64,000 nt of DNA, taken from positions 1 through 64,000 of the forward strand of contig BPGW01000005.1 in NCBI GenBank assembly GCA_026003235.1, given 5' to 3'. Made by a program: the position numbers and the translations under genes. The notes beneath the pieces were generated by a model. The model did no database searches. It was not told where the DNA came from and saw only the letters and a program-made list of their open reading frames with translations. This stretch comes from Bacteroidia bacterium (GTDB taxonomy: Bacteria > Bacteroidota > Bacteroidia > SpSt-205). Positions within the stretch are counted from its first letter, which is position 1, and every line of letters begins with the position of its first letter. Of the stretch, positions 1-64,000 are shown in pieces.

Positions 1-427
1 GGGTCCGATTCTGAAAGCGCATCCCTTCGGAAAAGTACAGATGCTCCAGCACGGTGGCAATCAGGCGACTACGCACTTGGGCAGCGAAGGCAGCCCTTGA
101 TCCGGTGGGGAAAACCTCTACGATCCGGGAGGGGGGGGTAAGGCTACCCTGGGGGGCAGGCAGCGGCTGCTCGGCCCAGGCACGCGGGCTGGGATGAAGC
201 CGCACCGTAAGCACCCCTTCTGGCTGAAACTCCAGCAGACCCGTGATTTCCTGCAGGGCATCTGCGCCCCACGCACTTACCTGCTGAGCCAGGCTTTCTT
301 GCCCGCGAAGGTACCATACCTGAACCGCGCCCCGCTGAAGGGCTTCCCATCCTCGGGGAGGTCGCTCATACCGAGGGAATCCTTGGGCCCACACCAGACT
401 TAGGACTATCCAGCTGACCTGCCGCAC
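1..427 (-). CDS. Secreted protein with peptidase-MA-like N-terminus, partial
   Basis: An open frame runs on the minus strand from a GTG at 427-425 through the left edge without a stop (142 codons seen). Residues 1-16 form a short Sec-type signal ending in WAQG, the same signal style as several other exported proteins here. After it comes text such as VQVWYLRGQESLAQQV and YFSEGMRFQNR, which resembles the peptidase MA-like region that precedes TolB/WD40 propellers in many Bacteroidota exported proteins. The catalytic region lies outside the window, so activity cannot be judged. It is divergent from the TPR gene at 453, with about 25 bases between the start codons. The family call is from memory of the sequence pattern; that it is a real secreted protein is more certain. 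Confidence 0.55.
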   Translation of the reverse strand, partial: MRQVSWIVLSLVWAQGFPRYERPPRGWEALQRGAVQVWYLRGQESLAQQVSAWGADALQEITGLLEFQPEGVLTVRLHPSPRAWAEQPLPAPQGSLTPPSRIVEVFPTGSRAAFAAQVRSRLIATVLEHLYFSEGMRFQNRT

Positions 428-431
428 TACC

Positions 432-439
432 CAAATAAA
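432..439 (-). promoter_or_regulatory. Possible -7 box for the secreted protein at 427
   Basis: The minus strand reads TTTATTTG, one mismatch from TAnnTTTG, ending 4 bases before the GTG at 427, the same spacing as better boxes in this window. Confidence 0.35.
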
Positions 440-440
440 C

Positions 441-448
441 TAAATTTG
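441..448 (+). promoter_or_regulatory. Bacteroidota -7 box (TAAATTTG) for TPR gene
   Basis: A perfect TAnnTTTG match ends 4 bases before the ATG at 453, so the transcript is predicted to be leaderless. No convincing TTG -33 element is seen. Confidence 0.65.
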
Positions 449-452
449 CCCC

Positions 453-1175
453 ATGTCACGATGGCTCGTGGTGGGCTTAGCTTGCCTTCTTCTATGGGCG
501 CAGAAAAAAAAATCCTCTAAGGCTGACTCGGAAGCGGCTTCTTCCTCTCCTACCCCAGCCCAAAAGATGTATCTCCGAGCTGTGCAGTACGGGGATCCTC
601 TCACGCAGATAGTGGCGCTGCACTGGCGCCTTGCTACCGAAGGAACTTCTTTTGGGCTTCGGGACACGCTGGCACAGGCGTACTTCCAGGGAGGGTTTTA
701 CCGGCAGGCGATAGCTGTGGCGGAAGAGCTTTTGCGAGAGCAGCCTCGCAACGCCGATTTGGCTGAGCTGCGCGCCCTGGCCTACTTCTACCTCCAGGAT
801 ACCAAAAATGCCTTGGATGCCTACGAAAAACTGTACGAGATAACCCAGTCTCCCCTCCACTTGTATCAGGTTATCACGCTTCAATTCAACCTTCAACGAT
901 ATGGAGAGTGCCACGCCAACATAGAGCGCCTGCTCTCCTCCCCTGAAGCTGAGCGTCTGACGGTGCGCATCTCTACCCAAGGCGGCGAGACGCAGGAAGT
1001 TCCCCTCAAAGCCGCCGCACTGAATGTACGAGGGGTGCTATACCGCATTCAAAAGGAGCCTGAAAAGGCCAAGGCCGCCTTTGAAGAGGCTCTGAAGATA
1101 TTCCCCAGTTTTCTTCTGGCCAAAGGCAACTTGGAAGACTTGAGCCGAGAAGCTTCGGGATCAACAAAAAAGTGA
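453..1175 (+). CDS. Exported TPR-repeat protein
   Basis: A 240-residue protein. Residues 1-16 are a hydrophobic signal ending WAQ, followed by a lysine- and serine-rich linker. Helical repeats of TPR type follow (for example TLAQAYFQGGFYRQAIAVAE, then ELRALAYFYLQDTKNALDAYE), with a final repeat near residues 195-230. TPR proteins act as protein-binding scaffolds; this one probably sits in the periplasm. The start is fixed by the -7 box 4 bases upstream. Its TGA overlaps the GTG of the next gene (GTGA), so it heads an operon with the sulfatase-like gene. The specific function is unknown. Confidence 0.8.
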   Translation: MSRWLVVGLACLLLWAQKKKSSKADSEAASSSPTPAQKMYLRAVQYGDPLTQIVALHWRLATEGTSFGLRDTLAQAYFQGGFYRQAIAVAEELLREQPRNADLAELRALAYFYLQDTKNALDAYEKLYEITQSPLHLYQVITLQFNLQRYGECHANIERLLSSPEAERLTVRISTQGGETQEVPLKAAALNVRGVLYRIQKEPEKAKAAFEEALKIFPSFLLAKGNLEDLSREASGSTKK

Positions 1176-2600
1176 AGCGCTTTTCTCCTCAAGCCTTTAG
1201 AAGGGCATGGGGAATCCTGCTCCTATGGCCGGGGATATTCCTCTACTATGCCCACTGGGACTACCTAAGCTGGCTGCCTGCATTCGGGCAAGCCGCTGTG
1301 GTTTTGGGGGTTAGTGCGGCGGTATGGGGCCTCTTATGTGGAGTCTATAAAAGCATAGAGAGAGGCAGCATCGTGTATATTGCAGGTTCTTTTTTAGCTT
1401 ACCTTGCTATGATAATTTCCCCAAAGCTGCTTGCAAAAACTGCTCTGCATTCTTATCCATGGCTAGATGTAGTCGGCTTGGCTTGCGCTGTAGGAGTAGG
1501 AGTGGGGGTAGGAATATGGACAGCTTCCCGCCCTCTTCACACTGTTTTACTAAAGTTCTTTCACTTTTTTTCGGTAGGAATTTTTCTCTTGAACGCGATA
1601 GGTTGGCCTTTGTATAGAAAGATCAAGCACCACTCTAACACCGGGTGCGCTTATGTAAACTTTTCGCCTCCTCTACGGTCGGTCTACGTGCTCCTACTGG
1701 ATGAGCACCCTTCACCTGGTGTGATGAGGCAAGTATTTCCCCAAGCGGACACTTTTCTTTTTAGACTCAGCCAGAAGGGGTTCTTTTATAGCGACTCGCT
1801 ATGGGCAACTCCGGCTTCTACTTTGCATACCCTGGCTAAAGTCTACCAAGTGCCGATAGGAAGGGACCAAGACTCCATTACGGATTTTGGCCTTCTTCGG
1901 CATGCGGGTCTACTTTGGGCAGCCCAAAAAAAGGGATATGAGCTAAAAGGGCTTTGGCCCTATTATGGTCCCCTTCAACAGCTTCCCATCCAATGGGAAG
2001 GTAGCTGGTTGTTTTCTTCGGCCTTTGGTCATTTTCCTTGGACAGCCCCTATAGGTAGATGGATAAAACATCGTCATGATAAGGCCTTTGTAGCGGAGAT
2101 GAAGAAGATAGCGGGTCATCTGCCCGACAAGCCCACCTTCTACCACCTGCATGTTTTTCTGACCCATGCTCCGTATTCAACGGGCACAGGAGGGGCATGG
2201 CAACCTCTTCTGGCGTATTCGCTGCAGGAGCGAGTGCGTAACGCAACTTCTTACTCTCATCAGGAGGTGCTTGCGTTTATAGATACCCTCTTAGCCACTT
2301 ACCCGCAAGGCCCATCGTCCTGAGCCGGTGATCTTAGTTTTTTCGGACCATGGTTGGCATTTAGGTGAGCCAGAACGGCTTTCGGTGGCTGACTCCACGC
2401 TTAGGACTCGTCTCAGGCATCAGGCTTTTTTGGCTGCGTATTTGCCGGGCTGGGATTCGGCAGCGGCGCGGTCGGCCGTAGAAGCGGTGCACGATTACGA
2501 GGCACTTTCCAACCTGCTGCAACGAACGCTTGGAATCGCTGTTAGGAGTGTTACAAAGTCAGCTCAGGAGCTACCTTTGTCCTTATGTGGTTATATGTAG
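1172..2600 (+). CDS. Membrane-anchored sulfatase-like (alkaline phosphatase superfamily) protein, frameshifted
   Basis: Two adjacent frames together make one protein. The first (1172-2323, 383 aa) starts with about five hydrophobic segments within residues 10-150. It continues with the sulfatase-like core: VYVLLLDEHPSP near 185 and TPASTLHTLAKVY near 215, where the Thr is the likely nucleophile. The second frame reads through HRPEPVILVFSDHGWHLG, the C-terminal metal-binding FSDHG motif of the superfamily, and ends at 2600. The switch lies near 2302-2313, where removing one C (from CCC at 2302-2304 or 2311-2313) would fuse the frames. Such enzymes add or remove sulfate or phospho-groups on glycans or lipids at the cell surface. 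The context (DPG microprotein and NoeA-like methyltransferase) fits surface polymer modification. It is either a sequence error or a recent pseudogene. Confidence 0.65.
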
Positions 2601-2737
2601 ACCCAGGCCTGGGGGCGTTGGTGTTACAGGCCATCATAGCAGGGGCAGCGGCGGCATGGCTGCTCTTTCGCAAAAGTATCGCACGATTATTTTTCTGGAG
2701 GAAGCATAAAGACACAAGCCCTCAGAAAGAAACGTGA
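2585..2737 (+). CDS. DPG-motif membrane microprotein (50 aa)
   Basis: An ATG at 2585 opens a 50-residue frame beginning MWLYVDPGLGALVLQAI. It has one membrane segment (about residues 10-28) and a basic tail (FRKSIARLFFWRKHK). The pattern DPG-x-G followed by one membrane helix and positive residues matches small proteins seen next to membrane sulfatases and polymer biosynthesis genes in many bacteria. It overlaps the end of the sulfatase-like gene by 16 bases, and its TGA overlaps the GTG of the methyltransferase gene (GTGA), which supports translation as part of the operon. Its function is unknown; it may be a membrane partner of the sulfatase-like protein. Confidence 0.7.
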   Translation: MWLYVDPGLGALVLQAIIAGAAAAWLLFRKSIARLFFWRKHKDTSPQKET

Positions 2738-4074
2738 GCGGCTTAGAAGGCCGGGATCCCTGGGGGAGCGTCTTGCAGGTAGAGGGCAAATGGTATCGCT
2801 ACTTCACGCCAGAGGGAGAGCGGTTTTATCGGGAGAGCTTACCCTTGCAAACTCGGCTGGCTGAGCAGGGCCTGTGGCTGTGGGCGGGTGAGCCAGCCGG
2901 GGGGCGGGTAGAGCTTCCGCCCCTGGCTTGCCTTACCTATCCGTGGGAGTGGGACTGGTTAGGCTGGCAAGAAGCGGCCCTTTCCACCTTGCGCATACAG
3001 AAAGAAGCGCTGAAAGCGGGGTGGATCCTTCGGGACGCTACTTCTCTCAATCTTACCCGCCACGAGGGGCATATGGTGTGGTTTGACCAGCTCTCGCTGG
3101 CGCCCTATCAGGCAGGCGAACCTTGGAAGGCGTATCCCGAGTTTGTGGCGACCTTTCTGGCCCCTCTCTTGCTGATGGCTTGGCGAGATCGACGCCTGGG
3201 TAAAGAGCTCCTTTTATACCCGCAAGGGCTGCCTTTAGACCTGGTGTATACGCTGCTGCCAAGCCTGCGCAAGTGGCACCCCACCGCCCTAATACACCTG
3301 CGCTTGACCAGGCAAGCGCCCTCAACAGGAGCCCGACCGAATAAAAAAGAATCTTCGCATCCTACCCTTTCTCCGCAGCGTCTTTTCGCCCTTATAGAGT
3401 CCTTGGAGGTGGATATCCAGGGGCTTAGCCCCCAATATGCCCGCTCTCCTTGGGAAGGATACCAAGATGTGGCCTGCCCTTATTCCGAGCGGGCGCGGGC
3501 CTATAAGCAGCAAACGGTGGCCACGTGGCTCGAACGCCTGGCTCCTCGCCGAGGCATGGACCTGGGGGCTCATGTGGGCACTTATACGCAGCTTCTCCTC
3601 CGTGTGGCCAAGGAAAAGGTCCTGGCTCTGGAGCAAGATGCTCAGGCTATTGACCAGCTTGCCTCTTCGCTTGCCGATGCTCGCTTGTATCCCATCTGGG
3701 CAGATATAGCTCATCCCTCCCCTCCTGTGCAGATCGGCGGTAGAACCCTGCCTGGCTTGCTTGAACGGCTTGAAAGCAGCGTAGAAGTCGTCCTGGCCCT
3801 GGCTTTGGTCCACCACCTAAGGCTGCGTTCTTTTCTCTCTTTTTCGGTGCAGGCCCATCGCTTTGCCCATTTTTTAGAACCCGGCGGCTATCTCCTCGTT
3901 GAGTACGTGCCTCCTACCGATCCCATGGTACGGCAGCTCCACAGCAGCCCCGAATCGTTCCCCGACTACTCAGAGGAAGGCTTCTTAGCCGCGATGGGAA
4001 CTTACTTCTCGTTGGAGGCGGTAGAACACCTCCCTGAGTCTGAGCGGAGCCTTTATCTTTTTAGGAAGCAGTAA
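2734..4074 (+). CDS. NoeA-like class I SAM methyltransferase
   Basis: A 446-residue protein in two parts. Residues 1-170 resemble the NoeA-type N-terminal domain: GWILRDATSLNLTRHEG, then VWFDQLSLAPYQAGEPW, a pattern shared with nodulation NoeA-type methyltransferases. From about residue 265 there is a Rossmann methyltransferase fold with the SAM loop GMDLGAHVGTYTQLLL, ALEQD at the end of strand 2, and VHHL after strand 4. The substrate is not predictable; members are linked to surface glycan or lipid modification. The GTG start overlaps the microprotein stop, and the gene is the last of the operon. The family call is good, the substrate unknown. Confidence 0.75.
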   Translation: MSGLEGRDPWGSVLQVEGKWYRYFTPEGERFYRESLPLQTRLAEQGLWLWAGEPAGGRVELPPLACLTYPWEWDWLGWQEAALSTLRIQKEALKAGWILRDATSLNLTRHEGHMVWFDQLSLAPYQAGEPWKAYPEFVATFLAPLLLMAWRDRRLGKELLLYPQGLPLDLVYTLLPSLRKWHPTALIHLRLTRQAPSTGARPNKKESSHPTLSPQRLFALIESLEVDIQGLSPQYARSPWEGYQDVACPYSERARAYKQQTVATWLERLAPRRGMDLGAHVGTYTQLLLRVAKEKVLALEQDAQAIDQLASSLADARLYPIWADIAHPSPPVQIGGRTLPGLLERLESSVEVVLALALVHHLRLRSFLSFSVQAHRFAHFLEPGGYLLVEYVPPTDPMVRQLHSSPESFPDYSEEGFLAAMGTYFSLEAVEHLPESERSLYLFRKQ

Positions 4075-4114
4075 GGTGTTCAGGGTTTAGAGGCGGCGTA
4101 GCTCAAGGATACCC

Positions 4115-4717
4115 TTAGAGGCGAGGGTAAGGTGTTTGCGGCATCTTTTCCCGGAAAGCGAGCCAGGTGGTTTGCCAAGGGGGAGGCGGGGCAGGCCACG
4201 GTTCGCCGGTGTAGTAGTAGAGCGTGCCTTGAGGATCAAGGAGCCGTTCTGCCCAACGCAGCACTTGGGGTAGGGGGGCCACAGCTCGGCCTACCACGAA
4301 GGGGAATCGCGCTGTCAGGGTTTCGGCACGGCTCCACTGCACGCGGCAACGCGCCGAAAGGCCGAGCTCAGCTACCATGGCTGTGACAGCTTCCACTTTC
4401 TTACGGGTGCTATCCAGGAGGAGAAACCGGGTCTCAGGGTGCACAATCGCCAGCGGAATGCCTGGAAGTCCTCCTCCTGTGCCCAGGTCCAATACCTGGG
4501 CCCCTGCTGGAAAACGACGCCACAGCACCAGCAAGAGACTCGGCACAATATGGTGTTCCCATACCTGGCCTATGTCCCGCCGCGACACCAGATTGACCCG
4601 CTGGTTCCATTCCTGCAGGAGCTCGGCGTACCGACGAAGGCTTACAAGCTGCGCAGGCGTGACCAGGGGCTGGAGAGGCGCCGGCAGCTCATGCCAGGAA
4701 CTGGGTTCGTAGGACAT
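4115..4717 (-). CDS. rsmG: 16S rRNA (guanine-N7) methyltransferase RsmG
   Basis: A 200-residue protein. RsmG (GidB) methylates N7 of G527 in 16S rRNA using SAM. The family hallmarks are clear: WNQRVNLVSRRD at 37-48, the SAM-binding loop VLDLGTGGGLPGIP at 75-88, LLLDSTRKKV on the next strand, and the VGRAVAPL stretch. Length is normal. It lies downstream of acnA on the same strand and its start overlaps the acnA 3' end by 29 bases, so the two are cotranscribed. No closer in-frame Met gives a full domain, so the overlapping start is kept. Confidence 0.92.
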   Translation of the reverse strand: MSYEPSSWHELPAPLQPLVTPAQLVSLRRYAELLQEWNQRVNLVSRRDIGQVWEHHIVPSLLLVLWRRFPAGAQVLDLGTGGGLPGIPLAIVHPETRFLLLDSTRKKVEAVTAMVAELGLSARCRVQWSRAETLTARFPFVVGRAVAPLPQVLRWAERLLDPQGTLYYYTGEPWPAPPPPWQTTWLAFREKMPQTPYPRL

Positions 4718-7382
4718 ACGAGAGCACGCCCCCGTGCTGGTAGTAAGCGATTTCTACTTCGGAACGCAGGAGGGCTCGAACCTGGAAGCGCTTCTCCGTC
4801 CCGGCCTGAGGGTCTACGGCCTGGACTGTGAGCACTTTGAGCGGACTAAGCCCCTCTGCAAGGCCGTGGATGTGGTAGATCTCTTTTCCAGTAAGCCCCA
4901 GGGTTTCGGTGTTTTCGCCGGGCATGAATTGAAGGGGCAAGATGCCCATGCCGACCAAATTGCTGCGGTGGATGCGTTCGTAGCTTTCTGCTATCACCGC
5001 GCGAATGCCCAGAAGGTTCGGACCTTTGGCTGCCCAATCTCGCGAAGAGCCGCTGCCGTACTCTTTACCAGCAAGCACTATAAGAGGGGTTCCCTCTTGT
5101 TGGTAGCGCAGGGCCGCTTCATATACGGTGAGGATTTCTCCCGTAGGATGGTGGACCGTCCAACCGCCTTCTCGGTCCACCAGCTTGTTGCGAAGGCGCA
5201 CATTGGCGAAGGTGCCGCGGACCATGACTTCGTGGTTGCCCCGACGGGCCCCATATGAGTTGAATTCCTTGGGGTCTACCCCGTGCGCTATGAGGTACTG
5301 CCCGGCAGGCGACTGCGAAGGAATGGAACCTGCCGGCGAGATATGGTCCGTCGTGACGGAGTCTCCTAGCACCAACAGCACCCGGGCCCCTACAATATCT
5401 TGTAAGGGGGGCACCGCTTGGCTTACTTTATCAAAGAAGGGCGCTTTCCGAATGTAAGTAGAGCGAGGGTCCCACTGATAGAGTCCCCCACGGGGGGCTT
5501 CCAAGGCTTGCCATGCGGCTTCTCCGGCAAAAATATGGGCGTAGTTTTCCTGAAAGTCCTTCTCATCTATCACGCTCTCCATGAGCGTCTGCACCTCTTG
5601 CGGGGTAAACCAGATATCTCGTAAGTAGACGGGGTAGCCATCGGGATCGTACCCCAGCGGTTCCTGGTCAAAGTCTATGTCCACCCGTCCAGCCAAGGCA
5701 TACGCTACGACAAGAGGCGGCGAAGCCAAAAAGTTCATGCGGACTTGAGGGTGGACCCTGGCTTCAAAGTTGCGGTTGCCGGAGAGCACGGCGGCCACAA
5801 CCAACCCTTTTTCTTGGATGGCTTGAGAGACGGCGGGGGGCAGCGCTCCGCTGTTGCCGATGCAGGTGGTACAGCCATATCCCGCCACATGAAAGTGCAG
5901 GGCTTCTAAATAGGGCAGCAGGCCGGCTTTTTGCAGGTAGCGCGTCACGACTCGGGAGCCCGGGGCTAAGCTGGTTTTGACCCAAGGCTTAGGGCGTAGG
6001 CCCGCAGCCACCGCTTTTTTGGCTACGAGGCCCGCTGCCAGCATCACGGTGGGATTGGAGGTATTGGTGCAGCTGGTGATAGCGGCGATCACCACCGAAC
6101 CATCCCCCAGCACATATTCGCTATCGCCTGTGGAAAGGTGAGCAAAGCCATTCTGAGGTAAATGCTCCCGAGTGAGGGTGAGAGGTTGGGGCAGGATGGG
6201 GTGCGGTTGGCGGTGAAAGGTGTTTTCCAAGGCAGCTTGGACGGTAGCCTTGACCCGGGAAAGGATTATTCGATCTTGCGGTCGCCGAGGCCCTGCAATA
6301 GACGGCTCTACCTCGTCCAGCGATAGCTTCACCACCTTGCTATAAACCGGCTTTTCTGCGGGGTCTCGCCACAGCCGGTTGACCTGCGCGTAGGTTCGGA
6401 TGAGTTCTATTTGCTCGGTTGAGCGGCCGGTCAGACGCAGGTAGCGCAGCGTCTGCTCATCTATAGGGAAGTACGTGATGGTGCAGCCAAACTCAGGCGA
6501 CATATTGGAGATGGTGGCCCGGTCGGGGACGGTAAGGCTATCCAATCCAGGGCCGTAGACTTCAACGAATTTATCTACCACCCCCACTTGGCGCAGCAGT
6601 TCGGTGATGGTGAGCACCAGGTCTGTGGCGGTGACGCCGGGGCGGAGGCGTCCTGTCAGTTCCAGGCCGATCACTTCCGGGCAAGGGAAGTAAAAAGGCT
6701 GGCCCAGCATCGCCGCTTCGGCTTCTATGCCCCCCACGCCCCAGCCTACCACCCCTATCCCGTTCACCATGGGGGTGTGCGAGTCTGTGCCTACCAGGGT
6801 GTCGGGAAACGCCCACCCTTCCCGAGCGGTGATGACCGTCGCTAAGTATTCTAAGTTCACTTGATGCACAATCCCCATGCCCGGCGGCACAATCCGAAAG
6901 CGGTCAAAAGCCTGTTGAGCCCATTTGAGAAACTGGTAACGCTCCCGGTTCTGCTGGTACTCCCGCTCAATGTTGCGCTGGAGGGCAAAGGCGTTTCCAA
7001 AAGAGTCTACTTGCACCGAGTGATCAATCACCAGGTCTACAGGGACGAGGGGATTGATGGCTTGGGGGTCTTTGCTGTGGGCGGCGACCGCTTCCCGCAG
7101 CGAAGCCAAATCTACTACCGCGGGCACGCCAGTAAAATCTTGCATCAGCACCCGTGCCGGAATAAACGCCACTTCGGCTTCGGGGGAAGGTTGGCCATCC
7201 CACCGGCGAAACGGCTCAATATGCTGGCTCGTTACCTTGTATTCGTCCAGGTTCCGCAGAACATTCTCCAAGAGAATCCGCAAGCTATACGGAAGGGCCG
7301 AAAGAGAGATACCCAAAGCTTCTGCGGCGGCAGGTAGGTCCACATAAGAGAGGGGGCCTAGGGTCTTTTTCCAGGCGTCCAT
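4689..7382 (-). CDS. acnA: Aconitate hydratase A
   Basis: An 897-residue cytosolic enzyme that interconverts citrate and isocitrate through a [4Fe-4S] cluster (TCA cycle). Cluster ligands are visible at C438 (TSCTNTSNP, 436-444) and C504 and C507 (GYGCTTCIGNSG). LVGTDSHTPMVNGIG near 197-210 and the C-terminal swivel domain with GSGSSRDWAAKG are also typical. The length and layout match the AcnA/IRP1 type, not AcnB. A TATCTTTG box sits 4 bases before the ATG. rsmG follows with an overlap, an unusual partner that probably reflects the dense packing of this genome. Confidence 0.97.
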   Translation of the reverse strand: MDAWKKTLGPLSYVDLPAAAEALGISLSALPYSLRILLENVLRNLDEYKVTSQHIEPFRRWDGQPSPEAEVAFIPARVLMQDFTGVPAVVDLASLREAVAAHSKDPQAINPLVPVDLVIDHSVQVDSFGNAFALQRNIEREYQQNRERYQFLKWAQQAFDRFRIVPPGMGIVHQVNLEYLATVITAREGWAFPDTLVGTDSHTPMVNGIGVVGWGVGGIEAEAAMLGQPFYFPCPEVIGLELTGRLRPGVTATDLVLTITELLRQVGVVDKFVEVYGPGLDSLTVPDRATISNMSPEFGCTITYFPIDEQTLRYLRLTGRSTEQIELIRTYAQVNRLWRDPAEKPVYSKVVKLSLDEVEPSIAGPRRPQDRIILSRVKATVQAALENTFHRQPHPILPQPLTLTREHLPQNGFAHLSTGDSEYVLGDGSVVIAAITSCTNTSNPTVMLAAGLVAKKAVAAGLRPKPWVKTSLAPGSRVVTRYLQKAGLLPYLEALHFHVAGYGCTTCIGNSGALPPAVSQAIQEKGLVVAAVLSGNRNFEARVHPQVRMNFLASPPLVVAYALAGRVDIDFDQEPLGYDPDGYPVYLRDIWFTPQEVQTLMESVIDEKDFQENYAHIFAGEAAWQALEAPRGGLYQWDPRSTYIRKAPFFDKVSQAVPPLQDIVGARVLLVLGDSVTTDHISPAGSIPSQSPAGQYLIAHGVDPKEFNSYGARRGNHEVMVRGTFANVRLRNKLVDREGGWTVHHPTGEILTVYEAALRYQQEGTPLIVLAGKEYGSGSSRDWAAKGPNLLGIRAVIAESYERIHRSNLVGMGILPLQFMPGENTETLGLTGKEIYHIHGLAEGLSPLKVLTVQAVDPQAGTEKRFQVRALLRSEVEIAYYQHGGVLSYVLRTQFLA

Positions 7383-7386
7383 GCCG

Positions 7387-7394
7387 CAAAGATA
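7387..7394 (-). promoter_or_regulatory. -7 box (TATCTTTG) for acnA-rsmG
   Basis: A perfect TAnnTTTG element on the minus strand, 4 bases before the acnA ATG at 7382; a leaderless transcript is predicted. No clear -33 TTG is visible at the usual distance. Confidence 0.7.
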
Positions 7395-7459
7395 GGACGC
7401 TCAGGGGAGCTTCTTTCTGCTGCAACATTTGGCTGGACTCCTCGTATAGAGAGAGTGAT

Positions 7460-8732
7460 ATGCCAATCCTACGAAAACCTGAGCAGTTCCAGGCCAATGT
7501 CCTGGTGGTGCCGCTTTTTGCGGACCGTAGCACAGCGTTCCAGCGCGAGGTTCTCACCGCACGACAAGCGCTAAGGCAGGGCACCCTTCGGTTCTCGGAG
7601 TCGTCCACTGTGGAGAGGCTGATTGTGGAGATTACGGACAATGTGGTGGTGCTATTGCCTGAGCACGAAATTTTGGAAGGCGGGGGCCAGAATCGCACGC
7701 CAGCGGGCTCGTTCCTGCTTGGGCAGGGCAGGCATGATGTGCCCGTCTTTTGTGTGGAACGGAGGCGGTGGAACCCTGAGCCGGAACAAACTTTTCAGAA
7801 CATGGCCTTTCAGTTACCCTTAGAAGTGCGTCGGGCTAAGCTTAGGGCCCATTTGAGCTTCCCTTCCTCCTACTGGCTCCGGCTCCTTTTTATCTTACGA
7901 GCAGCTACGGGAAGAGCTGATAAGGTTTCTGCGGTCGCGAGATTTTCGCAGAGCAGAAGAAGTAGCCGATTTTATCCTTGAGCACAGCATGGACTACCTG
8001 CGAAACCAGGGCATCCAAGACCTTCAGAGCCTACCCCGTTATTTGCCTGAGGTGCCTGATGCGTGGCTCCATGATGTGGCCGTCGTCCGCGGCGTTCGTA
8101 TAGAACTGCAAGCAAGCGGGGATCGAGAGAATTTTATGGAGAGGGAGGAATCTGTCAGGAGATTAGCTCGCCAAGTGATGGGCTTTCTCCGAGACCTTGT
8201 AGGACAGCGTGAGCCTGCGGCTTCTCGGAGAGATGCTCAAACTCAAGTATGGGAGGCAGTCAGCCGAGTCCTGAGGGAAGGGGGTGTCCAGTCGCGTTCG
8301 GAAAATGTGGGCGACTTCTACAGAAAGAGAGAAGATAGGCTGCAGAGCACCCAAAAGCTGCTGAGACTTTTCCCTCCCCTGCCGGATCAATGTGGGGTAA
8401 TGGTGTTTGTGGGGGGGCATCTGCGGGGCATTGAGTGGGTGTCTTCGCCGCAAGTATGGCGCTCTTACCATGAGGCCCTCCTGATGAGCTATTTTACTGA
8501 CTCTTCGGCGCATCGGGAGCCGGTACCGATCGCTTGGCAAGAGGTGGACCACATCCTGGATGCTCTACAGCACCAGCTGGAGACGATTCCTGATGCGGGC
8601 GCTTCGGCGAGAGGGGGGATAGGCACTTCGCGCTATTTTCCTCTGGCCGCATCTAACCTTTTTAGCGGCGCAGGCGAAGCCCTCTTTTACGAAGGCCAAC
8701 CTTATGCGGTATCGGTGCTGGCCTTGGAGTAA
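7460..8732 (+). CDS. ARPP-1 family protein, copy 1 (frameshifted)
   Basis: Two frames (7460 onward, then a second frame open from about 7870 to 8732) form one protein of about 420 residues homologous to the copy at 10287-11363. The N-terminal half has LLPEHEILEGGGQNR and VPVFCVERRRW, the conserved core of the ARPP-1 family (ARG and Rhodanese-Phosphatase-superfamily-associated protein). The C-terminal half has GVMVFVGGHLRGIEW and SPQVWRSYHEALLMSY. The frame break is at TTTTT 7887-7891; with four Ts the reading LLLSYEQLREELIRFL continues without interruption. The molecular function of ARPP-1 is not established; from memory it was named from comparative genomics of ADP-ribose- and phosphatase-linked conflict systems. 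No good promoter is seen upstream of the ATG. Confidence 0.75.
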
Positions 8733-8750
8733 CCTTACCTCAGGGTGGCG

Positions 8751-8774
8751 AGAGGGGGTCTCAAAGCCCCCTCT
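8751..8774 (+). terminator. Possible terminator hairpin after ARPP-1 copy 1
   Basis: Perfect 8-bp arms AGAGGGGG / CCCCCTCT with an 8-base loop, 18 bases after the stop. No T-run follows, so it may be Rho-independent only weakly, or just a stabilising 3' hairpin. Confidence 0.45.
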
Positions 8775-8843
8775 CCCCCTGGAGGCGGGCTTTCTCTGGA
8801 AAGGTAGGCCAGAAGCCTTGCAACATTTGACCGGAAGTATCCG

Positions 8844-8851
8844 TATATTTG
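8844..8851 (+). promoter_or_regulatory. -7 box (TATATTTG) in the ARPP island gap
   Basis: A perfect TAnnTTTG match, 8 bases before the ATG at 8860. It could drive the doubtful 111-aa frame or be the distal promoter of the sigma-like gene. Confidence 0.45.
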
Positions 8852-8859
8852 TGCTAGTT

Positions 8860-9195
8860 ATGCCCGGTCCGTGCCCTGCAAGAGAGGGGGGGAATGCTGG
8901 AGTAGGACCCTTCCAAGGGGTTGGGTGGGAGTCTTTCCGGGTGCGAGGGTGCTCGCCGGCCGTGCAACTTTGGTTAGGCGAGAGACGTATATATTGGGTA
9001 ATGGCACCTCATCCAGGGTGTGGCTGGGCTATCTTGCGGCCGCCCCTACAACAGGCCGCCTCCCCTACTTTCTCTCCCTCCGTGCAACAAATCCCCCGCT
9101 TTGGCGTATATACAGGAGAAGGCCAGACATGCTGTATGGATGGAGGGTTATCTTTACCTTGGCAAGTAACGACACTGAAGAAGCAACCAAACTAA
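8860..9195 (+). CDS. Doubtful hypothetical ORF (111 aa)
   Basis: An open frame from ATG 8860 to TAA 9195, chosen over rival frames because a TATATTTG box precedes it and it ends 9 bases before the next start. A middle segment, VQLWLGERRIYWVMAPHPGC, could be a beta hairpin. There are five Cys and five Trp in 111 residues. I recognise no family. It may equally be non-coding. Confidence 0.25.
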   Translation: MPGPCPAREGGNAGVGPFQGVGWESFRVRGCSPAVQLWLGERRIYWVMAPHPGCGWAILRPPLQQAASPTFSPSVQQIPRFGVYTGEGQTCCMDGGLSLPWQVTTLKKQPN

Positions 9196-9204
9196 AGTAC
9201 ACAT

Positions 9205-10167
9205 ATGCGTAACAGAACGAACGTAAACTCGGTCGCCCGTGCATCTAGCCGGGCAAGATTTGAGCAGAAGTATGCAGGCACGAGCAGAAAGTCCGACAAA
9301 GAACACAAAAGTCAGCATCTTATGATGCCCAAACCCAAGATGTCAAAAGACGACTTTCTCGACTTGGTCAAAAGCAATGACCCGACTCACAGACAAAAGG
9401 TCAAAGGCTATCTGCAGAGTGATGACCCTGTGTTTTTGGGCCTATTCGCTGAGGTACTACTGAAAGAACTGCAGGGCTACTGCTTAAGTGAGCTGAAGAA
9501 AAGCTATCCTGGCCTTTCCAAAAAACGCCTTATGGATGAAAGTGAAGAGATTGCGCGCGAATTCCTTAGGAAGTACAACAGAATAAAGACTGGGTACGAT
9601 CCTACCAAAGCATCCTTGTATAGCTACCTAATCGGCTGCGTAAAAAATCAATGGGCAGACTTTTTCCGCAGCGGACAGGGTGATCACATGTACTATTGCA
9701 TCTCAGCCTCTTACCTTTATGAAAAACAGGCATCCAACGACTCTGATGAGTCCTATCTTGAGTTCCTCGATAAAAACTCCTTCAACAATGACCCAGAGGA
9801 GCTGAATAAGAAAATCGAGTCCATAGACGACCAAGGCCTGGAAGTGCTTGGCCACATGAAAAAGCTCTTTGACGGGTGGACAGAGGAGAAGAAGTACGCT
9901 TTCTCTGTGATGATTTCATCCGATCACGGTGATAAAGGTAAGGGCTATAAGGATGCTGTCAATATTTTCAACGGGGGCAAGGAAGGGACCTACCGAAGTT
10001 TAGCCAGCAGAGCATCCAAAGAAATTGAGAAATACCTCAAGCAGTACGTGGAGAAAAGGGGGCTCAACCGAAACCAAGTCGAGCCAGCAGTGCGTAGTTT
10101 TTTCCAGTATGTGAGGGGCTACTATAATGATCGCTACGCTATGCAGCGATGGGGGGCGCATAGGTAA
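9205..10167 (+). CDS. Sigma-70-like transcription factor between ARPP-1 genes
   Basis: A 320-residue protein. Residues about 80-155 look like sigma region 2 (EEIAREFLRKYNRIKTGYDP, then SLYSYLIGCVKNQWADFFR). Residues about 250-290 look like the region 4 helix-turn-helix (YKDAVNIFNGGKEGTYRSLA followed by SRASKEIEKYLKQ). Sigma factors of this type direct RNA polymerase to a small regulon. The insert between regions is longer and more acidic than in usual ECF factors. Base composition is clearly more A/T-rich than the neighbours, with many AAA/AAG and GAT codons, suggesting transfer. Starts at 9322 or 9340 (Met 40, Met 46) are possible because residues 1-39 are unstructured and basic. No anti-sigma gene is adjacent. 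The sigma call is by pattern. Confidence 0.6.
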   Translation: MRNRTNVNSVARASSRARFEQKYAGTSRKSDKEHKSQHLMMPKPKMSKDDFLDLVKSNDPTHRQKVKGYLQSDDPVFLGLFAEVLLKELQGYCLSELKKSYPGLSKKRLMDESEEIAREFLRKYNRIKTGYDPTKASLYSYLIGCVKNQWADFFRSGQGDHMYYCISASYLYEKQASNDSDESYLEFLDKNSFNNDPEELNKKIESIDDQGLEVLGHMKKLFDGWTEEKKYAFSVMISSDHGDKGKGYKDAVNIFNGGKEGTYRSLASRASKEIEKYLKQYVEKRGLNRNQVEPAVRSFFQYVRGYYNDRYAMQRWGAHR

Positions 10168-10176
10168 GCCGAAGGC

Positions 10177-10242
10177 GGGAGTGGGAGCTTTCAGGCCATC
10201 CGGTTGTGAAAGGGCAAGGAGGGGTAGAGAGCTCCCACTCCC
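10177..10242. repeat. 13-bp inverted repeat with 40-base spacer
   Basis: GGGAGTGGGAGCT at 10177-10189 is the exact reverse complement of 10230-10242. It spans the space between the sigma-like gene and ARPP-1 copy 2 and covers the upstream GTG (10206) of that frame. It may be a long-loop hairpin or an operator pair. It argues for the downstream ATG at 10287 as the real start. Confidence 0.6.
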
Positions 10243-10286
10243 CTAAAGAAGCTCAAAGAGAAAGAGCCAAACCAACAAAAAGTTTT

Positions 10287-11363
10287 ATGTCCAGCATCCA
10301 GGATCATAAGTTTAGGGTGCGCATGTGTGTGCACCCAGCCGTTGAACCGCAAAGGGCCCAGTCTCTTACGGTGATTCCTCTGGCCGCGGAAGCGGAGGCC
10401 CAAGTGGCCTTGCCAGCATTCCTATCTGCTCGGGATGCCCTCACGCAACAGAATCTACGCATCCGAGAAACCCAGACCCAGTCTTACTTAGAAGTGGAAG
10501 TGGTGGGAGACCTTCCTGTGCTCCTGCCTATGCATGAGGTGCTGGTAGGAGGCATCCAAAATCGGTTGCCTGTCTATCCCCTTCTCTTGGAGCAAGGTCG
10601 TTCAAATCTACCCGTATTTTGTGTAGAAAAGAATAGGTGCACGGGAGAGCCTGAAGGAACTTTTCAATTCGCTGCTTATGCCTTGCCCTTACCTGTACGA
10701 AGGCTACTTTTCAAGGCATTCATGCCAAAGCTTCAGACTTTCACCCGTCAGCGCCCGAACTATGCGTTAGGCGTACTGTTAGCCCAACAGAGAGCCCTAA
10801 CAGGCGATTCTGGTGGGGTGATTATTGAGCCGGCCTTCTATTCGGAGAAGGTAGAGAAGAGGGCGCTTGGCAAGCCGCCCTCTCAAGAAGAGGTTTGGGC
10901 TGGCGTAGCGCAGGCCCTCAGGGCCCAAGGCTCAGATAGTCCCACCGAGGATGTAACCGCTTTCTATGCGCAAAAGGCCGATGCGGTAGAGGCGGGACTG
11001 GCTTCCCTTCCTCGGGCAGAAGGGCAATCAGGCGTAGCGGTGTTTGTCCATGGGCGCTTGCGGGGCATAGAATGGTGTGCCGCTCCTCAAGTATGGGCTT
11101 CGTGTCATCGGCCCCTTTTGGCCAGTTACCTGTTGGATGAAGGGGAGGTGGGGCTGAACGCGGAGCTGGTTGGGCAGCTGGAGACCTTCCTGGCCCAGGT
11201 ACAAAAGGTTGCACACGAAGCTCCTCCCCTTTCTCTGCCCGCGGACCTTCCATATAAAGGTACTTGCCGATTCTTTCGACTTGAGGTAAAGAACGGCGTA
11301 TTAGGGGGGTACCTGCTGGAGTCGGAAGGGCAGCCATACTTTTTGTCTGCGCTGGCTGTATAA
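10287..11363 (+). CDS. ARPP-1 family protein, copy 2 (intact)
   Basis: A 358-residue protein from ATG 10287. A longer GTG start at 10206 would run through an inverted repeat and adds a poorly conserved leader. It is homologous to the copy at 7460-8732: LPMHEVLVGGIQNRLP, NLPVFCVEKNRC, then GVAVFVHGRLRGIEW and PQVWASCHRPLLASYL. These are the conserved ARPP-1 blocks. There is no signal peptide or membrane segment, so it is cytosolic. The two copies are clearly diverged in the linker between the halves. Together with the sigma-like gene they form a four-gene-size accessory island between acnA and nth. Biochemical role unknown. Confidence 0.75.
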   Translation: MSSIQDHKFRVRMCVHPAVEPQRAQSLTVIPLAAEAEAQVALPAFLSARDALTQQNLRIRETQTQSYLEVEVVGDLPVLLPMHEVLVGGIQNRLPVYPLLLEQGRSNLPVFCVEKNRCTGEPEGTFQFAAYALPLPVRRLLFKAFMPKLQTFTRQRPNYALGVLLAQQRALTGDSGGVIIEPAFYSEKVEKRALGKPPSQEEVWAGVAQALRAQGSDSPTEDVTAFYAQKADAVEAGLASLPRAEGQSGVAVFVHGRLRGIEWCAAPQVWASCHRPLLASYLLDEGEVGLNAELVGQLETFLAQVQKVAHEAPPLSLPADLPYKGTCRFFRLEVKNGVLGGYLLESEGQPYFLSALAV

Positions 11364-11402
11364 GGGGTGGAGGCGTGAAGGGTTTTTTGCGACCTTCGCG
11401 GT

Positions 11403-12068
11403 ATGGGGCTCACCCCGGCCGAAAAGGTCGCCCGCATCTTGCCAGTCTTGGAGGCGCGTTACGGGGCCGTCACCACCGAGCTGCACTACCAGAACCCCTA
11501 CCAGCTTACCGTGGCCGTGGTTCTATCAGCCCAGTGTACAGATGTGAGGGTCAACCAAACGACACCAGCTTTTTTTGAGCGGTTTCCGGATTTCACTTCG
11601 TTGGCTTCTGCCACGGCTGAAGAGGTGCTGCCTTTTATTAAAAGCATCTCTTACCCCAATAGCAAAGCCAAGCGTTTGGTAGAGTTGGCTCGGACGGTGG
11701 TGGAGCGGTACGGGGGTGAGCTGCCTAAAGATCCGCAGGAGCTTCAGAAGCTTCCTGGCATTGGTCGCAAGAGCGCGAATGTGATCGCCTCTGTCTTGTG
11801 GGAAGCGCCTGTGATTGCGGTGGATACGCATGTGTTTCGGGTCAGTCGTCGGCTGGGGCTGGCAAGAGGCCGCACCCCAGAAAAAGTTGAGGAGGAGCTG
11901 TCCGCCGTCATCCCACCGGCTTATCTGGGGCGGGCGCATCACTGGCTTATTCTCTTTGGGCGGTATCATTGTACGGCCCGTCGGCCCCGATGCGACCTCT
12001 GTCCGTTTACCGACTTGTGCGAGGCTTATCAGCAAGGGGCCCTTAGGCGAGCCCAGTCCAGCGGCTAA
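11403..12068 (+). CDS. nth: Endonuclease III
   Basis: A 221-residue bifunctional DNA glycosylase/AP lyase that removes oxidised pyrimidines. The helix-hairpin-helix LPGIGRKSANV (117-127) carries the catalytic Lys123, and AVDTHVFRV carries Asp141. The [4Fe-4S] ligands C190, C197, C200 and C206 have the classical C-x6-C-x2-C-x5-C spacing. All key residues are present. It is followed at once by apt, whose -7 box overlaps the nth stop. Confidence 0.96.
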   Translation: MGLTPAEKVARILPVLEARYGAVTTELHYQNPYQLTVAVVLSAQCTDVRVNQTTPAFFERFPDFTSLASATAEEVLPFIKSISYPNSKAKRLVELARTVVERYGGELPKDPQELQKLPGIGRKSANVIASVLWEAPVIAVDTHVFRVSRRLGLARGRTPEKVEEELSAVIPPAYLGRAHHWLILFGRYHCTARRPRCDLCPFTDLCEAYQQGALRRAQSSG

Positions 12069-12073
12069 CTTTG
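12066..12073 (+). promoter_or_regulatory. -7 box (TAACTTTG) for apt
   Basis: A perfect TAnnTTTG whose first three bases are the nth stop codon; it ends 4 bases before the apt ATG. Confidence 0.65.
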
Positions 12074-12077
12074 CGCC

Positions 12078-12614
12078 ATGCTCCTGGAAAAAGAGCTGCG
12101 CGAGGCAATCCGAGAAATTCCTGACTTTCCCCAGAAAGGCGTTCTCTTCAAGGATATTACGCCGCTTTTTTTGCGTCCCCGTTTGGTTGAACGGTGTGTG
12201 GAAGAGCTTTCGCGTCACTTCCGCGTGCGGGATGTAAGCAAAGTCGTAGGCATTGAGAGTCGGGGTTTTTTGCTGGGGCCGATGATTGCGCAGCAGCTTG
12301 GGGCGGGTTTCGCCATCGTCCGCAAAAAAGGCAAGCTTCCGGAAATCGCTGCCAGCGTTTCGTACGAGCTGGAATACGGTTCGGCCACCATTGAGATGGC
12401 CAAGGACGCCGTCCAGCCAGGGGATAAGGTGCTTATTCATGACGACCTTTTGGCGACGGGGGGTACGGCGGCTGCCACGGCCCGGTTGGTACAACAGATC
12501 GGGGCGCAAGTGGTGGGGTTTGCCTTCCTGATTGTGCTGGAAGAGCTGGGAGGACGAAAAGCGCTTGAACCCTTTGGCGCGCCTATTGTGACGATTTTGT
12601 CGTACCCTCGGTGA
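12078..12614 (+). CDS. apt: Adenine phosphoribosyltransferase
   Basis: A 178-residue enzyme converting adenine and PRPP to AMP (purine salvage). The APT signature FPQKGVLFKDITPL is at 17-30, and the PRPP-binding loop IHDDLLATGGTAAATA is at 120-135. Length and residues are normal. Its TGA overlaps the GTG of the GNAT gene (GTGA), so the two are translationally coupled. Confidence 0.96.
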   Translation: MLLEKELREAIREIPDFPQKGVLFKDITPLFLRPRLVERCVEELSRHFRVRDVSKVVGIESRGFLLGPMIAQQLGAGFAIVRKKGKLPEIAASVSYELEYGSATIEMAKDAVQPGDKVLIHDDLLATGGTAAATARLVQQIGAQVVGFAFLIVLEELGGRKALEPFGAPIVTILSYPR

Positions 12615-13081
12615 AGGTGACGGTAGCCATTGTAGGGGCGAAAAGGGTCCTTCCGTTGCGGTGGGAGGTTTTGCGCCCGGGCCTCCCACCAGAGGCTGCT
12701 CAGTTTGAAGGGGACGAAGACCTGACAACTTGGCATTTTGCGGCCTTTTCACCTCAAAACCAGGTGGTGGGGGTGGCGTCGTATTTTCTGGCTCCTTTTC
12801 CTTGGCATGCGGTGCGTCGGCCTTATCGTTTACGGGGCATGGCTACCCATCCTGCCTACCAGCGCAGGGCTGGGGTGGGCCGCCAGCTGCTGACGCAGAG
12901 TTTAGCCTTCCTGCAAAGGCAAGGGGTGGATGGGGTGTGGTGCTATGCCCGACTGGAGGCGGTGCCCTTTTACCAGAAGATGGGTTTTACCTGGGTAGAG
13001 GAGGCCGGTTTGGTGGACCTTCCTGGGGTCGGTCCTCATCGGGTAGGGTACCTCATTCTCTCGCAAAGGGTGCAGCCGTGA
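12611..13081 (+). CDS. GNAT family N-acetyltransferase
   Basis: A 156-residue acetyl-CoA-dependent N-acyltransferase. The acetyl-CoA-binding segment is LRGMATHPAYQRRAGVGRQL at about 75-95, followed by VPFYQKMGF, the typical strand 5 and helix of the fold. The substrate cannot be predicted. It is translated with apt and ends convergently inside the tsaD 3' end (29-base overlap). Confidence 0.88.
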   Translation: MKVTVAIVGAKRVLPLRWEVLRPGLPPEAAQFEGDEDLTTWHFAAFSPQNQVVGVASYFLAPFPWHAVRRPYRLRGMATHPAYQRRAGVGRQLLTQSLAFLQRQGVDGVWCYARLEAVPFYQKMGFTWVEEAGLVDLPGVGPHRVGYLILSQRVQP

Positions 13082-14024
13082 GAGGCGTATAGTGGCCGGT
13101 TAGGTACCGATGCCAGGCTGCCACCGCTATCATGGCGGCGTTATCCATGCAGTATGGCAAGGGGGCCAGGTACAGATCCAACCCAGCTTCGGCTGCGGCT
13201 TGGGTCAGAAGCTGGCGCAGGTACTGGTTAGCGGCTACCCCCCCAACCAGCCCTATGCGGGGAATTCGGTGGGCTTGAGCGGCCTGTATGAGCTTCTGCA
13301 CCAGGTAAGTGAAGACCGTGTGCTGCCAGCTTGCGCACAGGTCTTCGGTAGGAAGGTCCATGTGGCGCTGTCGGGCATGGATGAAAGCCGTCTTAAGGCC
13401 GCTGAAGCTAAAATCCCAAGGGCGGGCGGTGCGTGGCATGGGGAACGAAACCGCCGAAGGAAGGCCTTTTTCGGCAAGCTTTTCAATTTCTGGGCCGCCG
13501 GGGTAGGGAAGCCCCAGAAACGCCGCCACCTTGTCAAAGGCCTCGCCTACGGCATCGTCCTGCGTTTGGCCGAGGAGTTCCATCTCCAGGGGGTGAGCCA
13601 CGCGAAAAAGGTGGGTGTGCCCTCCCGTAGCCACAAGCACCAGGAGGGGATAGACTACCGGCTTTTCCCCCAGTTCCAGAGAGGCGACGTGGGCTTGGAG
13701 GTGATGCACACCTATGAAGGGGAGCCCTTGCGCAGCGGCCAGCGCCCGAGCAAAGGTAAAGCCGATTAGAAGAGATCCTATGAGGCCGGGTCCTTGCGCC
13801 GCTGCCACAACCTGGAGGTCTTTCCAGGTCAGGTGAGTTTTCTCAAGCACCTGGAGTACGGCCAGCGGCAGGCGAACCTCATGCTCGCGGGAGGCCCATT
13901 CGGGAATGACGCCTCCGTAAGAGGCGTGTATAGACTGGCGATAGACTACTTCGGCTACGATGTGCTGCCCATCAAATAGGGCCACCGCTGTGTCGTCGCA
14001 AGAAGTCTCTATGGCAAGCAGCAC
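13053..14024 (-). CDS. tsaD: tRNA N6-adenosine threonylcarbamoyltransferase
   Basis: A 323-residue member of the TsaD/Kae1 family that transfers threonylcarbamoyl to A37 of ANN-decoding tRNAs with TsaB and TsaE. MLLAIETSCDDTAVAL at the N-terminus, the metal ligands H108 and H112 (HHLQAH), ATGGHTHL, and the C-terminal YCMDNAAMIA Asp are all present. The GTG start lies directly after the rpsU stop (zero gap), so the two share a transcript. Confidence 0.96.
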   Translation of the reverse strand: MLLAIETSCDDTAVALFDGQHIVAEVVYRQSIHASYGGVIPEWASREHEVRLPLAVLQVLEKTHLTWKDLQVVAAAQGPGLIGSLLIGFTFARALAAAQGLPFIGVHHLQAHVASLELGEKPVVYPLLVLVATGGHTHLFRVAHPLEMELLGQTQDDAVGEAFDKVAAFLGLPYPGGPEIEKLAEKGLPSAVSFPMPRTARPWDFSFSGLKTAFIHARQRHMDLPTEDLCASWQHTVFTYLVQKLIQAAQAHRIPRIGLVGGVAANQYLRQLLTQAAAEAGLDLYLAPLPYCMDNAAMIAVAAWHRYLTGHYTPLTAAPFARE

Positions 14025-14222
14025 TCAGGTCGTTTCCTGCTGCTGGAGGAGCTTCTGGCGGTAGGCGGCGCGCTTGATCTGCTCGCGCCGTTGTACGGAC
14101 TTAGGGGTATGGTGTAGGCGCTTGCGCACTTCCCGAGCGATGCCCAGCCGATCGAATTTGCGCTTGTAGCGGCGCAGCATCTTCTCCAGGTTCTCGCCCT
14201 CTTGTGGCTCTATCACGATCAT
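14025..14222 (-). CDS. rpsU: 30S ribosomal protein bS21
   Basis: A 65-residue basic protein, MIVIEPQEGENLEKMLRRYK and on through KRKFDRLG and VRKRLHHTPKS. bS21 is a small-subunit protein involved in start-site recognition. The ATG at 14222 is chosen because a longer TTG start at 14231 would lie inside the TATCTTTG promoter box. In Bacteroidota bS21 is thought to help sequester the anti-Shine-Dalgarno sequence, which fits the lack of SD motifs in this window. Operon rpsU-tsaD. Confidence 0.95.
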   Translation of the reverse strand: MIVIEPQEGENLEKMLRRYKRKFDRLGIAREVRKRLHHTPKSVQRREQIKRAAYRQKLLQQQETT

Positions 14223-14228
14223 GGGGCG

Positions 14229-14236
14229 CAAAGATA
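14229..14236 (-). promoter_or_regulatory. -7 box (TATCTTTG) for rpsU-tsaD
   Basis: A perfect match on the minus strand, ending 6 bases before the rpsU ATG. It rules out the upstream TTG as start codon. Confidence 0.7.
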
Positions 14237-14288
14237 GGACCTTTGTGCGACAAAGGAAGCCGGTGTGGGCTGTTGGGGGAAAAGTGTT

Positions 14289-14296
14289 ATCTTTGT
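14289..14296 (+). promoter_or_regulatory. -7 box (TATCTTTG) for tmRNA
   Basis: A perfect match ending 8 bases before the predicted mature tmRNA 5' end at 14305. It calibrates the box-to-transcript-start distance (at most 8 bases) for the other genes in the window. Confidence 0.75.
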
Positions 14297-14304
14297 GGAG
14301 CTTG

Positions 14305-14650
14305 GGGGTGACCGGATTTGACAGCTAAGGGAATGGGCAGGCGCATGCGGGGTTCGCTGTCCTCCCCTCAAAAGGGCAGCCGCACAAGAAGTGCCGAAAC
14401 TTCTTACGCGCTCGCTGCCTGATTAGTCAGGCGGCAGGCGGAGGGGAAGCCCCGCCCGAGGCTGAACCTCTCGCCTGGGTCGTATCGGGCTTGAGGCTGA
14501 GGGGGCCCGACTCAGCCTGACCTCGTAGGGTCTGAGGAAGCCTTGTCCTGGGCCGTTGCAGGCTGGCTTCCGAGAGGCTTCAACGGCTAAGCATGTAGGG
14601 CCTGCTCAGGGACCTTAGACTGGACGCGGGTTCGACTCCCGCCACCTCCA
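14305..14650 (+). ncRNA. ssrA: Transfer-messenger RNA (tmRNA)
   Basis: Rescues stalled ribosomes by adding a degradation tag. The 5' end GGGGGTGACCGG and the 3' end, with T-loop GGTTCGACTCC and CACCTCC plus discriminator A at 14650, pair as a seven-base acceptor stem (one G-U). The tag frame resumes at GCC 14393 and reads AETSYALAA before TGA 14420-14422; the YALAA ending is typical of Bacteroidota tags. The 3' CCA is not encoded, since A14650 is followed by CGG. Length is about 346 bases, one piece, not permuted. Confidence 0.95.
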
Positions 14651-14652
14651 CG

Positions 14653-15423
14653 GTGCGCCGGGTAGCCTGGGTGGCTGGCTGGGTGGGTTGGCTTGTCCTT
14701 GTGGGGGTGGGCTACGGGCTGCCTTTGCAAGGGCCTGCGCCGCTGTGCCCTGCCGGAAAGTCAGAAGCTTGGTTGGGGACCGACCCCTTGGGCCGACGAA
14801 TAGAAGTGCGTCTGCTGCGGGGGTGGGGCCTTTCCGTAGCGGTGGGGTTGGCCTCAGCGGGCACTGCCCTTTGTTTGGGTGTGCTTATAGGCTTGTGGAG
14901 CGGCACCCGGCCGGGCATGGTAGATGCCCTTCTCACCATGCTTTTGCAGGCGATATGGGTGGTGCCGGCGCTGTTGTGGGCGGCCGTGCTGGCCTTCCTG
15001 TTTGGGCGGGGTTTTCTGGCGCTGGTGGGGGCTATCGGACTCAGCACTTGGACGGAAACCGCTCGCCTCGTGCGCATAGAGGTGCGACGCTTGTGGCGGG
15101 AGCCCTTTATGGAAGCGGCTAAGGCGCTGGGGTTGTCCCACGCTCGGCTACTCTGGCGGCATCTTCTGCCTAACCTGGGGCCGCTCCTGCGGGTGCAGTT
15201 TCTGCAGGTTTTCGCCACGGCGGTGATTATTGAGGCGGGCTTGGGTTTTGTGGGGTTGGGGCTGCCGCCCCCCCAGGTCAGTTTAGGCTCGCTTCTGCTG
15301 GAAGCGATGGGCTGGCTTACCATTCCGCAAGGGCAGTGGCAGGGCATTTTAGCCGGGCTTTGCCTGAGTGGAACGGTATTTGCCGTATATTCGCTCCTTA
15401 CGGATGAGCGCCATGCTCTCTGA
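14653..15423 (+). CDS. Peptide-type ABC transporter permease (DppC/OppC family)
   Basis: A 256-residue inner-membrane protein with about six membrane segments. The N-terminal LGTDPLGRRIEVRLLRG is typical of OppC/DppC, and the EAA loop EAAKALGLSHARLLWRHLLP sits near 155-175 for docking of the ATPase. No partner permease, ATPase or binding protein is nearby, so the rest of the transporter must be elsewhere. The GTG start is only 2 bases after the tmRNA 3' end. No separate promoter is visible, so it may be transcribed as a 3' extension of the tmRNA precursor. Confidence 0.85.
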   Translation: MRRVAWVAGWVGWLVLVGVGYGLPLQGPAPLCPAGKSEAWLGTDPLGRRIEVRLLRGWGLSVAVGLASAGTALCLGVLIGLWSGTRPGMVDALLTMLLQAIWVVPALLWAAVLAFLFGRGFLALVGAIGLSTWTETARLVRIEVRRLWREPFMEAAKALGLSHARLLWRHLLPNLGPLLRVQFLQVFATAVIIEAGLGFVGLGLPPPQVSLGSLLLEAMGWLTIPQGQWQGILAGLCLSGTVFAVYSLLTDERHAL

Positions 15424-16728
15424 AGCAGGCTTTTCGGCCCAAGAACTAATCCGGCAGCTTGAGCTCAAGCGGGCCGAAGCGGAGGCCTTGCAGGAAGTGG
15501 TACGCCTCCTGGCCCCGCGGGTGCGGGACACCGCCCTGCTGGTTTCTGTAGCTTCTATTTTGCGCAGCCGCTTTGGGGTAGAGCGGCTGGCTTACATTCA
15601 CACCTTTACTCCCAATCACCAACCCCGCCTGGCGTACTTTCATAATTTTCCAAGCATTTCTCAACAGGCCATCCGAGAAGCCACCGAATACACCACCACC
15701 AGCGTGCCCCAACCTGGCAGTTTTCTGGAGCACATGGGGGTGGAGATAGTCATGCCGCTCGGTCGGTTTGTGGGGCCGACCTCTCGCATACGGGTGGTCG
15801 AGCCGCGCGCATGGTGGCTCTTAGGTCGTTTTGCCGAAACCGAAGAGGAAAAAGCCAACGACATCCTTTACCTGGAGATAATCGGGGTATCTTGGTCACC
15901 GTTTACCTGGAGAATGCCTTTTTCCAGGAGCAACAGCGCCAAGCTGAAATGCTCAAGCTCCAGCAGCAGGCTTACGAGCAGGAGATAGCCTTGGCCTCGC
16001 GTATTCAGCGGCGCATCCTCTCCTCGGCTAACCCCGCTATCCATCCCCGTTTGGAGATAGCCACCTTTCACATGCCGCACCAGGGCGTGGGGGGCGATCT
16101 GTTTGACTTTGTACGGGTAAATGACCAGCAGACGCTCTTTTATGTAGGCGATGTATCAGGTAAGGGTATTTCGGCCGCTTTGGTCATGTCTAACCTGCAG
16201 GGCCAGATACGGACGCTGGCGAACCTCGACGTGCCCCTACCTACCCTCGTAGCGCAGCTTCACAGCCGCCTTTTGCAGCTCTATGGAGACGATGAGGCCG
16301 GCTTCGTGACCCTCTTTATTGGGCTTTTGTCGGAAGCGCAGGACGGCCGTTATGAGCTGCATTACTTCAACGCAGGCCATCCTCCGCCCTTTTTGCTGCG
16401 TCGCTCGGGCCCGGTGGAAGCTCTGCCGGCGACCTTTCCGATGCTGGGCATTGCTATTCCGGGGCAGCTTGCCTTAGAGACCCAAGAACCGGTTCGGCTC
16501 TTACTTGAGCCGGGTGACGCGCTCTTTGCGTATACGGACGGGCTTATTGAGCAGCCGAATCCCCAAGGGCGGTCCCTTGACGTAGAAGCGCTGGAGCAAC
16601 GCTTGCATTCGGGCATGCCTACGTCGGCCCGAGAGTTTTTGAACGCCATTCAAGCCTTCTGGGAAGAGCATAAAGGCTCAGCCCCGCTGGAAGACGACAT
16701 TAGCTTGGTCTTATGTCGGCTGCACTGA
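15404..16728 (+). CDS. GAF-like/SpoIIE PP2C-type phosphatase, frameshifted
   Basis: The first frame (from ATG 15404; longer GTG at 15368 possible) gives MSAMLSEAGFSAQELIRQLE, a coiled region and a GAF-like sensor part up to about 15885. The second frame continues ILVTVYLENAFFQEQQRQAE, a coiled coil, then a SpoIIE PP2C domain: GVGGDLFDF, YVGDVSGKGISAALVMS, FNAGHPPPF, YTDGLIE, and LEDDISLVL at the end. The break is at GGGG 15884-15887; a fifth G would fuse the frames. Such proteins dephosphorylate anti-sigma-antagonist-like partners in stress or signalling switches. All PP2C Asp/Gly motifs are intact, so an error in the sequence is more likely than decay. It overlaps the permease end by 20 bases. 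Confidence 0.8.
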
Positions 16729-17243
16729 TTCAGAAGGCGGTAGACGCTTACGAAGCCCCCCTGGTGGGGGAAAACCTCCCTGCCTCTACCCTAAAGGGCG
16801 TACTCTCGGCTTTTCCCCTGGTGTGGGTACAATTCTTGCGGCATTTGGGCTGCATCTACTGCAAGGGGTTGGTGACAGAAATTCGGGAGTTCTTAGCCTC
16901 CTGGCCAGAACGGGCTCCGTTTCTCGTTTTCGTGCATCCCAACACCCTGGAAGAGGGGCAGCGGTTTTTTCAAACCTACTACCCAGGAGCGGTTCATATT
17001 GCCGATCCGAAGCTTCAACTGTATCGTCTTTTTCGGGTACGGCGAGCTTCGCCGCTGTCCGAACTACATCCCAAAAATCTTCTCCGCCTGCTGAGCCTTC
17101 TGAGAAGAGGCCTCGCCAACGAAAGGCCCACGGCCGATCCTTGGATTTTGCATGCGGCTTTCCTTTTCCGGCAAGGAGACCTTATTTGGAGCTATTATGC
17201 AAGAAAACTTAGCGATGTCCCAGAGTGGAAACGACTTCTTTAG
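16713..17243 (+). CDS. AhpC/TSA-like thioredoxin-fold redox protein
   Basis: A 176-residue protein. FLRHLGCIYCKGLVTEIREF gives a C47-x2-C50 redox pair at the start of a helix. FLVFVHPN and HIADPKLQLYRLF follow, the layout of the peroxiredoxin-like/SelL-related family. It probably reduces peroxides or disulfides; the partner is unknown. It overlaps the end of the SpoIIE gene by 16 bases and the Usp gene start overlaps its 3' end, so these three look like one stress-related transcript. Confidence 0.7.
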   Translation: MSAALIQKAVDAYEAPLVGENLPASTLKGVLSAFPLVWVQFLRHLGCIYCKGLVTEIREFLASWPERAPFLVFVHPNTLEEGQRFFQTYYPGAVHIADPKLQLYRLFRVRRASPLSELHPKNLLRLLSLLRRGLANERPTADPWILHAAFLFRQGDLIWSYYARKLSDVPEWKRLL

Positions 17244-18087
17244 TATTTTGGCGGCCGCCTCTTTAGATTCGTCCAATGAAGAGGAAATATTTTTGAGTCT
17301 GCCGCTGCTTGTGCGTGGCGTAGAAGGCCCTGGTCGGCTCCGCTTATACCATGCGCTTACGCCCGATCGGTTTCGTTGGGCGCCCGGTAGAAGCGAGAGT
17401 TTCCTCCAGCAGATTCAAAGCCTCAAAGAACAGGCCGAAGCCCAGTTAAGTAGCTATTGTAAAGCTCTCCAAGAGCGCTTGCCAGCTGGGTGGGAGGTAG
17501 ACTACTGGATAGAAGATCAGGAAGTGGCTTCGCCAGCCGAAGAGATTGCAAACTACCTCCAGCGCGAGCGGTTTTCTCTGCTTGTGGTGGCCTTCAAGCA
17601 GCGTAAGCGATGGGAAAAGTTTTTGGGCCTGACTGCGGTGTGGGACATCCTGGAGGTGGCACCCATTCCTGTGCTGATCCTGCCCGCGCCCTTTTCCCTT
17701 GCCCCTCGTCGGTTTTTGTGGGTTACCGACATACAAGCCGAGGAGTTTCCCCTTCTGCATCCGCTGGTTAGGCTTATTCGCAAGCTAAAAGCCACCCTCT
17801 ACTGCTTAAAAGTGAACACCCCGTATTCTTTTCTTGCCCATCGGACCTTCCAGAGGCATATCTTAGAGATGTGCGATTACATCCTTGAGCAGGTAGACCC
17901 TGACTTTGTGCCGGAGGAGTGTCTGCTTTATGCCGATAAGGAACTGGTGGAGGGAATTGTGCATGCGGCGCATGACTTTCTGATGGATGTGGTGGCTCTT
18001 TCTGCAGAGGCCGAGCGGATGGATGCTCGCATTGTGGATAAGCTTCTGGCCCATCAACTCCCTCTGCTTTTGCTACGACAAGCGTAG
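17197..18087 (+). CDS. Universal stress protein family, two-domain
   Basis: About 296 residues from ATG 17197 (ATG 17215 is also possible, and a longer start at 17152 lies deeper in the previous gene). It has two UspA-like alpha/beta halves. The first ends VAPIPVLILPAPF and the second ends LLAHQLPLLLLRQA, both like the C-terminal P-V-L-L strand of Usp domains. The glycine-rich ATP loop is poorly kept in both halves, so it may not bind ATP. Tandem Usp proteins of this type are common in Bacteroidota. Confidence 0.7.
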   Translation: MQENLAMSQSGNDFFSILAAASLDSSNEEEIFLSLPLLVRGVEGPGRLRLYHALTPDRFRWAPGRSESFLQQIQSLKEQAEAQLSSYCKALQERLPAGWEVDYWIEDQEVASPAEEIANYLQRERFSLLVVAFKQRKRWEKFLGLTAVWDILEVAPIPVLILPAPFSLAPRRFLWVTDIQAEEFPLLHPLVRLIRKLKATLYCLKVNTPYSFLAHRTFQRHILEMCDYILEQVDPDFVPEECLLYADKELVEGIVHAAHDFLMDVVALSAEAERMDARIVDKLLAHQLPLLLLRQA

Positions 18088-18092
18088 CTTTG
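18085..18092 (+). promoter_or_regulatory. -7 box (TAGCTTTG) for SDR operon
   Basis: A perfect match whose TAG is the stop codon of the Usp gene; it ends 4 bases before the ATG at 18097. Confidence 0.65.
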
Positions 18093-18096
18093 GGGC

Positions 18097-18954
18097 ATGC
18101 ATACCTGGTTTGTGACAGGGGCAAGTAGGGGCATAGGGCGGGCTATAGCGCACGTTGCGTTGCAGGCAGGGCATAGGGTCGTTCTCACGGCTCGTCGGCC
18201 TTCTGCCCTGCAGGATCTGGTAGAGGCCTATCCGGATAGGGCTATAGCGCTGCCGCTGGATGTGCGGGAGCGAACCCAGGCTTTTGCGGCCGTGGACGAA
18301 GCGTTGCGCCGAGGCTTCTCCCCCACTGTGCTGGTCAACAATGCGGGCTATGGTCTGGTAGGCGCCCTGGAAGAGCTGCCCCCAGAAGCCATTGAAAAAC
18401 AAATCCAGACGAACCTGCTGGGGGTGATCTGGCTTTGCCAAGCGGTGCTTCCTATCCTCCGGGCGCAGGGCGGAGGCTTCATCTTCAATGTATCCTCCAT
18501 CGCTGGGTATTTTGGCTTCAAGGGAGTCACCCTTTACAACGCCACCAAATTTGCCGTGACGGGCCTGAGTGAAGCTTTAGCTCAGGAGGTGGCTCCCTGG
18601 AATATCTTTGTTTGCAATGTAGCTCCGGGGCCGTACCGCACCGATTGGGCTGGGGCTTCCCTGGAGAAAGCCCCTTCGCTGGAGAAACTTGACCCCCAGA
18701 GTCCTTACTATGAGCTCCATGCCTTGATGGCGGAGCGGTACGCGCAAATGGATGGTCAGCAGCCGGGCGACCCCGCTCACATTGGACGCGTGCTTCTGAA
18801 CTGTGTAGAAATGGGCTGGGCCCCCAAGCACCTTATCCTGGGAGACGAGGCGCAGCAAACCTGGTCAAAGTACGTTTCGCTGCGTGAGCCTCCCGAGCTC
18901 CAGTTCATTGGGCACGCCCAAGATAGGCCCCTTCGCCCGGTAGAGGGTACATGA
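18097..18954 (+). CDS. Short-chain dehydrogenase/reductase
   Basis: A 285-residue classical SDR. TGASRGIG at 8-15 binds NAD(P), LVNNAGYG follows, and the catalytic set includes the Ser in NVSSIAG and Y-x3-K in YNATK. ARR after strand 2 suggests a preference for NADPH. The C-terminus is long and variable, as in reductases acting on larger substrates, but the substrate is unknown. Its stop overlaps the ATG of the DUF1015 gene (ATGA). Confidence 0.9.
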   Translation: MHTWFVTGASRGIGRAIAHVALQAGHRVVLTARRPSALQDLVEAYPDRAIALPLDVRERTQAFAAVDEALRRGFSPTVLVNNAGYGLVGALEELPPEAIEKQIQTNLLGVIWLCQAVLPILRAQGGGFIFNVSSIAGYFGFKGVTLYNATKFAVTGLSEALAQEVAPWNIFVCNVAPGPYRTDWAGASLEKAPSLEKLDPQSPYYELHALMAERYAQMDGQQPGDPAHIGRVLLNCVEMGWAPKHLILGDEAQQTWSKYVSLREPPELQFIGHAQDRPLRPVEGT

Positions 18955-20084
18955 TAGAGCCCTTTCTGGGGTGGCGGTGGCATGGTCAGCCTCATGTAGC
19001 ACCGGTCTTGGATGCTCTATCACCCCGCCAGCTTGAGCGGCTTCGCCAAGACCCGCACCAAGTGATCCATCTTGCTGTGCCGGAGTCGGTCCAAGCCCTT
19101 CGGACCTATTGGGACGCTTTTCAGCGCGAGCGCGTGGTGGAACGGGAGCCTTTGCCGGTGTTGTATGCGTATAGCCAGACCTTCTATCGCTACGGGGAAG
19201 GGACAGCGTATCATCGCACGGGAGTGGTGGGGGTTTTATCAGCTCCGGAGCGGTTATGGCCGCATGAGGAGACCCTTCCAGGACGGGTAGAGGGGATAGT
19301 CCAGGCTTTCCGGGCCTTGCCTGTCCAGACGACGCCTGTCCACGTGCTGGCTGAAGGCCGCTGGGCAGCGATACAACCCCTCCTGCAAGCTTATGTGAGT
19401 TGCCCTCTTTTCTCCGTAGGGGGTAATGACGGTGTGATGCATCGCTGGAGCCCTATCCATCATTATCAGCATCAGGAGCAGATTCGGGAGGCGCTGCAGG
19501 GGGGGCGATGGTTGATAGCCGATGGGCATCACCGGTGGCAAGCTGCGCAGAAAGCAGGCCTCAGCAAGCTCCTGGTGTACCTTACCCCTGCTGACGATCC
19601 CTCTCTGTGGATTGTGCCTGCGCATCGGCTTTTTCGCGGCCCTCTTGAAGAAGCGGAGGTGAGCCGGTACTTTTCGCTGGTGCCGTCGGCGGCTCGGGTC
19701 CCTTTGTGGCGGGAAGTGGAGGGCCTGCGCTACGCTGTGGGGCTGGTGAAGCCTGGCGGAAAACCCTTCACAGCCCGCCTTCGTCCAGCCTTCTGGGCGC
19801 AGCTGGCGGAGCGTCCCCTCGTGGCTTGGCTGCATGCTTGGCTCCTGGATGGAAAGCCAGGCGAGGTGCTATTTTCCCGAGAGCCAGCTCCCCTTGTAGA
19901 AGCCGCCGAAAGGGGAGAAGGGTGGGCTTTCATCCTGCCACCTTTGGCCTTAGAGTATGTATGGAAAGCGGCCCTTAGGCGGGAGCCGCTCCCGCCTAAG
20001 GCGACTTATTTTTTTCCCAAAGTGCTGAGTGGCTTGTGCTTTTACTATGAAGGTGATACTGGTCTCGGCTTCGCCTCGGCGTAA
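18951..20084 (+). CDS. DUF1015 family protein
   Basis: A 377-residue cytosolic protein. The family marks are visible: AYSQTF with TGVVGVLS in the N-terminal half, LIADGHHRWQAA near 182-195, and the conserved C-terminus PPKATYFFPKVLSGL. The molecular function is not firmly established to my knowledge. It is coupled to the SDR gene by an ATGA overlap. A strong terminator-like hairpin (19973-20015) lies inside its last 40 codons. Confidence 0.85.
   Translation: MIEPFLGWRWHGQPHVAPVLDALSPRQLERLRQDPHQVIHLAVPESVQALRTYWDAFQRERVVEREPLPVLYAYSQTFYRYGEGTAYHRTGVVGVLSAPERLWPHEETLPGRVEGIVQAFRALPVQTTPVHVLAEGRWAAIQPLLQAYVSCPLFSVGGNDGVMHRWSPIHHYQHQEQIREALQGGRWLIADGHHRWQAAQKAGLSKLLVYLTPADDPSLWIVPAHRLFRGPLEEAEVSRYFSLVPSAARVPLWREVEGLRYAVGLVKPGGKPFTARLRPAFWAQLAERPLVAWLHAWLLDGKPGEVLFSREPAPLVEAAERGEGWAFILPPLALEYVWKAALRREPLPPKATYFFPKVLSGLCFYYEGDTGLGFASA
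19973..20015 (+). terminator. Intrinsic terminator-like hairpin inside the DUF1015 gene
   Basis: CCTTAGGCGGGAG (19973-19985) and its exact complement CTCCCGCCTAAGG (19989-20001) form a 13-bp stem with a CCG loop. A T-rich tract, TTATTTTTTT, is at 20006-20015. It ends 69 bases before the stop codon and 31 bases before the maf ATG. The stretch still encodes conserved family residues. Confidence 0.6.
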
Positions 20085-20622
20085 GGAGCTTTTGGAACGG
20101 TTGGGGTGGCCGGTGGAGGTTCGGCCGGCGGCTGTTCAGGAAGAAGACTATCCTCCTTTAGAGCCGGCGCAGGTGGCGATGTGCCTCGCGGCGCGCAAGG
20201 TAGCGGCGGCCTGGCCGACCCTCGCAGAGGAAGAAGTGGCCCTGGCAGCCGACACCCTGGTGGTCTGGGAAGGCCGCATCTTAGGCAAACCCAGCACCCT
20301 GGACGAAGCCGCCGCTTTCTTGCGGGGCCTGTCAGGGAAGCTTCACGAGGTCTACACCGGCGTGGCTTTAGCAACCCTTAGCCGCACTTGGCTTTTGTAT
20401 GAAAGGACCGTGGTGCGCTTCCATCCGCTGTCCGAAGAACTCATTCAGACTTACCTGCGGGTCTCGCCGCCGCTGGATAAGGCTGGGGCCTATGGCGCCC
20501 AAGACCTTATCGGGCTGGCGGGCATAGCTGAGATACACGGCGACTTCTACAATGTGATGGGCCTGCCTGTGCAAAAGCTGGTGCAATATTGGCTGAGGGT
20601 GTTTGGCCCCTTGCCTGGTTAG
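20047..20622 (+). CDS. maf: Maf family nucleoside triphosphate pyrophosphatase
   Basis: A 191-residue house-cleaning enzyme that hydrolyses dTTP/UTP or modified nucleotides to monophosphates. MKVILVSASPRRKELLERLG is the Maf signature, followed by LAADTLVVWEGRILGKP and the C-terminal DLIGLAGIAEIHGDFYNVMG. The ATG at 20047 matches the conserved N-terminus. It overlaps the DUF1015 end by 38 bases and lies just after the terminator-like hairpin, which could limit its expression. Confidence 0.93.
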   Translation: MKVILVSASPRRKELLERLGWPVEVRPAAVQEEDYPPLEPAQVAMCLAARKVAAAWPTLAEEEVALAADTLVVWEGRILGKPSTLDEAAAFLRGLSGKLHEVYTGVALATLSRTWLLYERTVVRFHPLSEELIQTYLRVSPPLDKAGAYGAQDLIGLAGIAEIHGDFYNVMGLPVQKLVQYWLRVFGPLPG

Positions 20623-20637
20623 CGGCACGAAAGTTGT

Positions 20638-20645
20638 TACCTTTG
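20638..20645 (+). promoter_or_regulatory. -7 box (TACCTTTG) for TPR-SpoIIE gene
   Basis: A perfect match, 7 bases before the GTG at 20653. Confidence 0.65.
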
Positions 20646-20652
20646 TTTTATC

Positions 20653-23406
20653 GTGTGGCGATGGGGGCTTCTTGGTTGGCTTGTGAGCGCTTTGTGGGCT
20701 CAGCGCCCGCAGGAAGTGGATTCTTTGGAGCGGATCGTGCAGAGTCGGCGTTCTTCGGAGGCGGATCGGCTTGCCGCCCATGTTACGCTGGCTAAGTTGT
20801 ACCTGAGCATCAACGAGCGGCGTGCCCTTGAACACGCTCGGCAGGCGCTTCCGCTGGCGAGCCGGCTCAAAGACGTGCGGAAACAAATTCTGAGCCTGTA
20901 CTACCAGGCGTCGGCCCTGTATTACTTGCGCTTGTATGAAAGCTCAGCTCGGTTTTTAGCGCAGGCAGAAAGCCTTCTGGCTTATCAGCCCGCCGATACG
21001 GCGATCCGGATTCAGGTGCTGAACTTGCATGCGACTTTAGCTGAGCAGCAGGGCGATGTTCTCCAGGCCAAGTCCTATTACGAACAGGCGCTTGGGATGG
21101 CTCGTTTGAGTGCGGATAAGCGGCTTTATGCGATGACCTTGATCAATCTTGCCGAGCTCTACCTTTCCATGCGGCTTTATGAGCTGGCGGAGGAAGCGGC
21201 GAGGGAGGCCCTTCAGGTCGCTGAAGCCATCAGAGAAAAAGAATATGTACGCAACGCCCTGAAAACCCTGGCTCAGGTTTATGTCAAGCAGGGGCGAGCC
21301 GAAGAGGCCATGGCCCTCTACGGGAAAATTATCCTCTTGGGGCGAGAAGTAGGCGTGCTGGAATGGGTGCAGGATGGATATGGGTTTGCGATTGTGCAGG
21401 CCGCCCAAATGGGTCTGTCGGGTGTGGATAGCCTCCTGCGTGCCGCTGAGACCGACCTTGCCAATAAAGCTCCGCTCTTGTGGGCTAAGCTGCTCAACTG
21501 GGTGGCCAGTGAGGGGTTTTACGAGGTGGGAAGCCTGGCTCGCGCCAAAGACTTGTATCAGAAAGCTCTGGCCCTGGCTGAAAGGCAAGACTCTACCCTC
21601 GCCACTCGGGTACTGCTCAACCTGGCCAACTTGTACAGCCGCCAAGCCCTCTACCCCCAGGCCATGGAGCTTCTTTTTCGCGCTCGGGAACTGAGCGAAC
21701 AGAAAGGGGATAATGCCCTCTTGCCGATGGTCTTGAACGCCATAGGGGAAGTTTATTTTGCGCAGGAAGAGTGGCGAAAAGCCGCCGAGGCTTTCAACAA
21801 AGCGGCCGACTTTGCTTATCTGGCGGAGGATCCGGCCTTCCCTTTTCGGATAGCGACCAACTTAGCGGCTGTCCAGGCTAAACTGGGCAATCCCGAAGCC
21901 GCTCGGAACCTCTTTCGGGAATCGCTCCTTCTGGCGACTGAAATGGAAGATTGGGAAGCCGCTACCAACGCCTTCATCAACCTGGCTCGCCTGGAGATAG
22001 AGCAGGGCCGCCTGGACAGTGCGCTTTCTGCCCTCCAGCAGGCCGAGAAGTATGCGCAAAAGGTCCGCAATCCCTATCCCCTCGCTAATATCCTGCTCAT
22101 GCAGGGGGAACTGCTGGCTGCATCAGGAAAGCTGGCTCAGGCTGTAGCCGCCTATGATAAGGCCCGGGTGCTTCTGGAATCCTTAGAGGCTTATTCGGAA
22201 CTGGCGCAAGTGTATGAGCAGCTTATCCGACTCTACGGGCGCCTTGGCCAGTACCCAAAAGCGTATAACCTCATCTTCCCCCTCATAGAAGCCATCAAAC
22301 GCACCTCCAACGAGGAAAATGTGCGTTCTCTCACCCGACTGGAGCTGGAATACCTCCACCAGAAAGAGAAAGACGCTCAGGAGCGGCAAATTGAAGCTGA
22401 GAAACTCAGGGCAGAAAAAGCGCGGCAGGTGACGTGGGTCATTATCCTCAGTGCGGGGCTTGTGCTGGGGGCCGCTGGGGTGGTGCTCGTGGTGCTGTAT
22501 CGCGCCAATCGGCGAGAGAAAGAAATCAACGCAGCGCTGGCAGAGCGCAATCGTCTTATAGAAAGCCAGAAGCAGCTCCTGGAGGAGAAAAACGAGGCCC
22601 TTGAACGCGCTAAGCGGGATATTGAGGAGAGTATCTTGTATGCCCGCCGCATCCAGCTGGCCATTCTGCCTGACCTCAAGCCTTTTCAAGAAAGGTTCCC
22701 AGAGTCATTCGTGCTGTACATGCCCAGGGATGTGGTGAGTGGCGATTTTTACTACTACTACCCGCTCTCGGATCACGAATGCCTCCTTGCTGTGGCCGAC
22801 TGTACGGGGCATGGCGTGCCGGGAGCTTTCATGAGTATGATCGGTTCCACGCTGCTCAATCGCCTGGCGCAAGAGGAAGGCCCCAAAGAACCGGCGTTTT
22901 TGCTTCAGCGCTTGGATGAAGAGCTGCGAGCTACGCTACATCAGACGCTTAGCGGGGACCAGGTCAAAGACGGCATGGACATCGGGCTCTGTTATGTGGA
23001 CGAAAGGCGGGGCCAATTGCATTTTGCTGGCGCCCGCAGGCCCCTCTTTGTTTTTACACCCGAGGGCGAATTCTTTGAACTCAAAGGTTCTCGCCGCAGC
23101 ATAGGAGGCGATGCCCTACAACAGCAGATGCCTTTTGAAGGGCATACCCTGCCGCTGCAGGCAGGGCTCAGTTTTTACCTCTTTTCGGATGGGATAGTGG
23201 ATCAGTTTGGCTGGGAAAAGGTGCCTGGCAAGCCCCCTCGCCGAACTAAGTTTATGCCGCGGCGCCTGCGTGAGCTCTTGGAACGCATTCACACTTTGCC
23301 GGCTTCTAAGCAACAGACCATCTTAGAAGATGCCCTTCTTGAATGGCGTGGAGACATTGAACAGCTTGACGATATATGCGTAATTGGGGTGCGATATGGG
23401 GGTTGA
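20653..23406 (+). CDS. TPR/coiled-coil/SpoIIE phosphatase, membrane-bound
   Basis: A 917-residue signalling protein. A signal sequence (residues 1-17, ending WAQ) leads to about twelve periplasmic TPR units (20-570). One membrane helix follows at about 592-614 (VTWVIILSAGLVLGAAGVVL), then a cytosolic coiled coil and a SpoIIE-type PP2C domain from about 680. Its motifs are RDVVSGDFYYYYPL, AVADCTGHGVPGAFMSMIG, FAGARRPLF, LFSDGIVDQFG, and QLDDICVIGV at the end. This architecture is a Bacteroidota hallmark and probably senses envelope conditions. Its end overlaps the PorV-like gene start by 31 bases. Confidence 0.88.
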   Translation: MWRWGLLGWLVSALWAQRPQEVDSLERIVQSRRSSEADRLAAHVTLAKLYLSINERRALEHARQALPLASRLKDVRKQILSLYYQASALYYLRLYESSARFLAQAESLLAYQPADTAIRIQVLNLHATLAEQQGDVLQAKSYYEQALGMARLSADKRLYAMTLINLAELYLSMRLYELAEEAAREALQVAEAIREKEYVRNALKTLAQVYVKQGRAEEAMALYGKIILLGREVGVLEWVQDGYGFAIVQAAQMGLSGVDSLLRAAETDLANKAPLLWAKLLNWVASEGFYEVGSLARAKDLYQKALALAERQDSTLATRVLLNLANLYSRQALYPQAMELLFRARELSEQKGDNALLPMVLNAIGEVYFAQEEWRKAAEAFNKAADFAYLAEDPAFPFRIATNLAAVQAKLGNPEAARNLFRESLLLATEMEDWEAATNAFINLARLEIEQGRLDSALSALQQAEKYAQKVRNPYPLANILLMQGELLAASGKLAQAVAAYDKARVLLESLEAYSELAQVYEQLIRLYGRLGQYPKAYNLIFPLIEAIKRTSNEENVRSLTRLELEYLHQKEKDAQERQIEAEKLRAEKARQVTWVIILSAGLVLGAAGVVLVVLYRANRREKEINAALAERNRLIESQKQLLEEKNEALERAKRDIEESILYARRIQLAILPDLKPFQERFPESFVLYMPRDVVSGDFYYYYPLSDHECLLAVADCTGHGVPGAFMSMIGSTLLNRLAQEEGPKEPAFLLQRLDEELRATLHQTLSGDQVKDGMDIGLCYVDERRGQLHFAGARRPLFVFTPEGEFFELKGSRRSIGGDALQQQMPFEGHTLPLQAGLSFYLFSDGIVDQFGWEKVPGKPPRRTKFMPRRLRELLERIHTLPASKQQTILEDALLEWRGDIEQLDDICVIGVRYGG

Positions 23407-24455
23407 TAGCGCTGGGCGCAGCTCAGGTCAAGTACAGCAACGAATTCTTGAAGATAGGGGTAGGAGCGCGAGCGGCGGCGCTGGGTAATGCCCAAGTAGC
23501 CATGGCGGGCGACGCCACGGCAGGCTACTGGAATCCAGCAGCCCTCTTAAGCGCTCCGGATTACCCGCAGCTTGTGCTCATGCATAGCGAGTATTTCGCC
23601 AGTGTGGCTAAGTACGACTATGGAGCGCTGTCGCTCGGGCTGTCAAGCGGCCAGCGGCTTGCCGTGAGTTTCATCCGGCTCGGTATAGACGATATACCCA
23701 ATACGCTGCGTTTCTACGATGGAAACACCTACGACTTTAGCCGCATCACGAAGTTTTCGGTGGCGGACATGGCGCTCTACCTGTCTTATGCTCGGCCGCT
23801 GCGGGATACTTCGCTTTCGGTGGGCGGCTCCATCAAAGTCATCCATCGGGTGCTGGGACCTTTTGCGACAGCGTGGGGCTTTGGCTTGGATGCCGGTCTC
23901 CTTTATCAGCGGGGCTCCTGGCGGATAGGCGCCGCCCTCTATGATGGCACTTCCACCTTCAACGCCTGGACCTTCAACACCGAGACCTTTGAGCAAGCTT
24001 TTCTACTGACTGGCAACGCCATTCCGCAAAATTCCATTGAATGGACGCGCCCCAGCCTGCGAATCGGAGCGGGGGTGCATCTTTGGTCTGAAAGACGCAT
24101 TTCGGTGGTGCCGATGCTGGATGGGGTGCTTTTCACGGACGGCCCTCGCAATGTCCTGCTACCGGGTCGCCCCTTGAGTGTAGACTTAGCTACAGGCCTT
24201 GAATTGCGGTATAGGGATTGGGTGGCGCTTCGGGTGGGAGCTACGAATTTTCAACGCCTAAGGCGGTGGGATGGCCGCTCCTACTTGAGCTTCTACCCCA
24301 CGGTGGGTGTAGGGTTTCGCCTCTGGTACTTTGGCCTGGACTATGCCCTCGCTAATTTTACGGGATTCTCGCAGGGGCTCTACTCGCATCTGATTTCGGT
24401 GCGGGTGGACTTTCATCCGGCTTTTACCCGGCGGCTTTTCTCTAAGGGCGGCTGA
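23376..24455 (+). CDS. PorV/PorQ family outer-membrane protein (copy 1)
   Basis: A 359-residue beta-barrel protein. A short signal peptide ends at AAQVKYS, then FLKIGVGARAAALGNAQVAM and YWNPAAL, the N-terminal signature of the PorV/PorQ (UPF0164) family. The rest alternates polar and aromatic residues as in membrane strands, with a final strand near HLISVRVDFHP. PorV shuttles type IX cargo and PorQ acts in the attachment complex; I cannot say which this is. It sits downstream of the TPR-SpoIIE sensor and converges with the PKD protein gene (14-base overlap). Confidence 0.8.
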   Translation: MRNWGAIWGLIALGAAQVKYSNEFLKIGVGARAAALGNAQVAMAGDATAGYWNPAALLSAPDYPQLVLMHSEYFASVAKYDYGALSLGLSSGQRLAVSFIRLGIDDIPNTLRFYDGNTYDFSRITKFSVADMALYLSYARPLRDTSLSVGGSIKVIHRVLGPFATAWGFGLDAGLLYQRGSWRIGAALYDGTSTFNAWTFNTETFEQAFLLTGNAIPQNSIEWTRPSLRIGAGVHLWSERRISVVPMLDGVLFTDGPRNVLLPGRPLSVDLATGLELRYRDWVALRVGATNFQRLRRWDGRSYLSFYPTVGVGFRLWYFGLDYALANFTGFSQGLYSHLISVRVDFHPAFTRRLFSKGG

Positions 24456-25881
24456 TGCGCAGCAGAAGAGGAGGAAGGGGCAGCTCAGGGCAGCCATAGG
24501 CCAGCGAAAGCGTAGCTTGAACGCTATAAGAGCCGGGCTCGCCAAAGACATGTTCCACTTCAGGGCCCAAAGCAGAACTCCCATCGCCAAAGTCCCACTG
24601 CACTCGTAGCGCGCGGTAAGGGGCGGGTAGACGGACCCAAAAGCGGAGGGTTCGGCCTGCCTTTTCCCGGAGAGAAGGGGCATCGGTTTGAACCTCAGCG
24701 GGGACTTCGTTGCACGGCACCGCCTTCAGGTGCACGACCCACGCATCGGGATGGGGTGGGGCCTCGGAGAAGCGATTTTCTTTCTCGGCGACCAGGATAA
24801 AGCCTTGGGGGGTTGAGAGCCCACTGCTCCCCACTTCATCGTAGGGCCCTCCAAAGCCGCGTTCCCAGAGCTTTTGGCCGTGAGGGCTCAAGGCAGCCAG
24901 CCACACATCTTTGCCGCCTTTCTGGTCGGGAGGGGAAGGGCTGGCGCTGTATTGCCAGCCTACCGCATAGAGAAGGCCTTCAGGTCCTTGGGTGAGGTCG
25001 GTGACGGCGCCGATCGGCCCTTCTGCGGGCCAGAGGGCCTCCCAAACCACCTGCCCCTGCAGGTTGAGTAGGCTTATTCCCCAGGTTTGGCCATACTGCC
25101 CACCGACCAGGATTTGTCCGGCGGGGGTTGGATAGAGGGCCAGGAGCTGAGAGGGAAACCGATGAAACTGAAAGACGGTGCGCCAGTAGACCTGTCCCAG
25201 GTAGTCCAAGGCAGCCACGAAAGGCCGATAGTTTTGCTCTCCGATGCAGGCGTAGTAGGAGGTGCCGGGGATAGGGCGGATTTTGCGCACGAGGCTGGGG
25301 GCCTGACCCCAGTAGCGTTCTTGGAGGACTTCGCCGTTGGAGGTGCGCAGGATGTGCAGGCTGCCCTGGAGGCCGACTTCGGGTTCGCGCCAGGTGAGCC
25401 CTCCTACCAGGAGGGTTCGGTAAGGCGTTAGGCAGAGGGTGAGCGCTTGGTCCAGGTGGGAGCTGCCCCAACGGGTTTGCCAAAGGAGGCGACCGGTGCT
25501 TTTCTCCACGGCTCCCACCCAAAAGTCAGCGCGCCGGTCTGGGGGGAGGTCTTCGGGATGCGTAAGGGCCGATCCGCTTGAGCCGCAGAAGTATAAGACG
25601 GAGTCGGCTTCGGCCAGGTCGTGTATGCGGTCTGGGCCAAGGCCTCCTGGGGTAAGGGTCCACTCCACCGTGCCCGAAGGAGAAAGGCACACCAGCCATC
25701 CGTCAGGCAGGCTGTGGGGCGAGGGCTGGATATAGCCCCCTACGAAAAGTCGGCCTGCGGCATCTCGTACGGCGCAAGTCGGTTTTTCTATGAGAGGGCT
25801 GCCTACGAAGGCTTGGCTTCCCCATGTCAGGTAATATCCTTGGGCCCACAGAAGCAGAGATCCTGTCCACCACCACCGCAC
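24442..25881 (-). CDS. Secreted beta-propeller protein with C-terminal PKD domain
   Basis: A 479-residue exported protein: signal 1-14 (ending LLLWAQG), then repeated propeller blades with motifs such as RLFVGGYIQP, TLLVGGLTW, QILVGGQYG and LLYAVGWQY. Residues about 395-470 are a PKD-type Ig domain (VQWDFGDGSS then HVFGEPGSYSV). No type IX sorting domain follows. The role is unknown; such proteins are often surface or periplasmic binding proteins. The GTG start at 25881 is fixed by a TAGATTTG box 4 bases upstream, back to back with the bshB1 promoter. Confidence 0.8.
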   Translation of the reverse strand: MRWWWTGSLLLWAQGYYLTWGSQAFVGSPLIEKPTCAVRDAAGRLFVGGYIQPSPHSLPDGWLVCLSPSGTVEWTLTPGGLGPDRIHDLAEADSVLYFCGSSGSALTHPEDLPPDRRADFWVGAVEKSTGRLLWQTRWGSSHLDQALTLCLTPYRTLLVGGLTWREPEVGLQGSLHILRTSNGEVLQERYWGQAPSLVRKIRPIPGTSYYACIGEQNYRPFVAALDYLGQVYWRTVFQFHRFPSQLLALYPTPAGQILVGGQYGQTWGISLLNLQGQVVWEALWPAEGPIGAVTDLTQGPEGLLYAVGWQYSASPSPPDQKGGKDVWLAALSPHGQKLWERGFGGPYDEVGSSGLSTPQGFILVAEKENRFSEAPPHPDAWVVHLKAVPCNEVPAEVQTDAPSLREKAGRTLRFWVRLPAPYRALRVQWDFGDGSSALGPEVEHVFGEPGSYSVQATLSLAYGCPELPLPPLLLRISRP

Positions 25882-25885
25882 CCTG

Positions 25886-25893
25886 CAAATCTA
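25886..25893 (-). promoter_or_regulatory. -7 box (TAGATTTG) for PKD protein gene
   Basis: A perfect match on the minus strand, 4 bases before the GTG at 25881 and only 3 bases from the divergent bshB1 box. Confidence 0.65.
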
Positions 25894-25896
25894 CGG

Positions 25897-25904
25897 TAGC
25901 TTTG
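25897..25904 (+). promoter_or_regulatory. -7 box (TAGCTTTG) for bshB1
   Basis: A perfect match, 6 bases before the ATG at 25911. It sets the start there and not at the upstream in-frame codon at 25824, which would run through the neighbouring gene. Confidence 0.65.
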
Positions 25905-25910
25905 TGCCGT

Positions 25911-26612
25911 ATGGCTTCGGTGGTGATGGCAATCATGGCCCATCCGGACGATGCTGAGCTCAGTTGTGGGGGCACGCTTTTACGCTGGCAATCCGAAGGT
26001 GCGGCGGTGGTGCTGGTAGACCTGACTGCGGGGCAGTTAGGCACTCGGGGCAGCGCTGCGCAGCGCTGGCAGGAAGCCCAAGCCGCAGCCCGGATCCTGC
26101 GACCTTTGGCCCGCATAGGGCTGGGATGGGAGGACGGCTTTTTCCAAGATAGCCCCGCCGCCCAAAAAACCCTCATAGACTTGATTCGCCGCTATGCCCC
26201 CAAGGTGATACTGACCAATGCGCTGAACGACCGCCACCCCGATCACAGGCGGGCAGCCTGCCTGGTAGAACGGGCGGCTTTCTTGAGTGGGTTGCGGCGC
26301 ATCCGTACCGCTTACCCAGCTTATCGTCCCTCCCACCTGTTTTTTGCGATTCAAGATCGGTGGCAGAGGCCCTCGTTCGTGGTGGATATCACCCCTTTTT
26401 GGGACCAGAAGCTTGCTCTGATCCGGGCCTACGAAAGCCAATTCGTTTATCGGCCTGGAGATACCGATCCGCCTTCTTACCTAACTCGGCCTGACTTTTT
26501 CCCTCACTTGGAGGCTCGGGCTCGTGAAATGGGGCACTTTATCGGGGTGCGGTACGGGGAAGGGTTTCTAAGCCGGACGCCGTTGCCCTCTCTGCCTTGG
26601 CCTTTGTGGTAG
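25911..26612 (+). CDS. bshB1: Bacillithiol biosynthesis deacetylase BshB1 (PIG-L family)
   Basis: A 233-residue zinc enzyme that deacetylates GlcNAc-malate in bacillithiol synthesis. The zinc site MAHPDDAELSCGG starts at about residue 9 and the third ligand is in NDRHPDHRRA. AYESQF and the C-terminal EMGHFIGVRYGEGF are typical of the BshB1 subgroup. This suggests bacillithiol is the low-molecular-weight thiol of the organism; bshA and bshC are not in the window. A single-gene unit with its own leaderless promoter. Confidence 0.9.
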   Translation: MASVVMAIMAHPDDAELSCGGTLLRWQSEGAAVVLVDLTAGQLGTRGSAAQRWQEAQAAARILRPLARIGLGWEDGFFQDSPAAQKTLIDLIRRYAPKVILTNALNDRHPDHRRAACLVERAAFLSGLRRIRTAYPAYRPSHLFFAIQDRWQRPSFVVDITPFWDQKLALIRAYESQFVYRPGDTDPPSYLTRPDFFPHLEARAREMGHFIGVRYGEGFLSRTPLPSLPWPLW

Positions 26613-26619
26613 CCTGCTG

Positions 26620-26627
26620 TACCTTTG
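26620..26627 (+). promoter_or_regulatory. -7 box (TACCTTTG) for the KhtT-like operon
   Basis: A perfect match, 4 bases before the GTG at 26632 and 7 bases after the bshB1 stop. Confidence 0.65.
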
Positions 26628-26631
26628 AAAG

Positions 26632-27123
26632 GTGGAGCTGCGAGAAGCGCACTTACCTGGGCTGGGGCGTAAGTACACCCTTGCTTTGCAACAAGGAGGA
26701 CAGCTGGTGATTTTTGTCCATACCACGGGCCAGCGAGAAGTTTTCTGGATAGAGCCGGGTGAAGAAGATCCGAGCTACAGCTTCAGGCTCACCGACGAAG
26801 AGGCCCGCGAAGTCGCCTTTATCCTGGGGGGAGTCCGCTATCAACCCCTTCCAGCTGATAAGCTTCAGTTTCTCTTGCAGGAGATCGTGATGGAGTGGTT
26901 AGAGGTGGAGCCAGGATGCCCTGTGGAGGGTAAAACCTTGGCTGAATTGGAGCTGCGACGCCGTACAGGCGTTTCGGTGATCGCCATCCTACGAGGGGAA
27001 AAAACCCTGCCCAGCCCCGATCCTTACACAGAGCGTATCCAACCTGGAGATATCCTTATTGCCGTGGGGACTCGTTCGCAGATTGAGAAGGTCCAGGATC
27101 TTTGTCAGGTTTCGCATGGGTGA
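26632..27123 (+). CDS. khtT: KhtT-like TrkA-C domain regulator of K+/H+ antiporter
   Basis: A 163-residue cytosolic protein. Residues 1-80 are an N-terminal domain like that of KhtT. Residues about 85-160 form a TrkA-C (RCK-C) ligand-binding domain: GCPVEGKTLAELELRRRTGV, SVIAILRGE, then ERIQPGDILIAVGT. KhtT controls the membrane antiporter KhtU; the antiporter gene follows with an 8-base overlap, which supports the call. The symbol is assigned by similarity and context. Confidence 0.75.
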   Translation: MELREAHLPGLGRKYTLALQQGGQLVIFVHTTGQREVFWIEPGEEDPSYSFRLTDEEAREVAFILGGVRYQPLPADKLQFLLQEIVMEWLEVEPGCPVEGKTLAELELRRRTGVSVIAILRGEKTLPSPDPYTERIQPGDILIAVGTRSQIEKVQDLCQVSHG

Positions 27124-28297
27124 GGCGGCGATGGGAGAGCTGGCTGCGATAGGACTCCTGTTTATAGGGTTTTTTGCGGCCTCATGGCTGCTTGGGCGGG
27201 CTCGCTTGCCCGGTATGGTGGGGTTTCTTCTTTTGGGGCTGATCTTGCAAGGGCAAGCCCCCTCGCTCTTGGTGTCCTCTTTGCCCCTCCTAAGCGAGGT
27301 TGCGGTGTGGTTCTTGCTGTTTTTCATCGGCTTGGAATACTCGCCCGAAAACCTTGTTCGCTTGAGCCGGAGCATCCTGAAGCCAGGCCTGGTGGATGTT
27401 GTGCTCAACCTCGGAGGGCTTTTTCTCCTGGGGCTGGCTTGGCTGTCTCCGCTGGAAGCTCTGGTGGTGGCGGTGGCCTTGTATCCTTCCAGCACCGCGA
27501 TTGTAGTTCGCCTTCTGTCGGAGGCGCGCCGTCTGGCTAATCCCGAAGCCGAGCTCCTTGTAGGCCTCCTGGTATTTGAAGACCTTGTGATAGTGATACT
27601 GCTGGCTGGGGTGAGTCCCTTTTTGCAAGGGGAGCCTTTGAGCGCAGCCCAGGTGCTCAAACTGGCTGGGGGGCTGGGAGGGGTGCTTGGTCTTTTTTTC
27701 CTCTTCTATTGGAAGGGGGGGCCGTGGATGGTTCGTGGGATGCCCTCGCTGGATCAAGAGCCCTTGGCGGTGTTTTTGCTGGCTGGCCTGGTGCTGAGTG
27801 TAGGGGGCTTGGGGCATGTCCTGGGTTTATCGGGGGCTTTGCTGGCCTTTCTCTTGGGGGTGCTCATCCCGGAGAGGACAGCGCTGTTTCACGCCGCAGA
27901 AAAAAACCTCTCGCCCCTGCGAGAACTGAGCGTAGGATTATTCTTTTTTGGGCTTACTTATAGGCTGCGCCTCACCCAGCTGGAAGTAGGGACGGTAGGA
28001 GGCCTGCTCATAGCAGCTTTTTTCCTGAAGGGGCTGTCTACTTTTTGGGCGGCCCGCTTATGGGGTCTACAACGACGGGCCGCCTGGCGCGCGGCGTTCA
28101 GTTTTCTGCCTCGGGGGGAGTTTTCCGTTCTCTTTGCGGCTATGCTGCCAAGCTGGCGAGAAGAATTGCTTTTTACGGTCCTATGGAGCATAGCCGTAGG
28201 GGTAGCCGCCTTTTATGCGGCCCCTGCTCTGGCGGAGTGGCTTATTCCCCGGCCGCCTAAAGGGAGCAGGCAGCGGATCGGGCCGCCTGCCCCTTAG
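27116..28297 (+). CDS. khtU: CPA2-type K+/H+ antiporter (KhtU-like)
   Basis: About 393 residues from ATG 27116 (or 27131), with about 12 membrane segments. LARLPGMVGFLLLGLILQG-like N-terminus, FLLFFIGLEYSPENL, YPSSTAIVVRLL and LVGLLVFEDLVIVILL are CPA2 (KefB/KhtU) features; the Asp in FEDL is the ion-binding acid. There is no C-terminal RCK domain, consistent with the separate KhtT-like subunit upstream. It ends convergently with accD (4-base overlap). Confidence 0.85.
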   Translation: MGEAAMGELAAIGLLFIGFFAASWLLGRARLPGMVGFLLLGLILQGQAPSLLVSSLPLLSEVAVWFLLFFIGLEYSPENLVRLSRSILKPGLVDVVLNLGGLFLLGLAWLSPLEALVVAVALYPSSTAIVVRLLSEARRLANPEAELLVGLLVFEDLVIVILLAGVSPFLQGEPLSAAQVLKLAGGLGGVLGLFFLFYWKGGPWMVRGMPSLDQEPLAVFLLAGLVLSVGGLGHVLGLSGALLAFLLGVLIPERTALFHAAEKNLSPLRELSVGLFFFGLTYRLRLTQLEVGTVGGLLIAAFFLKGLSTFWAARLWGLQRRAAWRAAFSFLPRGEFSVLFAAMLPSWREELLFTVLWSIAVGVAAFYAAPALAEWLIPRPPKGSRQRIGPPAP

Positions 28298-29139
28298 CTG
28301 CACAGCATATCCCAGAGGCGCAGCAGCGTGCCCTTCAGTTCTCGCCGGTCTACGATAAGGTCGATGAACCCATGCTCAAGTTGGAATTCAGCCTCCTGGA
28401 ATCCGGGGGGTAAGTCCTTGCCGGTGGCTTCTCGGATCACGCGAGGCCCGGCAAAGCCTATCAGCGCTTTGGGTTCGGCGATGTTGATGTCGCCCAGCAT
28501 GGCGAAGCTTGCGGTAACCCCTCCCATGGTAGGGTCGGTAAGCACGGAGATGTAAGGGAGGCCGGTTTGGGCGTACTGCGAGAGCCAAGCGGCGGTTTTG
28601 GCCATCTGCACCAAGCTAAGGGAACCTTCCATCATCCGAGCGCCGCCGCTACGGGAAATGATGAGCAAGGGGAGGTGGTGTTCAATGGCGTATCGGATAG
28701 TTCGGGCGATGCGCTCGCCTACGACGCTCCCCATGCTCCCTCCAATGAAGCCAAAGTCCATCACGGCGGCGGCGATGGTATGGGAGCCTACTTTGCCTAC
28801 GGCGCAGCGTACGGCTTCGGTGAGGCCGGTTTTGCGCTGGGCTTCCTGGATGCGCTGAGGGTAAGGGCGCGTGTCGGTAAAACCCAGGGCATCTACGGGA
28901 AGGATCGCCTCAAAAAGCACTTCGTAGGCTCCCTCTCCAAAAAGAAGTCGGAAATACTCTTTGCTGCCGATAGGGAAGTGGTACGCGCAGTGAGGGCACA
29001 CATAGGAGGAGGTCATAAGCTCTTTGATGTGGAGGGGTTTGTTACAGCCCGGGCACTTGACCCAGAGGCCGTCGGGGGCGCCGATTTTTTCGGTGGAGGG
29101 GGTTCGGATGCCTTCCTCTTTACGCAGATACCAGGTCAT
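28294..29139 (-). CDS. accD: Acetyl-CoA carboxylase carboxyltransferase beta subunit
   Basis: A 281-residue subunit that, with AccA, transfers carboxyl from biotin to acetyl-CoA to make malonyl-CoA. The N-terminal zinc ribbon has C29, C32, C48 and C51. The crotonase-like core shows DFGFIGGSMGSVVGE, ISRSGGARMMEG and TDPTMGGVTASFAMLGD, and ends with GFAGPRVI and HGFIDLIVDRREL. Complete. The promoter box is 7 bases upstream, inside the end of gtrA. Confidence 0.96.
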   Translation of the reverse strand: MTWYLRKEEGIRTPSTEKIGAPDGLWVKCPGCNKPLHIKELMTSSYVCPHCAYHFPIGSKEYFRLLFGEGAYEVLFEAILPVDALGFTDTRPYPQRIQEAQRKTGLTEAVRCAVGKVGSHTIAAAVMDFGFIGGSMGSVVGERIARTIRYAIEHHLPLLIISRSGGARMMEGSLSLVQMAKTAAWLSQYAQTGLPYISVLTDPTMGGVTASFAMLGDINIAEPKALIGFAGPRVIREATGKDLPPGFQEAEFQLEHGFIDLIVDRRELKGTLLRLWDMLCS

Positions 29140-29555
29140 AAGGAACCAAAGTTACCAAAGGAGAAGCGTCGGTGCAGGGTATAACTGAGGGGGAAGGTGC
29201 TGGCGGCGGCCAGGCTGCGCGCAACCACACTCCGCCAAGCCCCAGGCGGGAAAATCCGATACAAGCCTTCAATCAGTAGGCCGTTCACGGCGTACATGAC
29301 CCCGATAACCAAGAGAAAGCGAAAAAGTTGGCCTTTCCAGAGGGGGGAGCCGTTTTGGAAGACCCATCGGCGGGTCAGCCAAAAACCTATAGCTACCCCC
29401 GTGCCGAAGCTGAGGGCCAGCGCAGGCCAGTGCCCCATCCCTGTCCGATACAACACCCCATACAGCCCAATATCCAGCCCTGTACCCAGCCCACCTACCA
29501 CCGCATACCGTAAGAATGGTACATTTGAAGCCCAATGGCGGAGGTGCTTCTGCAC
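29136..29555 (-). CDS. GtrA family membrane protein
   Basis: A 139-residue protein with four membrane helices. FLRYAVVGGLGTGLDIGLYG at the N-terminus and FWLTRRWVFQ after helix 2 are typical of GtrA-like proteins, which help move undecaprenyl-linked sugars or modify polysaccharides. The GTG start at 29555 is supported by a TAGCTTTG box 4 bases before it. The first seven codons overlap the first seven codons of the divergent ABC gene, a rare head-to-head overlap. The 3' end overlaps the accD start by 4 bases. Confidence 0.82.
   Translation of the reverse strand: MQKHLRHWASNVPFLRYAVVGGLGTGLDIGLYGVLYRTGMGHWPALALSFGTGVAIGFWLTRRWVFQNGSPLWKGQLFRFLLVIGVMYAVNGLLIEGLYRIFPPGAWRSVVARSLAAASTFPLSYTLHRRFSFGNFGSL
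29147..29154 (-). promoter_or_regulatory. -7 box (TAACTTTG) for accD
   Basis: A perfect match on the minus strand, 7 bases before the accD ATG and inside the 3' coding end of gtrA. Confidence 0.6.
29520..29527 (+). promoter_or_regulatory. -7 box (TACATTTG) for LolD-like gene
   Basis: A perfect match, 7 bases before the ATG at 29535; it lies inside the coding sequence of the divergent gtrA gene. Confidence 0.65.
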
Positions 29556-30206
29556 GCCACAAAGCTACGCAAAGCCTACGAGGGGCGGTGTATCTTGGAT
29601 GGGGTTTCCTGGGCGTTGGAAGCGGGTCGGTTTTATGCGCTGGTGGGTCATTCCGGCTCGGGTAAGACGACGCTGCTGTATCTTCTGGCTTTGTTGGAGC
29701 GGCCCGATGAAGGCGATCTCTCCTGGCAAGGCCGATCTCTGTGGGCGCTTTCGCCGGCGGAGCGCGCTCGCTGGCGTAATCGCCACATCGGATTCGTGTT
29801 TCAGTTCTTTCATTTGATTGCCGAGCTGCGGTTGTGGGAAAATGTGGCTTTGCCGGCTGTGCTGGGAGGCAGCACTTTTGCCCAGGAAAGAGGGAAGGCG
29901 TTGGCTTGGCTGGAGCGGGTAGGTTTGGCGCAGCGTGCCCAAGAGCGGCCTACTCGTCTTTCTGGCGGCGAGCAGCAGCGGGTGGCTATTGCTCGGGCCC
30001 TTTTCCTGGAGCCTCCCCTCCTTTTGGCTGACGAACCCACCGGCAATCTGGATGAAAACCAGGCCCAGCAAGTATGGGGCCTTTTTCTGGAGCTGGTCCG
30101 GGAGGTCGGCTCAACCGTCGTGGTGGCTACGCATAATCTGCGGTTGGCTCAGAGTGCCGATGAGGTGTATCGCCTTCAGGGGGGGCAGCTCGTGCGGGAA
30201 AGTTAG
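29535..30206 (+). CDS. LolD-like ABC transporter ATP-binding protein
   Basis: A 223-residue ATPase. Walker A GHSGSGKTT at 38-46, Q-loop in FVFQFFHLI, signature LSGGEQQRVAIARAL, Walker B LLLADEPTGNLD, switch His in ATHN. The sequence is of the MacB/LolD/FtsE class, which works with FtsX/LolC-type permeases in lipoprotein release or envelope export. No permease is adjacent, so the substrate is not fixed. The start is set by the -7 box; its first 21 bases overlap the start of gtrA on the other strand. It ends convergently with the thiolase gene (4-base overlap). Confidence 0.85.
   Translation: MAEVLLHATKLRKAYEGRCILDGVSWALEAGRFYALVGHSGSGKTTLLYLLALLERPDEGDLSWQGRSLWALSPAERARWRNRHIGFVFQFFHLIAELRLWENVALPAVLGGSTFAQERGKALAWLERVGLAQRAQERPTRLSGGEQQRVAIARALFLEPPLLLADEPTGNLDENQAQQVWGLFLELVREVGSTVVVATHNLRLAQSADEVYRLQGGQLVRES
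29560..29567 (-). promoter_or_regulatory. -7 box (TAGCTTTG) for gtrA
   Basis: A perfect match on the minus strand, 4 bases before the gtrA GTG; it lies inside the LolD-like coding sequence. Confidence 0.6.
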
Positions 30207-31390
30207 GTGCGCTCCAACAGAAGGCTTACGCCTTGCCCTACCCCTACGCAGAGGGTGACTAGCGCCCGAGTTTTTTGGTAGAAGTGGAGGCTTCGGGCGG
30301 CGGTGAGGGCCAATCGCGCCCCGGTAGCCCCCAGCGGATGTCCCATGGCAATGGCGCCCCCATGGATGTTTAGGCGGTTCTCGTCTAACTCCATGAGCTT
30401 CACGCAGGCCAGCACCTGCGCTGCGAAGGCTTCGTTGAGCTCTATAAGGTCTATGTCAGCGAGGGAAAGGCCGAGTCGTTTGAGCAGCTTGTGCGTAGCG
30501 GGCACGGGGCCTATGCCCATGTAAGCGGGGTCTACGCCAGCTGTCGCCCCGCCCCGAATCTGCGCCAGCGGCGTAAGGCCGTACTTTTTCAGGGCTTTTT
30601 CGCTGGCCAGCAGCAGCACCGCCGCCCCATCGTTGATGCCTGAGGAATTGCCTGCGGTGACGGTGCCTCCTGCCCGAAAAGCCGGCTTAAGCTGGGCAAG
30701 CTTTTCCAGCGTAGTGTCGGGTCGGGGATGTTCATCCGCGGCGAAGAAAGACCCATCCGGAAGGGGAATAGGCACGATTTCTTCTTCGTAAAACCCTTGT
30801 CGTAGGGCCGCTTGGTAGCGCTGCTGGGAGCGGAAGGCGTATTCATCCTGCTCGGTGCGGGAGATGTGGTACTTTTCGGCGACGTTTTCAGCTGTCTCGC
30901 CCATGCTGTAGAGGGGGTGTTTTTGGGCCAGGCGAGGGTTAGGGAAGCGCCAGCCCAGCGTTGTGTCGTAGAGTTCGGTTTGGCGAGAGAAGGGGGCTTC
31001 AGCTTTGGGCAAGACGAAGGGAGCGCGTGTCATAGATTCCACGCCGCCGGCCAGCACCACTTCGGCTTCGCCGGTGGCGATGGCGCGCGCCCCCTGCAAG
31101 ATAGCCTCCAGCCCCGAAGCGCAGAGCCGATTTACGGTTACGCCTGGCACTTCTACGGGCATGTCCGCCAGCAGAAGCGCCATTCGAGCCACATTGCGGT
31201 TGTCTTCTCCGGCTTGGTTGGCACATCCTATGAAGCAGTCGTCGTAAGCGTCCAGGGGTACTTGGGGGAAGCGTTCCACCACCCTCCGGATAAGGTAGGC
31301 CAAGAGGTCATCGGGCCGCACCGTAGCCAGTTTCCCCCCGTAGCGTCCAAAAGGGCTGCGAAGTCCCCCTGCCAGATACACGCCTTCCAT
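30203..31390 (-). CDS. Acetyl-CoA C-acyltransferase (thiolase)
   Basis: A 395-residue thiolase II-fold enzyme that cleaves or condenses acyl-CoA units. The nucleophile C90 is in [11 protein letters not shown], the second motif is [19 protein letters not shown] with the catalytic His, and the last Cys is in TLCVGVGQG. It is closest in style to FadA/PcaF-type degradative thiolases, but biosynthetic use cannot be excluded. A monocistronic unit, divergent from ung, with a TACCTTTG box 5 bases before the ATG. Confidence 0.93.
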
Positions 31391-31395
31391 AAGCC

Positions 31396-31403
31396 CAAAG
31401 GTA
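31396..31403 (-). promoter_or_regulatory. -7 box (TACCTTTG) for thiolase
   Basis: A perfect match on the minus strand, 5 bases before the ATG at 31390; the divergent ung box is 9 bases away. Confidence 0.65.
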
Positions 31404-31412
31404 AGGGACCTC

Positions 31413-31420
31413 TATTTTTG
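31413..31420 (+). promoter_or_regulatory. -7 box (TATTTTTG) for ung
   Basis: A perfect match, 4 bases before the ung GTG at 31425. Confidence 0.65.
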
Positions 31421-31424
31421 CTGC

Positions 31425-32102
31425 GTGGCCCAGGTGCAGATAGAGCCTTCCTGGAAAGCTCTGTTGGCGGAGGAATTTGAGAAGCCTTACTTTGAGGCCC
31501 TGGTGGCGTTTCTCAAAGCCGAGATCCAGCAAGGCAAGCGCATCTTTCCCCCGGGCAAGTACATTTTTCGGGCGTTTGAGTTGTGCCCTGTGGACAAGAC
31601 GAAAGTGGTCATTCTGGGGCAAGACCCGTACCATGGTCCTGGGCAAGCCCATGGTTTGTGCTTTTCGGTGCCGAAGGGGGTGCCTATCCCCCCTTCGCTG
31701 CAAAATATCTTCCGGGAGTTGGAGGCGGACTTGGGCTTTCCGCCTCCACCGCATGGAGACCTTACTGGCTGGGCTGAGCAGGGGGTGTTTCTGCTCAACG
31801 CTATTCTGACGGTGGAGGCTCACAAACCCGCTTCTCACCGAGGGAAGGGCTGGGAAATCTTCACGGATCGGGTGATCCAGCTGGTTTCGCAGGTGCGCCC
31901 GCATGTGGTTTTTATGCTGTGGGGCAGCTATGCCCGTAGCAAAGCCCCTCTTATTGACCGCTCTAAGCATCTGGTGCTGGAAGCCGCGCATCCTTCGCCT
32001 TTTTCGGCTGAGCGAGGCTTCTTTGGCTGCCGGCCCTTTTCCCAAGCCAACGCTTTCCTAGTCCAGCATGGGCTTGAACCCATAGATTGGGGCCGGCTTT
32101 AA
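31425..32102 (+). CDS. ung: Uracil-DNA glycosylase
   Basis: A 225-residue family 1 UDG that removes uracil from DNA. The water-activating loop [13 protein letters not shown] begins at residue 65 with catalytic Asp67. [19 protein letters not shown] and the minor-groove loop [14 protein letters not shown] are present. Complete and normal length. It converges with the porin gene, 4 bases apart. Confidence 0.97.
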
Positions 32103-32106
32103 AAGC

Positions 32107-33816
32107 TCAGTTATAGAGGTCCCATTGCACCCCGAAAGCGAAGGCCCGACCTGGCATGGGATACCAGGCTGTGAGGTAGTAGCCTGGGCTTAGTAAGCCT
32201 TCCGTGGCCTGTTCTACCCTCAGGTAGATGAGCAAGCGGCGGATTTGGATGACCAGGTAGGGGTCTGCTTGGACGAAGGCCGGTTGAGCAGGGAGCCCGC
32301 TTTCTGGGTAGAAAAGGCCAGCCAAGGGGTCGTAGCGCAAAGGCCGGAAGGGAGAAAAGCCCTTTAGGCGCACGCCGAGTTCGTAGAGGGGGGGGCGGCC
32401 GGGGAGCTTCCATCGGAAGAAGGGTTGTACCCACCCGTACAAGGCCGGCAGGCAGGAGGTCCAGCGGGTCTCGCCGACCAGGTGTTGAGCGGTAAGGCCA
32501 AGGACTACTCCCCCTTTGTAGAAGCTCCAGCCGCCGCGCAGCGTCAGACCGTAGCTTTGCTGGGCAGGTCCCCGATAGAAGGTACCGGCCCATCGCCAGG
32601 GGGCCCTGTACTTGGCCGTCCAGGCTCGCACGCGAAGGGGCGGCTGAAGCGAGTCCTGGACTGGCAACGCTACCTCACCCCAGGCTTCCAGGATGTTTTC
32701 GTTGGGCTGGGGAAAGGAAGCGCCGCGGTACTGGTAAGCCAACCAAGGGAGATTCCGGCTTTGGTATCGCACACCCACAGAAAAGGGGCCATATTGCCCG
32801 ACTCCCCTTACGGAGCCGCTGGGGGGAGGGGCTCCCGAGTGAAGGTATCGTCGGTAGGTTCCTTCCACGCTGAGGTGTTTCGTTTGCCAGGCGGCTTCTC
32901 CTTCCAGCCCCTGGAGCTGCCAAGGGTTGAGGAGCCGGTCCGCTTCGCCGGTCGTTTGGAAGAGCCGTAGGGCAACCTGCCCTTTTGGATGGACGACTCC
33001 CCCTCCGAGGGTACGCAGGCTGCTCGTTACATGCCAGCTTACAGGGAGGGTATCGGCCAAGAGGGGGGAAAAGGGGGGCGTGTCGGCACCCTCAGGATGA
33101 AAATGGTCCTGCAGAAGCTCGGCCGAGAGATAGAGGTACGCTTGCGCTGTGAAGCTGAAGGCCAGGGTGGTAGAGAGGCTCCTTTTCCAGCGGCGCCAGC
33201 GGGTCTGCTTGAGCAGCACGGGCTGGCTGGCTTTGCCAAAAGCCGTCCAAGGACCTTCCGCCGTATCGTAGACCACGCCGCCGTTGATCTGGTCTTGGAG
33301 CTGATTCCAGGTTAGGGCACTTTCCCAGCTCCAGCGTCCTTTTCGGACAAAGGCGCGCAGAGCTGCCCCCCAGTGATCGGTGAGCTGACCGACATATTCG
33401 CCTTCCCGCGTGCGCCGCTGGTAAGCCAAGGAGAAGCCCCCCCAAGAACGCAGCTTTTGCCCATGTAGGACGGACAGAAGCTGCGTTCGGCGGCTGGACT
33501 GGTCAAACCGCACACGGGTGTAAGGAGCTGCTGTCCAGATAAGAGGGGGCTTTTCTGTAAGGTAGGCGGCTTGGCTTGCGGGCAAAATAGCCCAGGGCTC
33601 CTCGTAATGGGGCAGGCCCTCCACCCAAGCCAAGTAGGGCTTGAAGTAGCCCAGGCGCGAGACGAAATAAGGCAGGGTGTCCAGCGGATCGTACCAGGGC
33701 TGATAGCTGGGCAGGTAGGTCGGCGCAACCCCCCGCAACGTGTCTGCTGCGGAAGGCAGGAAGCGCGTTTGACCCCAGATCAGGCCTGTGCAGACCAGCC
33801 TGAAGAGGGCGTTCAA
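32107..33816 (-). CDS. Putative outer-membrane porin (Bacteroidota type)
   Basis: A 569-residue beta-rich protein with a short signal (residues 1-16, ending IWGQT). The N-terminal part YDPLDTLPYFVSRLGYFKPY leads into many alternating strands rich in Tyr, Trp and Arg. The C-terminal strand AFAFGVQWDLYN ends like an outer-membrane barrel. It matches the putative porin group that is widespread in Bacteroidota. Substrate unknown. Its start overlaps the punA stop by 4 bases and it is the last gene of lpxK-punA-porin. Confidence 0.75.
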   Translation of the reverse strand: MNALFRLVCTGLIWGQTRFLPSAADTLRGVAPTYLPSYQPWYDPLDTLPYFVSRLGYFKPYLAWVEGLPHYEEPWAILPASQAAYLTEKPPLIWTAAPYTRVRFDQSSRRTQLLSVLHGQKLRSWGGFSLAYQRRTREGEYVGQLTDHWGAALRAFVRKGRWSWESALTWNQLQDQINGGVVYDTAEGPWTAFGKASQPVLLKQTRWRRWKRSLSTTLAFSFTAQAYLYLSAELLQDHFHPEGADTPPFSPLLADTLPVSWHVTSSLRTLGGGVVHPKGQVALRLFQTTGEADRLLNPWQLQGLEGEAAWQTKHLSVEGTYRRYLHSGAPPPSGSVRGVGQYGPFSVGVRYQSRNLPWLAYQYRGASFPQPNENILEAWGEVALPVQDSLQPPLRVRAWTAKYRAPWRWAGTFYRGPAQQSYGLTLRGGWSFYKGGVVLGLTAQHLVGETRWTSCLPALYGWVQPFFRWKLPGRPPLYELGVRLKGFSPFRPLRYDPLAGLFYPESGLPAQPAFVQADPYLVIQIRRLLIYLRVEQATEGLLSPGYYLTAWYPMPGRAFAFGVQWDLYN

Positions 33817-34640
33817 AGTTCCCGTACCAGCTCGGTGAATATTTGCGTGAGCTTGGGTTCGGCTTCGTTGGCGACGGCGATGATTTCTTCCAGGGAGACG
33901 GGTCGGAGGTTGTCGGGGTCCCCAATGTCAGTGACGATAGACATAGCAAAGACGCGCATCCCCATGTGATTGGCTACGATGCATTCAGGTACGGTGGACA
34001 TGCCCACCACGTCCGCCCCGATGAGCCGAAGGAAGCGATACTCAGAGCGGGTTTCCAAGTTGGGACCCTGTACAGCGGCGTATACGCCTTCCTGAACAGG
34101 GATATTCAGTCTGCGAGCTATGGCGTGAGCGCGAGCGATGAGTTCAGGGTGATAAGGCGCACTCATATCCGGAAAGCGAGGTCCAAGCTGGTCCAGGTTG
34201 ATGCCCCGCAAAGGGTTCTCAGGCAGGAGGTTGATGTGGTCGCGAATGATCATGAGGTCTCCCAGTTTGTAGGTGAGGTTGACCGCTCCGGCGGCGTTGG
34301 AAAGGAGGAGGGTGTGCGCTCCCAGAAGCCGCATGATACGGATGGGGTAGGTAATCTGGTACATCGTGTAGCCCTCGTAGTAATGGAAGCGGCCCTGCAT
34401 AGCGACCACCCGTTTGCCTCCCAGCTTGCCAAAAATGAGCCGCCCGAAATGGCTTTCCACCGTACTGATGGGGAAGTGAGGGATGAAATTGTAGGCTAAC
34501 TGGTGTTCTTTCTCCATGGCTTCGGCGAGGCGACCTAGGCCTGTGCCCAAGACGATGCCTACTTCTACCTCGCCAGTGAAATAGCGGCGAATGTACTCCA
34601 GGGTCTGCTGAAATTGCTTATAAGCTTCGGGTGTGGTCAT
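33813..34640 (-). CDS. punA: Purine nucleoside phosphorylase (class I)
   Basis: A 275-residue enzyme that splits purine nucleosides with phosphate (salvage). GIVLGTGLGRLAEA at 29-42, MQGRFHYYEGY, LLLSNAAGAVNL, the catalytic stretch AAVQGPNLETRSEYRFLR and VGMSTVPECIVANHMGMRV are all typical of trimeric class I PNP. It shares a transcript with lpxK (23-base overlap) and the porin gene. Confidence 0.95.
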   Translation of the reverse strand: MTTPEAYKQFQQTLEYIRRYFTGEVEVGIVLGTGLGRLAEAMEKEHQLAYNFIPHFPISTVESHFGRLIFGKLGGKRVVAMQGRFHYYEGYTMYQITYPIRIMRLLGAHTLLLSNAAGAVNLTYKLGDLMIIRDHINLLPENPLRGINLDQLGPRFPDMSAPYHPELIARAHAIARRLNIPVQEGVYAAVQGPNLETRSEYRFLRLIGADVVGMSTVPECIVANHMGMRVFAMSIVTDIGDPDNLRPVSLEEIIAVANEAEPKLTQIFTELVREL

Positions 34641-35730
34641 ACGCTTTGAGGTTCATAAAAAGGGTTTCCAGGGTGCGAAAGGCTTTTTCTGCATCTACGG
34701 GTTCCATGCGGATAGCCACGGCGTACAAAGGTAAATCCTCCAGCTGCGGCAGGGCGGGGTGACCTATCAGCCGTGCGAGGTCTTTTTCGGTAGTCAGCAG
34801 AAGAAGCTCCTTCAGGTGCATGTGCTTTTTGAGCTTTTCGTAGGTTCTGCGCAGGCGGTAGAGGTCCTTGGCCGTGTAAGGGTGGTGGTCCGGGAAGGTG
34901 AGCATCTCAGGCACATGCAGGGGGAGGGTTTGTAGGGTTTGGTAGAAACTCGCAGGGTGAGCTATGCCGCAGAAAGCCAGGGCGGTTTTGTAGCGTAGCG
35001 CTTCGGGGGAAAGGGGGGGGCGTTCTGGAGAGAGGGAGCGCGCCTCTTTGATGGCATATCGGAAGGGCAGAAGGGGTTTGCGCAGCGCACGAGGCTTAAG
35101 AGAGGAGGGGTTGCTTTTGTGGTTGTAGATGAGGAGGTGGGCTCGCCGGTAGCTTGAGAAAGGCTCGCGAAGTCGTCCTACTGGGAAGACCCCATCGCGC
35201 CAGGGAGGCCTGTCCGCATCCAGCAGGAGAATGTCCAGATCTCGGTGCAGGCGGCGATGTTGAAAGGCATCATCCAGCACCAGCACCTGCAGGTCGGGGT
35301 AGCGCTGAAGGAGAGTTTGGGCGCCGGCGACTCGGTCAGCGCAGACCGCCACGGGCAGCGAAGGGAGGACGGACTTCACCAGGACGGCTTCGTCCCCGAA
35401 GGAGCGGGCGGGTTCAGGCGCCTGTAAGTCCACTTCTTGGTAGCCGCGGGTGGTGCGTCGGTAACCTCGGCTTAGGTACGCGGCACGCAGCCCTTGGGAC
35501 TGGAGCCACTCCAAAAGAAAAAGGGCAAAGGGGGTTTTGCCACTTCCGCCCAGGTTGAGGTTGCCTATGCTTACCACGGCGCAGGGGACGCGATGGACGG
35601 GCAGAAGCTCCCGGTCATAGAGCCAATTGCGTAGCCTCACCACCAGGCCATAGACCAGGGCCAGCGGCAATCCTATCCCCACGCGAAACAAGGCCTTGAC
35701 TTTCTCCCACACTTGCCTTGAGGCCTGCAT
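34618..35730 (-). CDS. lpxK: Tetraacyldisaccharide 4'-kinase
   Basis: A 370-residue inner-membrane kinase that phosphorylates lipid A precursor at position 4'. An N-terminal hydrophobic helix (about 13-30) precedes the P-loop GNLNLGGSGKTPFALFLL. AYLSRGYRR, GDEAVLV and LDDAFQHRRLHRDLDI are LpxK hallmarks. Its presence shows the organism makes lipid A. The ATG at 35730 is taken as start because an upstream in-frame extension would overlap the divergent bioB gene and has no homology. Confidence 0.94.
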   Translation of the reverse strand: MQASRQVWEKVKALFRVGIGLPLALVYGLVVRLRNWLYDRELLPVHRVPCAVVSIGNLNLGGSGKTPFALFLLEWLQSQGLRAAYLSRGYRRTTRGYQEVDLQAPEPARSFGDEAVLVKSVLPSLPVAVCADRVAGAQTLLQRYPDLQVLVLDDAFQHRRLHRDLDILLLDADRPPWRDGVFPVGRLREPFSSYRRAHLLIYNHKSNPSSLKPRALRKPLLPFRYAIKEARSLSPERPPLSPEALRYKTALAFCGIAHPASFYQTLQTLPLHVPEMLTFPDHHPYTAKDLYRLRRTYEKLKKHMHLKELLLLTTEKDLARLIGHPALPQLEDLPLYAVAIRMEPVDAEKAFRTLETLFMNLKAYDHTRSL

Positions 35731-35734
35731 GCAG

Positions 35735-35742
35735 CAAAGTAT
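35735..35742 (-). promoter_or_regulatory. Near-consensus -7 box (ATACTTTG) for lpxK operon
   Basis: The minus strand has ATACTTTG (TA reversed to AT), 4 bases before the lpxK ATG and 1 base from the divergent bioB box. Confidence 0.4.
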
Positions 35743-35743
35743 G

Positions 35744-35751
35744 TAGTTTTG
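35744..35751 (+). promoter_or_regulatory. -7 box (TAGTTTTG) for bioB
   Basis: A perfect TAnnTTTG match, 4 bases before the bioB ATG at 35756. Confidence 0.65.
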
Positions 35752-35755
35752 CTCA

Positions 35756-36736
35756 ATGGAGGCTTTTCCTGTGCGTTCGGATTGGCGGCGAGACGAAGTA
35801 GCGGCCTTATACCGGCGGCCGCTCCTGGAGCTCATCTCGGATGCGGTCGTAGCGCATCGGCAATACCACCGCCCTGGAGAAGTGCAAGCCTGCACGCTCC
35901 TCTCTATTAAGACCGGCGGGTGCCCGGAGGATTGCGCTTATTGCGCCCAATCGGTCCGCTATCAGACGGGGGTGCAGGTGCATCGGCTTCTGGATGTAGA
36001 GGCAGTGGTGGAGGCTGCCCGGCAAGCTAAAGCCGCTGGAGCCACCCGCTTCTGTATGGGGGCTGCCTGGCGGGAAGTGCGTTCCAATCGGGACTTTGAG
36101 CGGGTGCTGACCATGGTGCGAGAAGTGCGTGCCTTGGGGCTGGAAGTCTGCGCTACCCTTGGCATGCTCACCCCCAAGCAGGCCCAAGCGCTCAAAGAAG
36201 CCGGCCTCACAGCTTACAACCACAACCTGGACACTTCCGCTTCCTATTATGGGAAGGTGATCACCACCCGCACCTACGAAGATCGCCTTTGCACGTTGGA
36301 AGCGGCGCGCCAGGCAGGCCTGACCCTGTGTAGTGGGGGCATCTTGGGCCTTGGCGAGTCCGAGGAAGACCGCATAGACCTCCTTCATACGCTGGCCACC
36401 CTTACGCCGCATCCGGAATCCGTGCCCATCAACGCTATCGTACCTATTCCAGGTACGCCCCTTGAGCAGGCCGAGCCGCCTTCGGTATGGGAAATGGTGA
36501 GGGCTATCGCGACCGCTCGCATCTTGATGCCTCGGAGCAAGATTCGCTTAGCCGCTGGCCGGGAGAAGCTCTCCCCTACAGAACAGGCTTTATGCTTCCT
36601 GGCTGGGGCTAACTCCATCTTCCTTGGCGAGAAGCTCCTCACCACCCCTAACGCGCCTCCTTCCGCTGACCAAGCCCTTTTTGACCTGCTCGGCCTACGA
36701 CCGCTTCCTGCCTTTGCTGACACTTTACCGGCTTGA
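35756..36736 (+). CDS. bioB: Biotin synthase
   Basis: A 326-residue radical SAM enzyme that inserts sulfur into dethiobiotin. The SAM cluster ligands C56, C60 and C63 are in [33 protein letters not shown] and the Arg in [12 protein letters not shown] near the [2Fe-2S] cluster are conserved. The length is normal. No other bio genes are in the window. It stands alone at the head of the PorV-like/NHL run. Confidence 0.96.
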
Positions 36737-36738
36737 CT

Positions 36739-36746
36739 TAACCTTG
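36739..36746 (+). promoter_or_regulatory. Near-consensus -7 box (TAACCTTG) for PorV-like copy 2
   Basis: One mismatch to TAnnTTTG, 5 bases before the GTG at 36752. Confidence 0.4.
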
Positions 36747-36751
36747 CAGCC

Positions 36752-37738
36752 GTGACGGCTTTCTGGGCCTGGATAGGGTGGCTCCAGCTTCTTCCCAACC
36801 TGGGGGGGCAGCGGGTCGGCCTTTCGGCGCTTTCTTTCCTGCGTATAGACCCTTCTCCGCGTTCGGTGGGGTTAGGAGGGGCCGCCGTGGCCCTGCGCAA
36901 CGACCCTTTTTCCGCCTACTGGAACCCTGGCGCCCTCTCTCGCTTGCCCTATCCAGCCGTGGGTATGAGCCACACCTTCTGGATTGCGGGCCTGGACTAT
37001 TCCTACGTAGCGGTAAGCTTGCCCTACAAAGAAGTGCACCGAATTGGCTTGCAAGCCCAGTTTCTCACCAGCGGCCCCATAGAGCGCCGTACAGAATACC
37101 AATCTACGGGTACGGGGGAGTATTTTACGGCCACTTACTGGGCTGCGGGGCCGGTGTACGCGTATGAATTCAGCGACCGCTTTTCGGCGGGAGCCAGCTT
37201 CAAGCTGGTGCGGGAACAGCTTGATTTTTTCCAGGCTACGACGTGGTTGGTGGATGTAGGTTTTCTCTACCAGACCGACGTGCGGGATTTCCGGTTTGGC
37301 GTGGTGGTGCAGAATTTTGGTCCCAACTCGCGCCTGCGGGTACGGCCCAGTAAGGCCGATCAGGCACCGCAAGCCTCTCTACGGGGGTACCCTCCTCCTA
37401 CGCTGTTTGCGATGGGCGCAGCGCTGCGGGTGTGGCAGCAGGGCCCGCATCGCATAGAGGGAGCCCTCCAGCTCAATCACCCCAACGACAACACCGAGAA
37501 CCTACGCCTGGGTCTTGAGTACAGTTACAACGGCCTTCTTTTCCTCCGGCTCGGCCAGAAACTGGGCCTGGTAGAGCAGTACGTGCCGACAGCGGGCCTT
37601 GGGCTTAGCCGGGGCGTTGGCCGTGGTCGTCTCACCCTCGCTTACGCCGCCGAATGGTTGGGGCGTTTGGGTCTGCAACATCGCATAGGATTCGTATGGC
37701 AAAAAGAAGTCTCCTCATCGCCGCGCTCTTCCTTGTAG
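36752..37738 (+). CDS. PorV/PorQ family outer-membrane protein (copy 2)
   Basis: A 328-residue barrel protein. LLPNLGGQRVGLSALSFLRI, then GLGGAAVAL and YWNPGAL, is the PorV/PorQ N-terminal pattern. The middle and C-terminus alternate as membrane strands (QNFGPNSRLRV, LGLEYSYNGLLFLRLGQK, GRLTLAYAAEWLG). It differs strongly from copy 1, so the two likely have different roles in type IX secretion or barrel functions. The downstream NHL lipoprotein gene overlaps its end by 43 bases. Confidence 0.78.
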   Translation: MTAFWAWIGWLQLLPNLGGQRVGLSALSFLRIDPSPRSVGLGGAAVALRNDPFSAYWNPGALSRLPYPAVGMSHTFWIAGLDYSYVAVSLPYKEVHRIGLQAQFLTSGPIERRTEYQSTGTGEYFTATYWAAGPVYAYEFSDRFSAGASFKLVREQLDFFQATTWLVDVGFLYQTDVRDFRFGVVVQNFGPNSRLRVRPSKADQAPQASLRGYPPPTLFAMGAALRVWQQGPHRIEGALQLNHPNDNTENLRLGLEYSYNGLLFLRLGQKLGLVEQYVPTAGLGLSRGVGRGRLTLAYAAEWLGRLGLQHRIGFVWQKEVSSSPRSSL

Positions 37739-38877
37739 GGTGCGGGGACTTTTTCGGGCGCAAGACAAACCTCGGTTTCGTTGAAGTGCCTCAATACGAT
37801 GCCTCCTTGGTGGCGTATGTGCCTCTTTTGCCCTACTGGGAGGGCTTTGCGGGGCCGGTGGATATCTGCGTAGGCTATGATGAGCTGATCTATGTGGCCG
37901 ACTCCGCGGCAGGAGAGATTGTGTGTCTGGACCAAGCGGGTCGTCGGCTCTCTTCGTACCCTTTGCCTGGGGTGCATGCGGTGGCTCAAGATCGGCGGTT
38001 AGACCTTCTGGCGGCAGCACCTGTAGATACGGTGATTGGGGGGCAGCGGTATCGGCTGGACGCCCTTTTTCGCCTGCGTCTTTCCTCTCCTACGGGGTAT
38101 GGGTTGGCTCACGCCACCGTAGTCAGCCGTCAGGTCCATCCTTTCTACTTCAAGTCTACCTTCTCTCTTTCTGACACGCTGGTGCGCTTCCGGCGAATAG
38201 CGGTGCGGGGAGACAACAGCTATTACGTCACCCGTAACGGCCCGGACAACGACCCCTTGAAGTTTGGCGGGCCCGATGATGGGGTACTGCTTTTTGACAG
38301 CCAAGATCGGTGGCAAGAGGCGGTCATCGTCCAAACCTCCACCGAAGTGCGAACCGATTTCTTTCAAGGGGCTTGGGGGTTAGCGGTTCCTGCCCGCCCC
38401 CCGCAATCCCCTTTAGTCTCGCGCTCGCCGAATTTCTGGGTGGGGCTTACCGCACCCAACCTGGCCCTCAAAGTGCAGGCCATTATCCGTCAGGAAGGGG
38501 AGCAAGGGGGCTTTTACACGGTAAGTACAGCGTGGCAGCAGGGCGATACCAGTGTGGCAGAGGGCTTTCTGGCCACGCCGGGGCGCTTCCTTCGGCCAGA
38601 AGGGCTTGCCCTCACAGGCGGCACCCAGCCGTATTTGCTCGTGGCCGATGCAGGACGGGACTCGGTCTACGTGTTCACGCTCAGTGGGCTGGAAGGCGTC
38701 TACCCACCGGTGGGGAGCGGTCTTCGGCGGCCCGTCAAGGTCTCCTTTGGAGGAACCGGCAGCGGCCCCCTCCAGATGCGTAGGCCTACCGCCCTGGCCC
38801 ATGCTAGACAAATACTTTACATCGTGGATTCAGGTAATCGGCGAATTATGCGATTGCGGCTCACGACAGATTTTTAG
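37696..38877 (+). CDS. NHL-repeat lipoprotein
   Basis: A 393-residue lipoprotein. MAKRSLLIAALFLVGCGDFF holds the lipobox LVGC, with Cys16 as the lipidated residue. After it come NHL-like propeller blades: ELIYVADSAAGEIVCLDQAG, YLLVADAGRDSVYVF and ILYIVDSGNRRIMRLRL. It is probably in the outer or inner membrane leaflet facing the periplasm. ATG 37696 gives a proper lipoprotein signal; a longer start at 37654 would not. Its coupling to PorV-like copy 2 suggests a joint envelope function. Function unknown. Confidence 0.8.
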   Translation: MAKRSLLIAALFLVGCGDFFGRKTNLGFVEVPQYDASLVAYVPLLPYWEGFAGPVDICVGYDELIYVADSAAGEIVCLDQAGRRLSSYPLPGVHAVAQDRRLDLLAAAPVDTVIGGQRYRLDALFRLRLSSPTGYGLAHATVVSRQVHPFYFKSTFSLSDTLVRFRRIAVRGDNSYYVTRNGPDNDPLKFGGPDDGVLLFDSQDRWQEAVIVQTSTEVRTDFFQGAWGLAVPARPPQSPLVSRSPNFWVGLTAPNLALKVQAIIRQEGEQGGFYTVSTAWQQGDTSVAEGFLATPGRFLRPEGLALTGGTQPYLLVADAGRDSVYVFTLSGLEGVYPPVGSGLRRPVKVSFGGTGSGPLQMRRPTALAHARQILYIVDSGNRRIMRLRLTTDF

Positions 38878-38885
38878 TACCTTTG
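38878..38885 (+). promoter_or_regulatory. -7 box (TACCTTTG) for M23 peptidase
   Basis: A perfect match, 25 bases before the ATG at 38911; one of the few units here with a real 5' leader. The last base of the NHL stop lies inside the box region. Confidence 0.55.
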
Positions 38886-38910
38886 CGCGCCAGAACCCAA
38901 ACCTGCGCAG

Positions 38911-39772
38911 ATGAAGATTTTCCCTAACTGGTTTGAGTGGGACGAACGGAGCCTGACTTTTCAGCGCGCTTCTATAGCTTGGCGAGCCTACTGGCGTCAG
39001 TTACCGAGGTGGATAACTTTCCAGGTGTTTGTAGGGCTTGGCCTGATGCTGCTGACGCGAGGGGGGTGGGAGAGGTACTTCATTCGCCAGGCCGAAGCTG
39101 AGCTTCACCGCCTTGAAGAGCAAGAAAAGCAGATTCTGAGCCAGATAACCGCCGCTGAAACCGCCCTGGAGCGCCTTTATGCTCAGGCCCAGCGGCTTTA
39201 CCGGCCTGTACTGGGTTTACCTTCTCTTCCGTCCTCTCACTGGGAAGGTCACACGGGGGGGTGCTCAGCCCAGTCCTTGGGAAAAGCCCTTGTACCGGGC
39301 CCGCCTCGTGCTATCTGAATACCAAAACCTAAAAACCCTCTTCCAGGAGCGATGGGCTTACTTGGAGCGGCTGCCTTGCATAGCTCCGCTGGCAGGAGCT
39401 ATCGTGAGTGGGTTCGGGTTCCGGCGCGATCCTTTCCATGGTCACTGGCAGATGCACACGGGGATAGACATTTCGGGGCCTTACGGAGCGCCTGTACGAG
39501 CCACAGCGGGGGGCTATGTGCGATTTGCCGGATGGGATGGAGGAGGATATGGCCTTCAGGTGGAAGTAGACCACCTAAACGGCCTGGTCACCAAATACGC
39601 TCACCTCTCGCGTCTGGCTGTACAGGTAGGGGATACCGTCCGGCGAGGCCAAGTGGTGGGCTATGTAGGGTCTACGGGCTATTCGGTCGCACCCCACCTG
39701 CATTATGAAGTCATAGAGCGAGGCCTCAAGGTCGATCCCCGGAAATACTTATTTTTGCCCGATGTACGCTAA
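38911..39772 (+). CDS. M23 family metallopeptidase, membrane-anchored (frameshifted)
   Basis: Frame one (38911-39318) gives a membrane helix near 38-54 (FQVFVGLGLMLL) and a coiled coil (RQAEAELHRLEEQEKQIL). Frame two (to 39772) gives the LytM/M23 domain: FGFRRDPFHG, HTGIDISGPYGAPV with the first zinc His and Asp, and HLHYEVI with the last zinc His. The break is at seven Gs, 39255-39261; six Gs would fuse the frames. The enzyme cuts peptidoglycan cross-links or activates amidases in the periplasm. All zinc ligands are present. It overlaps the ssb start by 11 bases. Confidence 0.8.
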
Positions 39773-40178
39773 ACTCATACTGGTAGGACGGCTCGGCCGA
39801 GATGCAGAACTGCGAAGTGTCGCAAACGGGCAGGTCATTCGTTTCAGCGTGCCCCACTCTATCCGGACTTCTACAGGAGAGGAGCGTACGCTGTGGGTAG
39901 ATTGTAGCTATTGGCGGGGGACGGGCGAGAGCGTGGAAGTCCAAAAGTACCTCAAAAAAGGAGCGATTGTCCTGGTGGAGGGGCTTCCCTCTGTGCGGCT
40001 CTTCACGCGTCAGGACAATACCCCTGGCGCTGCGTTAGAGTGTCGCGTCGTTAACCTGCGCATTTTGGTATACGCACCCACGGAAGCTGTGGCCACGCCC
40101 GAGGAGGTTTCTCCGCCGCCCGTAGAAGAACCCCTTGAACCGCCTCCCCTGCCTGATTCGGGTGATTTGCCCTTTTAG
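39762..40178 (+). CDS. ssb: Single-stranded DNA-binding protein
   Basis: A 138-residue OB-fold protein: KLILVGRLGRDAELR, WVDCSYWRGTGESVE, YLKKGAIVLVEGLPSVR. A proline- and glutamate-rich linker follows, then the acidic tip DSGDLPF that recruits repair and replication partners. It is slightly divergent from classical SSB, so it could be a second SSB paralogue. The last base of its TAG is the first base of the tilS GTG. Confidence 0.9.
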   Translation: MYAKLILVGRLGRDAELRSVANGQVIRFSVPHSIRTSTGEERTLWVDCSYWRGTGESVEVQKYLKKGAIVLVEGLPSVRLFTRQDNTPGAALECRVVNLRILVYAPTEAVATPEEVSPPPVEEPLEPPPLPDSGDLPF

Positions 40179-41509
40179 TGGGGGAGGTGCCTCCCTTCTT
40201 GCGGCGGGTAGCCTCTTTCTTGCAGCGGTACCTTAAGCCGGGAGAACCCCTGCTTGTAGCTTTTAGTGGGGGGCCAGATTCGGTGGGGTTGGTTGCTTGC
40301 TTGCAAGAACTGGGCTATCCCTTCGCCTTGGCGTATGTCAACTACCATCTGCGTGGGGCTGAGTCCCTGGAAGAGGAAGCCTGGGTGCGTGCCTTTGCGG
40401 AAAAGCATGCTCTACCGCTCTACGTGCGCTCCCTTGCCCCTGAAGACCTCCAAGGTCCAGGCGGTCGTCAGGCCCAAGCCCGCCGTCTGCGCTATGCTTG
40501 GATGGAAAGGCTCCTGCAGGATCAAGGCCTGGCTTGGGGTGCTACTGCGCACACCTGGGACGACCAAGTGGAAACGCTATTGTATCGTCTCGTGCGGGGC
40601 GCCGGCCCTGGGATATGGGAAGGGATTCCCGCTCGGCGGGGACCGTGGCTGCGGCCGCTCTTACAGGTGCGACGCGCCGAGCTCCTGGCTTTCCTCCGAG
40701 AAAAAGGCCTCTCCTACCGCTTGGACTCTTCTAACTACACGCCGCTCTACCTGCGCAACCAGGTGCGTTGGTGGGTGCTGCCGGCCTTGTATCGCCTGAA
40801 CCCCTCGCTATCGGCCTTGCTGCAAGAGAAGTGGCGCCTGTACCAGAAGCAGCGTCGGCGGCTGGAAGCCCTTTATGACCGGTGGGCAGCGCGGACCTTC
40901 CAGCCGCAGCCTTATGGCGTTCTACTGGGGCGAAAGCTACCTTGGGATGCCTTCTGGGTCCTCGCAAAAAAGCGATGGCGTCTCTCTCGTGCCGAGATAC
41001 AGGCGGTGTGGCGCCTTTGGCACCAAGGTACGGTAGGCGCTGCGAGGGCAGCGCAGGAATATCAGTTTGTGCGGGTGCCCCACGGGCTCCAGGTGGGGCG
41101 AGCTGAGTTTTGGGAGCCGGCCTGGGAACCCCTACGCCTCCTTCCGGAGCCGCTTCGGTGCGAGTGGGGGCTTTGGCGCATAGAAGTAGGGGTTAGCTCA
41201 GCCCTTCCTGAAGAGGCCCTGGTATGGGACAGGGAGCGCCTCGCTTTTCCCCTCTCTCTGCGTTTGTGGAAGCAAGGCGACAAAATAGCACCAGCCGGCC
41301 TTGGCGGCCATCACAAGCGGCTTAGCGACGTTTGGCCCGAAGTAGGCTTGTACGGCTTTGCGCGGCGGCATGCTTTTGTGGTGGAAGATGCCACGGGCCG
41401 TATCGTGGGAGCGGCTGGCTACCGAGTGGCAGAAGGCGCCGCCCCAGGGCCCCATACTCAAACTTTTTTTTACCTTCGAGCACAGTATGGGCAGTCTCCG
41501 CCTCCGTAA
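40178..41509 (+). CDS. tilS: tRNA(Ile)-lysidine synthetase
   Basis: A 443-residue ATP-dependent enzyme that adds lysine to C34 of tRNA-Ile2. The PP-loop SGGPDS is at 30-35, YVNYHLRG follows, and ATAHTWDDQVETLLYRLVRG is the second conserved block. A C-terminal TilS substrate-binding domain has LWKQGDKIAPAGLGGHHKRL. The GTG start forms a one-base TAGTG overlap with ssb, indicating coupling. ppk1 begins inside its 3' end. Confidence 0.93.
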   Translation: MGEVPPFLRRVASFLQRYLKPGEPLLVAFSGGPDSVGLVACLQELGYPFALAYVNYHLRGAESLEEEAWVRAFAEKHALPLYVRSLAPEDLQGPGGRQAQARRLRYAWMERLLQDQGLAWGATAHTWDDQVETLLYRLVRGAGPGIWEGIPARRGPWLRPLLQVRRAELLAFLREKGLSYRLDSSNYTPLYLRNQVRWWVLPALYRLNPSLSALLQEKWRLYQKQRRRLEALYDRWAARTFQPQPYGVLLGRKLPWDAFWVLAKKRWRLSRAEIQAVWRLWHQGTVGAARAAQEYQFVRVPHGLQVGRAEFWEPAWEPLRLLPEPLRCEWGLWRIEVGVSSALPEEALVWDRERLAFPLSLRLWKQGDKIAPAGLGGHHKRLSDVWPEVGLYGFARRHAFVVEDATGRIVGAAGYRVAEGAAPGPHTQTFFYLRAQYGQSPPP

Positions 41510-43571
41510 CGGTCTACGCCCCTCCGAACTGAATCGCTCTACGTGGTTCCTGAACCGGGAACTCAGCTGGCTGGAATTTAATGCCCGCGTGCTGGAGGAA
41601 AGCTTGCATGAGGTGCATCCTCTCCTCAGTCGGCTGCGGTTTTTGGCGATCTTTTACAGCAACCTGGATGAGTTTTTTATGATTCGGGTGGCGGGGATCA
41701 AGGAGCAGATTCGGGCGGGGGTGCGTGAGCGGGGGCCTGATGGCTTGACACCTAAACAGACCCTCCAGCGTATCCAGGAGCGGGTGCGTCAGCTTCTCAA
41801 ACGAGCCCAGGAAATCTACAACCAGCTTATTCCGGCCTTAGAGGAGTGCGATATCTATTTGTACCAGGGGCGCCGCCTGGCGCGGTTGTCTCGGGACCTC
41901 TTAGAGGGATACTTCCAAGAGCAGGTTTTTCCGCTTCTTACCCCGCTGGCGATTGACTCAGCACATCCGGTTCCTCTCCTACGGGGGCTGGAGCTAATTA
42001 TGTGGGTGGAACTGCGGGATGGGGCTGCCTTGGTGCCTATTCCCCAAGTGCTTCCCCGGTTCGTGCCCTTTCATTCTGCACAGCGGTACCTCTTTGTGCC
42101 TATTGAGGCGCTTATTGGCCTCTTTTTGGAAGAGCTTTTTCCGGGGCGCAAAGTCCAAGGCTACCATCTTTTCCGCCTCACCCGCGACGCCGACATTGAA
42201 ATCTCCGAAGCCGAAGCCGATGACCTGCTGGAACTGGTAGAGCGGGAACTGCGTCGTAGAAAACTGGGGGCTGTGGTGCGGATGGAAGCTTCGGCGTCCT
42301 TGCCAGTAGAAGCTCGCCGCTTCCTCCAAGAAGAGTTGTCCTTCGGCCCGGAAGACATCTACGAAGTAGAAGGCCTCTTAGGGCTGGAACGGCTCTGGGA
42401 CCTCTTGTATCAGGTGGATGAACCGACCCTATTAGATCGCCCCTTTGTGCCCGCCGTGCCGGCTATCTTGCAGAATAAAGCCAATATCTTTGAAGCTATC
42501 GCGCAGCAAGACTTGCTTTTGCATCATCCTTATGATAGTTTCACACCGGTGGTGGAGTTTATCCAGGCTGCGGCCCGAGATCCTCAAGTGCTGGCTATCA
42601 AGCAAACGCTGTACCGAACCACCGGAGAAAAATCCCTTATTGTGCAGGCCTTGCGAGAAGCCGTCGATCGAGGTAAGCAGGTGACCGTCCTCATTGAGCT
42701 CAAGGCCCGCTTTGATGAAGAGACAAATATCTATTGGGCCAAAGAACTGGAGAATGCCGGTGCCAATGTAGTATACGGCATGGTAGGGCTCAAGATTCAC
42801 TGCAAAGGATCCCTTGTGGTGCGCCGAGAGGGGTCCGCCTTGCACTTGTATGCGCACCTCAGCACCGGCAACTACAACGAAAAAACCGCCCAAGTGTACA
42901 CCGATTTGGGGCTTCTCACGGCGGATCCTGAGCTTACGCGGGACTTAGCCGAGCTTTTCAACTACCTCACCGGCAATTCAGGTCAGCATACGTGGCGCCG
43001 GATTGCCGTGGCGCCCGAAAACCTCCGCGAGACTTTCCTGGCTGAGATCCAGCGCTGCATTGACGAGCATACCGCCGAGCAGCCCAGCCGTATCGTTCTC
43101 GTCCTCAATGCGCTGGTAGATCCGGTGATGATTCGGGCTTTGTATCGGGCTTCTATGGCGGGCGTTAAGATAGATTTGGTGGTGCGGGGCATTTGTTGTT
43201 TGGTGCCGGGCGCAGCCGTAAGTCCTACCATTCGGGTGCATAGCCTCATTGGGCGCTTCTTGGAGCATAGTCGCTTATATATATTCCAGAGTGGGGGCCA
43301 AACCCGCGTCTGGTCCGGAAGCGCCGACTGGATGCCCCGCAACCTGGATCGGCGAGTAGAGGTGGCTTATCCCCTTCGCAGCCCAGCCCTTATCCAAGAG
43401 GCCCTTACCATAGCGGAAACCCTGTTAGCCGATACTACCCACACCTGGGTCTTGCAGCCTGATGGCACCTATCGTCGCCGTGTCGAAGTAGAGCCGGATG
43501 CCCCAGCCTTCTCGGCCCAGCAGGAGTTTTTGCGCAGGCGAAATCTCCTTTGCTCCACAGACTATGAGTGA
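41487..43571 (+). CDS. ppk1: Polyphosphate kinase 1
   Basis: A 694-residue enzyme making polyphosphate from ATP. LNRELSWLEFNARVLEE, FYSNLDEFFMIRVAG, KQTLYRTTGEKSLIV, the phospho-His region HLYAHLSTGNYNEKTAQVYTD and GSADWMPRNLDRRVEVAYP are all PPK1 landmarks. The start at ATG 41487 agrees with the family N-terminus and overlaps tilS by 23 bases. It is coupled to queE by an 8-base overlap. Confidence 0.96.
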   Translation: MGSLRLRNGLRPSELNRSTWFLNRELSWLEFNARVLEESLHEVHPLLSRLRFLAIFYSNLDEFFMIRVAGIKEQIRAGVRERGPDGLTPKQTLQRIQERVRQLLKRAQEIYNQLIPALEECDIYLYQGRRLARLSRDLLEGYFQEQVFPLLTPLAIDSAHPVPLLRGLELIMWVELRDGAALVPIPQVLPRFVPFHSAQRYLFVPIEALIGLFLEELFPGRKVQGYHLFRLTRDADIEISEAEADDLLELVERELRRRKLGAVVRMEASASLPVEARRFLQEELSFGPEDIYEVEGLLGLERLWDLLYQVDEPTLLDRPFVPAVPAILQNKANIFEAIAQQDLLLHHPYDSFTPVVEFIQAAARDPQVLAIKQTLYRTTGEKSLIVQALREAVDRGKQVTVLIELKARFDEETNIYWAKELENAGANVVYGMVGLKIHCKGSLVVRREGSALHLYAHLSTGNYNEKTAQVYTDLGLLTADPELTRDLAELFNYLTGNSGQHTWRRIAVAPENLRETFLAEIQRCIDEHTAEQPSRIVLVLNALVDPVMIRALYRASMAGVKIDLVVRGICCLVPGAAVSPTIRVHSLIGRFLEHSRLYIFQSGGQTRVWSGSADWMPRNLDRRVEVAYPLRSPALIQEALTIAETLLADTTHTWVLQPDGTYRRRVEVEPDAPAFSAQQEFLRRRNLLCSTDYE

Positions 43572-44172
43572 GATGCGCTACCCGCTCGTGGAATCGTTTT
43601 ATACCCTCCAGGGAGAAGGCTTCTGGGCGGGGCAGCCGGCGTATTTCTTGCGGTTAGGGGGGTGTGACGTAGGATGTTCTTGGTGCGATACCCAACATAG
43701 TTGGCCTCTACAAGGATGGCCCTTGTATACCGCCCAGGAGCTTCTTTCGTGCGTAGCCGCCACCCCTGCCCGCCATGTGGTCATTACGGGAGGGGAACCT
43801 ACCCTACATCCCCTCGGCGAGCTAATCCAAACCTTACAGGCGGCGGGGTATTTTGTGCAGCTTGAGACTTCGGGGGCTTACCCTTTGCCTGAGCTGTGTC
43901 CGGACTGGGTGACTTTTTCTCCTAAGCGCTTCAAGCCTCCCGAGCCTCTCTATTATGAGCGCGCCAACGAACTCAAAGTCGTGATCCATGCGCCCAGCGA
44001 CCTGAAGTGGGCTGAAGAGCAGCGCAAGCGGTGCCGCCCCAGCATACCAGCTTTTCTACAGCCCGATTTTTACCGCCAAGACCAAGCGCTGGAATGGATC
44101 CTGGAGCACATCAAAGCGCATCCGTGGTGGCGCCTGAGTTTACAGTGGCACCGGTATCTCAATCTACCATGA
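43564..44172 (+). CDS. queE: 7-carboxy-7-deazaguanine synthase
   Basis: A 202-residue radical SAM enzyme of queuosine (7-deazaguanine) synthesis. SFYTLQGEGFWAGQPAYFLR precedes the cluster motif C34-x3-C38-x2-C41 (GGCDVGCSWCDTQ). VVITGGEPTLHP and QLETSGAYPLP are family blocks. The ATG at 43564 fits the conserved N-terminus. Its stop overlaps the porE-like ATG (ATGA). The other queuosine genes are not in the window. Confidence 0.94.
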   Translation: MSEMRYPLVESFYTLQGEGFWAGQPAYFLRLGGCDVGCSWCDTQHSWPLQGWPLYTAQELLSCVAATPARHVVITGGEPTLHPLGELIQTLQAAGYFVQLETSGAYPLPELCPDWVTFSPKRFKPPEPLYYERANELKVVIHAPSDLKWAEEQRKRCRPSIPAFLQPDFYRQDQALEWILEHIKAHPWWRLSLQWHRYLNLP

Positions 44173-46103
44173 GGAAGGTAGTTTGGCTGATAGGACTGGT
44201 GGTAGGGGTGGGATGGGCTCAACCGCCCAAAGGCATCTCCAAGAAGGCCTACGAAAACTTTCTCCAGGCTGTGCGGCTGGCTCAAATGCGCCAGCCGGAA
44301 CGGGCCCTCCTCGCGCTGGAAGAGGTGGTCCAAGCGGAACCCACCTACGAAGAAGCCTGGATCCTCAAGGGCAAGCTGCACCTGCAGCTTGAGCAGTTTG
44401 CGCAGGCCAAAGAAGTAGGTCAGCGTCTGCGGGCTTTACGGCACCGGTCGGCCCAAGGGCATGCTTGGGCGTTGTACTTCTTGGGTAAAGCGTACATGGC
44501 GGAGATGGCGTTTGACTCGGCGCAGAAGGTTTGGGGTGAGTTCATTCATGCGGCGATAGGGCACATGCCTAATCGGTATCAGGAAGAGGGGGCACGGCTT
44601 TTCAGCCAGGCTCAATCGGCGGCTCGCCTCGTCAAGGAGCCCGTTCCTTTCCGCCCTACGAATTTGGGCCCCCAGGTCAATACGCCCGACGAAGAGTATC
44701 TTCCCAGCCTCACAGCCGATGGGCAGCGCCTTTTCTTCACTTCGCGACGGCCTCGCCGCGAACGCAACCCCCTTGAGCCTTCAGGCGATGAAGACCTTTA
44801 TTGGACCGAAAAGGACCCGCAGACGGGCGCCTGGAAGCCGGCCCAGCCGTTGGGCCCCCCCATCAACTCACCCCGAAACGAAGGGGCCGCCTTCTTCTCC
44901 TCCGATGGGCAGTGGGCTTTTCTCACCCTGTGCGACCGACCGGAAGGGCTGGGGTCGTGCGATTTGTACTTCTCGGAGCTGAAGGGCCTCTCCTGGTCCG
45001 AACCCCGTAACCTGGGAGCCGTCGTGAACTCCTCGGCATGGGAATCTCACCCCAGTCTAACGCACGATCGGCGCCGACTGTACTTTGCCTCGGGGCGGCC
45101 GGGCGGCTTGGGCGGTTCGGACATCTGGTACACGGACTTTGTGGATGGAGCCTGGCAACCCCCCGTCAACCTGGGCCCTCCTGTCAACACGCCAGGGGAT
45201 GAATACAGCCCTATGATCGCAGCAGACGGGCGTACCCTCTATTTTGCTTCGGATTGGCATCCAGGCATGGGGGGAATGGACCTTTTCGTGACTTACCTCA
45301 CCGACACAGGGTGGACGGTGCCCCGAAACTTAGGCTACCCCCTCAACACCCCTGGCGACGAGCAGACCCTCTGCTTAGATGCCAAAGGTGAGATCGGCTA
45401 CATTGCCCTGGTAAGGCCGGAGGGCCTGGGCAAGCATGACATTTACGCTTTCCCCCTTTGGCCGGAGATTCGCCCCAAACAGGCCGCCACCTACGTAAAA
45501 GGCCGTGTGGAAGACGCAGAAACCCGAGCCCCCCTCTCAGCCTGGATAAAGATTGTAGACATTCAATCCCGTGATACGCTGCGTCTGCTGCGGTCCAACG
45601 CAGCCACGGGGGCCTTCCTGGTCTCGCTTCCGCTGGGGCGGCGTTACGCCTTCTTTGCCGAAGCTCCGGGCTACCTCTTCTACAGCGGGCATTTTGACCT
45701 TTCAGAACGAGACACCGCCTACCAGCTCACGATTGAACTGGAGCGCATCCGAAGGGGCGGACGGCTCTTGCTGCGCAACATCTTTTTTGACTTTGACAAG
45801 GCGGACTTGCGGCCGGAGTCGGAAGTGGAGCTTGACCAAGTGGTACGCCTTCTGAAGGAAAACCCCCAGTGGCGCGTGGAAGTGCAAGGGCACACGGACA
45901 GTGTGGGCACCGCAGCGTATAACCAGGCTCTTTCGCAGCGGCGCGCAGAAGCGGTACGACAGTTTCTGATTGGCCGGGGGATAGACGCTAAACGAATCGT
46001 AGCTAAGGGATATGGAGCCACCCAGCCTGTGGCGGACAATCGCACCGAAGCCGGTCGCGCTTTGAACCGTCGCACCGAGATCGTCTTTATCGGGGTAGAG
46101 TAA
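44169..46103 (+). CDS. porE: PorE-like T9SS protein (TPR, PD40 propeller, CRD, OmpA)
   Basis: A 644-residue exported protein with signal 1-18 (VVGVGWAQ). Domains in order: TPR (about 20-140), PD40-type propeller blades (about 155-430; e.g. PSLTADGQRLFFTSRR, SLTHDRRRLYFASGR, MIAADGRTLYFASDW), a carboxypeptidase-like regulatory domain (about 440-525), and an OmpA peptidoglycan-binding domain (IFFDFDKADLRPESEVELD near 538, then VQGHTDSVGTAAYNQALSQ). This exact order is that of PorE, which links the type IX secretion complex to peptidoglycan. No lipobox is seen, unlike classical PorE, so the orthology is likely but not certain. porZ is 0.6 kb downstream. Confidence 0.75.
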   Translation: MRKVVWLIGLVVGVGWAQPPKGISKKAYENFLQAVRLAQMRQPERALLALEEVVQAEPTYEEAWILKGKLHLQLEQFAQAKEVGQRLRALRHRSAQGHAWALYFLGKAYMAEMAFDSAQKVWGEFIHAAIGHMPNRYQEEGARLFSQAQSAARLVKEPVPFRPTNLGPQVNTPDEEYLPSLTADGQRLFFTSRRPRRERNPLEPSGDEDLYWTEKDPQTGAWKPAQPLGPPINSPRNEGAAFFSSDGQWAFLTLCDRPEGLGSCDLYFSELKGLSWSEPRNLGAVVNSSAWESHPSLTHDRRRLYFASGRPGGLGGSDIWYTDFVDGAWQPPVNLGPPVNTPGDEYSPMIAADGRTLYFASDWHPGMGGMDLFVTYLTDTGWTVPRNLGYPLNTPGDEQTLCLDAKGEIGYIALVRPEGLGKHDIYAFPLWPEIRPKQAATYVKGRVEDAETRAPLSAWIKIVDIQSRDTLRLLRSNAATGAFLVSLPLGRRYAFFAEAPGYLFYSGHFDLSERDTAYQLTIELERIRRGGRLLLRNIFFDFDKADLRPESEVELDQVVRLLKENPQWRVEVQGHTDSVGTAAYNQALSQRRAEAVRQFLIGRGIDAKRIVAKGYGATQPVADNRTEAGRALNRRTEIVFIGVE

Positions 46104-46602
46104 CATCTAACAAATACCGGCGCAGCGGCTCATACGTCGCCCCTGCGGGAGATAAATGAGAGCGGTACAAGTAAGCTGTGGTGAAGAGGAAAAGGGGCTC
46201 TTCTTGCAGGGGAGGGCCTGTCCATCGCAGAGGCTTGGGGGAGCGAGCCAGGGTAATGTGCGGGCGAAAAGGGCTGCGCAGGGGGAGGCCCGCAGCTAAG
46301 TGCAGCCGTTCTACCACCGCCAAAAGGTAAGGGCTGGGATGTAGGGCCACCCAAAGGGTGCGACCGTGCCAGGCTATCTGCCGAGGACGCAGGTAAAACG
46401 CCGGATGCCCCTCCAGAATCTCAGTGAAACCTTCATGCAAGGCTTGCACCCGCTCCTCAGCCGTTTCCCCCAGGAAAAGCAGCGTGACATGCCAGTTCTC
46501 GGGATGGACCCACCGGGCCCCAGGAGGCAAAAGAGGAGGCTTGTGCTTAAGTATCCATGCCGTCGCTTCAGGTGGGCAGGTAAGTCCCACAAAGAGTCGC
46601 AT
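46087..46602 (-). CDS. thpR: RNA 2',3'-cyclic phosphodiesterase (LigT/ThpR family)
   Basis: A 171-residue 2H phosphoesterase. The two catalytic H-x-T motifs are WHVTLLFLG (His38) and FRPHITLAR (near 118). MRLFVGLTCP at the N-terminus is the family start. It opens 2',3'-cyclic phosphates on RNA ends; its physiological role is unclear. It sits on the opposite strand between the porE-like and porZ-like genes and its end overlaps the former by 17 bases. Confidence 0.9.
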   Translation of the reverse strand: MRLFVGLTCPPEATAWILKHKPPLLPPGARWVHPENWHVTLLFLGETAEERVQALHEGFTEILEGHPAFYLRPRQIAWHGRTLWVALHPSPYLLAVVERLHLAAGLPLRSPFRPHITLARSPKPLRWTGPPLQEEPLFLFTTAYLYRSHLSPAGATYEPLRRYLLDVTLPR

Positions 46603-46616
46603 GATAAGTACCTAAA

Positions 46617-46624
46617 CAAAAGTA
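46617..46624 (-). promoter_or_regulatory. -7 box (TACTTTTG) for thpR
   Basis: A perfect TAnnTTTG match on the minus strand, 14 bases before the ATG, so a short leader is possible here. Confidence 0.5.
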
Positions 46625-46664
46625 ATGCCTTTTGGCGGATCGTCGGGCTTCTTAGCGGAAGGGT

Positions 46665-46672
46665 TATTTTTG
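46665..46672 (+). promoter_or_regulatory. -7 box (TATTTTTG) for porZ-like gene
   Basis: A perfect match, 4 bases before the ATG at 46677. Confidence 0.65.
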
Positions 46673-46676
46673 TGGG

Positions 46677-48929
46677 ATGCGTTGGCTGTGGGCAGTGGGG
46701 GGACTTGTGTGGGCGCAGGGTACCGTGGCGATAGGGCAGTGGGGCATCTACGCCTATCATGGCTACATTCTGGCAGGTACCTACGTCGCGCCGTATTTTT
46801 GGATCCTCAGCAGCGAAGGCGTAGTGCTCATCCATGCCCAAGAAGGCACCTACCACGAGCTGAATCGGACCAACGGCCTGCTGTATAGCCGTCCTACGGC
46901 CTTGTATGGAGACCCTGTATCAGGATGGGTTTTTTTGGGTTACAGCACGGGGGATGTCCAATATGGTTCTGCGCCCCAGAGTCTTTCGGTATGGAGGGAT
47001 ATTGCGGCTAATCCGCTCTACACCTCTCGGGCTGTAAGGGATTTTGCTGCGAAGGGAGATACGCTTCTGGTAGCTACGGATTTTGGGCTGGTGGTGTGGG
47101 ACAAGCGCCGGCAACGAGCTTTGGCTACGGTGGCTCAGTTTCCGGGAGCTCCTTTCAGCATCCCTGTGCGGCGTGTAAGCTGGGCAGCAGGTGCCGTATG
47201 GGCTTTTACGGATCGGGGCCTGTATGCTCTCCCCGAAGGACGCCCCTGGACCAGCGGCTGGGAAAAACGCTCGGGACCAAGCGGGCCTGTCCAAGATAGC
47301 GTACAATACTGGCAGGGGTGGGTAGAAACCCGTGAAGGCTTTTTGATGGCTTACCGGGATACGCTCTATCGGTGGGCAGAGGGGCAGGGCTGGGTAAGAC
47401 GCTCCCTGGGCCCCTTGGAAGGCCGAAAGGTGCGGGCGGTAGGTGGTTCGGGCCTCAGCTGGGCGCTCTCGCTGGACACCACCGAAGCCTTTTTCTTTTC
47501 CCCCGCTGGCGACACTTCTTACATGTGGAATCCTGCCGCAATAGTGGTATGGTCCGATCCCTCAGGCCGGTACCGAGGGGTTGGTAGCACCTGGATAGGG
47601 GCTTTTGTGTCTTCTCCCGCAGGGAACTTTTCTACCGATGCCTACCAGCGTCTGCGGGGGGGCAGCGTGACTGAGCTCGTGCCTGCGCCTCAGGGGCTCT
47701 TCTTTTTGCATGGGGGCACGGGCTTCTGGGGAGAAGGCTTTTCCAGCCTGGTCACCTACTATCCCTACGGCGCCCAGCAGGGCCTGGCTTACAACCTGAG
47801 CGAGCGGACCGGTAAGTACTGGTACGGCATGACCGAAGCCCTCTGGGATGGAAATCGCCTCTGGATTGCCTGCCGCAATGCCGTACTTACCTTGAGTACC
47901 GAGGGAAAAGTGGACACTTTTACAGCTTACAACGCACCCTTTGATGGACTTTTCCCCGATGGTGCCGGCTATCCCACCACTTATGGTTTTACTACGGTGG
48001 CGCGTTCCACCTCCGGCACAATCTGGCTCGGAAAACGATTTGGCTCTCGCAACGTCCTGGCGTATTTTCCGGCCTCAGGGCGGTGGCAAGCTTTTTCCTT
48101 TTCAGAACCGGTCTTGCAGATTCGGGCGGACAGTCGGGGGTACGTATGGGTGCTTCACCTCGGGGGGATTCTCCGGGTTATAGATGATCGGGGCGCTCCG
48201 GAAGCGGTGAACGCTTACCGGATTGCGACCCTTTCAGCGGGGGTAGGACCTCTGGCGGGCTTGCCTAACTACACCCTACGCACCTTAGCGGTGGATCGCA
48301 GCAACGCCGTCTGGCTCGGCACCGAAAAAGGCGTCGCAGTCCTGTATGGGGACCCCTTTGCGGGTACGCTTTCGCTCTCAGTGCCCGTTATAGAGAATCG
48401 CTACCTCCTGGAAGAGGAAAGCATTACCGACATTCGGGTAGACGGGCAGAATCGTAAATGGATAGGCACGCTTGCCAGCGGCGTCTACGTGATAAGCGCC
48501 GACGGAAGCCGCCAGCTCGCTTCCTTCAGTCAGGAAAATAGCCCCCTTCCGGCTAATATGGTGTTTCGCATCCGCTCATGGGACCTCACGGGCGAGACCT
48601 TTCTGATCACATCAGAAGGGGTGGTCAGTTACCGGGACTGGGCTACCGAACCTGCCGCACAGCTTGATAGCCTCTACATCTTCCCCAATCCGGTCAGTCG
48701 GGATTTTACTGGGTGGGTAGGCATTCGCGGGTTGTCGGAGGGCAGCACCGTGCGCATTTTTACGGTGGATGGGCAGGTGGTGCGTTACCTCCAGGCCTTC
48801 GGAGGGCAAGCGGTGTGGGACCTGCGTACCCTCCAAGGCGAACGGGTAAGCCCTGGGGTGTATCTGGTAGGGGCGCTGGATGCAAATGGCCAGCGCAGTG
48901 CAGTGGGGAAAATTGTTATCCTGGAGTGA
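46677..48929 (+). CDS. porZ: PorZ-like T9SS protein with C-terminal sorting domain
   Basis: A 750-residue exported protein: signal 1-14 (GLVWAQG), then two seven-bladed-type propellers built of two-component-regulator repeats (TLLVATDFGLVVWDK, RLWIACRNAVLTLS, AVWLGTEKGVAVLYGD, KWIGTLASGVYVIS). From about 666 there is a type IX C-terminal domain: SLYIFPNPVSRDFTGW, then GERVSPGVYLVG and GKIVILE. PorZ is part of the attachment complex that delivers anionic LPS to the sortase PorU. A PorZ gene beside recO is, from memory, a common Bacteroidota arrangement. Good candidate orthologue. Confidence 0.8.
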   Translation: MRWLWAVGGLVWAQGTVAIGQWGIYAYHGYILAGTYVAPYFWILSSEGVVLIHAQEGTYHELNRTNGLLYSRPTALYGDPVSGWVFLGYSTGDVQYGSAPQSLSVWRDIAANPLYTSRAVRDFAAKGDTLLVATDFGLVVWDKRRQRALATVAQFPGAPFSIPVRRVSWAAGAVWAFTDRGLYALPEGRPWTSGWEKRSGPSGPVQDSVQYWQGWVETREGFLMAYRDTLYRWAEGQGWVRRSLGPLEGRKVRAVGGSGLSWALSLDTTEAFFFSPAGDTSYMWNPAAIVVWSDPSGRYRGVGSTWIGAFVSSPAGNFSTDAYQRLRGGSVTELVPAPQGLFFLHGGTGFWGEGFSSLVTYYPYGAQQGLAYNLSERTGKYWYGMTEALWDGNRLWIACRNAVLTLSTEGKVDTFTAYNAPFDGLFPDGAGYPTTYGFTTVARSTSGTIWLGKRFGSRNVLAYFPASGRWQAFSFSEPVLQIRADSRGYVWVLHLGGILRVIDDRGAPEAVNAYRIATLSAGVGPLAGLPNYTLRTLAVDRSNAVWLGTEKGVAVLYGDPFAGTLSLSVPVIENRYLLEEESITDIRVDGQNRKWIGTLASGVYVISADGSRQLASFSQENSPLPANMVFRIRSWDLTGETFLITSEGVVSYRDWATEPAAQLDSLYIFPNPVSRDFTGWVGIRGLSEGSTVRIFTVDGQVVRYLQAFGGQAVWDLRTLQGERVSPGVYLVGALDANGQRSAVGKIVILE

Positions 48930-48930
48930 A

Positions 48931-49437
48931 GTGCTCACGGTGTATGTGATAGCTGCTCCGACGGTGGGGGCCTGGCGCCAGGCGTTCGGGGGGGCCTTGT
49001 CCGGCCCAGCCCTCTTGTGGTGTGTAGGGCCTGAGGCTTCCACCACCTCCAAGCGACTGGCCGCCTTTCTGAGTGAAAGGGGCTTGCCTATACGGTGGTT
49101 GCCTTTGCAGCACCGCCCCAGCTGGATTCAAGAGGTGGTGCACTTGCCATGGGAAAAGACCTCCCTGGCAGGCTTTTTGCAAGAGGTTCCCTACCTTCTC
49201 TTGGATGCCCCTGAGTCGGTGTTGCATCAGGTGCATAAAGCCCTCCAAGCGCAGGATCAGCTAAAAGAAACGCGCTTTATCCCTTCTTTTCTGCGCAGCC
49301 CCCTTCTGCAGACGCCGGTCCGCGCGGAAAGCGCAGCTCAGCTCCAGGCGTGGGCCCACTTGTACGAAGAATTGGCCCCGGATTTCGCTTTGGTTGAAAG
49401 GTGGCTCCCCTGCTTGCTCACAAGCTCGGCGGTATGA
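48931..49437 (+). CDS. Hypothetical protein between porZ and recO
   Basis: About 168 residues from GTG 48931 (GTG 48940 is an alternative). It starts like an alpha/beta protein (VYVIAAPTVGAWRQAF, then LLWCVGPEAS). There is no signal peptide or membrane segment, and I recognise no family. The gene lies 1 base after the porZ stop and its TGA overlaps the recO-like ATG (ATGA), so the reading frame is supported by tight packing. It may be a small Rossmann-like enzyme or a degenerate sugar-nucleotide protein. Confidence 0.6.
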   Translation: MLTVYVIAAPTVGAWRQAFGGALSGPALLWCVGPEASTTSKRLAAFLSERGLPIRWLPLQHRPSWIQEVVHLPWEKTSLAGFLQEVPYLLLDAPESVLHQVHKALQAQDQLKETRFIPSFLRSPLLQTPVRAESAAQLQAWAHLYEELAPDFALVERWLPCLLTSSAV

Positions 49438-50024
49438 GCGTGGAAGTCAAAACCCGAGGCTTACTCCTCCAACGCTATCCCTATCGCGAACGAAGCTGGG
49501 TTCTCAAAATCCACACCGAAGCCGAGGGAACCCTTTCAGTGTTGGCGCTGGGGCCCTCTTCCCGGGCCTTCCTCCCTGGAGCGCTTCTTTCCCTAAGGGT
49601 TTTTGTGCGGCCTCACCGGGACCTTCAACGACTTGCCGAGGTGGAGTGGGACTACCTCTATCGCACCTTGTATCATGACCCCACTCGCCAACCCTATCTT
49701 TTTGTGGCGGTTGAGTGGCTGGCTCAGTGTTTGGTAGCGCCCGATCCAGCTCTCTACGCTTGGGTTCGGCAGCAGCTTATTGAGCTGGACCAGACGCCCC
49801 AGCCCGAAGCTCATCTCCGGCGTTTTTTCAGCGAGCTTTTACCTCGGCTGGGAGGCGCAGCCCCCCCTTCGGTCCCTTCTTTACAAGCGCTGGAAGCTGT
49901 ATATCGGGCTTCCTGGCCAACTTGGCGGCCTTTGCGTAGCCTTTCTCTGCTAGAAACCTTACCTTTGCCTACTTATGAATACCGAGAACCCTACACCTGT
50001 CGGTCCCCTTCTAAAAACGATTGA
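49434..50024 (+). CDS. recO: RecO-like DNA repair protein
   Basis: A 196-residue protein. The N-terminal 80 residues look like the RecO OB-fold (VEVKTRGLLLQRYPYRERSW, VLKIHTEAEGTLSVLALG), followed by an alpha-helical part. It is shorter than usual RecO (about 230-250) and lacks the zinc Cys motif, as some Bacteroidota RecO proteins do. RecO loads RecA on SSB-coated DNA. Its position next to porZ supports the call. The dxs start and promoter lie inside its last 22 codons. Confidence 0.55.
   Translation: MSVEVKTRGLLLQRYPYRERSWVLKIHTEAEGTLSVLALGPSSRAFLPGALLSLRVFVRPHRDLQRLAEVEWDYLYRTLYHDPTRQPYLFVAVEWLAQCLVAPDPALYAWVRQQLIELDQTPQPEAHLRRFFSELLPRLGGAAPPSVPSLQALEAVYRASWPTWRPLRSLSLLETLPLPTYEYREPYTCRSPSKND
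49960..49967 (+). promoter_or_regulatory. -7 box (TACCTTTG) for dxs
   Basis: A perfect match inside the recO-like gene, 7 bases before the dxs ATG at 49975. Confidence 0.65.
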
Positions 50025-51924
50025 GAGTCCAGCTGATCTGCGGCGTTTGCCTCCGGAGCTTCTGCCGCAGGTGGCGGAAGAGCTGCGTCAGTTTCTGATC
50101 CATCATGCGGCTCGGTATGGAGGGCACTTTGCGGCCAGCTTGGGCGTGGTAGAGCTTACTGTGGCCCTGCATTACGTCTACCAGACGCCCCAAGATCTGC
50201 TGGTGTGGGATGTAGGTCATCAAGCCTATGGGCACAAAGTGCTGACCGGTCGCCGCAGCCGGTTTCATACCAACCGACTCAAGGACGGGATTTCAGGCTT
50301 TCCCAAGCGGGACGAATCGGTCTACGATACCTTTGGGGTGGGGCATTCTTCTACGGCGATTTCTGCGGCGCTGGGTATGGCGGAAGCTCTGCGGCACCTG
50401 CGGCAAACGGACCGTAAAGTGGTGGCCGTGGTGGGCGATGGGGCGCTTACGGCCGGCCTGGCCTTTGAGGGCCTCAACAATGTAGGCATGCTCCAGCCCG
50501 ACCTTCTGATTATCCTCAACGACAACCAAATGTCCATTGACCCCAATGTAGGGGCGCTCAAAGATTACTTGGCGGGGATCACCACTTCCCGCACGTACAA
50601 TCGCTTCCGAGAGGAAGTGTGGAAGTGGCTTAGCCGCCTCCAGGAAAAGCTGGGGGCGCCGGTGCGAGACTACGCGGCCCGCCTGGAAGAAGCCTGGCTC
50701 GTTCTTTTATCGCGGCCTGCGGTGCTTTTTGAGAGTTTAGGGCTGCGCTACTTCGGCCCCGTGGATGGCCATGATGTGCAGGGGCTGGTAGAGACCTTAC
50801 GCAATTTGCGGCGGCTGCCAGGTCCGAAACTCCTGCATTGCCGCACGGTAAAAGGCAAAGGGTTCCCCCCTGCCGAAAAAGACCCCCTCAAGTGGCATGC
50901 CCCCGCTTTCCGGTTTGATCCAGCTACAGGAGAGCCGACAGATCCTCCTTCTTCCCGCCCTACCCCTCCTAAGTATCAGGATGTTTTTGGCGAAACGGTC
51001 ATAGAGCTGGCCTGCCAGGATGAGCGGGTGGTGGCGGTCACGCCAGCTATGCTGTCGGGCTCGGGCCTGACAAAAATGCGTCAGCTCATGCCCGAACGCT
51101 GTTATGATGTAGGGATTGCTGAGCAGCACGCCGTGACCTTTAGCGCAGGGCTCGCTACGCAGGGCATGAAGGTATTCTGTAGTATCTACTCTACCTTCCT
51201 CCAGCGCGCCTACGACCAGGTCATCCATGATGTGGCTATTCAAAACCTGCCGGTGATTTTCTGCTTGGATCGGGCAGGGGCTGTAGGAGCCGATGGAGCT
51301 ACCCATCAAGGGCTCTACGACATTGCGTACCTGCGTCCCATTCCTAACCTCATTCTGTCCGCTCCCCTCAACGAGTCTGAATTGCGCAATCTGATGTATA
51401 CGGCGCTTCGGGCAGAGAAGCCTTTTGTGATTCGGTACCCGCGTGGGAATGGGGTACTCCTGGAATGGCGTACGCCTTTTGAGGAAGTGCCCATTGGCAA
51501 GGGGCGCCTGCTGCGAGAAGGCGAAGATGTAGCTATCCTCAGCTACGGGCACATCGGCAACGAAGTACTGGAAGCTTGTCGCTTGCTGGAGGCAGAAGGG
51601 TTGTACCCTGCGGTGTATGACCTTCGCTTTGCTAAGCCGCTGGACCTGGAGCTGCTGGCAGAAGTGGCCCAGCGATATAAGGTCATCTTGACGGTAGAGG
51701 ATGGGGTTCGCATAGGGGGAGTAGGCAGCGCCGTACTTGAAGCGCTCGCAGACCAAGGGTATAGCGTGCCCGTACGGCGCCTGGGTGCCCCAGACATCGT
51801 GCTGGAACACGCCACCCAGGCCGAACAGTACGCTTTGTGCGGTTACGACCGGCAGGCTATCGCCGAAGCCGTCCGCCAAGCTTACCAAACGCTTCTACCT
51901 TTGCGGGCGTGGAAGCGCTTTTAG
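49975..51924 (+). CDS. dxs: 1-deoxy-D-xylulose-5-phosphate synthase
   Basis: A 649-residue thiamine-diphosphate enzyme that starts the MEP isoprenoid pathway from pyruvate and glyceraldehyde 3-phosphate. VWDVGHQAYGHKVLTGRR, GHSSTAISAALGMA, the ThDP motif GDGALTAGLAFEGLNN ending NDNQMSI, and DVGIAEQHAVTFSAGLA are present. Complete. The N-terminus overlaps recO by 50 bases; the start agrees with the -7 box. nhaD begins inside its last five codons. Confidence 0.97.
   Translation: MNTENPTPVGPLLKTIESPADLRRLPPELLPQVAEELRQFLIHHAARYGGHFAASLGVVELTVALHYVYQTPQDLLVWDVGHQAYGHKVLTGRRSRFHTNRLKDGISGFPKRDESVYDTFGVGHSSTAISAALGMAEALRHLRQTDRKVVAVVGDGALTAGLAFEGLNNVGMLQPDLLIILNDNQMSIDPNVGALKDYLAGITTSRTYNRFREEVWKWLSRLQEKLGAPVRDYAARLEEAWLVLLSRPAVLFESLGLRYFGPVDGHDVQGLVETLRNLRRLPGPKLLHCRTVKGKGFPPAEKDPLKWHAPAFRFDPATGEPTDPPSSRPTPPKYQDVFGETVIELACQDERVVAVTPAMLSGSGLTKMRQLMPERCYDVGIAEQHAVTFSAGLATQGMKVFCSIYSTFLQRAYDQVIHDVAIQNLPVIFCLDRAGAVGADGATHQGLYDIAYLRPIPNLILSAPLNESELRNLMYTALRAEKPFVIRYPRGNGVLLEWRTPFEEVPIGKGRLLREGEDVAILSYGHIGNEVLEACRLLEAEGLYPAVYDLRFAKPLDLELLAEVAQRYKVILTVEDGVRIGGVGSAVLEALADQGYSVPVRRLGAPDIVLEHATQAEQYALCGYDRQAIAEAVRQAYQTLLPLRAWKRF
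51896..51903 (+). promoter_or_regulatory. -7 box (TACCTTTG) for nhaD
   Basis: A perfect match inside the dxs 3' end, 5 bases before the GTG at 51909; it selects that start over a more upstream in-frame codon at 51837. Confidence 0.65.
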
Positions 51925-53180
51925 CGGGCCTCTTCCTTGCTGGGTATGCACTCATCGCCTTAGAGTATCGGCTCCGCATAGATAAGGCCGCCACGGCTAT
52001 CTTAATGGGGACGGTAAGCTGGCTGCTTCTGCTTATCCTTCCCGCCTTTTCGCAAGCAGAAGAGCGCCTTTTCCACCATGTGAGTGAGATCGCGGGCATC
52101 CTGTTTTTCCTCTTGGGGGCGATGACCATCGTGGAGGTGGTGGATTCGTACAACGGGTTCCGCTTCCTTTTAGACCTGATTAGGGTGAGAAACAGCTGGT
52201 TTTTCTTTGCCCTTATCACGGCCCTAACTTTTTTTCTTTCGGCCATCATAGACAACCTTACAGCGACCCTTATCATGGTTTCCCTGCTCCAGAAGGCGCT
52301 GCCTGGGGAGGAACCTAAGGTGCGATGGCTGGGAGCTTCCCTTGTCGTGCTGGCGGCCAATTCGGGTGGAGCCTGGAGCCCTCTGGGCGACGTAACCACC
52401 ACCATGCTTTGGATACGGGGCTGCATCACAGAAGCCTCTATCATCCAGCGAACCTTTTTGCCGAGCCTGGTGTCTATACTTCTACCCTTCCTTATAATAG
52501 GTCGCCTTTTGCGGGGTGTTTCTATCCAGACCGGGACCGACGCAGACAATGAATCTATCCCCCGCCGTGTAAGCCTTGTGGTGTTGATTCTGGGGGTGGG
52601 TGGGATTTTATCGGTGCCTTTGCAAAAGTACTTTCTGCATGTTCCTCCTTTCCTGGCGATGCTGCTGGCTATGGGCGCCGTCTGGCTGGCTACGGAGATC
52701 TTTTACTGGCGCCTGCGGGATCGCGTGGAGGAGCCCCAGCACTTGCGAGTGACCGCCGCGCTGGAGAAAATAGACATACCTGCGCTGCTTTTTTTCCTGG
52801 GTATCCTGCTTGCTGTGAGTGCGCTGGCCGAGGTGGGCATCCTCCGTTGGACCGCTGAAGCGCTGGACCGTACGGTGGGAAACTTAGACCTGGTGGTGTT
52901 TATGCTGGGCCTTCTCTCGTCGGTCGTGGATAATGTGCCCCTTGTAGCGGCTGCGATAGAGATGTATCCCCTTTCTGCGTACCCGACCGACCATCGGTTG
53001 TGGGAGTTTCTGGCGTACGCGGCAGGCGTAGGAGGTAATCTGCTCATCATTGGCTCGGCTGCGGGCGTTGTAGCGATGAACATGGAAAAGATTGAGTTTT
53101 TCTGGTACGTGCGGCGCATCTCGTGGATGGCGTTTTTGGGCTATACCGCTGGGGCGCTGGCGTATATAGCTTTAGCTTGA
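51909..53180 (+). CDS. nhaD: NhaD-type Na+/H+ antiporter
   Basis: A 423-residue membrane protein with about 12 helices. [36 protein letters not shown] with the Asn-Leu-Thr motif, [36 protein letters not shown] and [16 protein letters not shown] are classical NhaD blocks. It exports sodium in exchange for protons. With the KhtT/KhtU-like pair it gives the cell two ion antiporter systems in this window. It converges with the macro gene (9-base overlap). Confidence 0.92.
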
Positions 53181-53696
53181 GGAATAAGGCTGGCCGGTGA
53201 GTTTTTCCCACGCTTCCAGGTAAGCGCGGTAGGTTGTCTCGTCGTAGGCCACCATGTACAGCTCTTGGAAGTGGGGGGCCTCTTCTAGAAGCACCTTCAG
53301 GGCGATGGGGGCCGCTTCGGCAAGCGGATAGCCGTAAATACCCGTGCTAATGGAAGGGAAGGCTACCGTAGACAAGCGGTGCTGCCGAGCCAAAGCTAAG
53401 CTTTGGCGATAAGCTTTTTCCAGAAGGGCTGCTTCGCCGTGGGTGCCGCCTCTCCAGATAGGTCCTACTGTATGGATGACGTAGCGTGCGGGCAGACGAA
53501 ATCCCGGTGTGAGGCGGGCTTCTCCTGGAGGGCAAGGGGCCACTTTGCGGCATGCTTCAGCCAGTTCTGGGCCTGCCGCCCGATGAATAGCCCCTGACAC
53601 ACCCCCTCCAGGTAAAAGGGCTTCGTTAGCGGCATTGACGATAGCGTCTACGGCCAGCTGGGTGATGTCGCCCTGCACGAGGTATACCCGGCCCAC
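53172..53696 (-). CDS. Macro domain protein (O-acetyl-ADP-ribose deacetylase type)
   Basis: A 174-residue single macro domain. [20 protein letters not shown] and [16 protein letters not shown] form the ADP-ribose pocket, followed by [12 protein letters not shown] and [14 protein letters not shown]. It is of the MacroD/YmdB class that hydrolyses O-acetyl-ADP-ribose or mono-ADP-ribosyl groups. The GTG start is set by a TACCTTTG box 4 bases upstream. Monocistronic. Confidence 0.93.
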
Positions 53697-53700
53697 CAGG

Positions 53701-53708
53701 CAAAGGTA
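53701..53708 (-). promoter_or_regulatory. -7 box (TACCTTTG) for macro gene
   Basis: A perfect match on the minus strand, 4 bases before the GTG at 53696. Confidence 0.65.
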
Positions 53709-53746
53709 GACGAAAAAGGTGCTTTTTTGGGGTGGGGGCCGCCTCT

Positions 53747-54769
53747 ATGCACATAGCGGTTTGGCTGGTGCGGGAAAGCGTGTATCACCCGCGAGGGTAT
53801 TTTCGGTTGGCGCGCAGCTTGGCTAAGCGGTGGCCGGTAGAGGTATGGGGCCGCCCCATGCCTCCCATAGCGAGAGAAGGACCCTTACAAGCGCATGTAG
53901 AAGAGCAGGTATGGCATCGCCTTACCGCTCCTCCGGCGGATCCAGGCCTTCGGGTCGTGGCGAGGAAGGGACCGCCACCGCCCCCGCAAGGTCCGGTGGT
54001 GGTGTGCAATCCCGTAGGGCTTTGGCTGTCGCTGCGTTGGCCGCGGCATCCTCTCGTTTGGGACGTGTGGGAGGCGTACGAAGAAAATTTCCGTTGGGAC
54101 CCGGCTTACACCGCTTTCCAGCGGAAGGTCCGACAGATGGCGTGGCGGCTTTTAGCGCCTCTGCGGCGGCGTCCCCAGGCGTACTGGCTGGCTGAGTACG
54201 CTTACGCGGGTTGGGGGCCTTTGGCCCGAAGCGAGTTTCTCCCCAACGCCTTTGTGCCCGTGGAGTCTGAAAAACCCCTTTTGCCCAAGCTTCAAGGGGA
54301 GTATACCCTCTATACGGGCAATTTGGCGGAGAGCTGGGGGTTAGAGGCTATCTTAGCGTGGGTGCGAGCGCATCCCCAAGAGCCTTTCGTGCTGGCAGGC
54401 AGCGTAAAGTCAGCGGCCCTGGAAGCTCGGATTCGCTTAGCGCTGGAAACCCATAAAGCCTGGCTCTGGATTCGCAGTCGGTTTGTCCCGTACCCCGTCA
54501 TCCAGAATTTGCAGCGGGGGTGTAAGCGGCTCTTGGCGCCGTATGTGCCCCTTCCTCACCTGCGAGGTAAATGGCCAGGCAAGTTTTACGAAGCGGCGGC
54601 CTTAGGCTTAGCGATAGAGTACCCGAAAGGAGTTTCGCCGGCTTGGGATGCGTTTTGGGCGCGTTACCGAGAGGATCCTCACGCGCCTGAGCTGTATTGG
54701 AGCTACCATGAGGGCCGCCTCCTGGCTGCCATGGAAGGGCTACTGGAGAGGTTCTACGAGAGGGGGTAG
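53747..54769 (+). CDS. Glycosyltransferase-like protein
   Basis: A 340-residue protein from ATG 53747 (MHIAVWLVRESVYHPRGYFR). The layout is two Rossmann-like halves as in GT4/GT-B enzymes: PLVWDVWEAYEENF in the first, YTLYTGNLAESWGLEAILAW starting the second, and GKFYEAAALGLAIEYPKG near the end, where GT-B enzymes bind the nucleotide sugar. The usual E-x7-E motif is only partly kept, so activity is uncertain. The substrate is unknown. It converges with gpmI (30-base overlap). Confidence 0.65.
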   Translation: MHIAVWLVRESVYHPRGYFRLARSLAKRWPVEVWGRPMPPIAREGPLQAHVEEQVWHRLTAPPADPGLRVVARKGPPPPPQGPVVVCNPVGLWLSLRWPRHPLVWDVWEAYEENFRWDPAYTAFQRKVRQMAWRLLAPLRRRPQAYWLAEYAYAGWGPLARSEFLPNAFVPVESEKPLLPKLQGEYTLYTGNLAESWGLEAILAWVRAHPQEPFVLAGSVKSAALEARIRLALETHKAWLWIRSRFVPYPVIQNLQRGCKRLLAPYVPLPHLRGKWPGKFYEAAALGLAIEYPKGVSPAWDAFWARYREDPHAPELYWSYHEGRLLAAMEGLLERFYERG

Positions 54770-56302
54770 CATGGTGGGGGGCGGCGTAAGGCCCATGAGG
54801 GTTAGGACGGTGGGCGCTACTTGGGGTAAAATACCGGGCCCCAGGCGGTAAGGCAAAGCGTCCCGACTCATCAGAATGCAGGGAACAGGTGCGGTAGTGT
54901 GCGCGGTATGGGGGGTGCCGTCCTCGGCTATCATGCAGTCGGCGTTGCCGTGGTCCGCAATAAGGAGGACGATATACCCTTTTTCCAGGGCGGTTTGGAC
55001 CAAGGGAGCTGTGCATGCGTCTACGGTCTCGCAGGCTTTGACGGCAGCAGACCACACGCCGGTGTGCCCTACCATGTCAGGGTTGGCGAAGTTTAGACAG
55101 ATAAAGTCCAGGCGGCCTTCTTGTAGGTGGGGCAAAAGCGCGTCGCGCACCTGGGGGGCACTCATCTCGGGTTGAAGATCGTAGGTGGCGACTTTGGGGG
55201 AGGGCACCAGGATACGCTCTTCGCCTGGGAAGGGTTCTTCTCGGCCGCCATTGAGGAAGTAGGTGACATGGGGATATTTTTCTGTTTCCGCAATGCGCAG
55301 TTGGGTGCCGCCAGCTTCGGCGATGCAGGCTCCGAGGGGTTTCTCAATATGAACCTTGCCAAAAAGGTACTGCACACCCCGCGCCGTGAAAGCGGGATCG
55401 TACTCGGTAAGTGTGACCAAGTAGAGGGGAAGGGGTTCCAGGTCAGGAGGGTAAGGGACGGGGGCGCGGCTACCTTGGACTTCGGGCAGCTCACCTGTGA
55501 AAAGCGCCTGAACAAGCTGACGGGGACGGTCATTGCGAAAGTTGAAGAAGAGCACAGCATCCCCGGGCTGGAGGGGGGCCGGCTCTTGAAGCACGGCGGG
55601 GCGGAGGAATTCATCGGTAATGCCTTGGTCGTAGTTGTGGGCCAGCGCCGCTTCAAAGGAGGGGAAGGTTTCGCCTTCGCCGTAGCGCAGGAGCCGATAG
55701 GCCAATCGGGTGCGCTCCCAGCGGCGGTCACGATCCATGGCATAGTAGCGGCCAATGAGGCTAACCAGGCGAGCATGGGGGAGCGTCTGGAGGGCTTCTT
55801 GGACGGTGCGGAGGTAAGTAGCTGCGCTGCGCGGCGCCGTATCTCGGCCGTCGGTGAAAGCATGCAGGTAGACGGGGTTAGGCAAATCGGCCTCCCGCAA
55901 TAGCCGTAGGAGTCCCAACAGGTGGCCGAGGGAGCTATGGACCCCTCCCTCCGAGACCAGCCCCATCAGGTGAAGGGGGCGGCCTGTCTGTCGCAGGTAG
56001 GCAAGCAGGGCTTGCATAGCAGGCAGGGCCGCCACTTCCCCCCGGTCTAAGGCGCGCTGGATGCGCCACAGATCCTGCCACACCACAAAACCTGCCCCAA
56101 TATGGAGATGCCCCACTTCGGAGTTGCCCATCTGGCCAGGAGGTAGGCCTACCGCTTCTCCCGAGGCCTCCAGCTTCACAAACGGAAAATGGGCGCGAAC
56201 CCTGTCATAAAAAGGCGTATAAGCCGCATCTATGGCACTTACGGCGGGGTTTTCAGCGATGCCCCACCCGTCCCAGATAATCAAAAAGACTTTTCGTTTC
56301 AT
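54740..56302 (-). CDS. gpmI: 2,3-bisphosphoglycerate-independent phosphoglycerate mutase
   Basis: A 520-residue glycolytic enzyme with two manganese ions. LIIWDGWGIAE gives the first metal Asp, and the phospho-serine Ser61 is in GQMGNSEVGH. HAFTDGRDTAPRSA, FNFRNDRPRQL, NFANPDMVGHTGV and LIADHGNADCM complete the metal and substrate sites. Normal length. The ATG overlaps the stop of the upstream PAS gene (ATGA), so it is the last gene of SPOR-PAS-gpmI, an odd grouping. Confidence 0.96.
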   Translation of the reverse strand: MKRKVFLIIWDGWGIAENPAVSAIDAAYTPFYDRVRAHFPFVKLEASGEAVGLPPGQMGNSEVGHLHIGAGFVVWQDLWRIQRALDRGEVAALPAMQALLAYLRQTGRPLHLMGLVSEGGVHSSLGHLLGLLRLLREADLPNPVYLHAFTDGRDTAPRSAATYLRTVQEALQTLPHARLVSLIGRYYAMDRDRRWERTRLAYRLLRYGEGETFPSFEAALAHNYDQGITDEFLRPAVLQEPAPLQPGDAVLFFNFRNDRPRQLVQALFTGELPEVQGSRAPVPYPPDLEPLPLYLVTLTEYDPAFTARGVQYLFGKVHIEKPLGACIAEAGGTQLRIAETEKYPHVTYFLNGGREEPFPGEERILVPSPKVATYDLQPEMSAPQVRDALLPHLQEGRLDFICLNFANPDMVGHTGVWSAAVKACETVDACTAPLVQTALEKGYIVLLIADHGNADCMIAEDGTPHTAHTTAPVPCILMSRDALPYRLGPGILPQVAPTVLTLMGLTPPPTMLPPLVEPLQ

Positions 56303-59300
56303 TGGGGGCGGCTTTGAAGCTCGTGCAAGAGGCGCTCCAGCTCATAGAGCTCGTATTCTTTGGCTTGGAGAAGCAGCTGGTATTCCTGGAGGGTCTCAAG
56401 AGGGGCGTAGTTTTTCATCCATTCGGCTTTGAGGGCTTCGCAAGCCTCTTGGGCAGGCAGGAGGACAGCCAGATAGCGTTCCTCCACAGGGAAAACAGCT
56501 AAAAATTGCAGGCGATCCACGCCGTGGGCGTCTCGGTTGGTGAGGAAGCCCGTCCAGGGTTTGCCTCGGCCGATGGTGGCCCACAAGTCCATAAAAACGT
56601 AGTCTGGTGTTTGGGGGCTGCGCAAAAGCCGGGCGTTCTGCCCTAAGAGAAGTTCGGGTTTTTCGTACCCCATAAGCTCAAGCAAAGCTGGGCTAGCTGA
56701 GAGAAGGGTACCCTGCTTGTCTGTTAGGAACCAAGGCAGGCGCTGGAGGTAGGTGGGCAGTTCTTGGGTTTGGGCCTCCAGTTGGCGAAGCGCTTCTTTG
56801 AGGCGCTGGGCCTGGATTTTTTGCCGAGTGATGTCAAACGCCACGCCAATGTACTTGTAGGGCTTTCCTTCGGCATCCAGGACCGGCGTGATGGTCAGAT
56901 GCACCCAGAAGGGGGTGCCGTCTTTGGCGCGGTTTTGGACTTCACCCTGCCAGACGAATCCGCTTTTGATGCGATCCCACATCCGCTCAAAAAAGCGGGG
57001 AGGATGCGCATCGCTGCGAATGATGCTGTGAGGTTGGCCTATCAGCTCTTCCCGGCTGTAGCCCCACACATAGGTGGCTTCGTCGTTGACGAAGAGGATG
57101 CGGCCTTCAGGGTCGGTCTCCGAGACGATAGCAGCGTTGTTGAGGGCGTTGATGCGGCCAGCCAGCTCAAGTTGGGCTTGGAGGAGCTCGGCCTGGACTT
57201 TCTCAAGCTCTTCGGCGTAGGCGCGCAGAGAACGCTCTTTTTCCTGGGCCTCGTGGAGGAGGAGCCGAATCCGTTCAGCCTGGCGCTTTTGCGCCGTAAT
57301 GTCAAAAGCCACCCCGATGTACTTGAAGAGGCGGCCTTCCGGGTCACGGATAGGGGTGATGGTGAGCAGCTGCCAGAATAGCTCTCCGCTACGGCTTCGG
57401 TTGAGGACTTCGTTTTGCCAGACTTCGCCACGCTGGAGGGTCTCCCACATAGAAGCCCAGAACTCAGGCGGATGGTGGCCGCTGTTGAGGAAGCGGAGGT
57501 TTTGGCCTTCTACTTCGTCCCAGGTGTAGCCCCACGCTTCCAGGGCGGCGCTATTGGCATAGAGAAGATGCCCTTCCGTGTCGGTTTCCATGAGGAAGGC
57601 CGCATTCCCTACAGCCAAGATCTGGCCCCGCAGTTCGGCTTGGGCGCGACGAAGCTCCTCGGCATAGGCCCGTAAGCGCTCTTCTTGCTCCACCTGCGGG
57701 GTCAGGTCAAAACTCACGGCAATGAATTTGACCAGCCGCCCCCGGGTGTCTACCACGGGCGTGATCGTAGAGCTGATCCAGTAGAGGGAACCATCTCTGC
57801 GGCGATTGCAGAAGATGCCCTTCCATACTCGTTTCTCCAAGAGCGTCTGCCACAACGCGCGGAAAAAGGCCTCGTCATGCCTATCAGAGCGCAGGATCGC
57901 GTGGGTGCTGCCCAGAAGCTCTTCGCGCGTGTAGCCGGAGAGGGCGCAGAAAGCGTCGTTTACGAAAGTGATGCGGCCTTCGGGGTCTGTTTCGGCTACG
58001 ATAGCGGCGTTGTGGACCGCGCTAATTTGCCCCCGCAGCTCCACTTGGGTGCGACGCATTTCTTCTTGGGCGGCTTGGAGCTGCTGGGTATAGCGCCGCA
58101 GCTCTTCTTGCTGGGCTTGCGCCAGCTCCAGGGCCGAACGCAGCTCCTCCTCCTGTCTCTTCTGCGCAGTAATGTCAAACCCCACCGCAATGTATTTCAG
58201 AATCTTGCCCTCAGGGCCGGCGACCGGCGTAATGGTGAGCAGGATCCAATAGTACTGCCCATCTTTGGCTCGGTTGCGTACTTCGCCTCGCCATACTTGG
58301 CCTTGGCTGATGGTGCGCCACATCTCTTCAAAGACGGTGTCGCTTTGATGGCCGGACTTGAGGATGCGGTGGTTCTGGCCCAAGACTTCCTCAGGGCGGT
58401 AGCCGTACATCTGCAGGAAAAGGTCGTTGACGCGGATGATGCGGCCTTGCAGGTCGGTCTCTGAGACGATGGCGGCGTTGCCCACGGCGGCGATTTGGCC
58501 CTTCAGTTCGGTCTGGGTGCGCAGGAGCTCTTCGTTGAGGGCTTGCAGCCGTTGGTTGGCTTCGCGTAGGAGCTCTTCCTGGGCCAGCGTTTGCTCCAGC
58601 ATGCGGCGCAGCTCCTCTTCCTGCTGCTTTTCGCGCGTGATGTCAAAGCAAATGCCGATAAAGCCGGCGGGTCGGGTTTGCAAGGGGGCCAGGGTCGCTT
58701 GAAGCCAAAGGATCTCCCCGCTCTGGGCGCGCAGGGGCAAGCTGCCCTTCCAGCTTTGGTGGGATTTCAGCGCTTGGCTTAGGGTTTGCTTGAGGTCGTC
58801 GGCAGCTACCAGATCAGCCAAAAAAGAACGCTTGAGCTGCGTTAGGGGGTATCCCGTGGCCAAGAGGAAGGCTTCATTGGCGTAGGTGATGAGCCCTTCT
58901 TCGGACAGTTCCACCACCAGGGCGGCGCTGCGGATGGCGCTAATCTGGCTGGCCAGCTGGGTTTGGGACTCCAGGAGCTTCGCTTGGGCCTCTTCCATCA
59001 GCTGGGCGCTGCGCAGCAGCTCGGCTTGTTTTTCCTCCAGGGCTTTGCGCAAGGTCTGCTCTTCGGAGAGAAGGGCCTCCAGCCGCTCCCGCGAGATAAA
59101 GTTAGCCAGGGCGGCGCCGACATGCTCGGCAAACTTCTGCAGGAAGGCTTCCAGCTCTTGGGGGAAGGCTTCCAGGGTGGCCAGCTCGGCTACGCCATAG
59201 GTTTCGTTTTGGAAGATGAGGGGCACCAGGAGCAGGGTGTGGGGGGCTGCTTCGCCAAGGCCCGACCGCAGGCGCAGATAGCTGGGAGGCACAGGGTGAA

Positions 59301-60270
59301 TGCGCAAGAGTCGTTTTTCGGCGGCGGCCTGGCCTACAAAGCCTTCACCCAGATGGAAGCGCCGCTCCGCCGCTTGGGACAAGTCGTAAGCGTACGTGCC
59401 CCGCAGAACAAGGGCGTTCCCTTCTCGCACGAAGATAGCCCCCATGTGAGCGCTTACTTGCCGGCACAAGAGGGAGATGGTCCGCTCGGCTAAGTCCGCA
59501 ATCGTCTGGGACTCCTTGAGGATTTCGCTGAAGGCGGCCAGGCTTTGCAGGGTGAGGGCTTCTTCGGATCGGCGTCCCCATCGGCGGGCTAAGGTGCTCT
59601 TTAGCGCTTCCAGCCTGCGCAGGATCGGATGGTCTCCTTGGGGTAAGGGGGCCTCGGGATCGGCCGATTCCAGCGCCTGAAGGAAAGCCTCTATTCCTTC
59701 CCAGGCGGTTTGGATCGCTTGGAGGGCAGGCTGGTCAAGGGCTTGGGCAGGTAAGGGCCGGTCCCACTGCCCCCGGCTCCAGGCCTGAAGGAGAAGTTGG
59801 GTGTCGCGGACTTGCTGGGCCAGAAGGGCTTTTTCGCGGTGTAGGCGCCACAGGCCGCCCGATAAAAAGAGCAGGACCACCAGGGCCAGGCCTGCCAGCC
59901 ATAGGTTAGAAAGGCGGGTGCGCTGTTCTATCTCCCGCTGCAGGGCCTGGGCCACATGGGCCGATAACCGCTCTAACTCCGTGGTCAACTGCGCTCGGTC
60001 TGCTTCGGTCTCAATCTGGGCTTCCAGGCGCTGAAGCAAAGGGGCCAGGCTTCGGCTTTCGGGCAGAACTTTTGCCAGTTCTTGGAGGGGTTCTTGGGGG
60101 GGGGCTTCCTGGAGGAGCGCCTGGTGGAGCCGACGAAGGCCTTCCTGCTGCTGAAGAAGCTTTTCCATGCGGGCCTGCGAAGGCGCCTCAATAAGGAAGT
60201 ATCGGCCTATCAGCCCCCCAATCAGCAGAGCCGCCGAGCCCACAAGCAGGCCTACAAGCCCCCGGCTCAT
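56299..60270 (-). CDS. Membrane GAF/six-PAS sensory protein without output domain
   Basis: A 1323-residue protein. Membrane helices at 5-27 and 122-140 bracket a periplasmic helical sensor; a HAMP-like linker follows. A GAF domain is at about 255-395, then six PAS domains at about 441-545, 591-702, 748-858, 883-993, 1039-1149 and 1174-1272, joined by near-identical coiled-coil linkers. Typical PAS text is IVSETDPEGRILFVNDEATY and PAC text is FWVHLTITPVLDAEG. After the sixth PAS there is only a short helix; no histidine kinase, cyclase, phosphatase or response domain is present. PAS domains 2-5 look like recent internal duplications. It may signal by protein contact. Operon with SPOR and gpmI genes. 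Confidence 0.85.
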   Translation of the reverse strand: MSRGLVGLLVGSAALLIGGLIGRYFLIEAPSQARMEKLLQQQEGLRRLHQALLQEAPPQEPLQELAKVLPESRSLAPLLQRLEAQIETEADRAQLTTELERLSAHVAQALQREIEQRTRLSNLWLAGLALVVLLFLSGGLWRLHREKALLAQQVRDTQLLLQAWSRGQWDRPLPAQALDQPALQAIQTAWEGIEAFLQALESADPEAPLPQGDHPILRRLEALKSTLARRWGRRSEEALTLQSLAAFSEILKESQTIADLAERTISLLCRQVSAHMGAIFVREGNALVLRGTYAYDLSQAAERRFHLGEGFVGQAAAEKRLLRIHPVPPSYLRLRSGLGEAAPHTLLLVPLIFQNETYGVAELATLEAFPQELEAFLQKFAEHVGAALANFISRERLEALLSEEQTLRKALEEKQAELLRSAQLMEEAQAKLLESQTQLASQISAIRSAALVVELSEEGLITYANEAFLLATGYPLTQLKRSFLADLVAADDLKQTLSQALKSHQSWKGSLPLRAQSGEILWLQATLAPLQTRPAGFIGICFDITREKQQEEELRRMLEQTLAQEELLREANQRLQALNEELLRTQTELKGQIAAVGNAAIVSETDLQGRIIRVNDLFLQMYGYRPEEVLGQNHRILKSGHQSDTVFEEMWRTISQGQVWRGEVRNRAKDGQYYWILLTITPVAGPEGKILKYIAVGFDITAQKRQEEELRSALELAQAQQEELRRYTQQLQAAQEEMRRTQVELRGQISAVHNAAIVAETDPEGRITFVNDAFCALSGYTREELLGSTHAILRSDRHDEAFFRALWQTLLEKRVWKGIFCNRRRDGSLYWISSTITPVVDTRGRLVKFIAVSFDLTPQVEQEERLRAYAEELRRAQAELRGQILAVGNAAFLMETDTEGHLLYANSAALEAWGYTWDEVEGQNLRFLNSGHHPPEFWASMWETLQRGEVWQNEVLNRSRSGELFWQLLTITPIRDPEGRLFKYIGVAFDITAQKRQAERIRLLLHEAQEKERSLRAYAEELEKVQAELLQAQLELAGRINALNNAAIVSETDPEGRILFVNDEATYVWGYSREELIGQPHSIIRSDAHPPRFFERMWDRIKSGFVWQGEVQNRAKDGTPFWVHLTITPVLDAEGKPYKYIGVAFDITRQKIQAQRLKEALRQLEAQTQELPTYLQRLPWFLTDKQGTLLSASPALLELMGYEKPELLLGQNARLLRSPQTPDYVFMDLWATIGRGKPWTGFLTNRDAHGVDRLQFLAVFPVEERYLAVLLPAQEACEALKAEWMKNYAPLETLQEYQLLLQAKEYELYELERLLHELQSRPQ

Positions 60271-60722
60271 GGGCGCAAGACTTTATCTGGCACCACGAAG
60301 GCGCCAGGAAAGCGGTGCCGCTGCCGGTCTAACCAAGCTTCGGCGTCTCGGCGATCCCAGAAATCACCCACCCGTACCCTATAAGTGGGCGCTTCGTACA
60401 AGAGGTAGACCGGCAGGGTAGGGTACTCTTCTAAGAGGGCCAGGCGCACGGAATCGGCTAAAGCCCGTTGGGTGGTCGTGAGCACTTGCACGCGGTAGCC
60501 AGGCAAGGTATGGCTGGAGCGATGAAAGGCCAAGATCGTGTCGTAGAGATGCGCCACGGCGGGGCTGGCCTGACGCAGGACTTGGATGGGGCGCGGATCG
60601 CCTATCCGAGGCCGCTCCGCCGAAGGAAGAGGCTCCCCCTCATACTTTGGCCGAAACCGTTCCCACGCCGCCTGAGCCCAGACCCACCCTATCAGACCCC
60701 ATACAACCCACCTCCAACCCAT
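60267..60722 (-). CDS. Exported SPOR-domain protein
   Basis: A 151-residue protein: signal 1-16 (GLIGWVWAQ), a short linker, then a SPOR-type domain at about 72-150 (PGYRVQVLTTTQRALADSVR, TYRVRVGDFWDRRDAEAWLD). SPOR domains bind denuded glycan strands of peptidoglycan at division sites. The ATG is set by a TAAGTTTG box 6 bases upstream. Its stop overlaps the PAS gene start (ATGA). Confidence 0.82.
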   Translation of the reverse strand: MGWRWVVWGLIGWVWAQAAWERFRPKYEGEPLPSAERPRIGDPRPIQVLRQASPAVAHLYDTILAFHRSSHTLPGYRVQVLTTTQRALADSVRLALLEEYPTLPVYLLYEAPTYRVRVGDFWDRRDAEAWLDRQRHRFPGAFVVPDKVLRP

Positions 60723-60728
60723 AGCCTA

Positions 60729-60736
60729 CAAACTTA
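60729..60736 (-). promoter_or_regulatory. -7 box (TAAGTTTG) for SPOR-PAS-gpmI operon
   Basis: A perfect match on the minus strand, 6 bases before the ATG at 60722. Confidence 0.65.
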
Positions 60737-60843
60737 CAAGGGAATCCCCAAAGCCGTTTTTCCTTTTGTGGCTGGGACCTGCCCAGCCCTCAGAAGGCGG
60801 AGAAGGGTAGGGCCTCAAAAGGGGCGTATGGCTTTCCTGCCGC

Positions 60844-60851
60844 TATCTTTA
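60844..60851 (+). promoter_or_regulatory. Near-consensus -7 box (TATCTTTA) for helicase operon
   Basis: One mismatch to TAnnTTTG, 4 bases before the ATG at 60856. Confidence 0.45.
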
Positions 60852-60855
60852 CCGC

Positions 60856-63728
60856 ATGGAAATAGGCGCTGTAGTTCGCTTTCGGGAGCGGGAGTGGGTG
60901 GTGTTGGGGGTAGAGGAAGGGCTCATAACCTTGCGGCCTGTAGTAGGCTTGGAGAAGGAGTACATCACGATTCATGAGGGCTTGGCGAAGGCTGTAGCGG
61001 AGGTTTTGCCTGCGGAGCGGATAGAGCCAGCGTCCTTTCCTTGGCCGGAGGTCCCGCATGTCGGGAGCTTGCAGCAAAGCCGCCTCTTTTGGCAGGCGGC
61101 GCGCCTTCTGTTGCGGGAGGGGCCGCGCCGTTTCGGTCCTTAGGCCGCATCTCCGTACGGCCCCGCCCCTACCAGCTGGTGCCCCTCCTTATGGCCTTGC
61201 GTCTGGCCCCCGTGCGCATGCTCATAGCCGATGATGTGGGGGTAGGCAAAACCATTGAAGCCGGCCTCATCCTGCGAGAACTCTGGGACCGCCGCGAAAT
61301 CCAGCGCTTTGCGGTGCTGTGCCCTCCTTACCTTACCGACCAATGGCAGCAAGAGCTGGCCGAAAAGTTTCACTTAGAGACCGTGGTCATCACCCCCGCA
61401 ACCCTTGCGCGCCTGGAACGGGGGGTGCCCCCAGGCCAAAGTCTCTATCAGTATTACCCCGGCCAGGTGATCTCGGTGGACTTTATCAAGCACGAACGCA
61501 ACAAAAACGCTTTTCTCCTTTATGCGCCAGAGCTGTTGATTGTGGATGAGGCGCATGGGGTGACGCCGGGGCGGGGGCAAGACCGGCACTTGCGCTATAA
61601 CCTCGTGCGCGAGCTGGCCCAAGACCGCAAGCGACATCTTCTTCTGCTTACCGCCACCCCCCACAGCGGCATCGCCGAAGCCTTCCAAAAGCTCGTGGGG
61701 CTTCTGGATCCCGAGTTTGAAAGCTGGGACTTTAGCCGGCTTACGGAGCCGCAGCGGGCGCGCCTTGCCCGGCATTTCGTGCAGCGCACCCGCCGCGATA
61801 TCCAAGACCAGTGGGAAGCTGCCCTGTGCTTCCCCCGGCGAGAGACGATAGAGGCCACCTACACGCTTTCTCCTGCCTATCGTCGCCTCTTTGAGGCCGT
61901 GTACGATTTCTGCACCGAGATCGTGCAGAGCGGGCAAGAGCTGGAGCGCCATCGTCGTCGCATGCGGTGGTGGGCCGCTTTGGCTTTGCTGCGCTGCGTC
62001 ATGTCCAGCCCCCGCGCAGCCTTGGTGGCCCTCCAAAAACGCCACCTAACCGAGCACCAGCCCTCCGAAGACTTGGAACCGGAAGCCTTCATCCCCTTCG
62101 TCTACGAGCCTACTGATCAGGTTCCTGACGACGAAGTGCCTACCCCCCTCCTAAACCGAGGCGAAACCCACCTGACCCAAAAAGAACGCAAGCAGCTCCG
62201 AGATGCCGCCCGCCTGGTGGGGGCGCTTACCCAGAGCGACGACACCAAGATTCAGGGCTGCATCCAAGTGGTGCAGCGGCTGCTGAAGGAAAAACACAAC
62301 CCCATCATCTACTGCTTCTACATTGAGACGGCGGAGTATGTGGCGCAAAGCCTGCGTGCCGCATTGGCCGAGGAGGGGGTGTCTATAGAGTGCTTGACAG
62401 GGCGGGTGGGAGAGCAAGAGCGGCGGTTGAGGGTGCAGCAGCTTTTGGCTCAACCCGCTCCCCGCATCCTGGTGGCCACCGACTGCCTCAGCGAAGGCAT
62501 CAACCTCCAAAAAGGCTTTGACGCCGTGATCCATTACGACCTGCCCTGGAACCCCAACCGGTTAGAACAGCGCGAAGGCCGCGTAGACCGCTTTGAGCAG
62601 CCAAGCCCCATCGTCAAAGTCGTGCGCTACTACGGCGAAGACAACCCCGTAGATGGAGCGGTCATTCGCGTGCTCCTGAATAAAGCGCGAGAGATCCGCC
62701 AAGCCCTCGGGACGCACGTGCCCATCTTTGAAGAGGAAGAGCGCGTCATTGAAGCGCTGGTCCATGACCTTTTCTTTCGCTCCAAGGCCAGCCGTTACAA
62801 GCAGCTTGCGCTGCCCTTTGAAGAGGCAGAAGACCAGGTGAAGATGCTCCATGCCTCATGGCAAAACGATATGGAGCGCGAAAAGCAAAGCCGCACCCGA
62901 TTTGCGCAGCATGCCCTCAAGCCTAAGGAGGTTCAGCAAGCCTTGGAAGCCACCGACCAGGTGCTGGGCGACCCTAAGGCGGTGCAAGATTTTGTGCTTA
63001 GCGCATGTCAGGCGCTGAAGATTCCTGTGCAGCCCCGGGCTAAGGAAGTCTGGGAGGTGGTCACCGAACTGGCGGCGCTGCATGACGTGCCTGAGCAGGT
63101 GCGCGAGGCTTTACCCTCCTCTCGCAGAGCCCGTTGGCGGATAACCTTTACCAGCCCCACGCCAGAAGGGGCAGAGTACATAGGACGCAACCATCCCTTT
63201 GTCGCTGCTTTGGCTCGTCACCTTTTTGAGCGGGCCCTGGCCGCAAAAAACGACGACACAACCATAGCCCGCTGCGGCGTCATCTACACCGCCGCGGTGG
63301 ACCGCCTCACGGTGATCCTTTTCCTTCGGCCTCGCTTTGAGCTTATCCAGCCTGAGCGTCCTTCTCTCTTGGCTGAAGAGGTGCTGGTGGTGGGGTGGCA
63401 GCCTGATCGCGACACTTGGCTACCCCCTTCTGAGGCCTTGCCCCTGCTCCAGGCGGAGCCTACGCGCAATATGGACCTGGCAGAGAAACAGCGGCTCTTG
63501 GCGCACCTCTTAGAGCGGCTCAAGCCGTTCTGGCAGGCCCAGGCCTCAAGTCCCGTGCAAAGCCTATTGGCTGCGCGCGCCCAAGAACTGGAAGAAGCGC
63601 ATCGCCGCCTTCGTGCCCATTTGGAGCTGGGGGTTCGGGGCCTCAAAATGCGGCCTTGCGGACTGCCCGACCTCCTGGGCGTGCTTGTCCTCCAACCCGA
63701 AGGACAACCCTTCCCATCCTATATATGA
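60856..63728 (+). CDS. drmD: SNF2-type helicase, DISARM DrmD-like (frameshifted)
   Basis: Two frames form one protein of about 957 residues. The first (from ATG 60856) encodes MEIGAVVRFREREWVVLGVE and runs to about 61120; the second continues AAPFRSLGRISVRPRPYQLV. The break is at GGGG 61119-61122, where one extra G would fuse the frames. ATPase motifs: ADDVGVGKTIEAGLI (Walker A), IVDEAHG (DEAH), LLTATPHSG (III), and in the second RecA fold ATDCLSEGINLQ and NRLEQREGRVDRF (VI). The stretch ISVDFIKHERNK is typical of the helicases that open class 1 DISARM loci. The stop overlaps the ATG of the methylase gene. The role is inferred from similarity plus that partner. Confidence 0.75.
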
Positions 63729-64000
63729 GCTCGTCAGAAGGACTGGTAAGACCTGCCCCCACCCCTCCCAAGCTAAGTGGGGTGCAGCTGGAAGGAGGGC
63801 TTTTGGGCCCTGACCTGCTTGAGCGGCTGGCGTCTGGCGATCTGCCTGGGCAGCGTCCTAAAGATTTTGGCCTCTCCCCTGACAGGTCGCTCTTGGATGA
63901 GATAGCGGAAGTGTACCGAGATGCCCGGGACTTTTGGCGGATCTTTCGCCGGCGCTTAGAGCGGCTCCCCGCAGACGATGGGGCTACAACCCTGACGCGG
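63725..64000 (+). CDS. Probable DNA methylase N-terminus (DrmMI-like), partial
   Basis: Ninety-two codons are visible from ATG 63725 to the right edge with no stop. After a Pro/Ser-rich start the text LPGQRPKDFGL, LLDEIAEVYRDARDFWRIF and DDGATTLTR resembles the N-terminal region of large Eco57I-like adenine-specific DNA methylases found next to SNF2 helicases. No catalytic NPPY motif is in view because the gene is cut. The ATGA overlap with the helicase supports a shared operon. Confidence 0.55.
   Translation, partial: MSSSEGLVRPAPTPPKLSGVQLEGGLLGPDLLERLASGDLPGQRPKDFGLSPDRSLLDEIAEVYRDARDFWRIFRRRLERLPADDGATTLTR

Follow-up and report, generated by a model that had tools for sequence, protein, structure and literature searches.

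Leaderless genes and promoters with a TAnnTTTG box are each already known. In Flavobacterium johnsoniae promoters, the gap between box and transcript start is 4 or 5 nt and an A/T block lies near position -18, and in F. psychrophilum the box occupies positions -12 to -5 and 5.5% of the mRNAs are leaderless (PMC6847099, PMC9723704). Bacteroidota make little use of Shine-Dalgarno (SD) pairing, and published work on F. johnsoniae has ruled out leaderless mRNA as the explanation of this low use. A leaderless style of expression is thought to be rare in the phylum: among the 37 Bacteroidetes/Chlorobi genomes of one survey, a single one had leaderless genes, at 2.4%, and high hidden percentages were considered unlikely (PMC3160421). 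In Deinococcus-Thermus, leaderless mRNA arises at ~30% of ORFs from a -10-type TANNNT box located a few bp upstream, and in D. radiodurans the box typically lies ~6–7 bp upstream of the ORF (PMC12340547). We found no report in the open-access literature of TAnnTTTG combined with leaderless expression at such a frequency in Bacteroidota.

We analyzed a 64-kb window (the whole stretch of 64,000 nucleotides) of the 2,062-kb draft genome of a Bacteroidia bacterium whose little-known family probably consists of hot-spring Bacteroidota. Judging from sequence, we put at about 90% the probability that promoters of the Bacteroidota housekeeping sigma factor abut start codons here and give rise to leaderless or near-leaderless mRNAs. 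The two strands of the window contained 45 matches to TANNTTTG (TAnnTTTG), compared with 20.4 expected from 100 dinucleotide shuffles (sd 4.4, largest 32). The original prediction, made on this DNA before our analysis, had described such boxes as widespread near start codons, and this held when genes were called with a codon-score caller blind to the motif: the box stood 3–8 nt ahead of an in-frame ATG or GTG in 21 of the 54 genes of the window and, in a larger sample of 464 kb from this genome (the window together with 20 further pieces of 20 kb each), in 92 of 388.

The nine genes it had named as examples each have a gap of exactly 4 nt between box and start codon. On the plus strand, -7 boxes precede the ATG of a TPR protein (453–1175; box TAAATTTG, 441–448), apt (12078–12614; TAACTTTG, 12066–12073), an SDR oxidoreductase (18097–18954; TAGCTTTG, 18085–18092), a radical-SAM/BATS gene that it had called bioB (35756–36736; TAGTTTTG, 35744–35751) and a propeller protein, its putative porZ (46677–48929; TATTTTTG, 46665–46672), and the GTG of a TrkA_C protein (26632–27123; TACCTTTG, 26620–26627) and of ung (31425–32102; TATTTTTG, 31413–31420); on the minus strand, they precede the ATG of acnA (4689–7382; TATCTTTG, 7387–7394) and the GTG of a macro-domain gene (53172–53696; TACCTTTG, 53701–53708). 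The same gap separates boxes from the ATG of ssb (plus strand, 39762–40178; TATTTTTG, 39750–39757) and from the GTG of a PKD-domain protein (minus, 24442–25881; TAGATTTG, 25886–25893) and a GtrA-family gene (minus, 29136–29555; TAGCTTTG, 29560–29567). Gaps of 5 nt occur at the ATG of a thiolase gene (minus, 30203–31390; TACCTTTG, 31396–31403), which starts 34 bp away from the divergently transcribed ung, and at the GTG, a candidate corrected start, of a CitMHS transporter, previously nhaD (plus, 51909–53180; TACCTTTG, 51896–51903); the latter box lies within the upstream gene and may be a chance occurrence. The ATG codons of rpsU (minus, 14025–14222; TATCTTTG, 14229–14236), bshB1 (plus, 25911–26612; TAGCTTTG, 25897–25904) and a SPOR-domain gene (minus, 60267–60722; TAAGTTTG, 60729–60736) follow at 6 nt; the start corrections proposed earlier for rpsU and bshB1 were supported, and the bshB1 box stands back to back with that of the PKD gene, 3 bp apart. 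Gaps of 7 nt precede the GTG of a TPR-SpoIIE protein (plus, 20653–23406; TACCTTTG, 20638–20645) and the ATG of accD (minus, 28294–29139; TAACTTTG, 29147–29154, within the upstream gene), an ABC ATPase (plus, 29535–30206; TACATTTG, 29520–29527) and dxs (plus, 49975–51924; TACCTTTG, 49960–49967).

Picking the ATG nearest to a box could by itself create a peak of this kind, and the count of 92 genes did use permissive starts: an in-frame start was accepted if it lay no more than 45 nt downstream of the motif-blind one or at any upstream position of the ORF, and the motif-blind start itself was the boxed one in 52 of the 92 matches. When only strictly motif-blind starts were considered, however, 52 of 378 upstream regions carried a box at 3–8 nt, compared with 0.58 in 200 dinucleotide shuffles (sd 0.80, maximum 4), and these 52 boxes compared with 39 at gaps 9–79 combined. 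A count, independent of gene calls, of all ATGs in the 464 kb that begin an open frame of 70 codons or more produced a similar peak, with 5, 38, 11, 13, 12 and 6 ATGs at gaps of 3, 4, 5, 6, 7 and 8 nt and about 1 ATG per position farther from the box; the peak was absent in the 464 kb for five decoy codons, for TTG and for altered boxes. Across the draft genome, TANNTTTGN{4,8}ATG occurred 412 times and the reversed pattern 22 times. At the gene level, seven control windows yielded 10–21 genes and eleven altered boxes 0–12; the control-window counts are probably too high, since one box can be counted again, at a larger gap, from a second in-frame start of its gene, an effect of which the count restricted to motif-blind starts is free. 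The shuffle, gene-free ATG, control-window and altered-box controls refute chance or a start-calling artefact, to which we give next to no credence.

The box is thus phased to the start codon, and the modal gap of 4 nt (81 of 173 family matches) equals the spacing between box and transcript start in Flavobacterium; therefore, most such mRNAs should start within ~4 nt of the AUG or GUG. The proposed explanation is that an ordinary Bacteroidota housekeeping-sigma promoter with its -7 box TAnnTTTG has been shifted up against the start codon. RNA polymerase would start 4–5 nt past the box, and the mRNA would begin on the A or G of the ATG or GTG at gaps of 4–5 nt and within ~4 nt of the start codon at gaps of 6–8 nt. 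Such transcription units would lack a leader, and ribosomes would have to begin on the 5'-terminal AUG or GUG, unaided by the upstream signals on which other members of the phylum rely. The leaderless reading of the original prediction thus draws support from the phased peak, with the transcript start, which we infer, taken from mapped Flavobacterium promoters. Very short leaders would be a different outcome, in which, at most genes, transcription starts 1–5 nt ahead of the start codon, combining a short 5' end with weak context signals. The gaps of 6–8 nt (52 of 173 family matches) fit a 1–4 nt leader equally well, and the gap of 6 nt at rpsU is kept in all 3 family copies found; but in 80 of the 81 matches with the modal gap the A or G of the start codon falls on the expected first transcript base, a phasing for which very short leaders offer no reason, and we regard them as unlikely, although worth keeping in mind.

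Start codon usage is that of leaderless genes, with AUG or GUG used and other codons avoided. The 98 boxed motif-blind starts comprised 72 ATG, 26 GTG and no TTG, compared with 240 ATG, 196 GTG and 116 TTG at unboxed starts, a set that includes wrong starts; once other in-frame starts were allowed, 2 TTG starts appeared among the family matches. SD-like tetramers at -18 to -4 were found in none of 33 boxed ATG genes and in 17 of 137 unboxed ones, an absence that is partly forced because the tested stretch overlaps the box. A pyrimidine preference directly ahead of the start codon was dropped as an argument, 63 unboxed co-directional genes being similar.

The occurrence of the box depends on gene context. 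In the 464 kb it was present at 3–8 nt in 44 of 94 divergently transcribed genes (the other 50 lacked an exact box there) and in 5 of 92 overlapping downstream genes (Fisher p 4e-11); co-directional genes with gaps >80 nt had it in 4 of 65. Separately, we observed that the phased box accompanies unusually short spacers between divergent genes. These frequencies bear on the idea that TAnnTTTG acts here in ribosome binding and not as a promoter, which its location at the usual ribosome-site position, in a phylum that uses SD little, would favour. Overlapping downstream genes need translation signals equally, yet rarely have the box; tRNA and tmRNA genes are preceded by the same box; and the box matches the published promoter consensus together with its A/T block. 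A translation signal is therefore very improbable.

The promoter reading agrees with the sequence around the box. G is found at its second N in 3% of cases in this genome and in 6% of 80 matches in relatives; at the first N it reaches 13% in this genome, and avoidance is clear only at the second. The original prediction had noted no obvious -33 element and was right: no positional peak of a TTTG/TTG element was found at -33 among the boxed genes of this genome, and what we detected instead, here and in the 80 matches, was an A/T block that precedes the box by 4–8 bp (about 6 bp) and has its centre near -18. We did not treat the -33 element as a strict criterion because it is much less evident in F. 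johnsoniae too. Leading tRNA genes of the family have the same box 3–15 nt ahead in 15 of 17 cases. In the window, box TATCTTTG (plus strand, 14288–14295) is put to a non-coding use, 8 nt ahead of the mature tmRNA 5' end (14304–14651). No start codon is involved at tmRNA and tRNA genes, and the boxes there count as promoter evidence.

The tmRNA 5' end is made by RNase P cleavage. It had been proposed to calibrate the transcript start, a use that we rejected as its distance from the box varies: it was 8, 8, 8, 8, 9, 9, 10 and 15 nt in eight genomes of the family, and in a ninth the end lies 7 nt past a variant box. The gaps found at tRNA and tmRNA genes (3–15 nt) are wider than at mRNAs. As another calibrator, rnpB proved unusable in the family: a box lay near the model start in 1 of 11 copies, and none was present within 60 nt in the other 10 examined, perhaps because rnpB is sited behind another gene there. 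Outside the family, 11 of 17 copies had a box 1–6 nt before the model start, one had it at 43 nt and five had none within 60 nt (two partial matches, G004 and G024, were dropped from the 30 rnpB rows overall). An anti-SD pattern of 16S rRNA corrected for Bacteroidota matched in 2 of 21 genomes, both outside the family, and an rRNA model detected 16S in 2 of 15 genomes, the 13 that belong to this order all being negative, compared with 9 of 14 named controls; we take the unfound 16S in this order as unavailable or missed sequence, not loss.

The arrangement is conserved within the family. The box, 4 nt and ATG recur at acnA in all five close relatives as in the window (6/6), the PKD gene of the window and those of all eight relatives have a box at 4–5 nt (9/9), and ung has it at 4–5 nt in 10 of 10 family copies, exact in 6 and TANNTTCG (TTCG) in 4. 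When 296 sampled genomes of the class were ranked by the signal, the 11 of this genus took ranks 1–11, and a second genus of the family also carries it. The peak of the original prediction thus stands out against other Bacteroidota as it did against shuffled upstream regions. Another reading is a general Bacteroidota trait whose strength here merely reflects a higher GC content, which lowers the background. Consistent with this, an excess of lower strength exists in other families (ratios reaching 5.06 within the class and 4.72 outside), 9 and 8 of 44 genes were boxed in comparison samples G050 and G012, respectively, one of 26 acnA loci outside the family was boxed, at 5 nt (L029), and F. psychrophilum has its leaderless mRNAs. 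Boxed genes nevertheless made up 24–34% in four family samples and 1–20% in nine comparison samples, among which the loci from Chitinophaga are homologs and do not count as independent, and two comparison samples of 49 and 56% GC reached only 2% and 4%. This comparison omitted two named Bacteroidota loci, L029 and L043, for being too short, and drew on no archaeal, Enterococcus or other non-Bacteroidota locus. We consider a general trait improbable.

Starting from leaderless or near-leaderless mRNAs, a broader picture, to which we give even odds, is that leaderless expression is the default in the family for genes with their own promoter. The mRNAs would begin at AUG or GUG, tRNA transcription would start no more than ~11 nt from the mature end, pairs of divergent promoters would share ~30 bp back to back, and bS21 would be made from a leaderless mRNA without the flavobacterial SD feedback; the style would have arisen convergently with that of Deinococcus-Thermus, would be linked to a compact genome in hot springs, and would run on the ribosomes of a phylum in which the anti-SD goes unused. 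How ribosomes enter, and whether compaction or heat plays a part, we infer. In practice, a box 4 nt upstream flags a likely start codon, a rule that would improve the annotation of these uncultured genomes.

Compared with described systems, the promoters resemble those of F. johnsoniae, F. psychrophilum and B. thetaiotaomicron in the TAnnTTTG box, the A/T block near -18 and a weak or absent -33 element (PMC6847099, PMC9723704, PMC7366714), although G is avoided at both N positions in F. johnsoniae and at the second here. In the known -7/-33 systems of Bacteroidota mRNAs normally have leaders (>10 nt in 87%, <10 nt in ~3.7%, none in 5.5%), whereas about one in four of the genes sampled here has the box directly against its start codon. 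Our prediction follows the same principle as the bacterial leaderless-gene survey, a promoter box next to the start (PMC3160421). Deinococcus-Thermus is alike in spacing and frequency, the embedded TANNTT ending 6 nt before the start codon at a gap of 4 nt, but it is another phylum; the box here is longer and ends in TTTG, SD is little used, and promoter function, shown experimentally there (PMC12340547), is predicted here from sequence. A family at Deinococcus-Thermus-like levels provides a natural contrast within one phylum for changes in ribosome, sigma factor or habitat that accompany leaderless initiation.

The TAnnTTTG box, the -7 promoter element of Bacteroidota, occurred 45 times in the window as TANNTTTG (20.4 expected) and 242 times in a 464-kb sample of the same genome, window included. 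In this sample, we scored every distance behind the box (the gap, counted from its end) for start codons opening at least 70 codons. At gaps of 3, 4, 5, 6, 7, and 8 nt, ATG was found 5, 38, 11, 13, 12, and 6 times and GTG 2, 16, 4, 1, 5, and 3 times, both over a flat background, and no peak was seen at gaps 3–8 for TTG or for the 5 decoy codons CTG, ATC, ATT, GTC, and AAG. Six changed boxes gave at most 4 ATGs at any gap; the one reaching this maximum (at gap 4) was TANNTTAG, subsequently shown to be enriched itself. A motif-blind codon-score caller predicted 388 genes, 92 of which (24%) had an in-frame start with a box at gap 3–8 (69 ATG and 23 GTG, 45 of them at gap 4). When only the motif-blind starts were used, 52 of 378 had a box at gap 3–8 (34 at gap 4) and gaps 9–79 together held 39 boxes; 200 dinucleotide shuffles of these upstream regions gave a mean of 0.58 and a maximum of 4 at gap 3–8. 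The whole draft genome contained 412 matches to TANNTTTGN{4,8}ATG and 22 to the reversed control. The close placement of boxes before start codons claimed in the original prediction is thus borne out by a peak at gap 4 across the 464-kb sample, with counts at gaps 3–8 far above the shuffles. Because TANNTTAG and TANNTTCG were likewise enriched, at gaps 4–5, counts of the exact box are probably lower bounds.

The draft genome (2.06 Mb, 82% complete; the window is G000:C5:1-64000, with a GC content of 57–61%) has as its nearest named relatives by AcnA (78–81% identity; next best 63%) the metagenome-assembled 'Bacteroidia bacterium' SKYB95, SKYG92, SKW77, and SKYB116 and 'Sphingobacterium sp.' RSWP8. 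Identity and record names would place these in the same family and the window genome in the class Bacteroidia, and the names of the SKYB and SKYG records suggest an origin in the SKY hot spring, with mats sampled at 58–64 and 71–74°C (PMC8857248). We ranked 296 genomes of the class by boxes at gap 4 before ATG relative to the mean at gaps 21–25. In this comparison with other Bacteroidota, of the kind that the original prediction had proposed, the 11 genomes of the window's genus took ranks 1–11 (ratio 5.8–11.3); the median ratio was 1.24 in the remaining 285 (maximum 5.06) and 0.91 in 89 sampled genomes of other classes. In family f86, from another class, 6 genomes had ratios of 2.0–4.7. Weaker gap-4 excesses were seen in G244 (family f37), G050 (family f40), and G374, G377, and G384 (f86), and are possibly independent rises of leaderless genes. 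At the gene level, 34 of 118 genes were boxed in the family sample G006, 22 of 65 in 5 named family loci, and 25 of 82 in G011, from the family's other genus, next to 92 of 388 in the window's genome. Nine samples besides the family gave 8/44 (G012, same order), 8/90, 9/44, 7/65, 3/69, 7/72, 1/69, 3/157 (Chitinophaga), and 4/170 (other named loci).

Individual boxes were also conserved. In acnA, a box, 4 nt, and ATG were found in the window and in all 5 close relatives, even though the upstream regions of these relatives are otherwise diverged; of 26 loci outside the family, 1 had a box, at gap 5. This locus (L029, 'Bacteroidetes bacterium' S141_50, a Bacteroidota metagenome record) encodes an AcnA 61% identical, and its boxed ATG is in-frame. 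All 10 copies of ung in 9 family genomes had a box 4–5 nt before GTG or ATG (6 TANNTTTG, 4 TANNTTCG); none of 4 copies outside the family had one at gap 3–8, and one of them, L200, had a box about 21 nt before ATG. At the PKD-domain gene (24442–25881), the window and all 8 relatives had a box at gap 4–5; in the window and in 7 of the 8 relatives, it was paired back to back with a box in reverse orientation. The rpsU box lay at gap 6 in the 3 family genomes whose examined loci contained this gene. The motif-blind rpsU start, 14231, is a TTG within the box, whereas the ATG at 14222 agrees with the S21 model, as does the bshB1 ATG at 25911 with the BshB1 model; the start corrections proposed for these two genes are thus supported. 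The box at the CitMHS gene (51909; nhaD in the original prediction) sits within the preceding gene and may be due to chance.

Divergent promoters in the window are packed, with 29 bp between the start codons of the PKD-domain gene and its neighbor (25881–25911) and 34 bp at 31390–31425. At 29520–29567, a GtrA-family gene on the minus strand (GTG 29555) and an ABC ATPase gene on the plus strand (ATG 29535) apparently share 21 nt in a head-to-head overlap; each has a box of its own, and both longer readings contain their Pfam domains. Spacers below 60 bp separated 29 of 80 divergent pairs in the family and 7 of 128 elsewhere (Fisher p 2e-8; the Chitinophaga set includes homologous loci, which do not count as independent), so that the effect of compaction cannot be separated here from that of a hot habitat.

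Judged by its sequence context, the box behaves as a promoter in this family. Boxes preceded 44 of 94 genes with a divergent upstream neighbor, 24 of 70 co-directional genes lying 1–30 nt from the gene before, 10 of 42 at 31–80 nt, 5 of 92 that touch or overlap it, and 5 of 25 at the edge of a sampled stretch; among co-directional genes beyond 80 nt, the share was low, at 4 of 65. In aligned boxes, the N positions were C-rich (G 13% at the first and 3% at the second), C was favored just downstream, and 4–8 bp upstream of the box lay an A/T block; this block was in the same place in 80 hits from relatives, which had a second one about 15 bp upstream of the box. Neither TTG nor TTTG peaked near -33, in agreement with the prediction of no obvious -33 element. 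In Flavobacterium johnsoniae, the -7 element is reported to span -12 to -5, 4 or 5 nt from the start in many sequences; the 241 of 434 candidates with this spacing, taken as probable promoters, virtually lack G at both N positions and have A/T motifs at -18 and -28 (PMC6847099). The F. psychrophilum box likewise lies at -12 to -5 (PMC9723704). With this spacing, gap 4 would set the purine of the start codon at +1. Most likely, then, the primary sigma factor would bind TAnnTTTG, as the sequence supports; polymerase would most likely begin 4–5 nt past the box, by analogy with Flavobacterium, giving mRNAs starting with AUG or GUG; and the ribosome would most likely recognize the 5'-terminal start codon, as in leaderless systems elsewhere.

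RNA genes carry the same box. Of the family's 17 leading tRNA genes, 15 had TANNTTTG 3–15 nt before the mature 5' end (loci L006, L011, L015, L016, L018, and L020; in relatives L131, L132, L137, L138, L023, L024, and L154), with a distance of just 4 nt in 2 tRNA-Asn genes, so that RNase P may have next to no 5' leader to trim from some pre-tRNAs. The tmRNA 5' end lay 8, 8, 8, 8, 9, 9, 10, and 15 nt behind the box in family genomes and 7 nt behind the variant TATATTAG in G005; with this variation, it does not serve as the transcript-start calibrator originally proposed. Because the box precedes tRNA and tmRNA genes, translation is not the reason for it there. The 16S rRNA (RF00177) was not found in family genomes, even in the single-contig G006, and is probably missing from the searched sequence.

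Among the best-ranked open-access papers, none was found to describe a member of the Bacteroidota in which leaderless genes driven by TAnnTTTG are abundant. Leaders are the rule in measured Bacteroidota: they are reported to exceed 10 nt in 87% of cases in F. johnsoniae (PMC6847099), leaderless transcripts make up 5.5% in F. psychrophilum (PMC9723704), and in B. thetaiotaomicron about 3.7% of 5' UTRs are shorter than 10 nt (PMC7366714). Of the 37 Bacteroidetes/Chlorobi genomes surveyed by Zheng et al., 1 was predicted to have leaderless genes, at 2.4% (PMC3160421). A partial precedent comes from Nakagawa et al., who describe an A/T bias between -20 and -10 that is prominent in several phyla, Bacteroidetes included, consider leaderless mRNA a possible cause of it, and point to reports in which the leaderless fraction is high (PMC5397173). 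Many Flavobacteriales have an extended SD before rpsU (PMC9976891); unlike these, the family's rpsU, if leaderless, cannot carry one. The nearest analogue is Deinococcus-Thermus, in which a -10 motif is reported before about 30% of the phylum's ORFs, approximately 6–7 bp from the ORF in D. radiodurans (PMC12340547).
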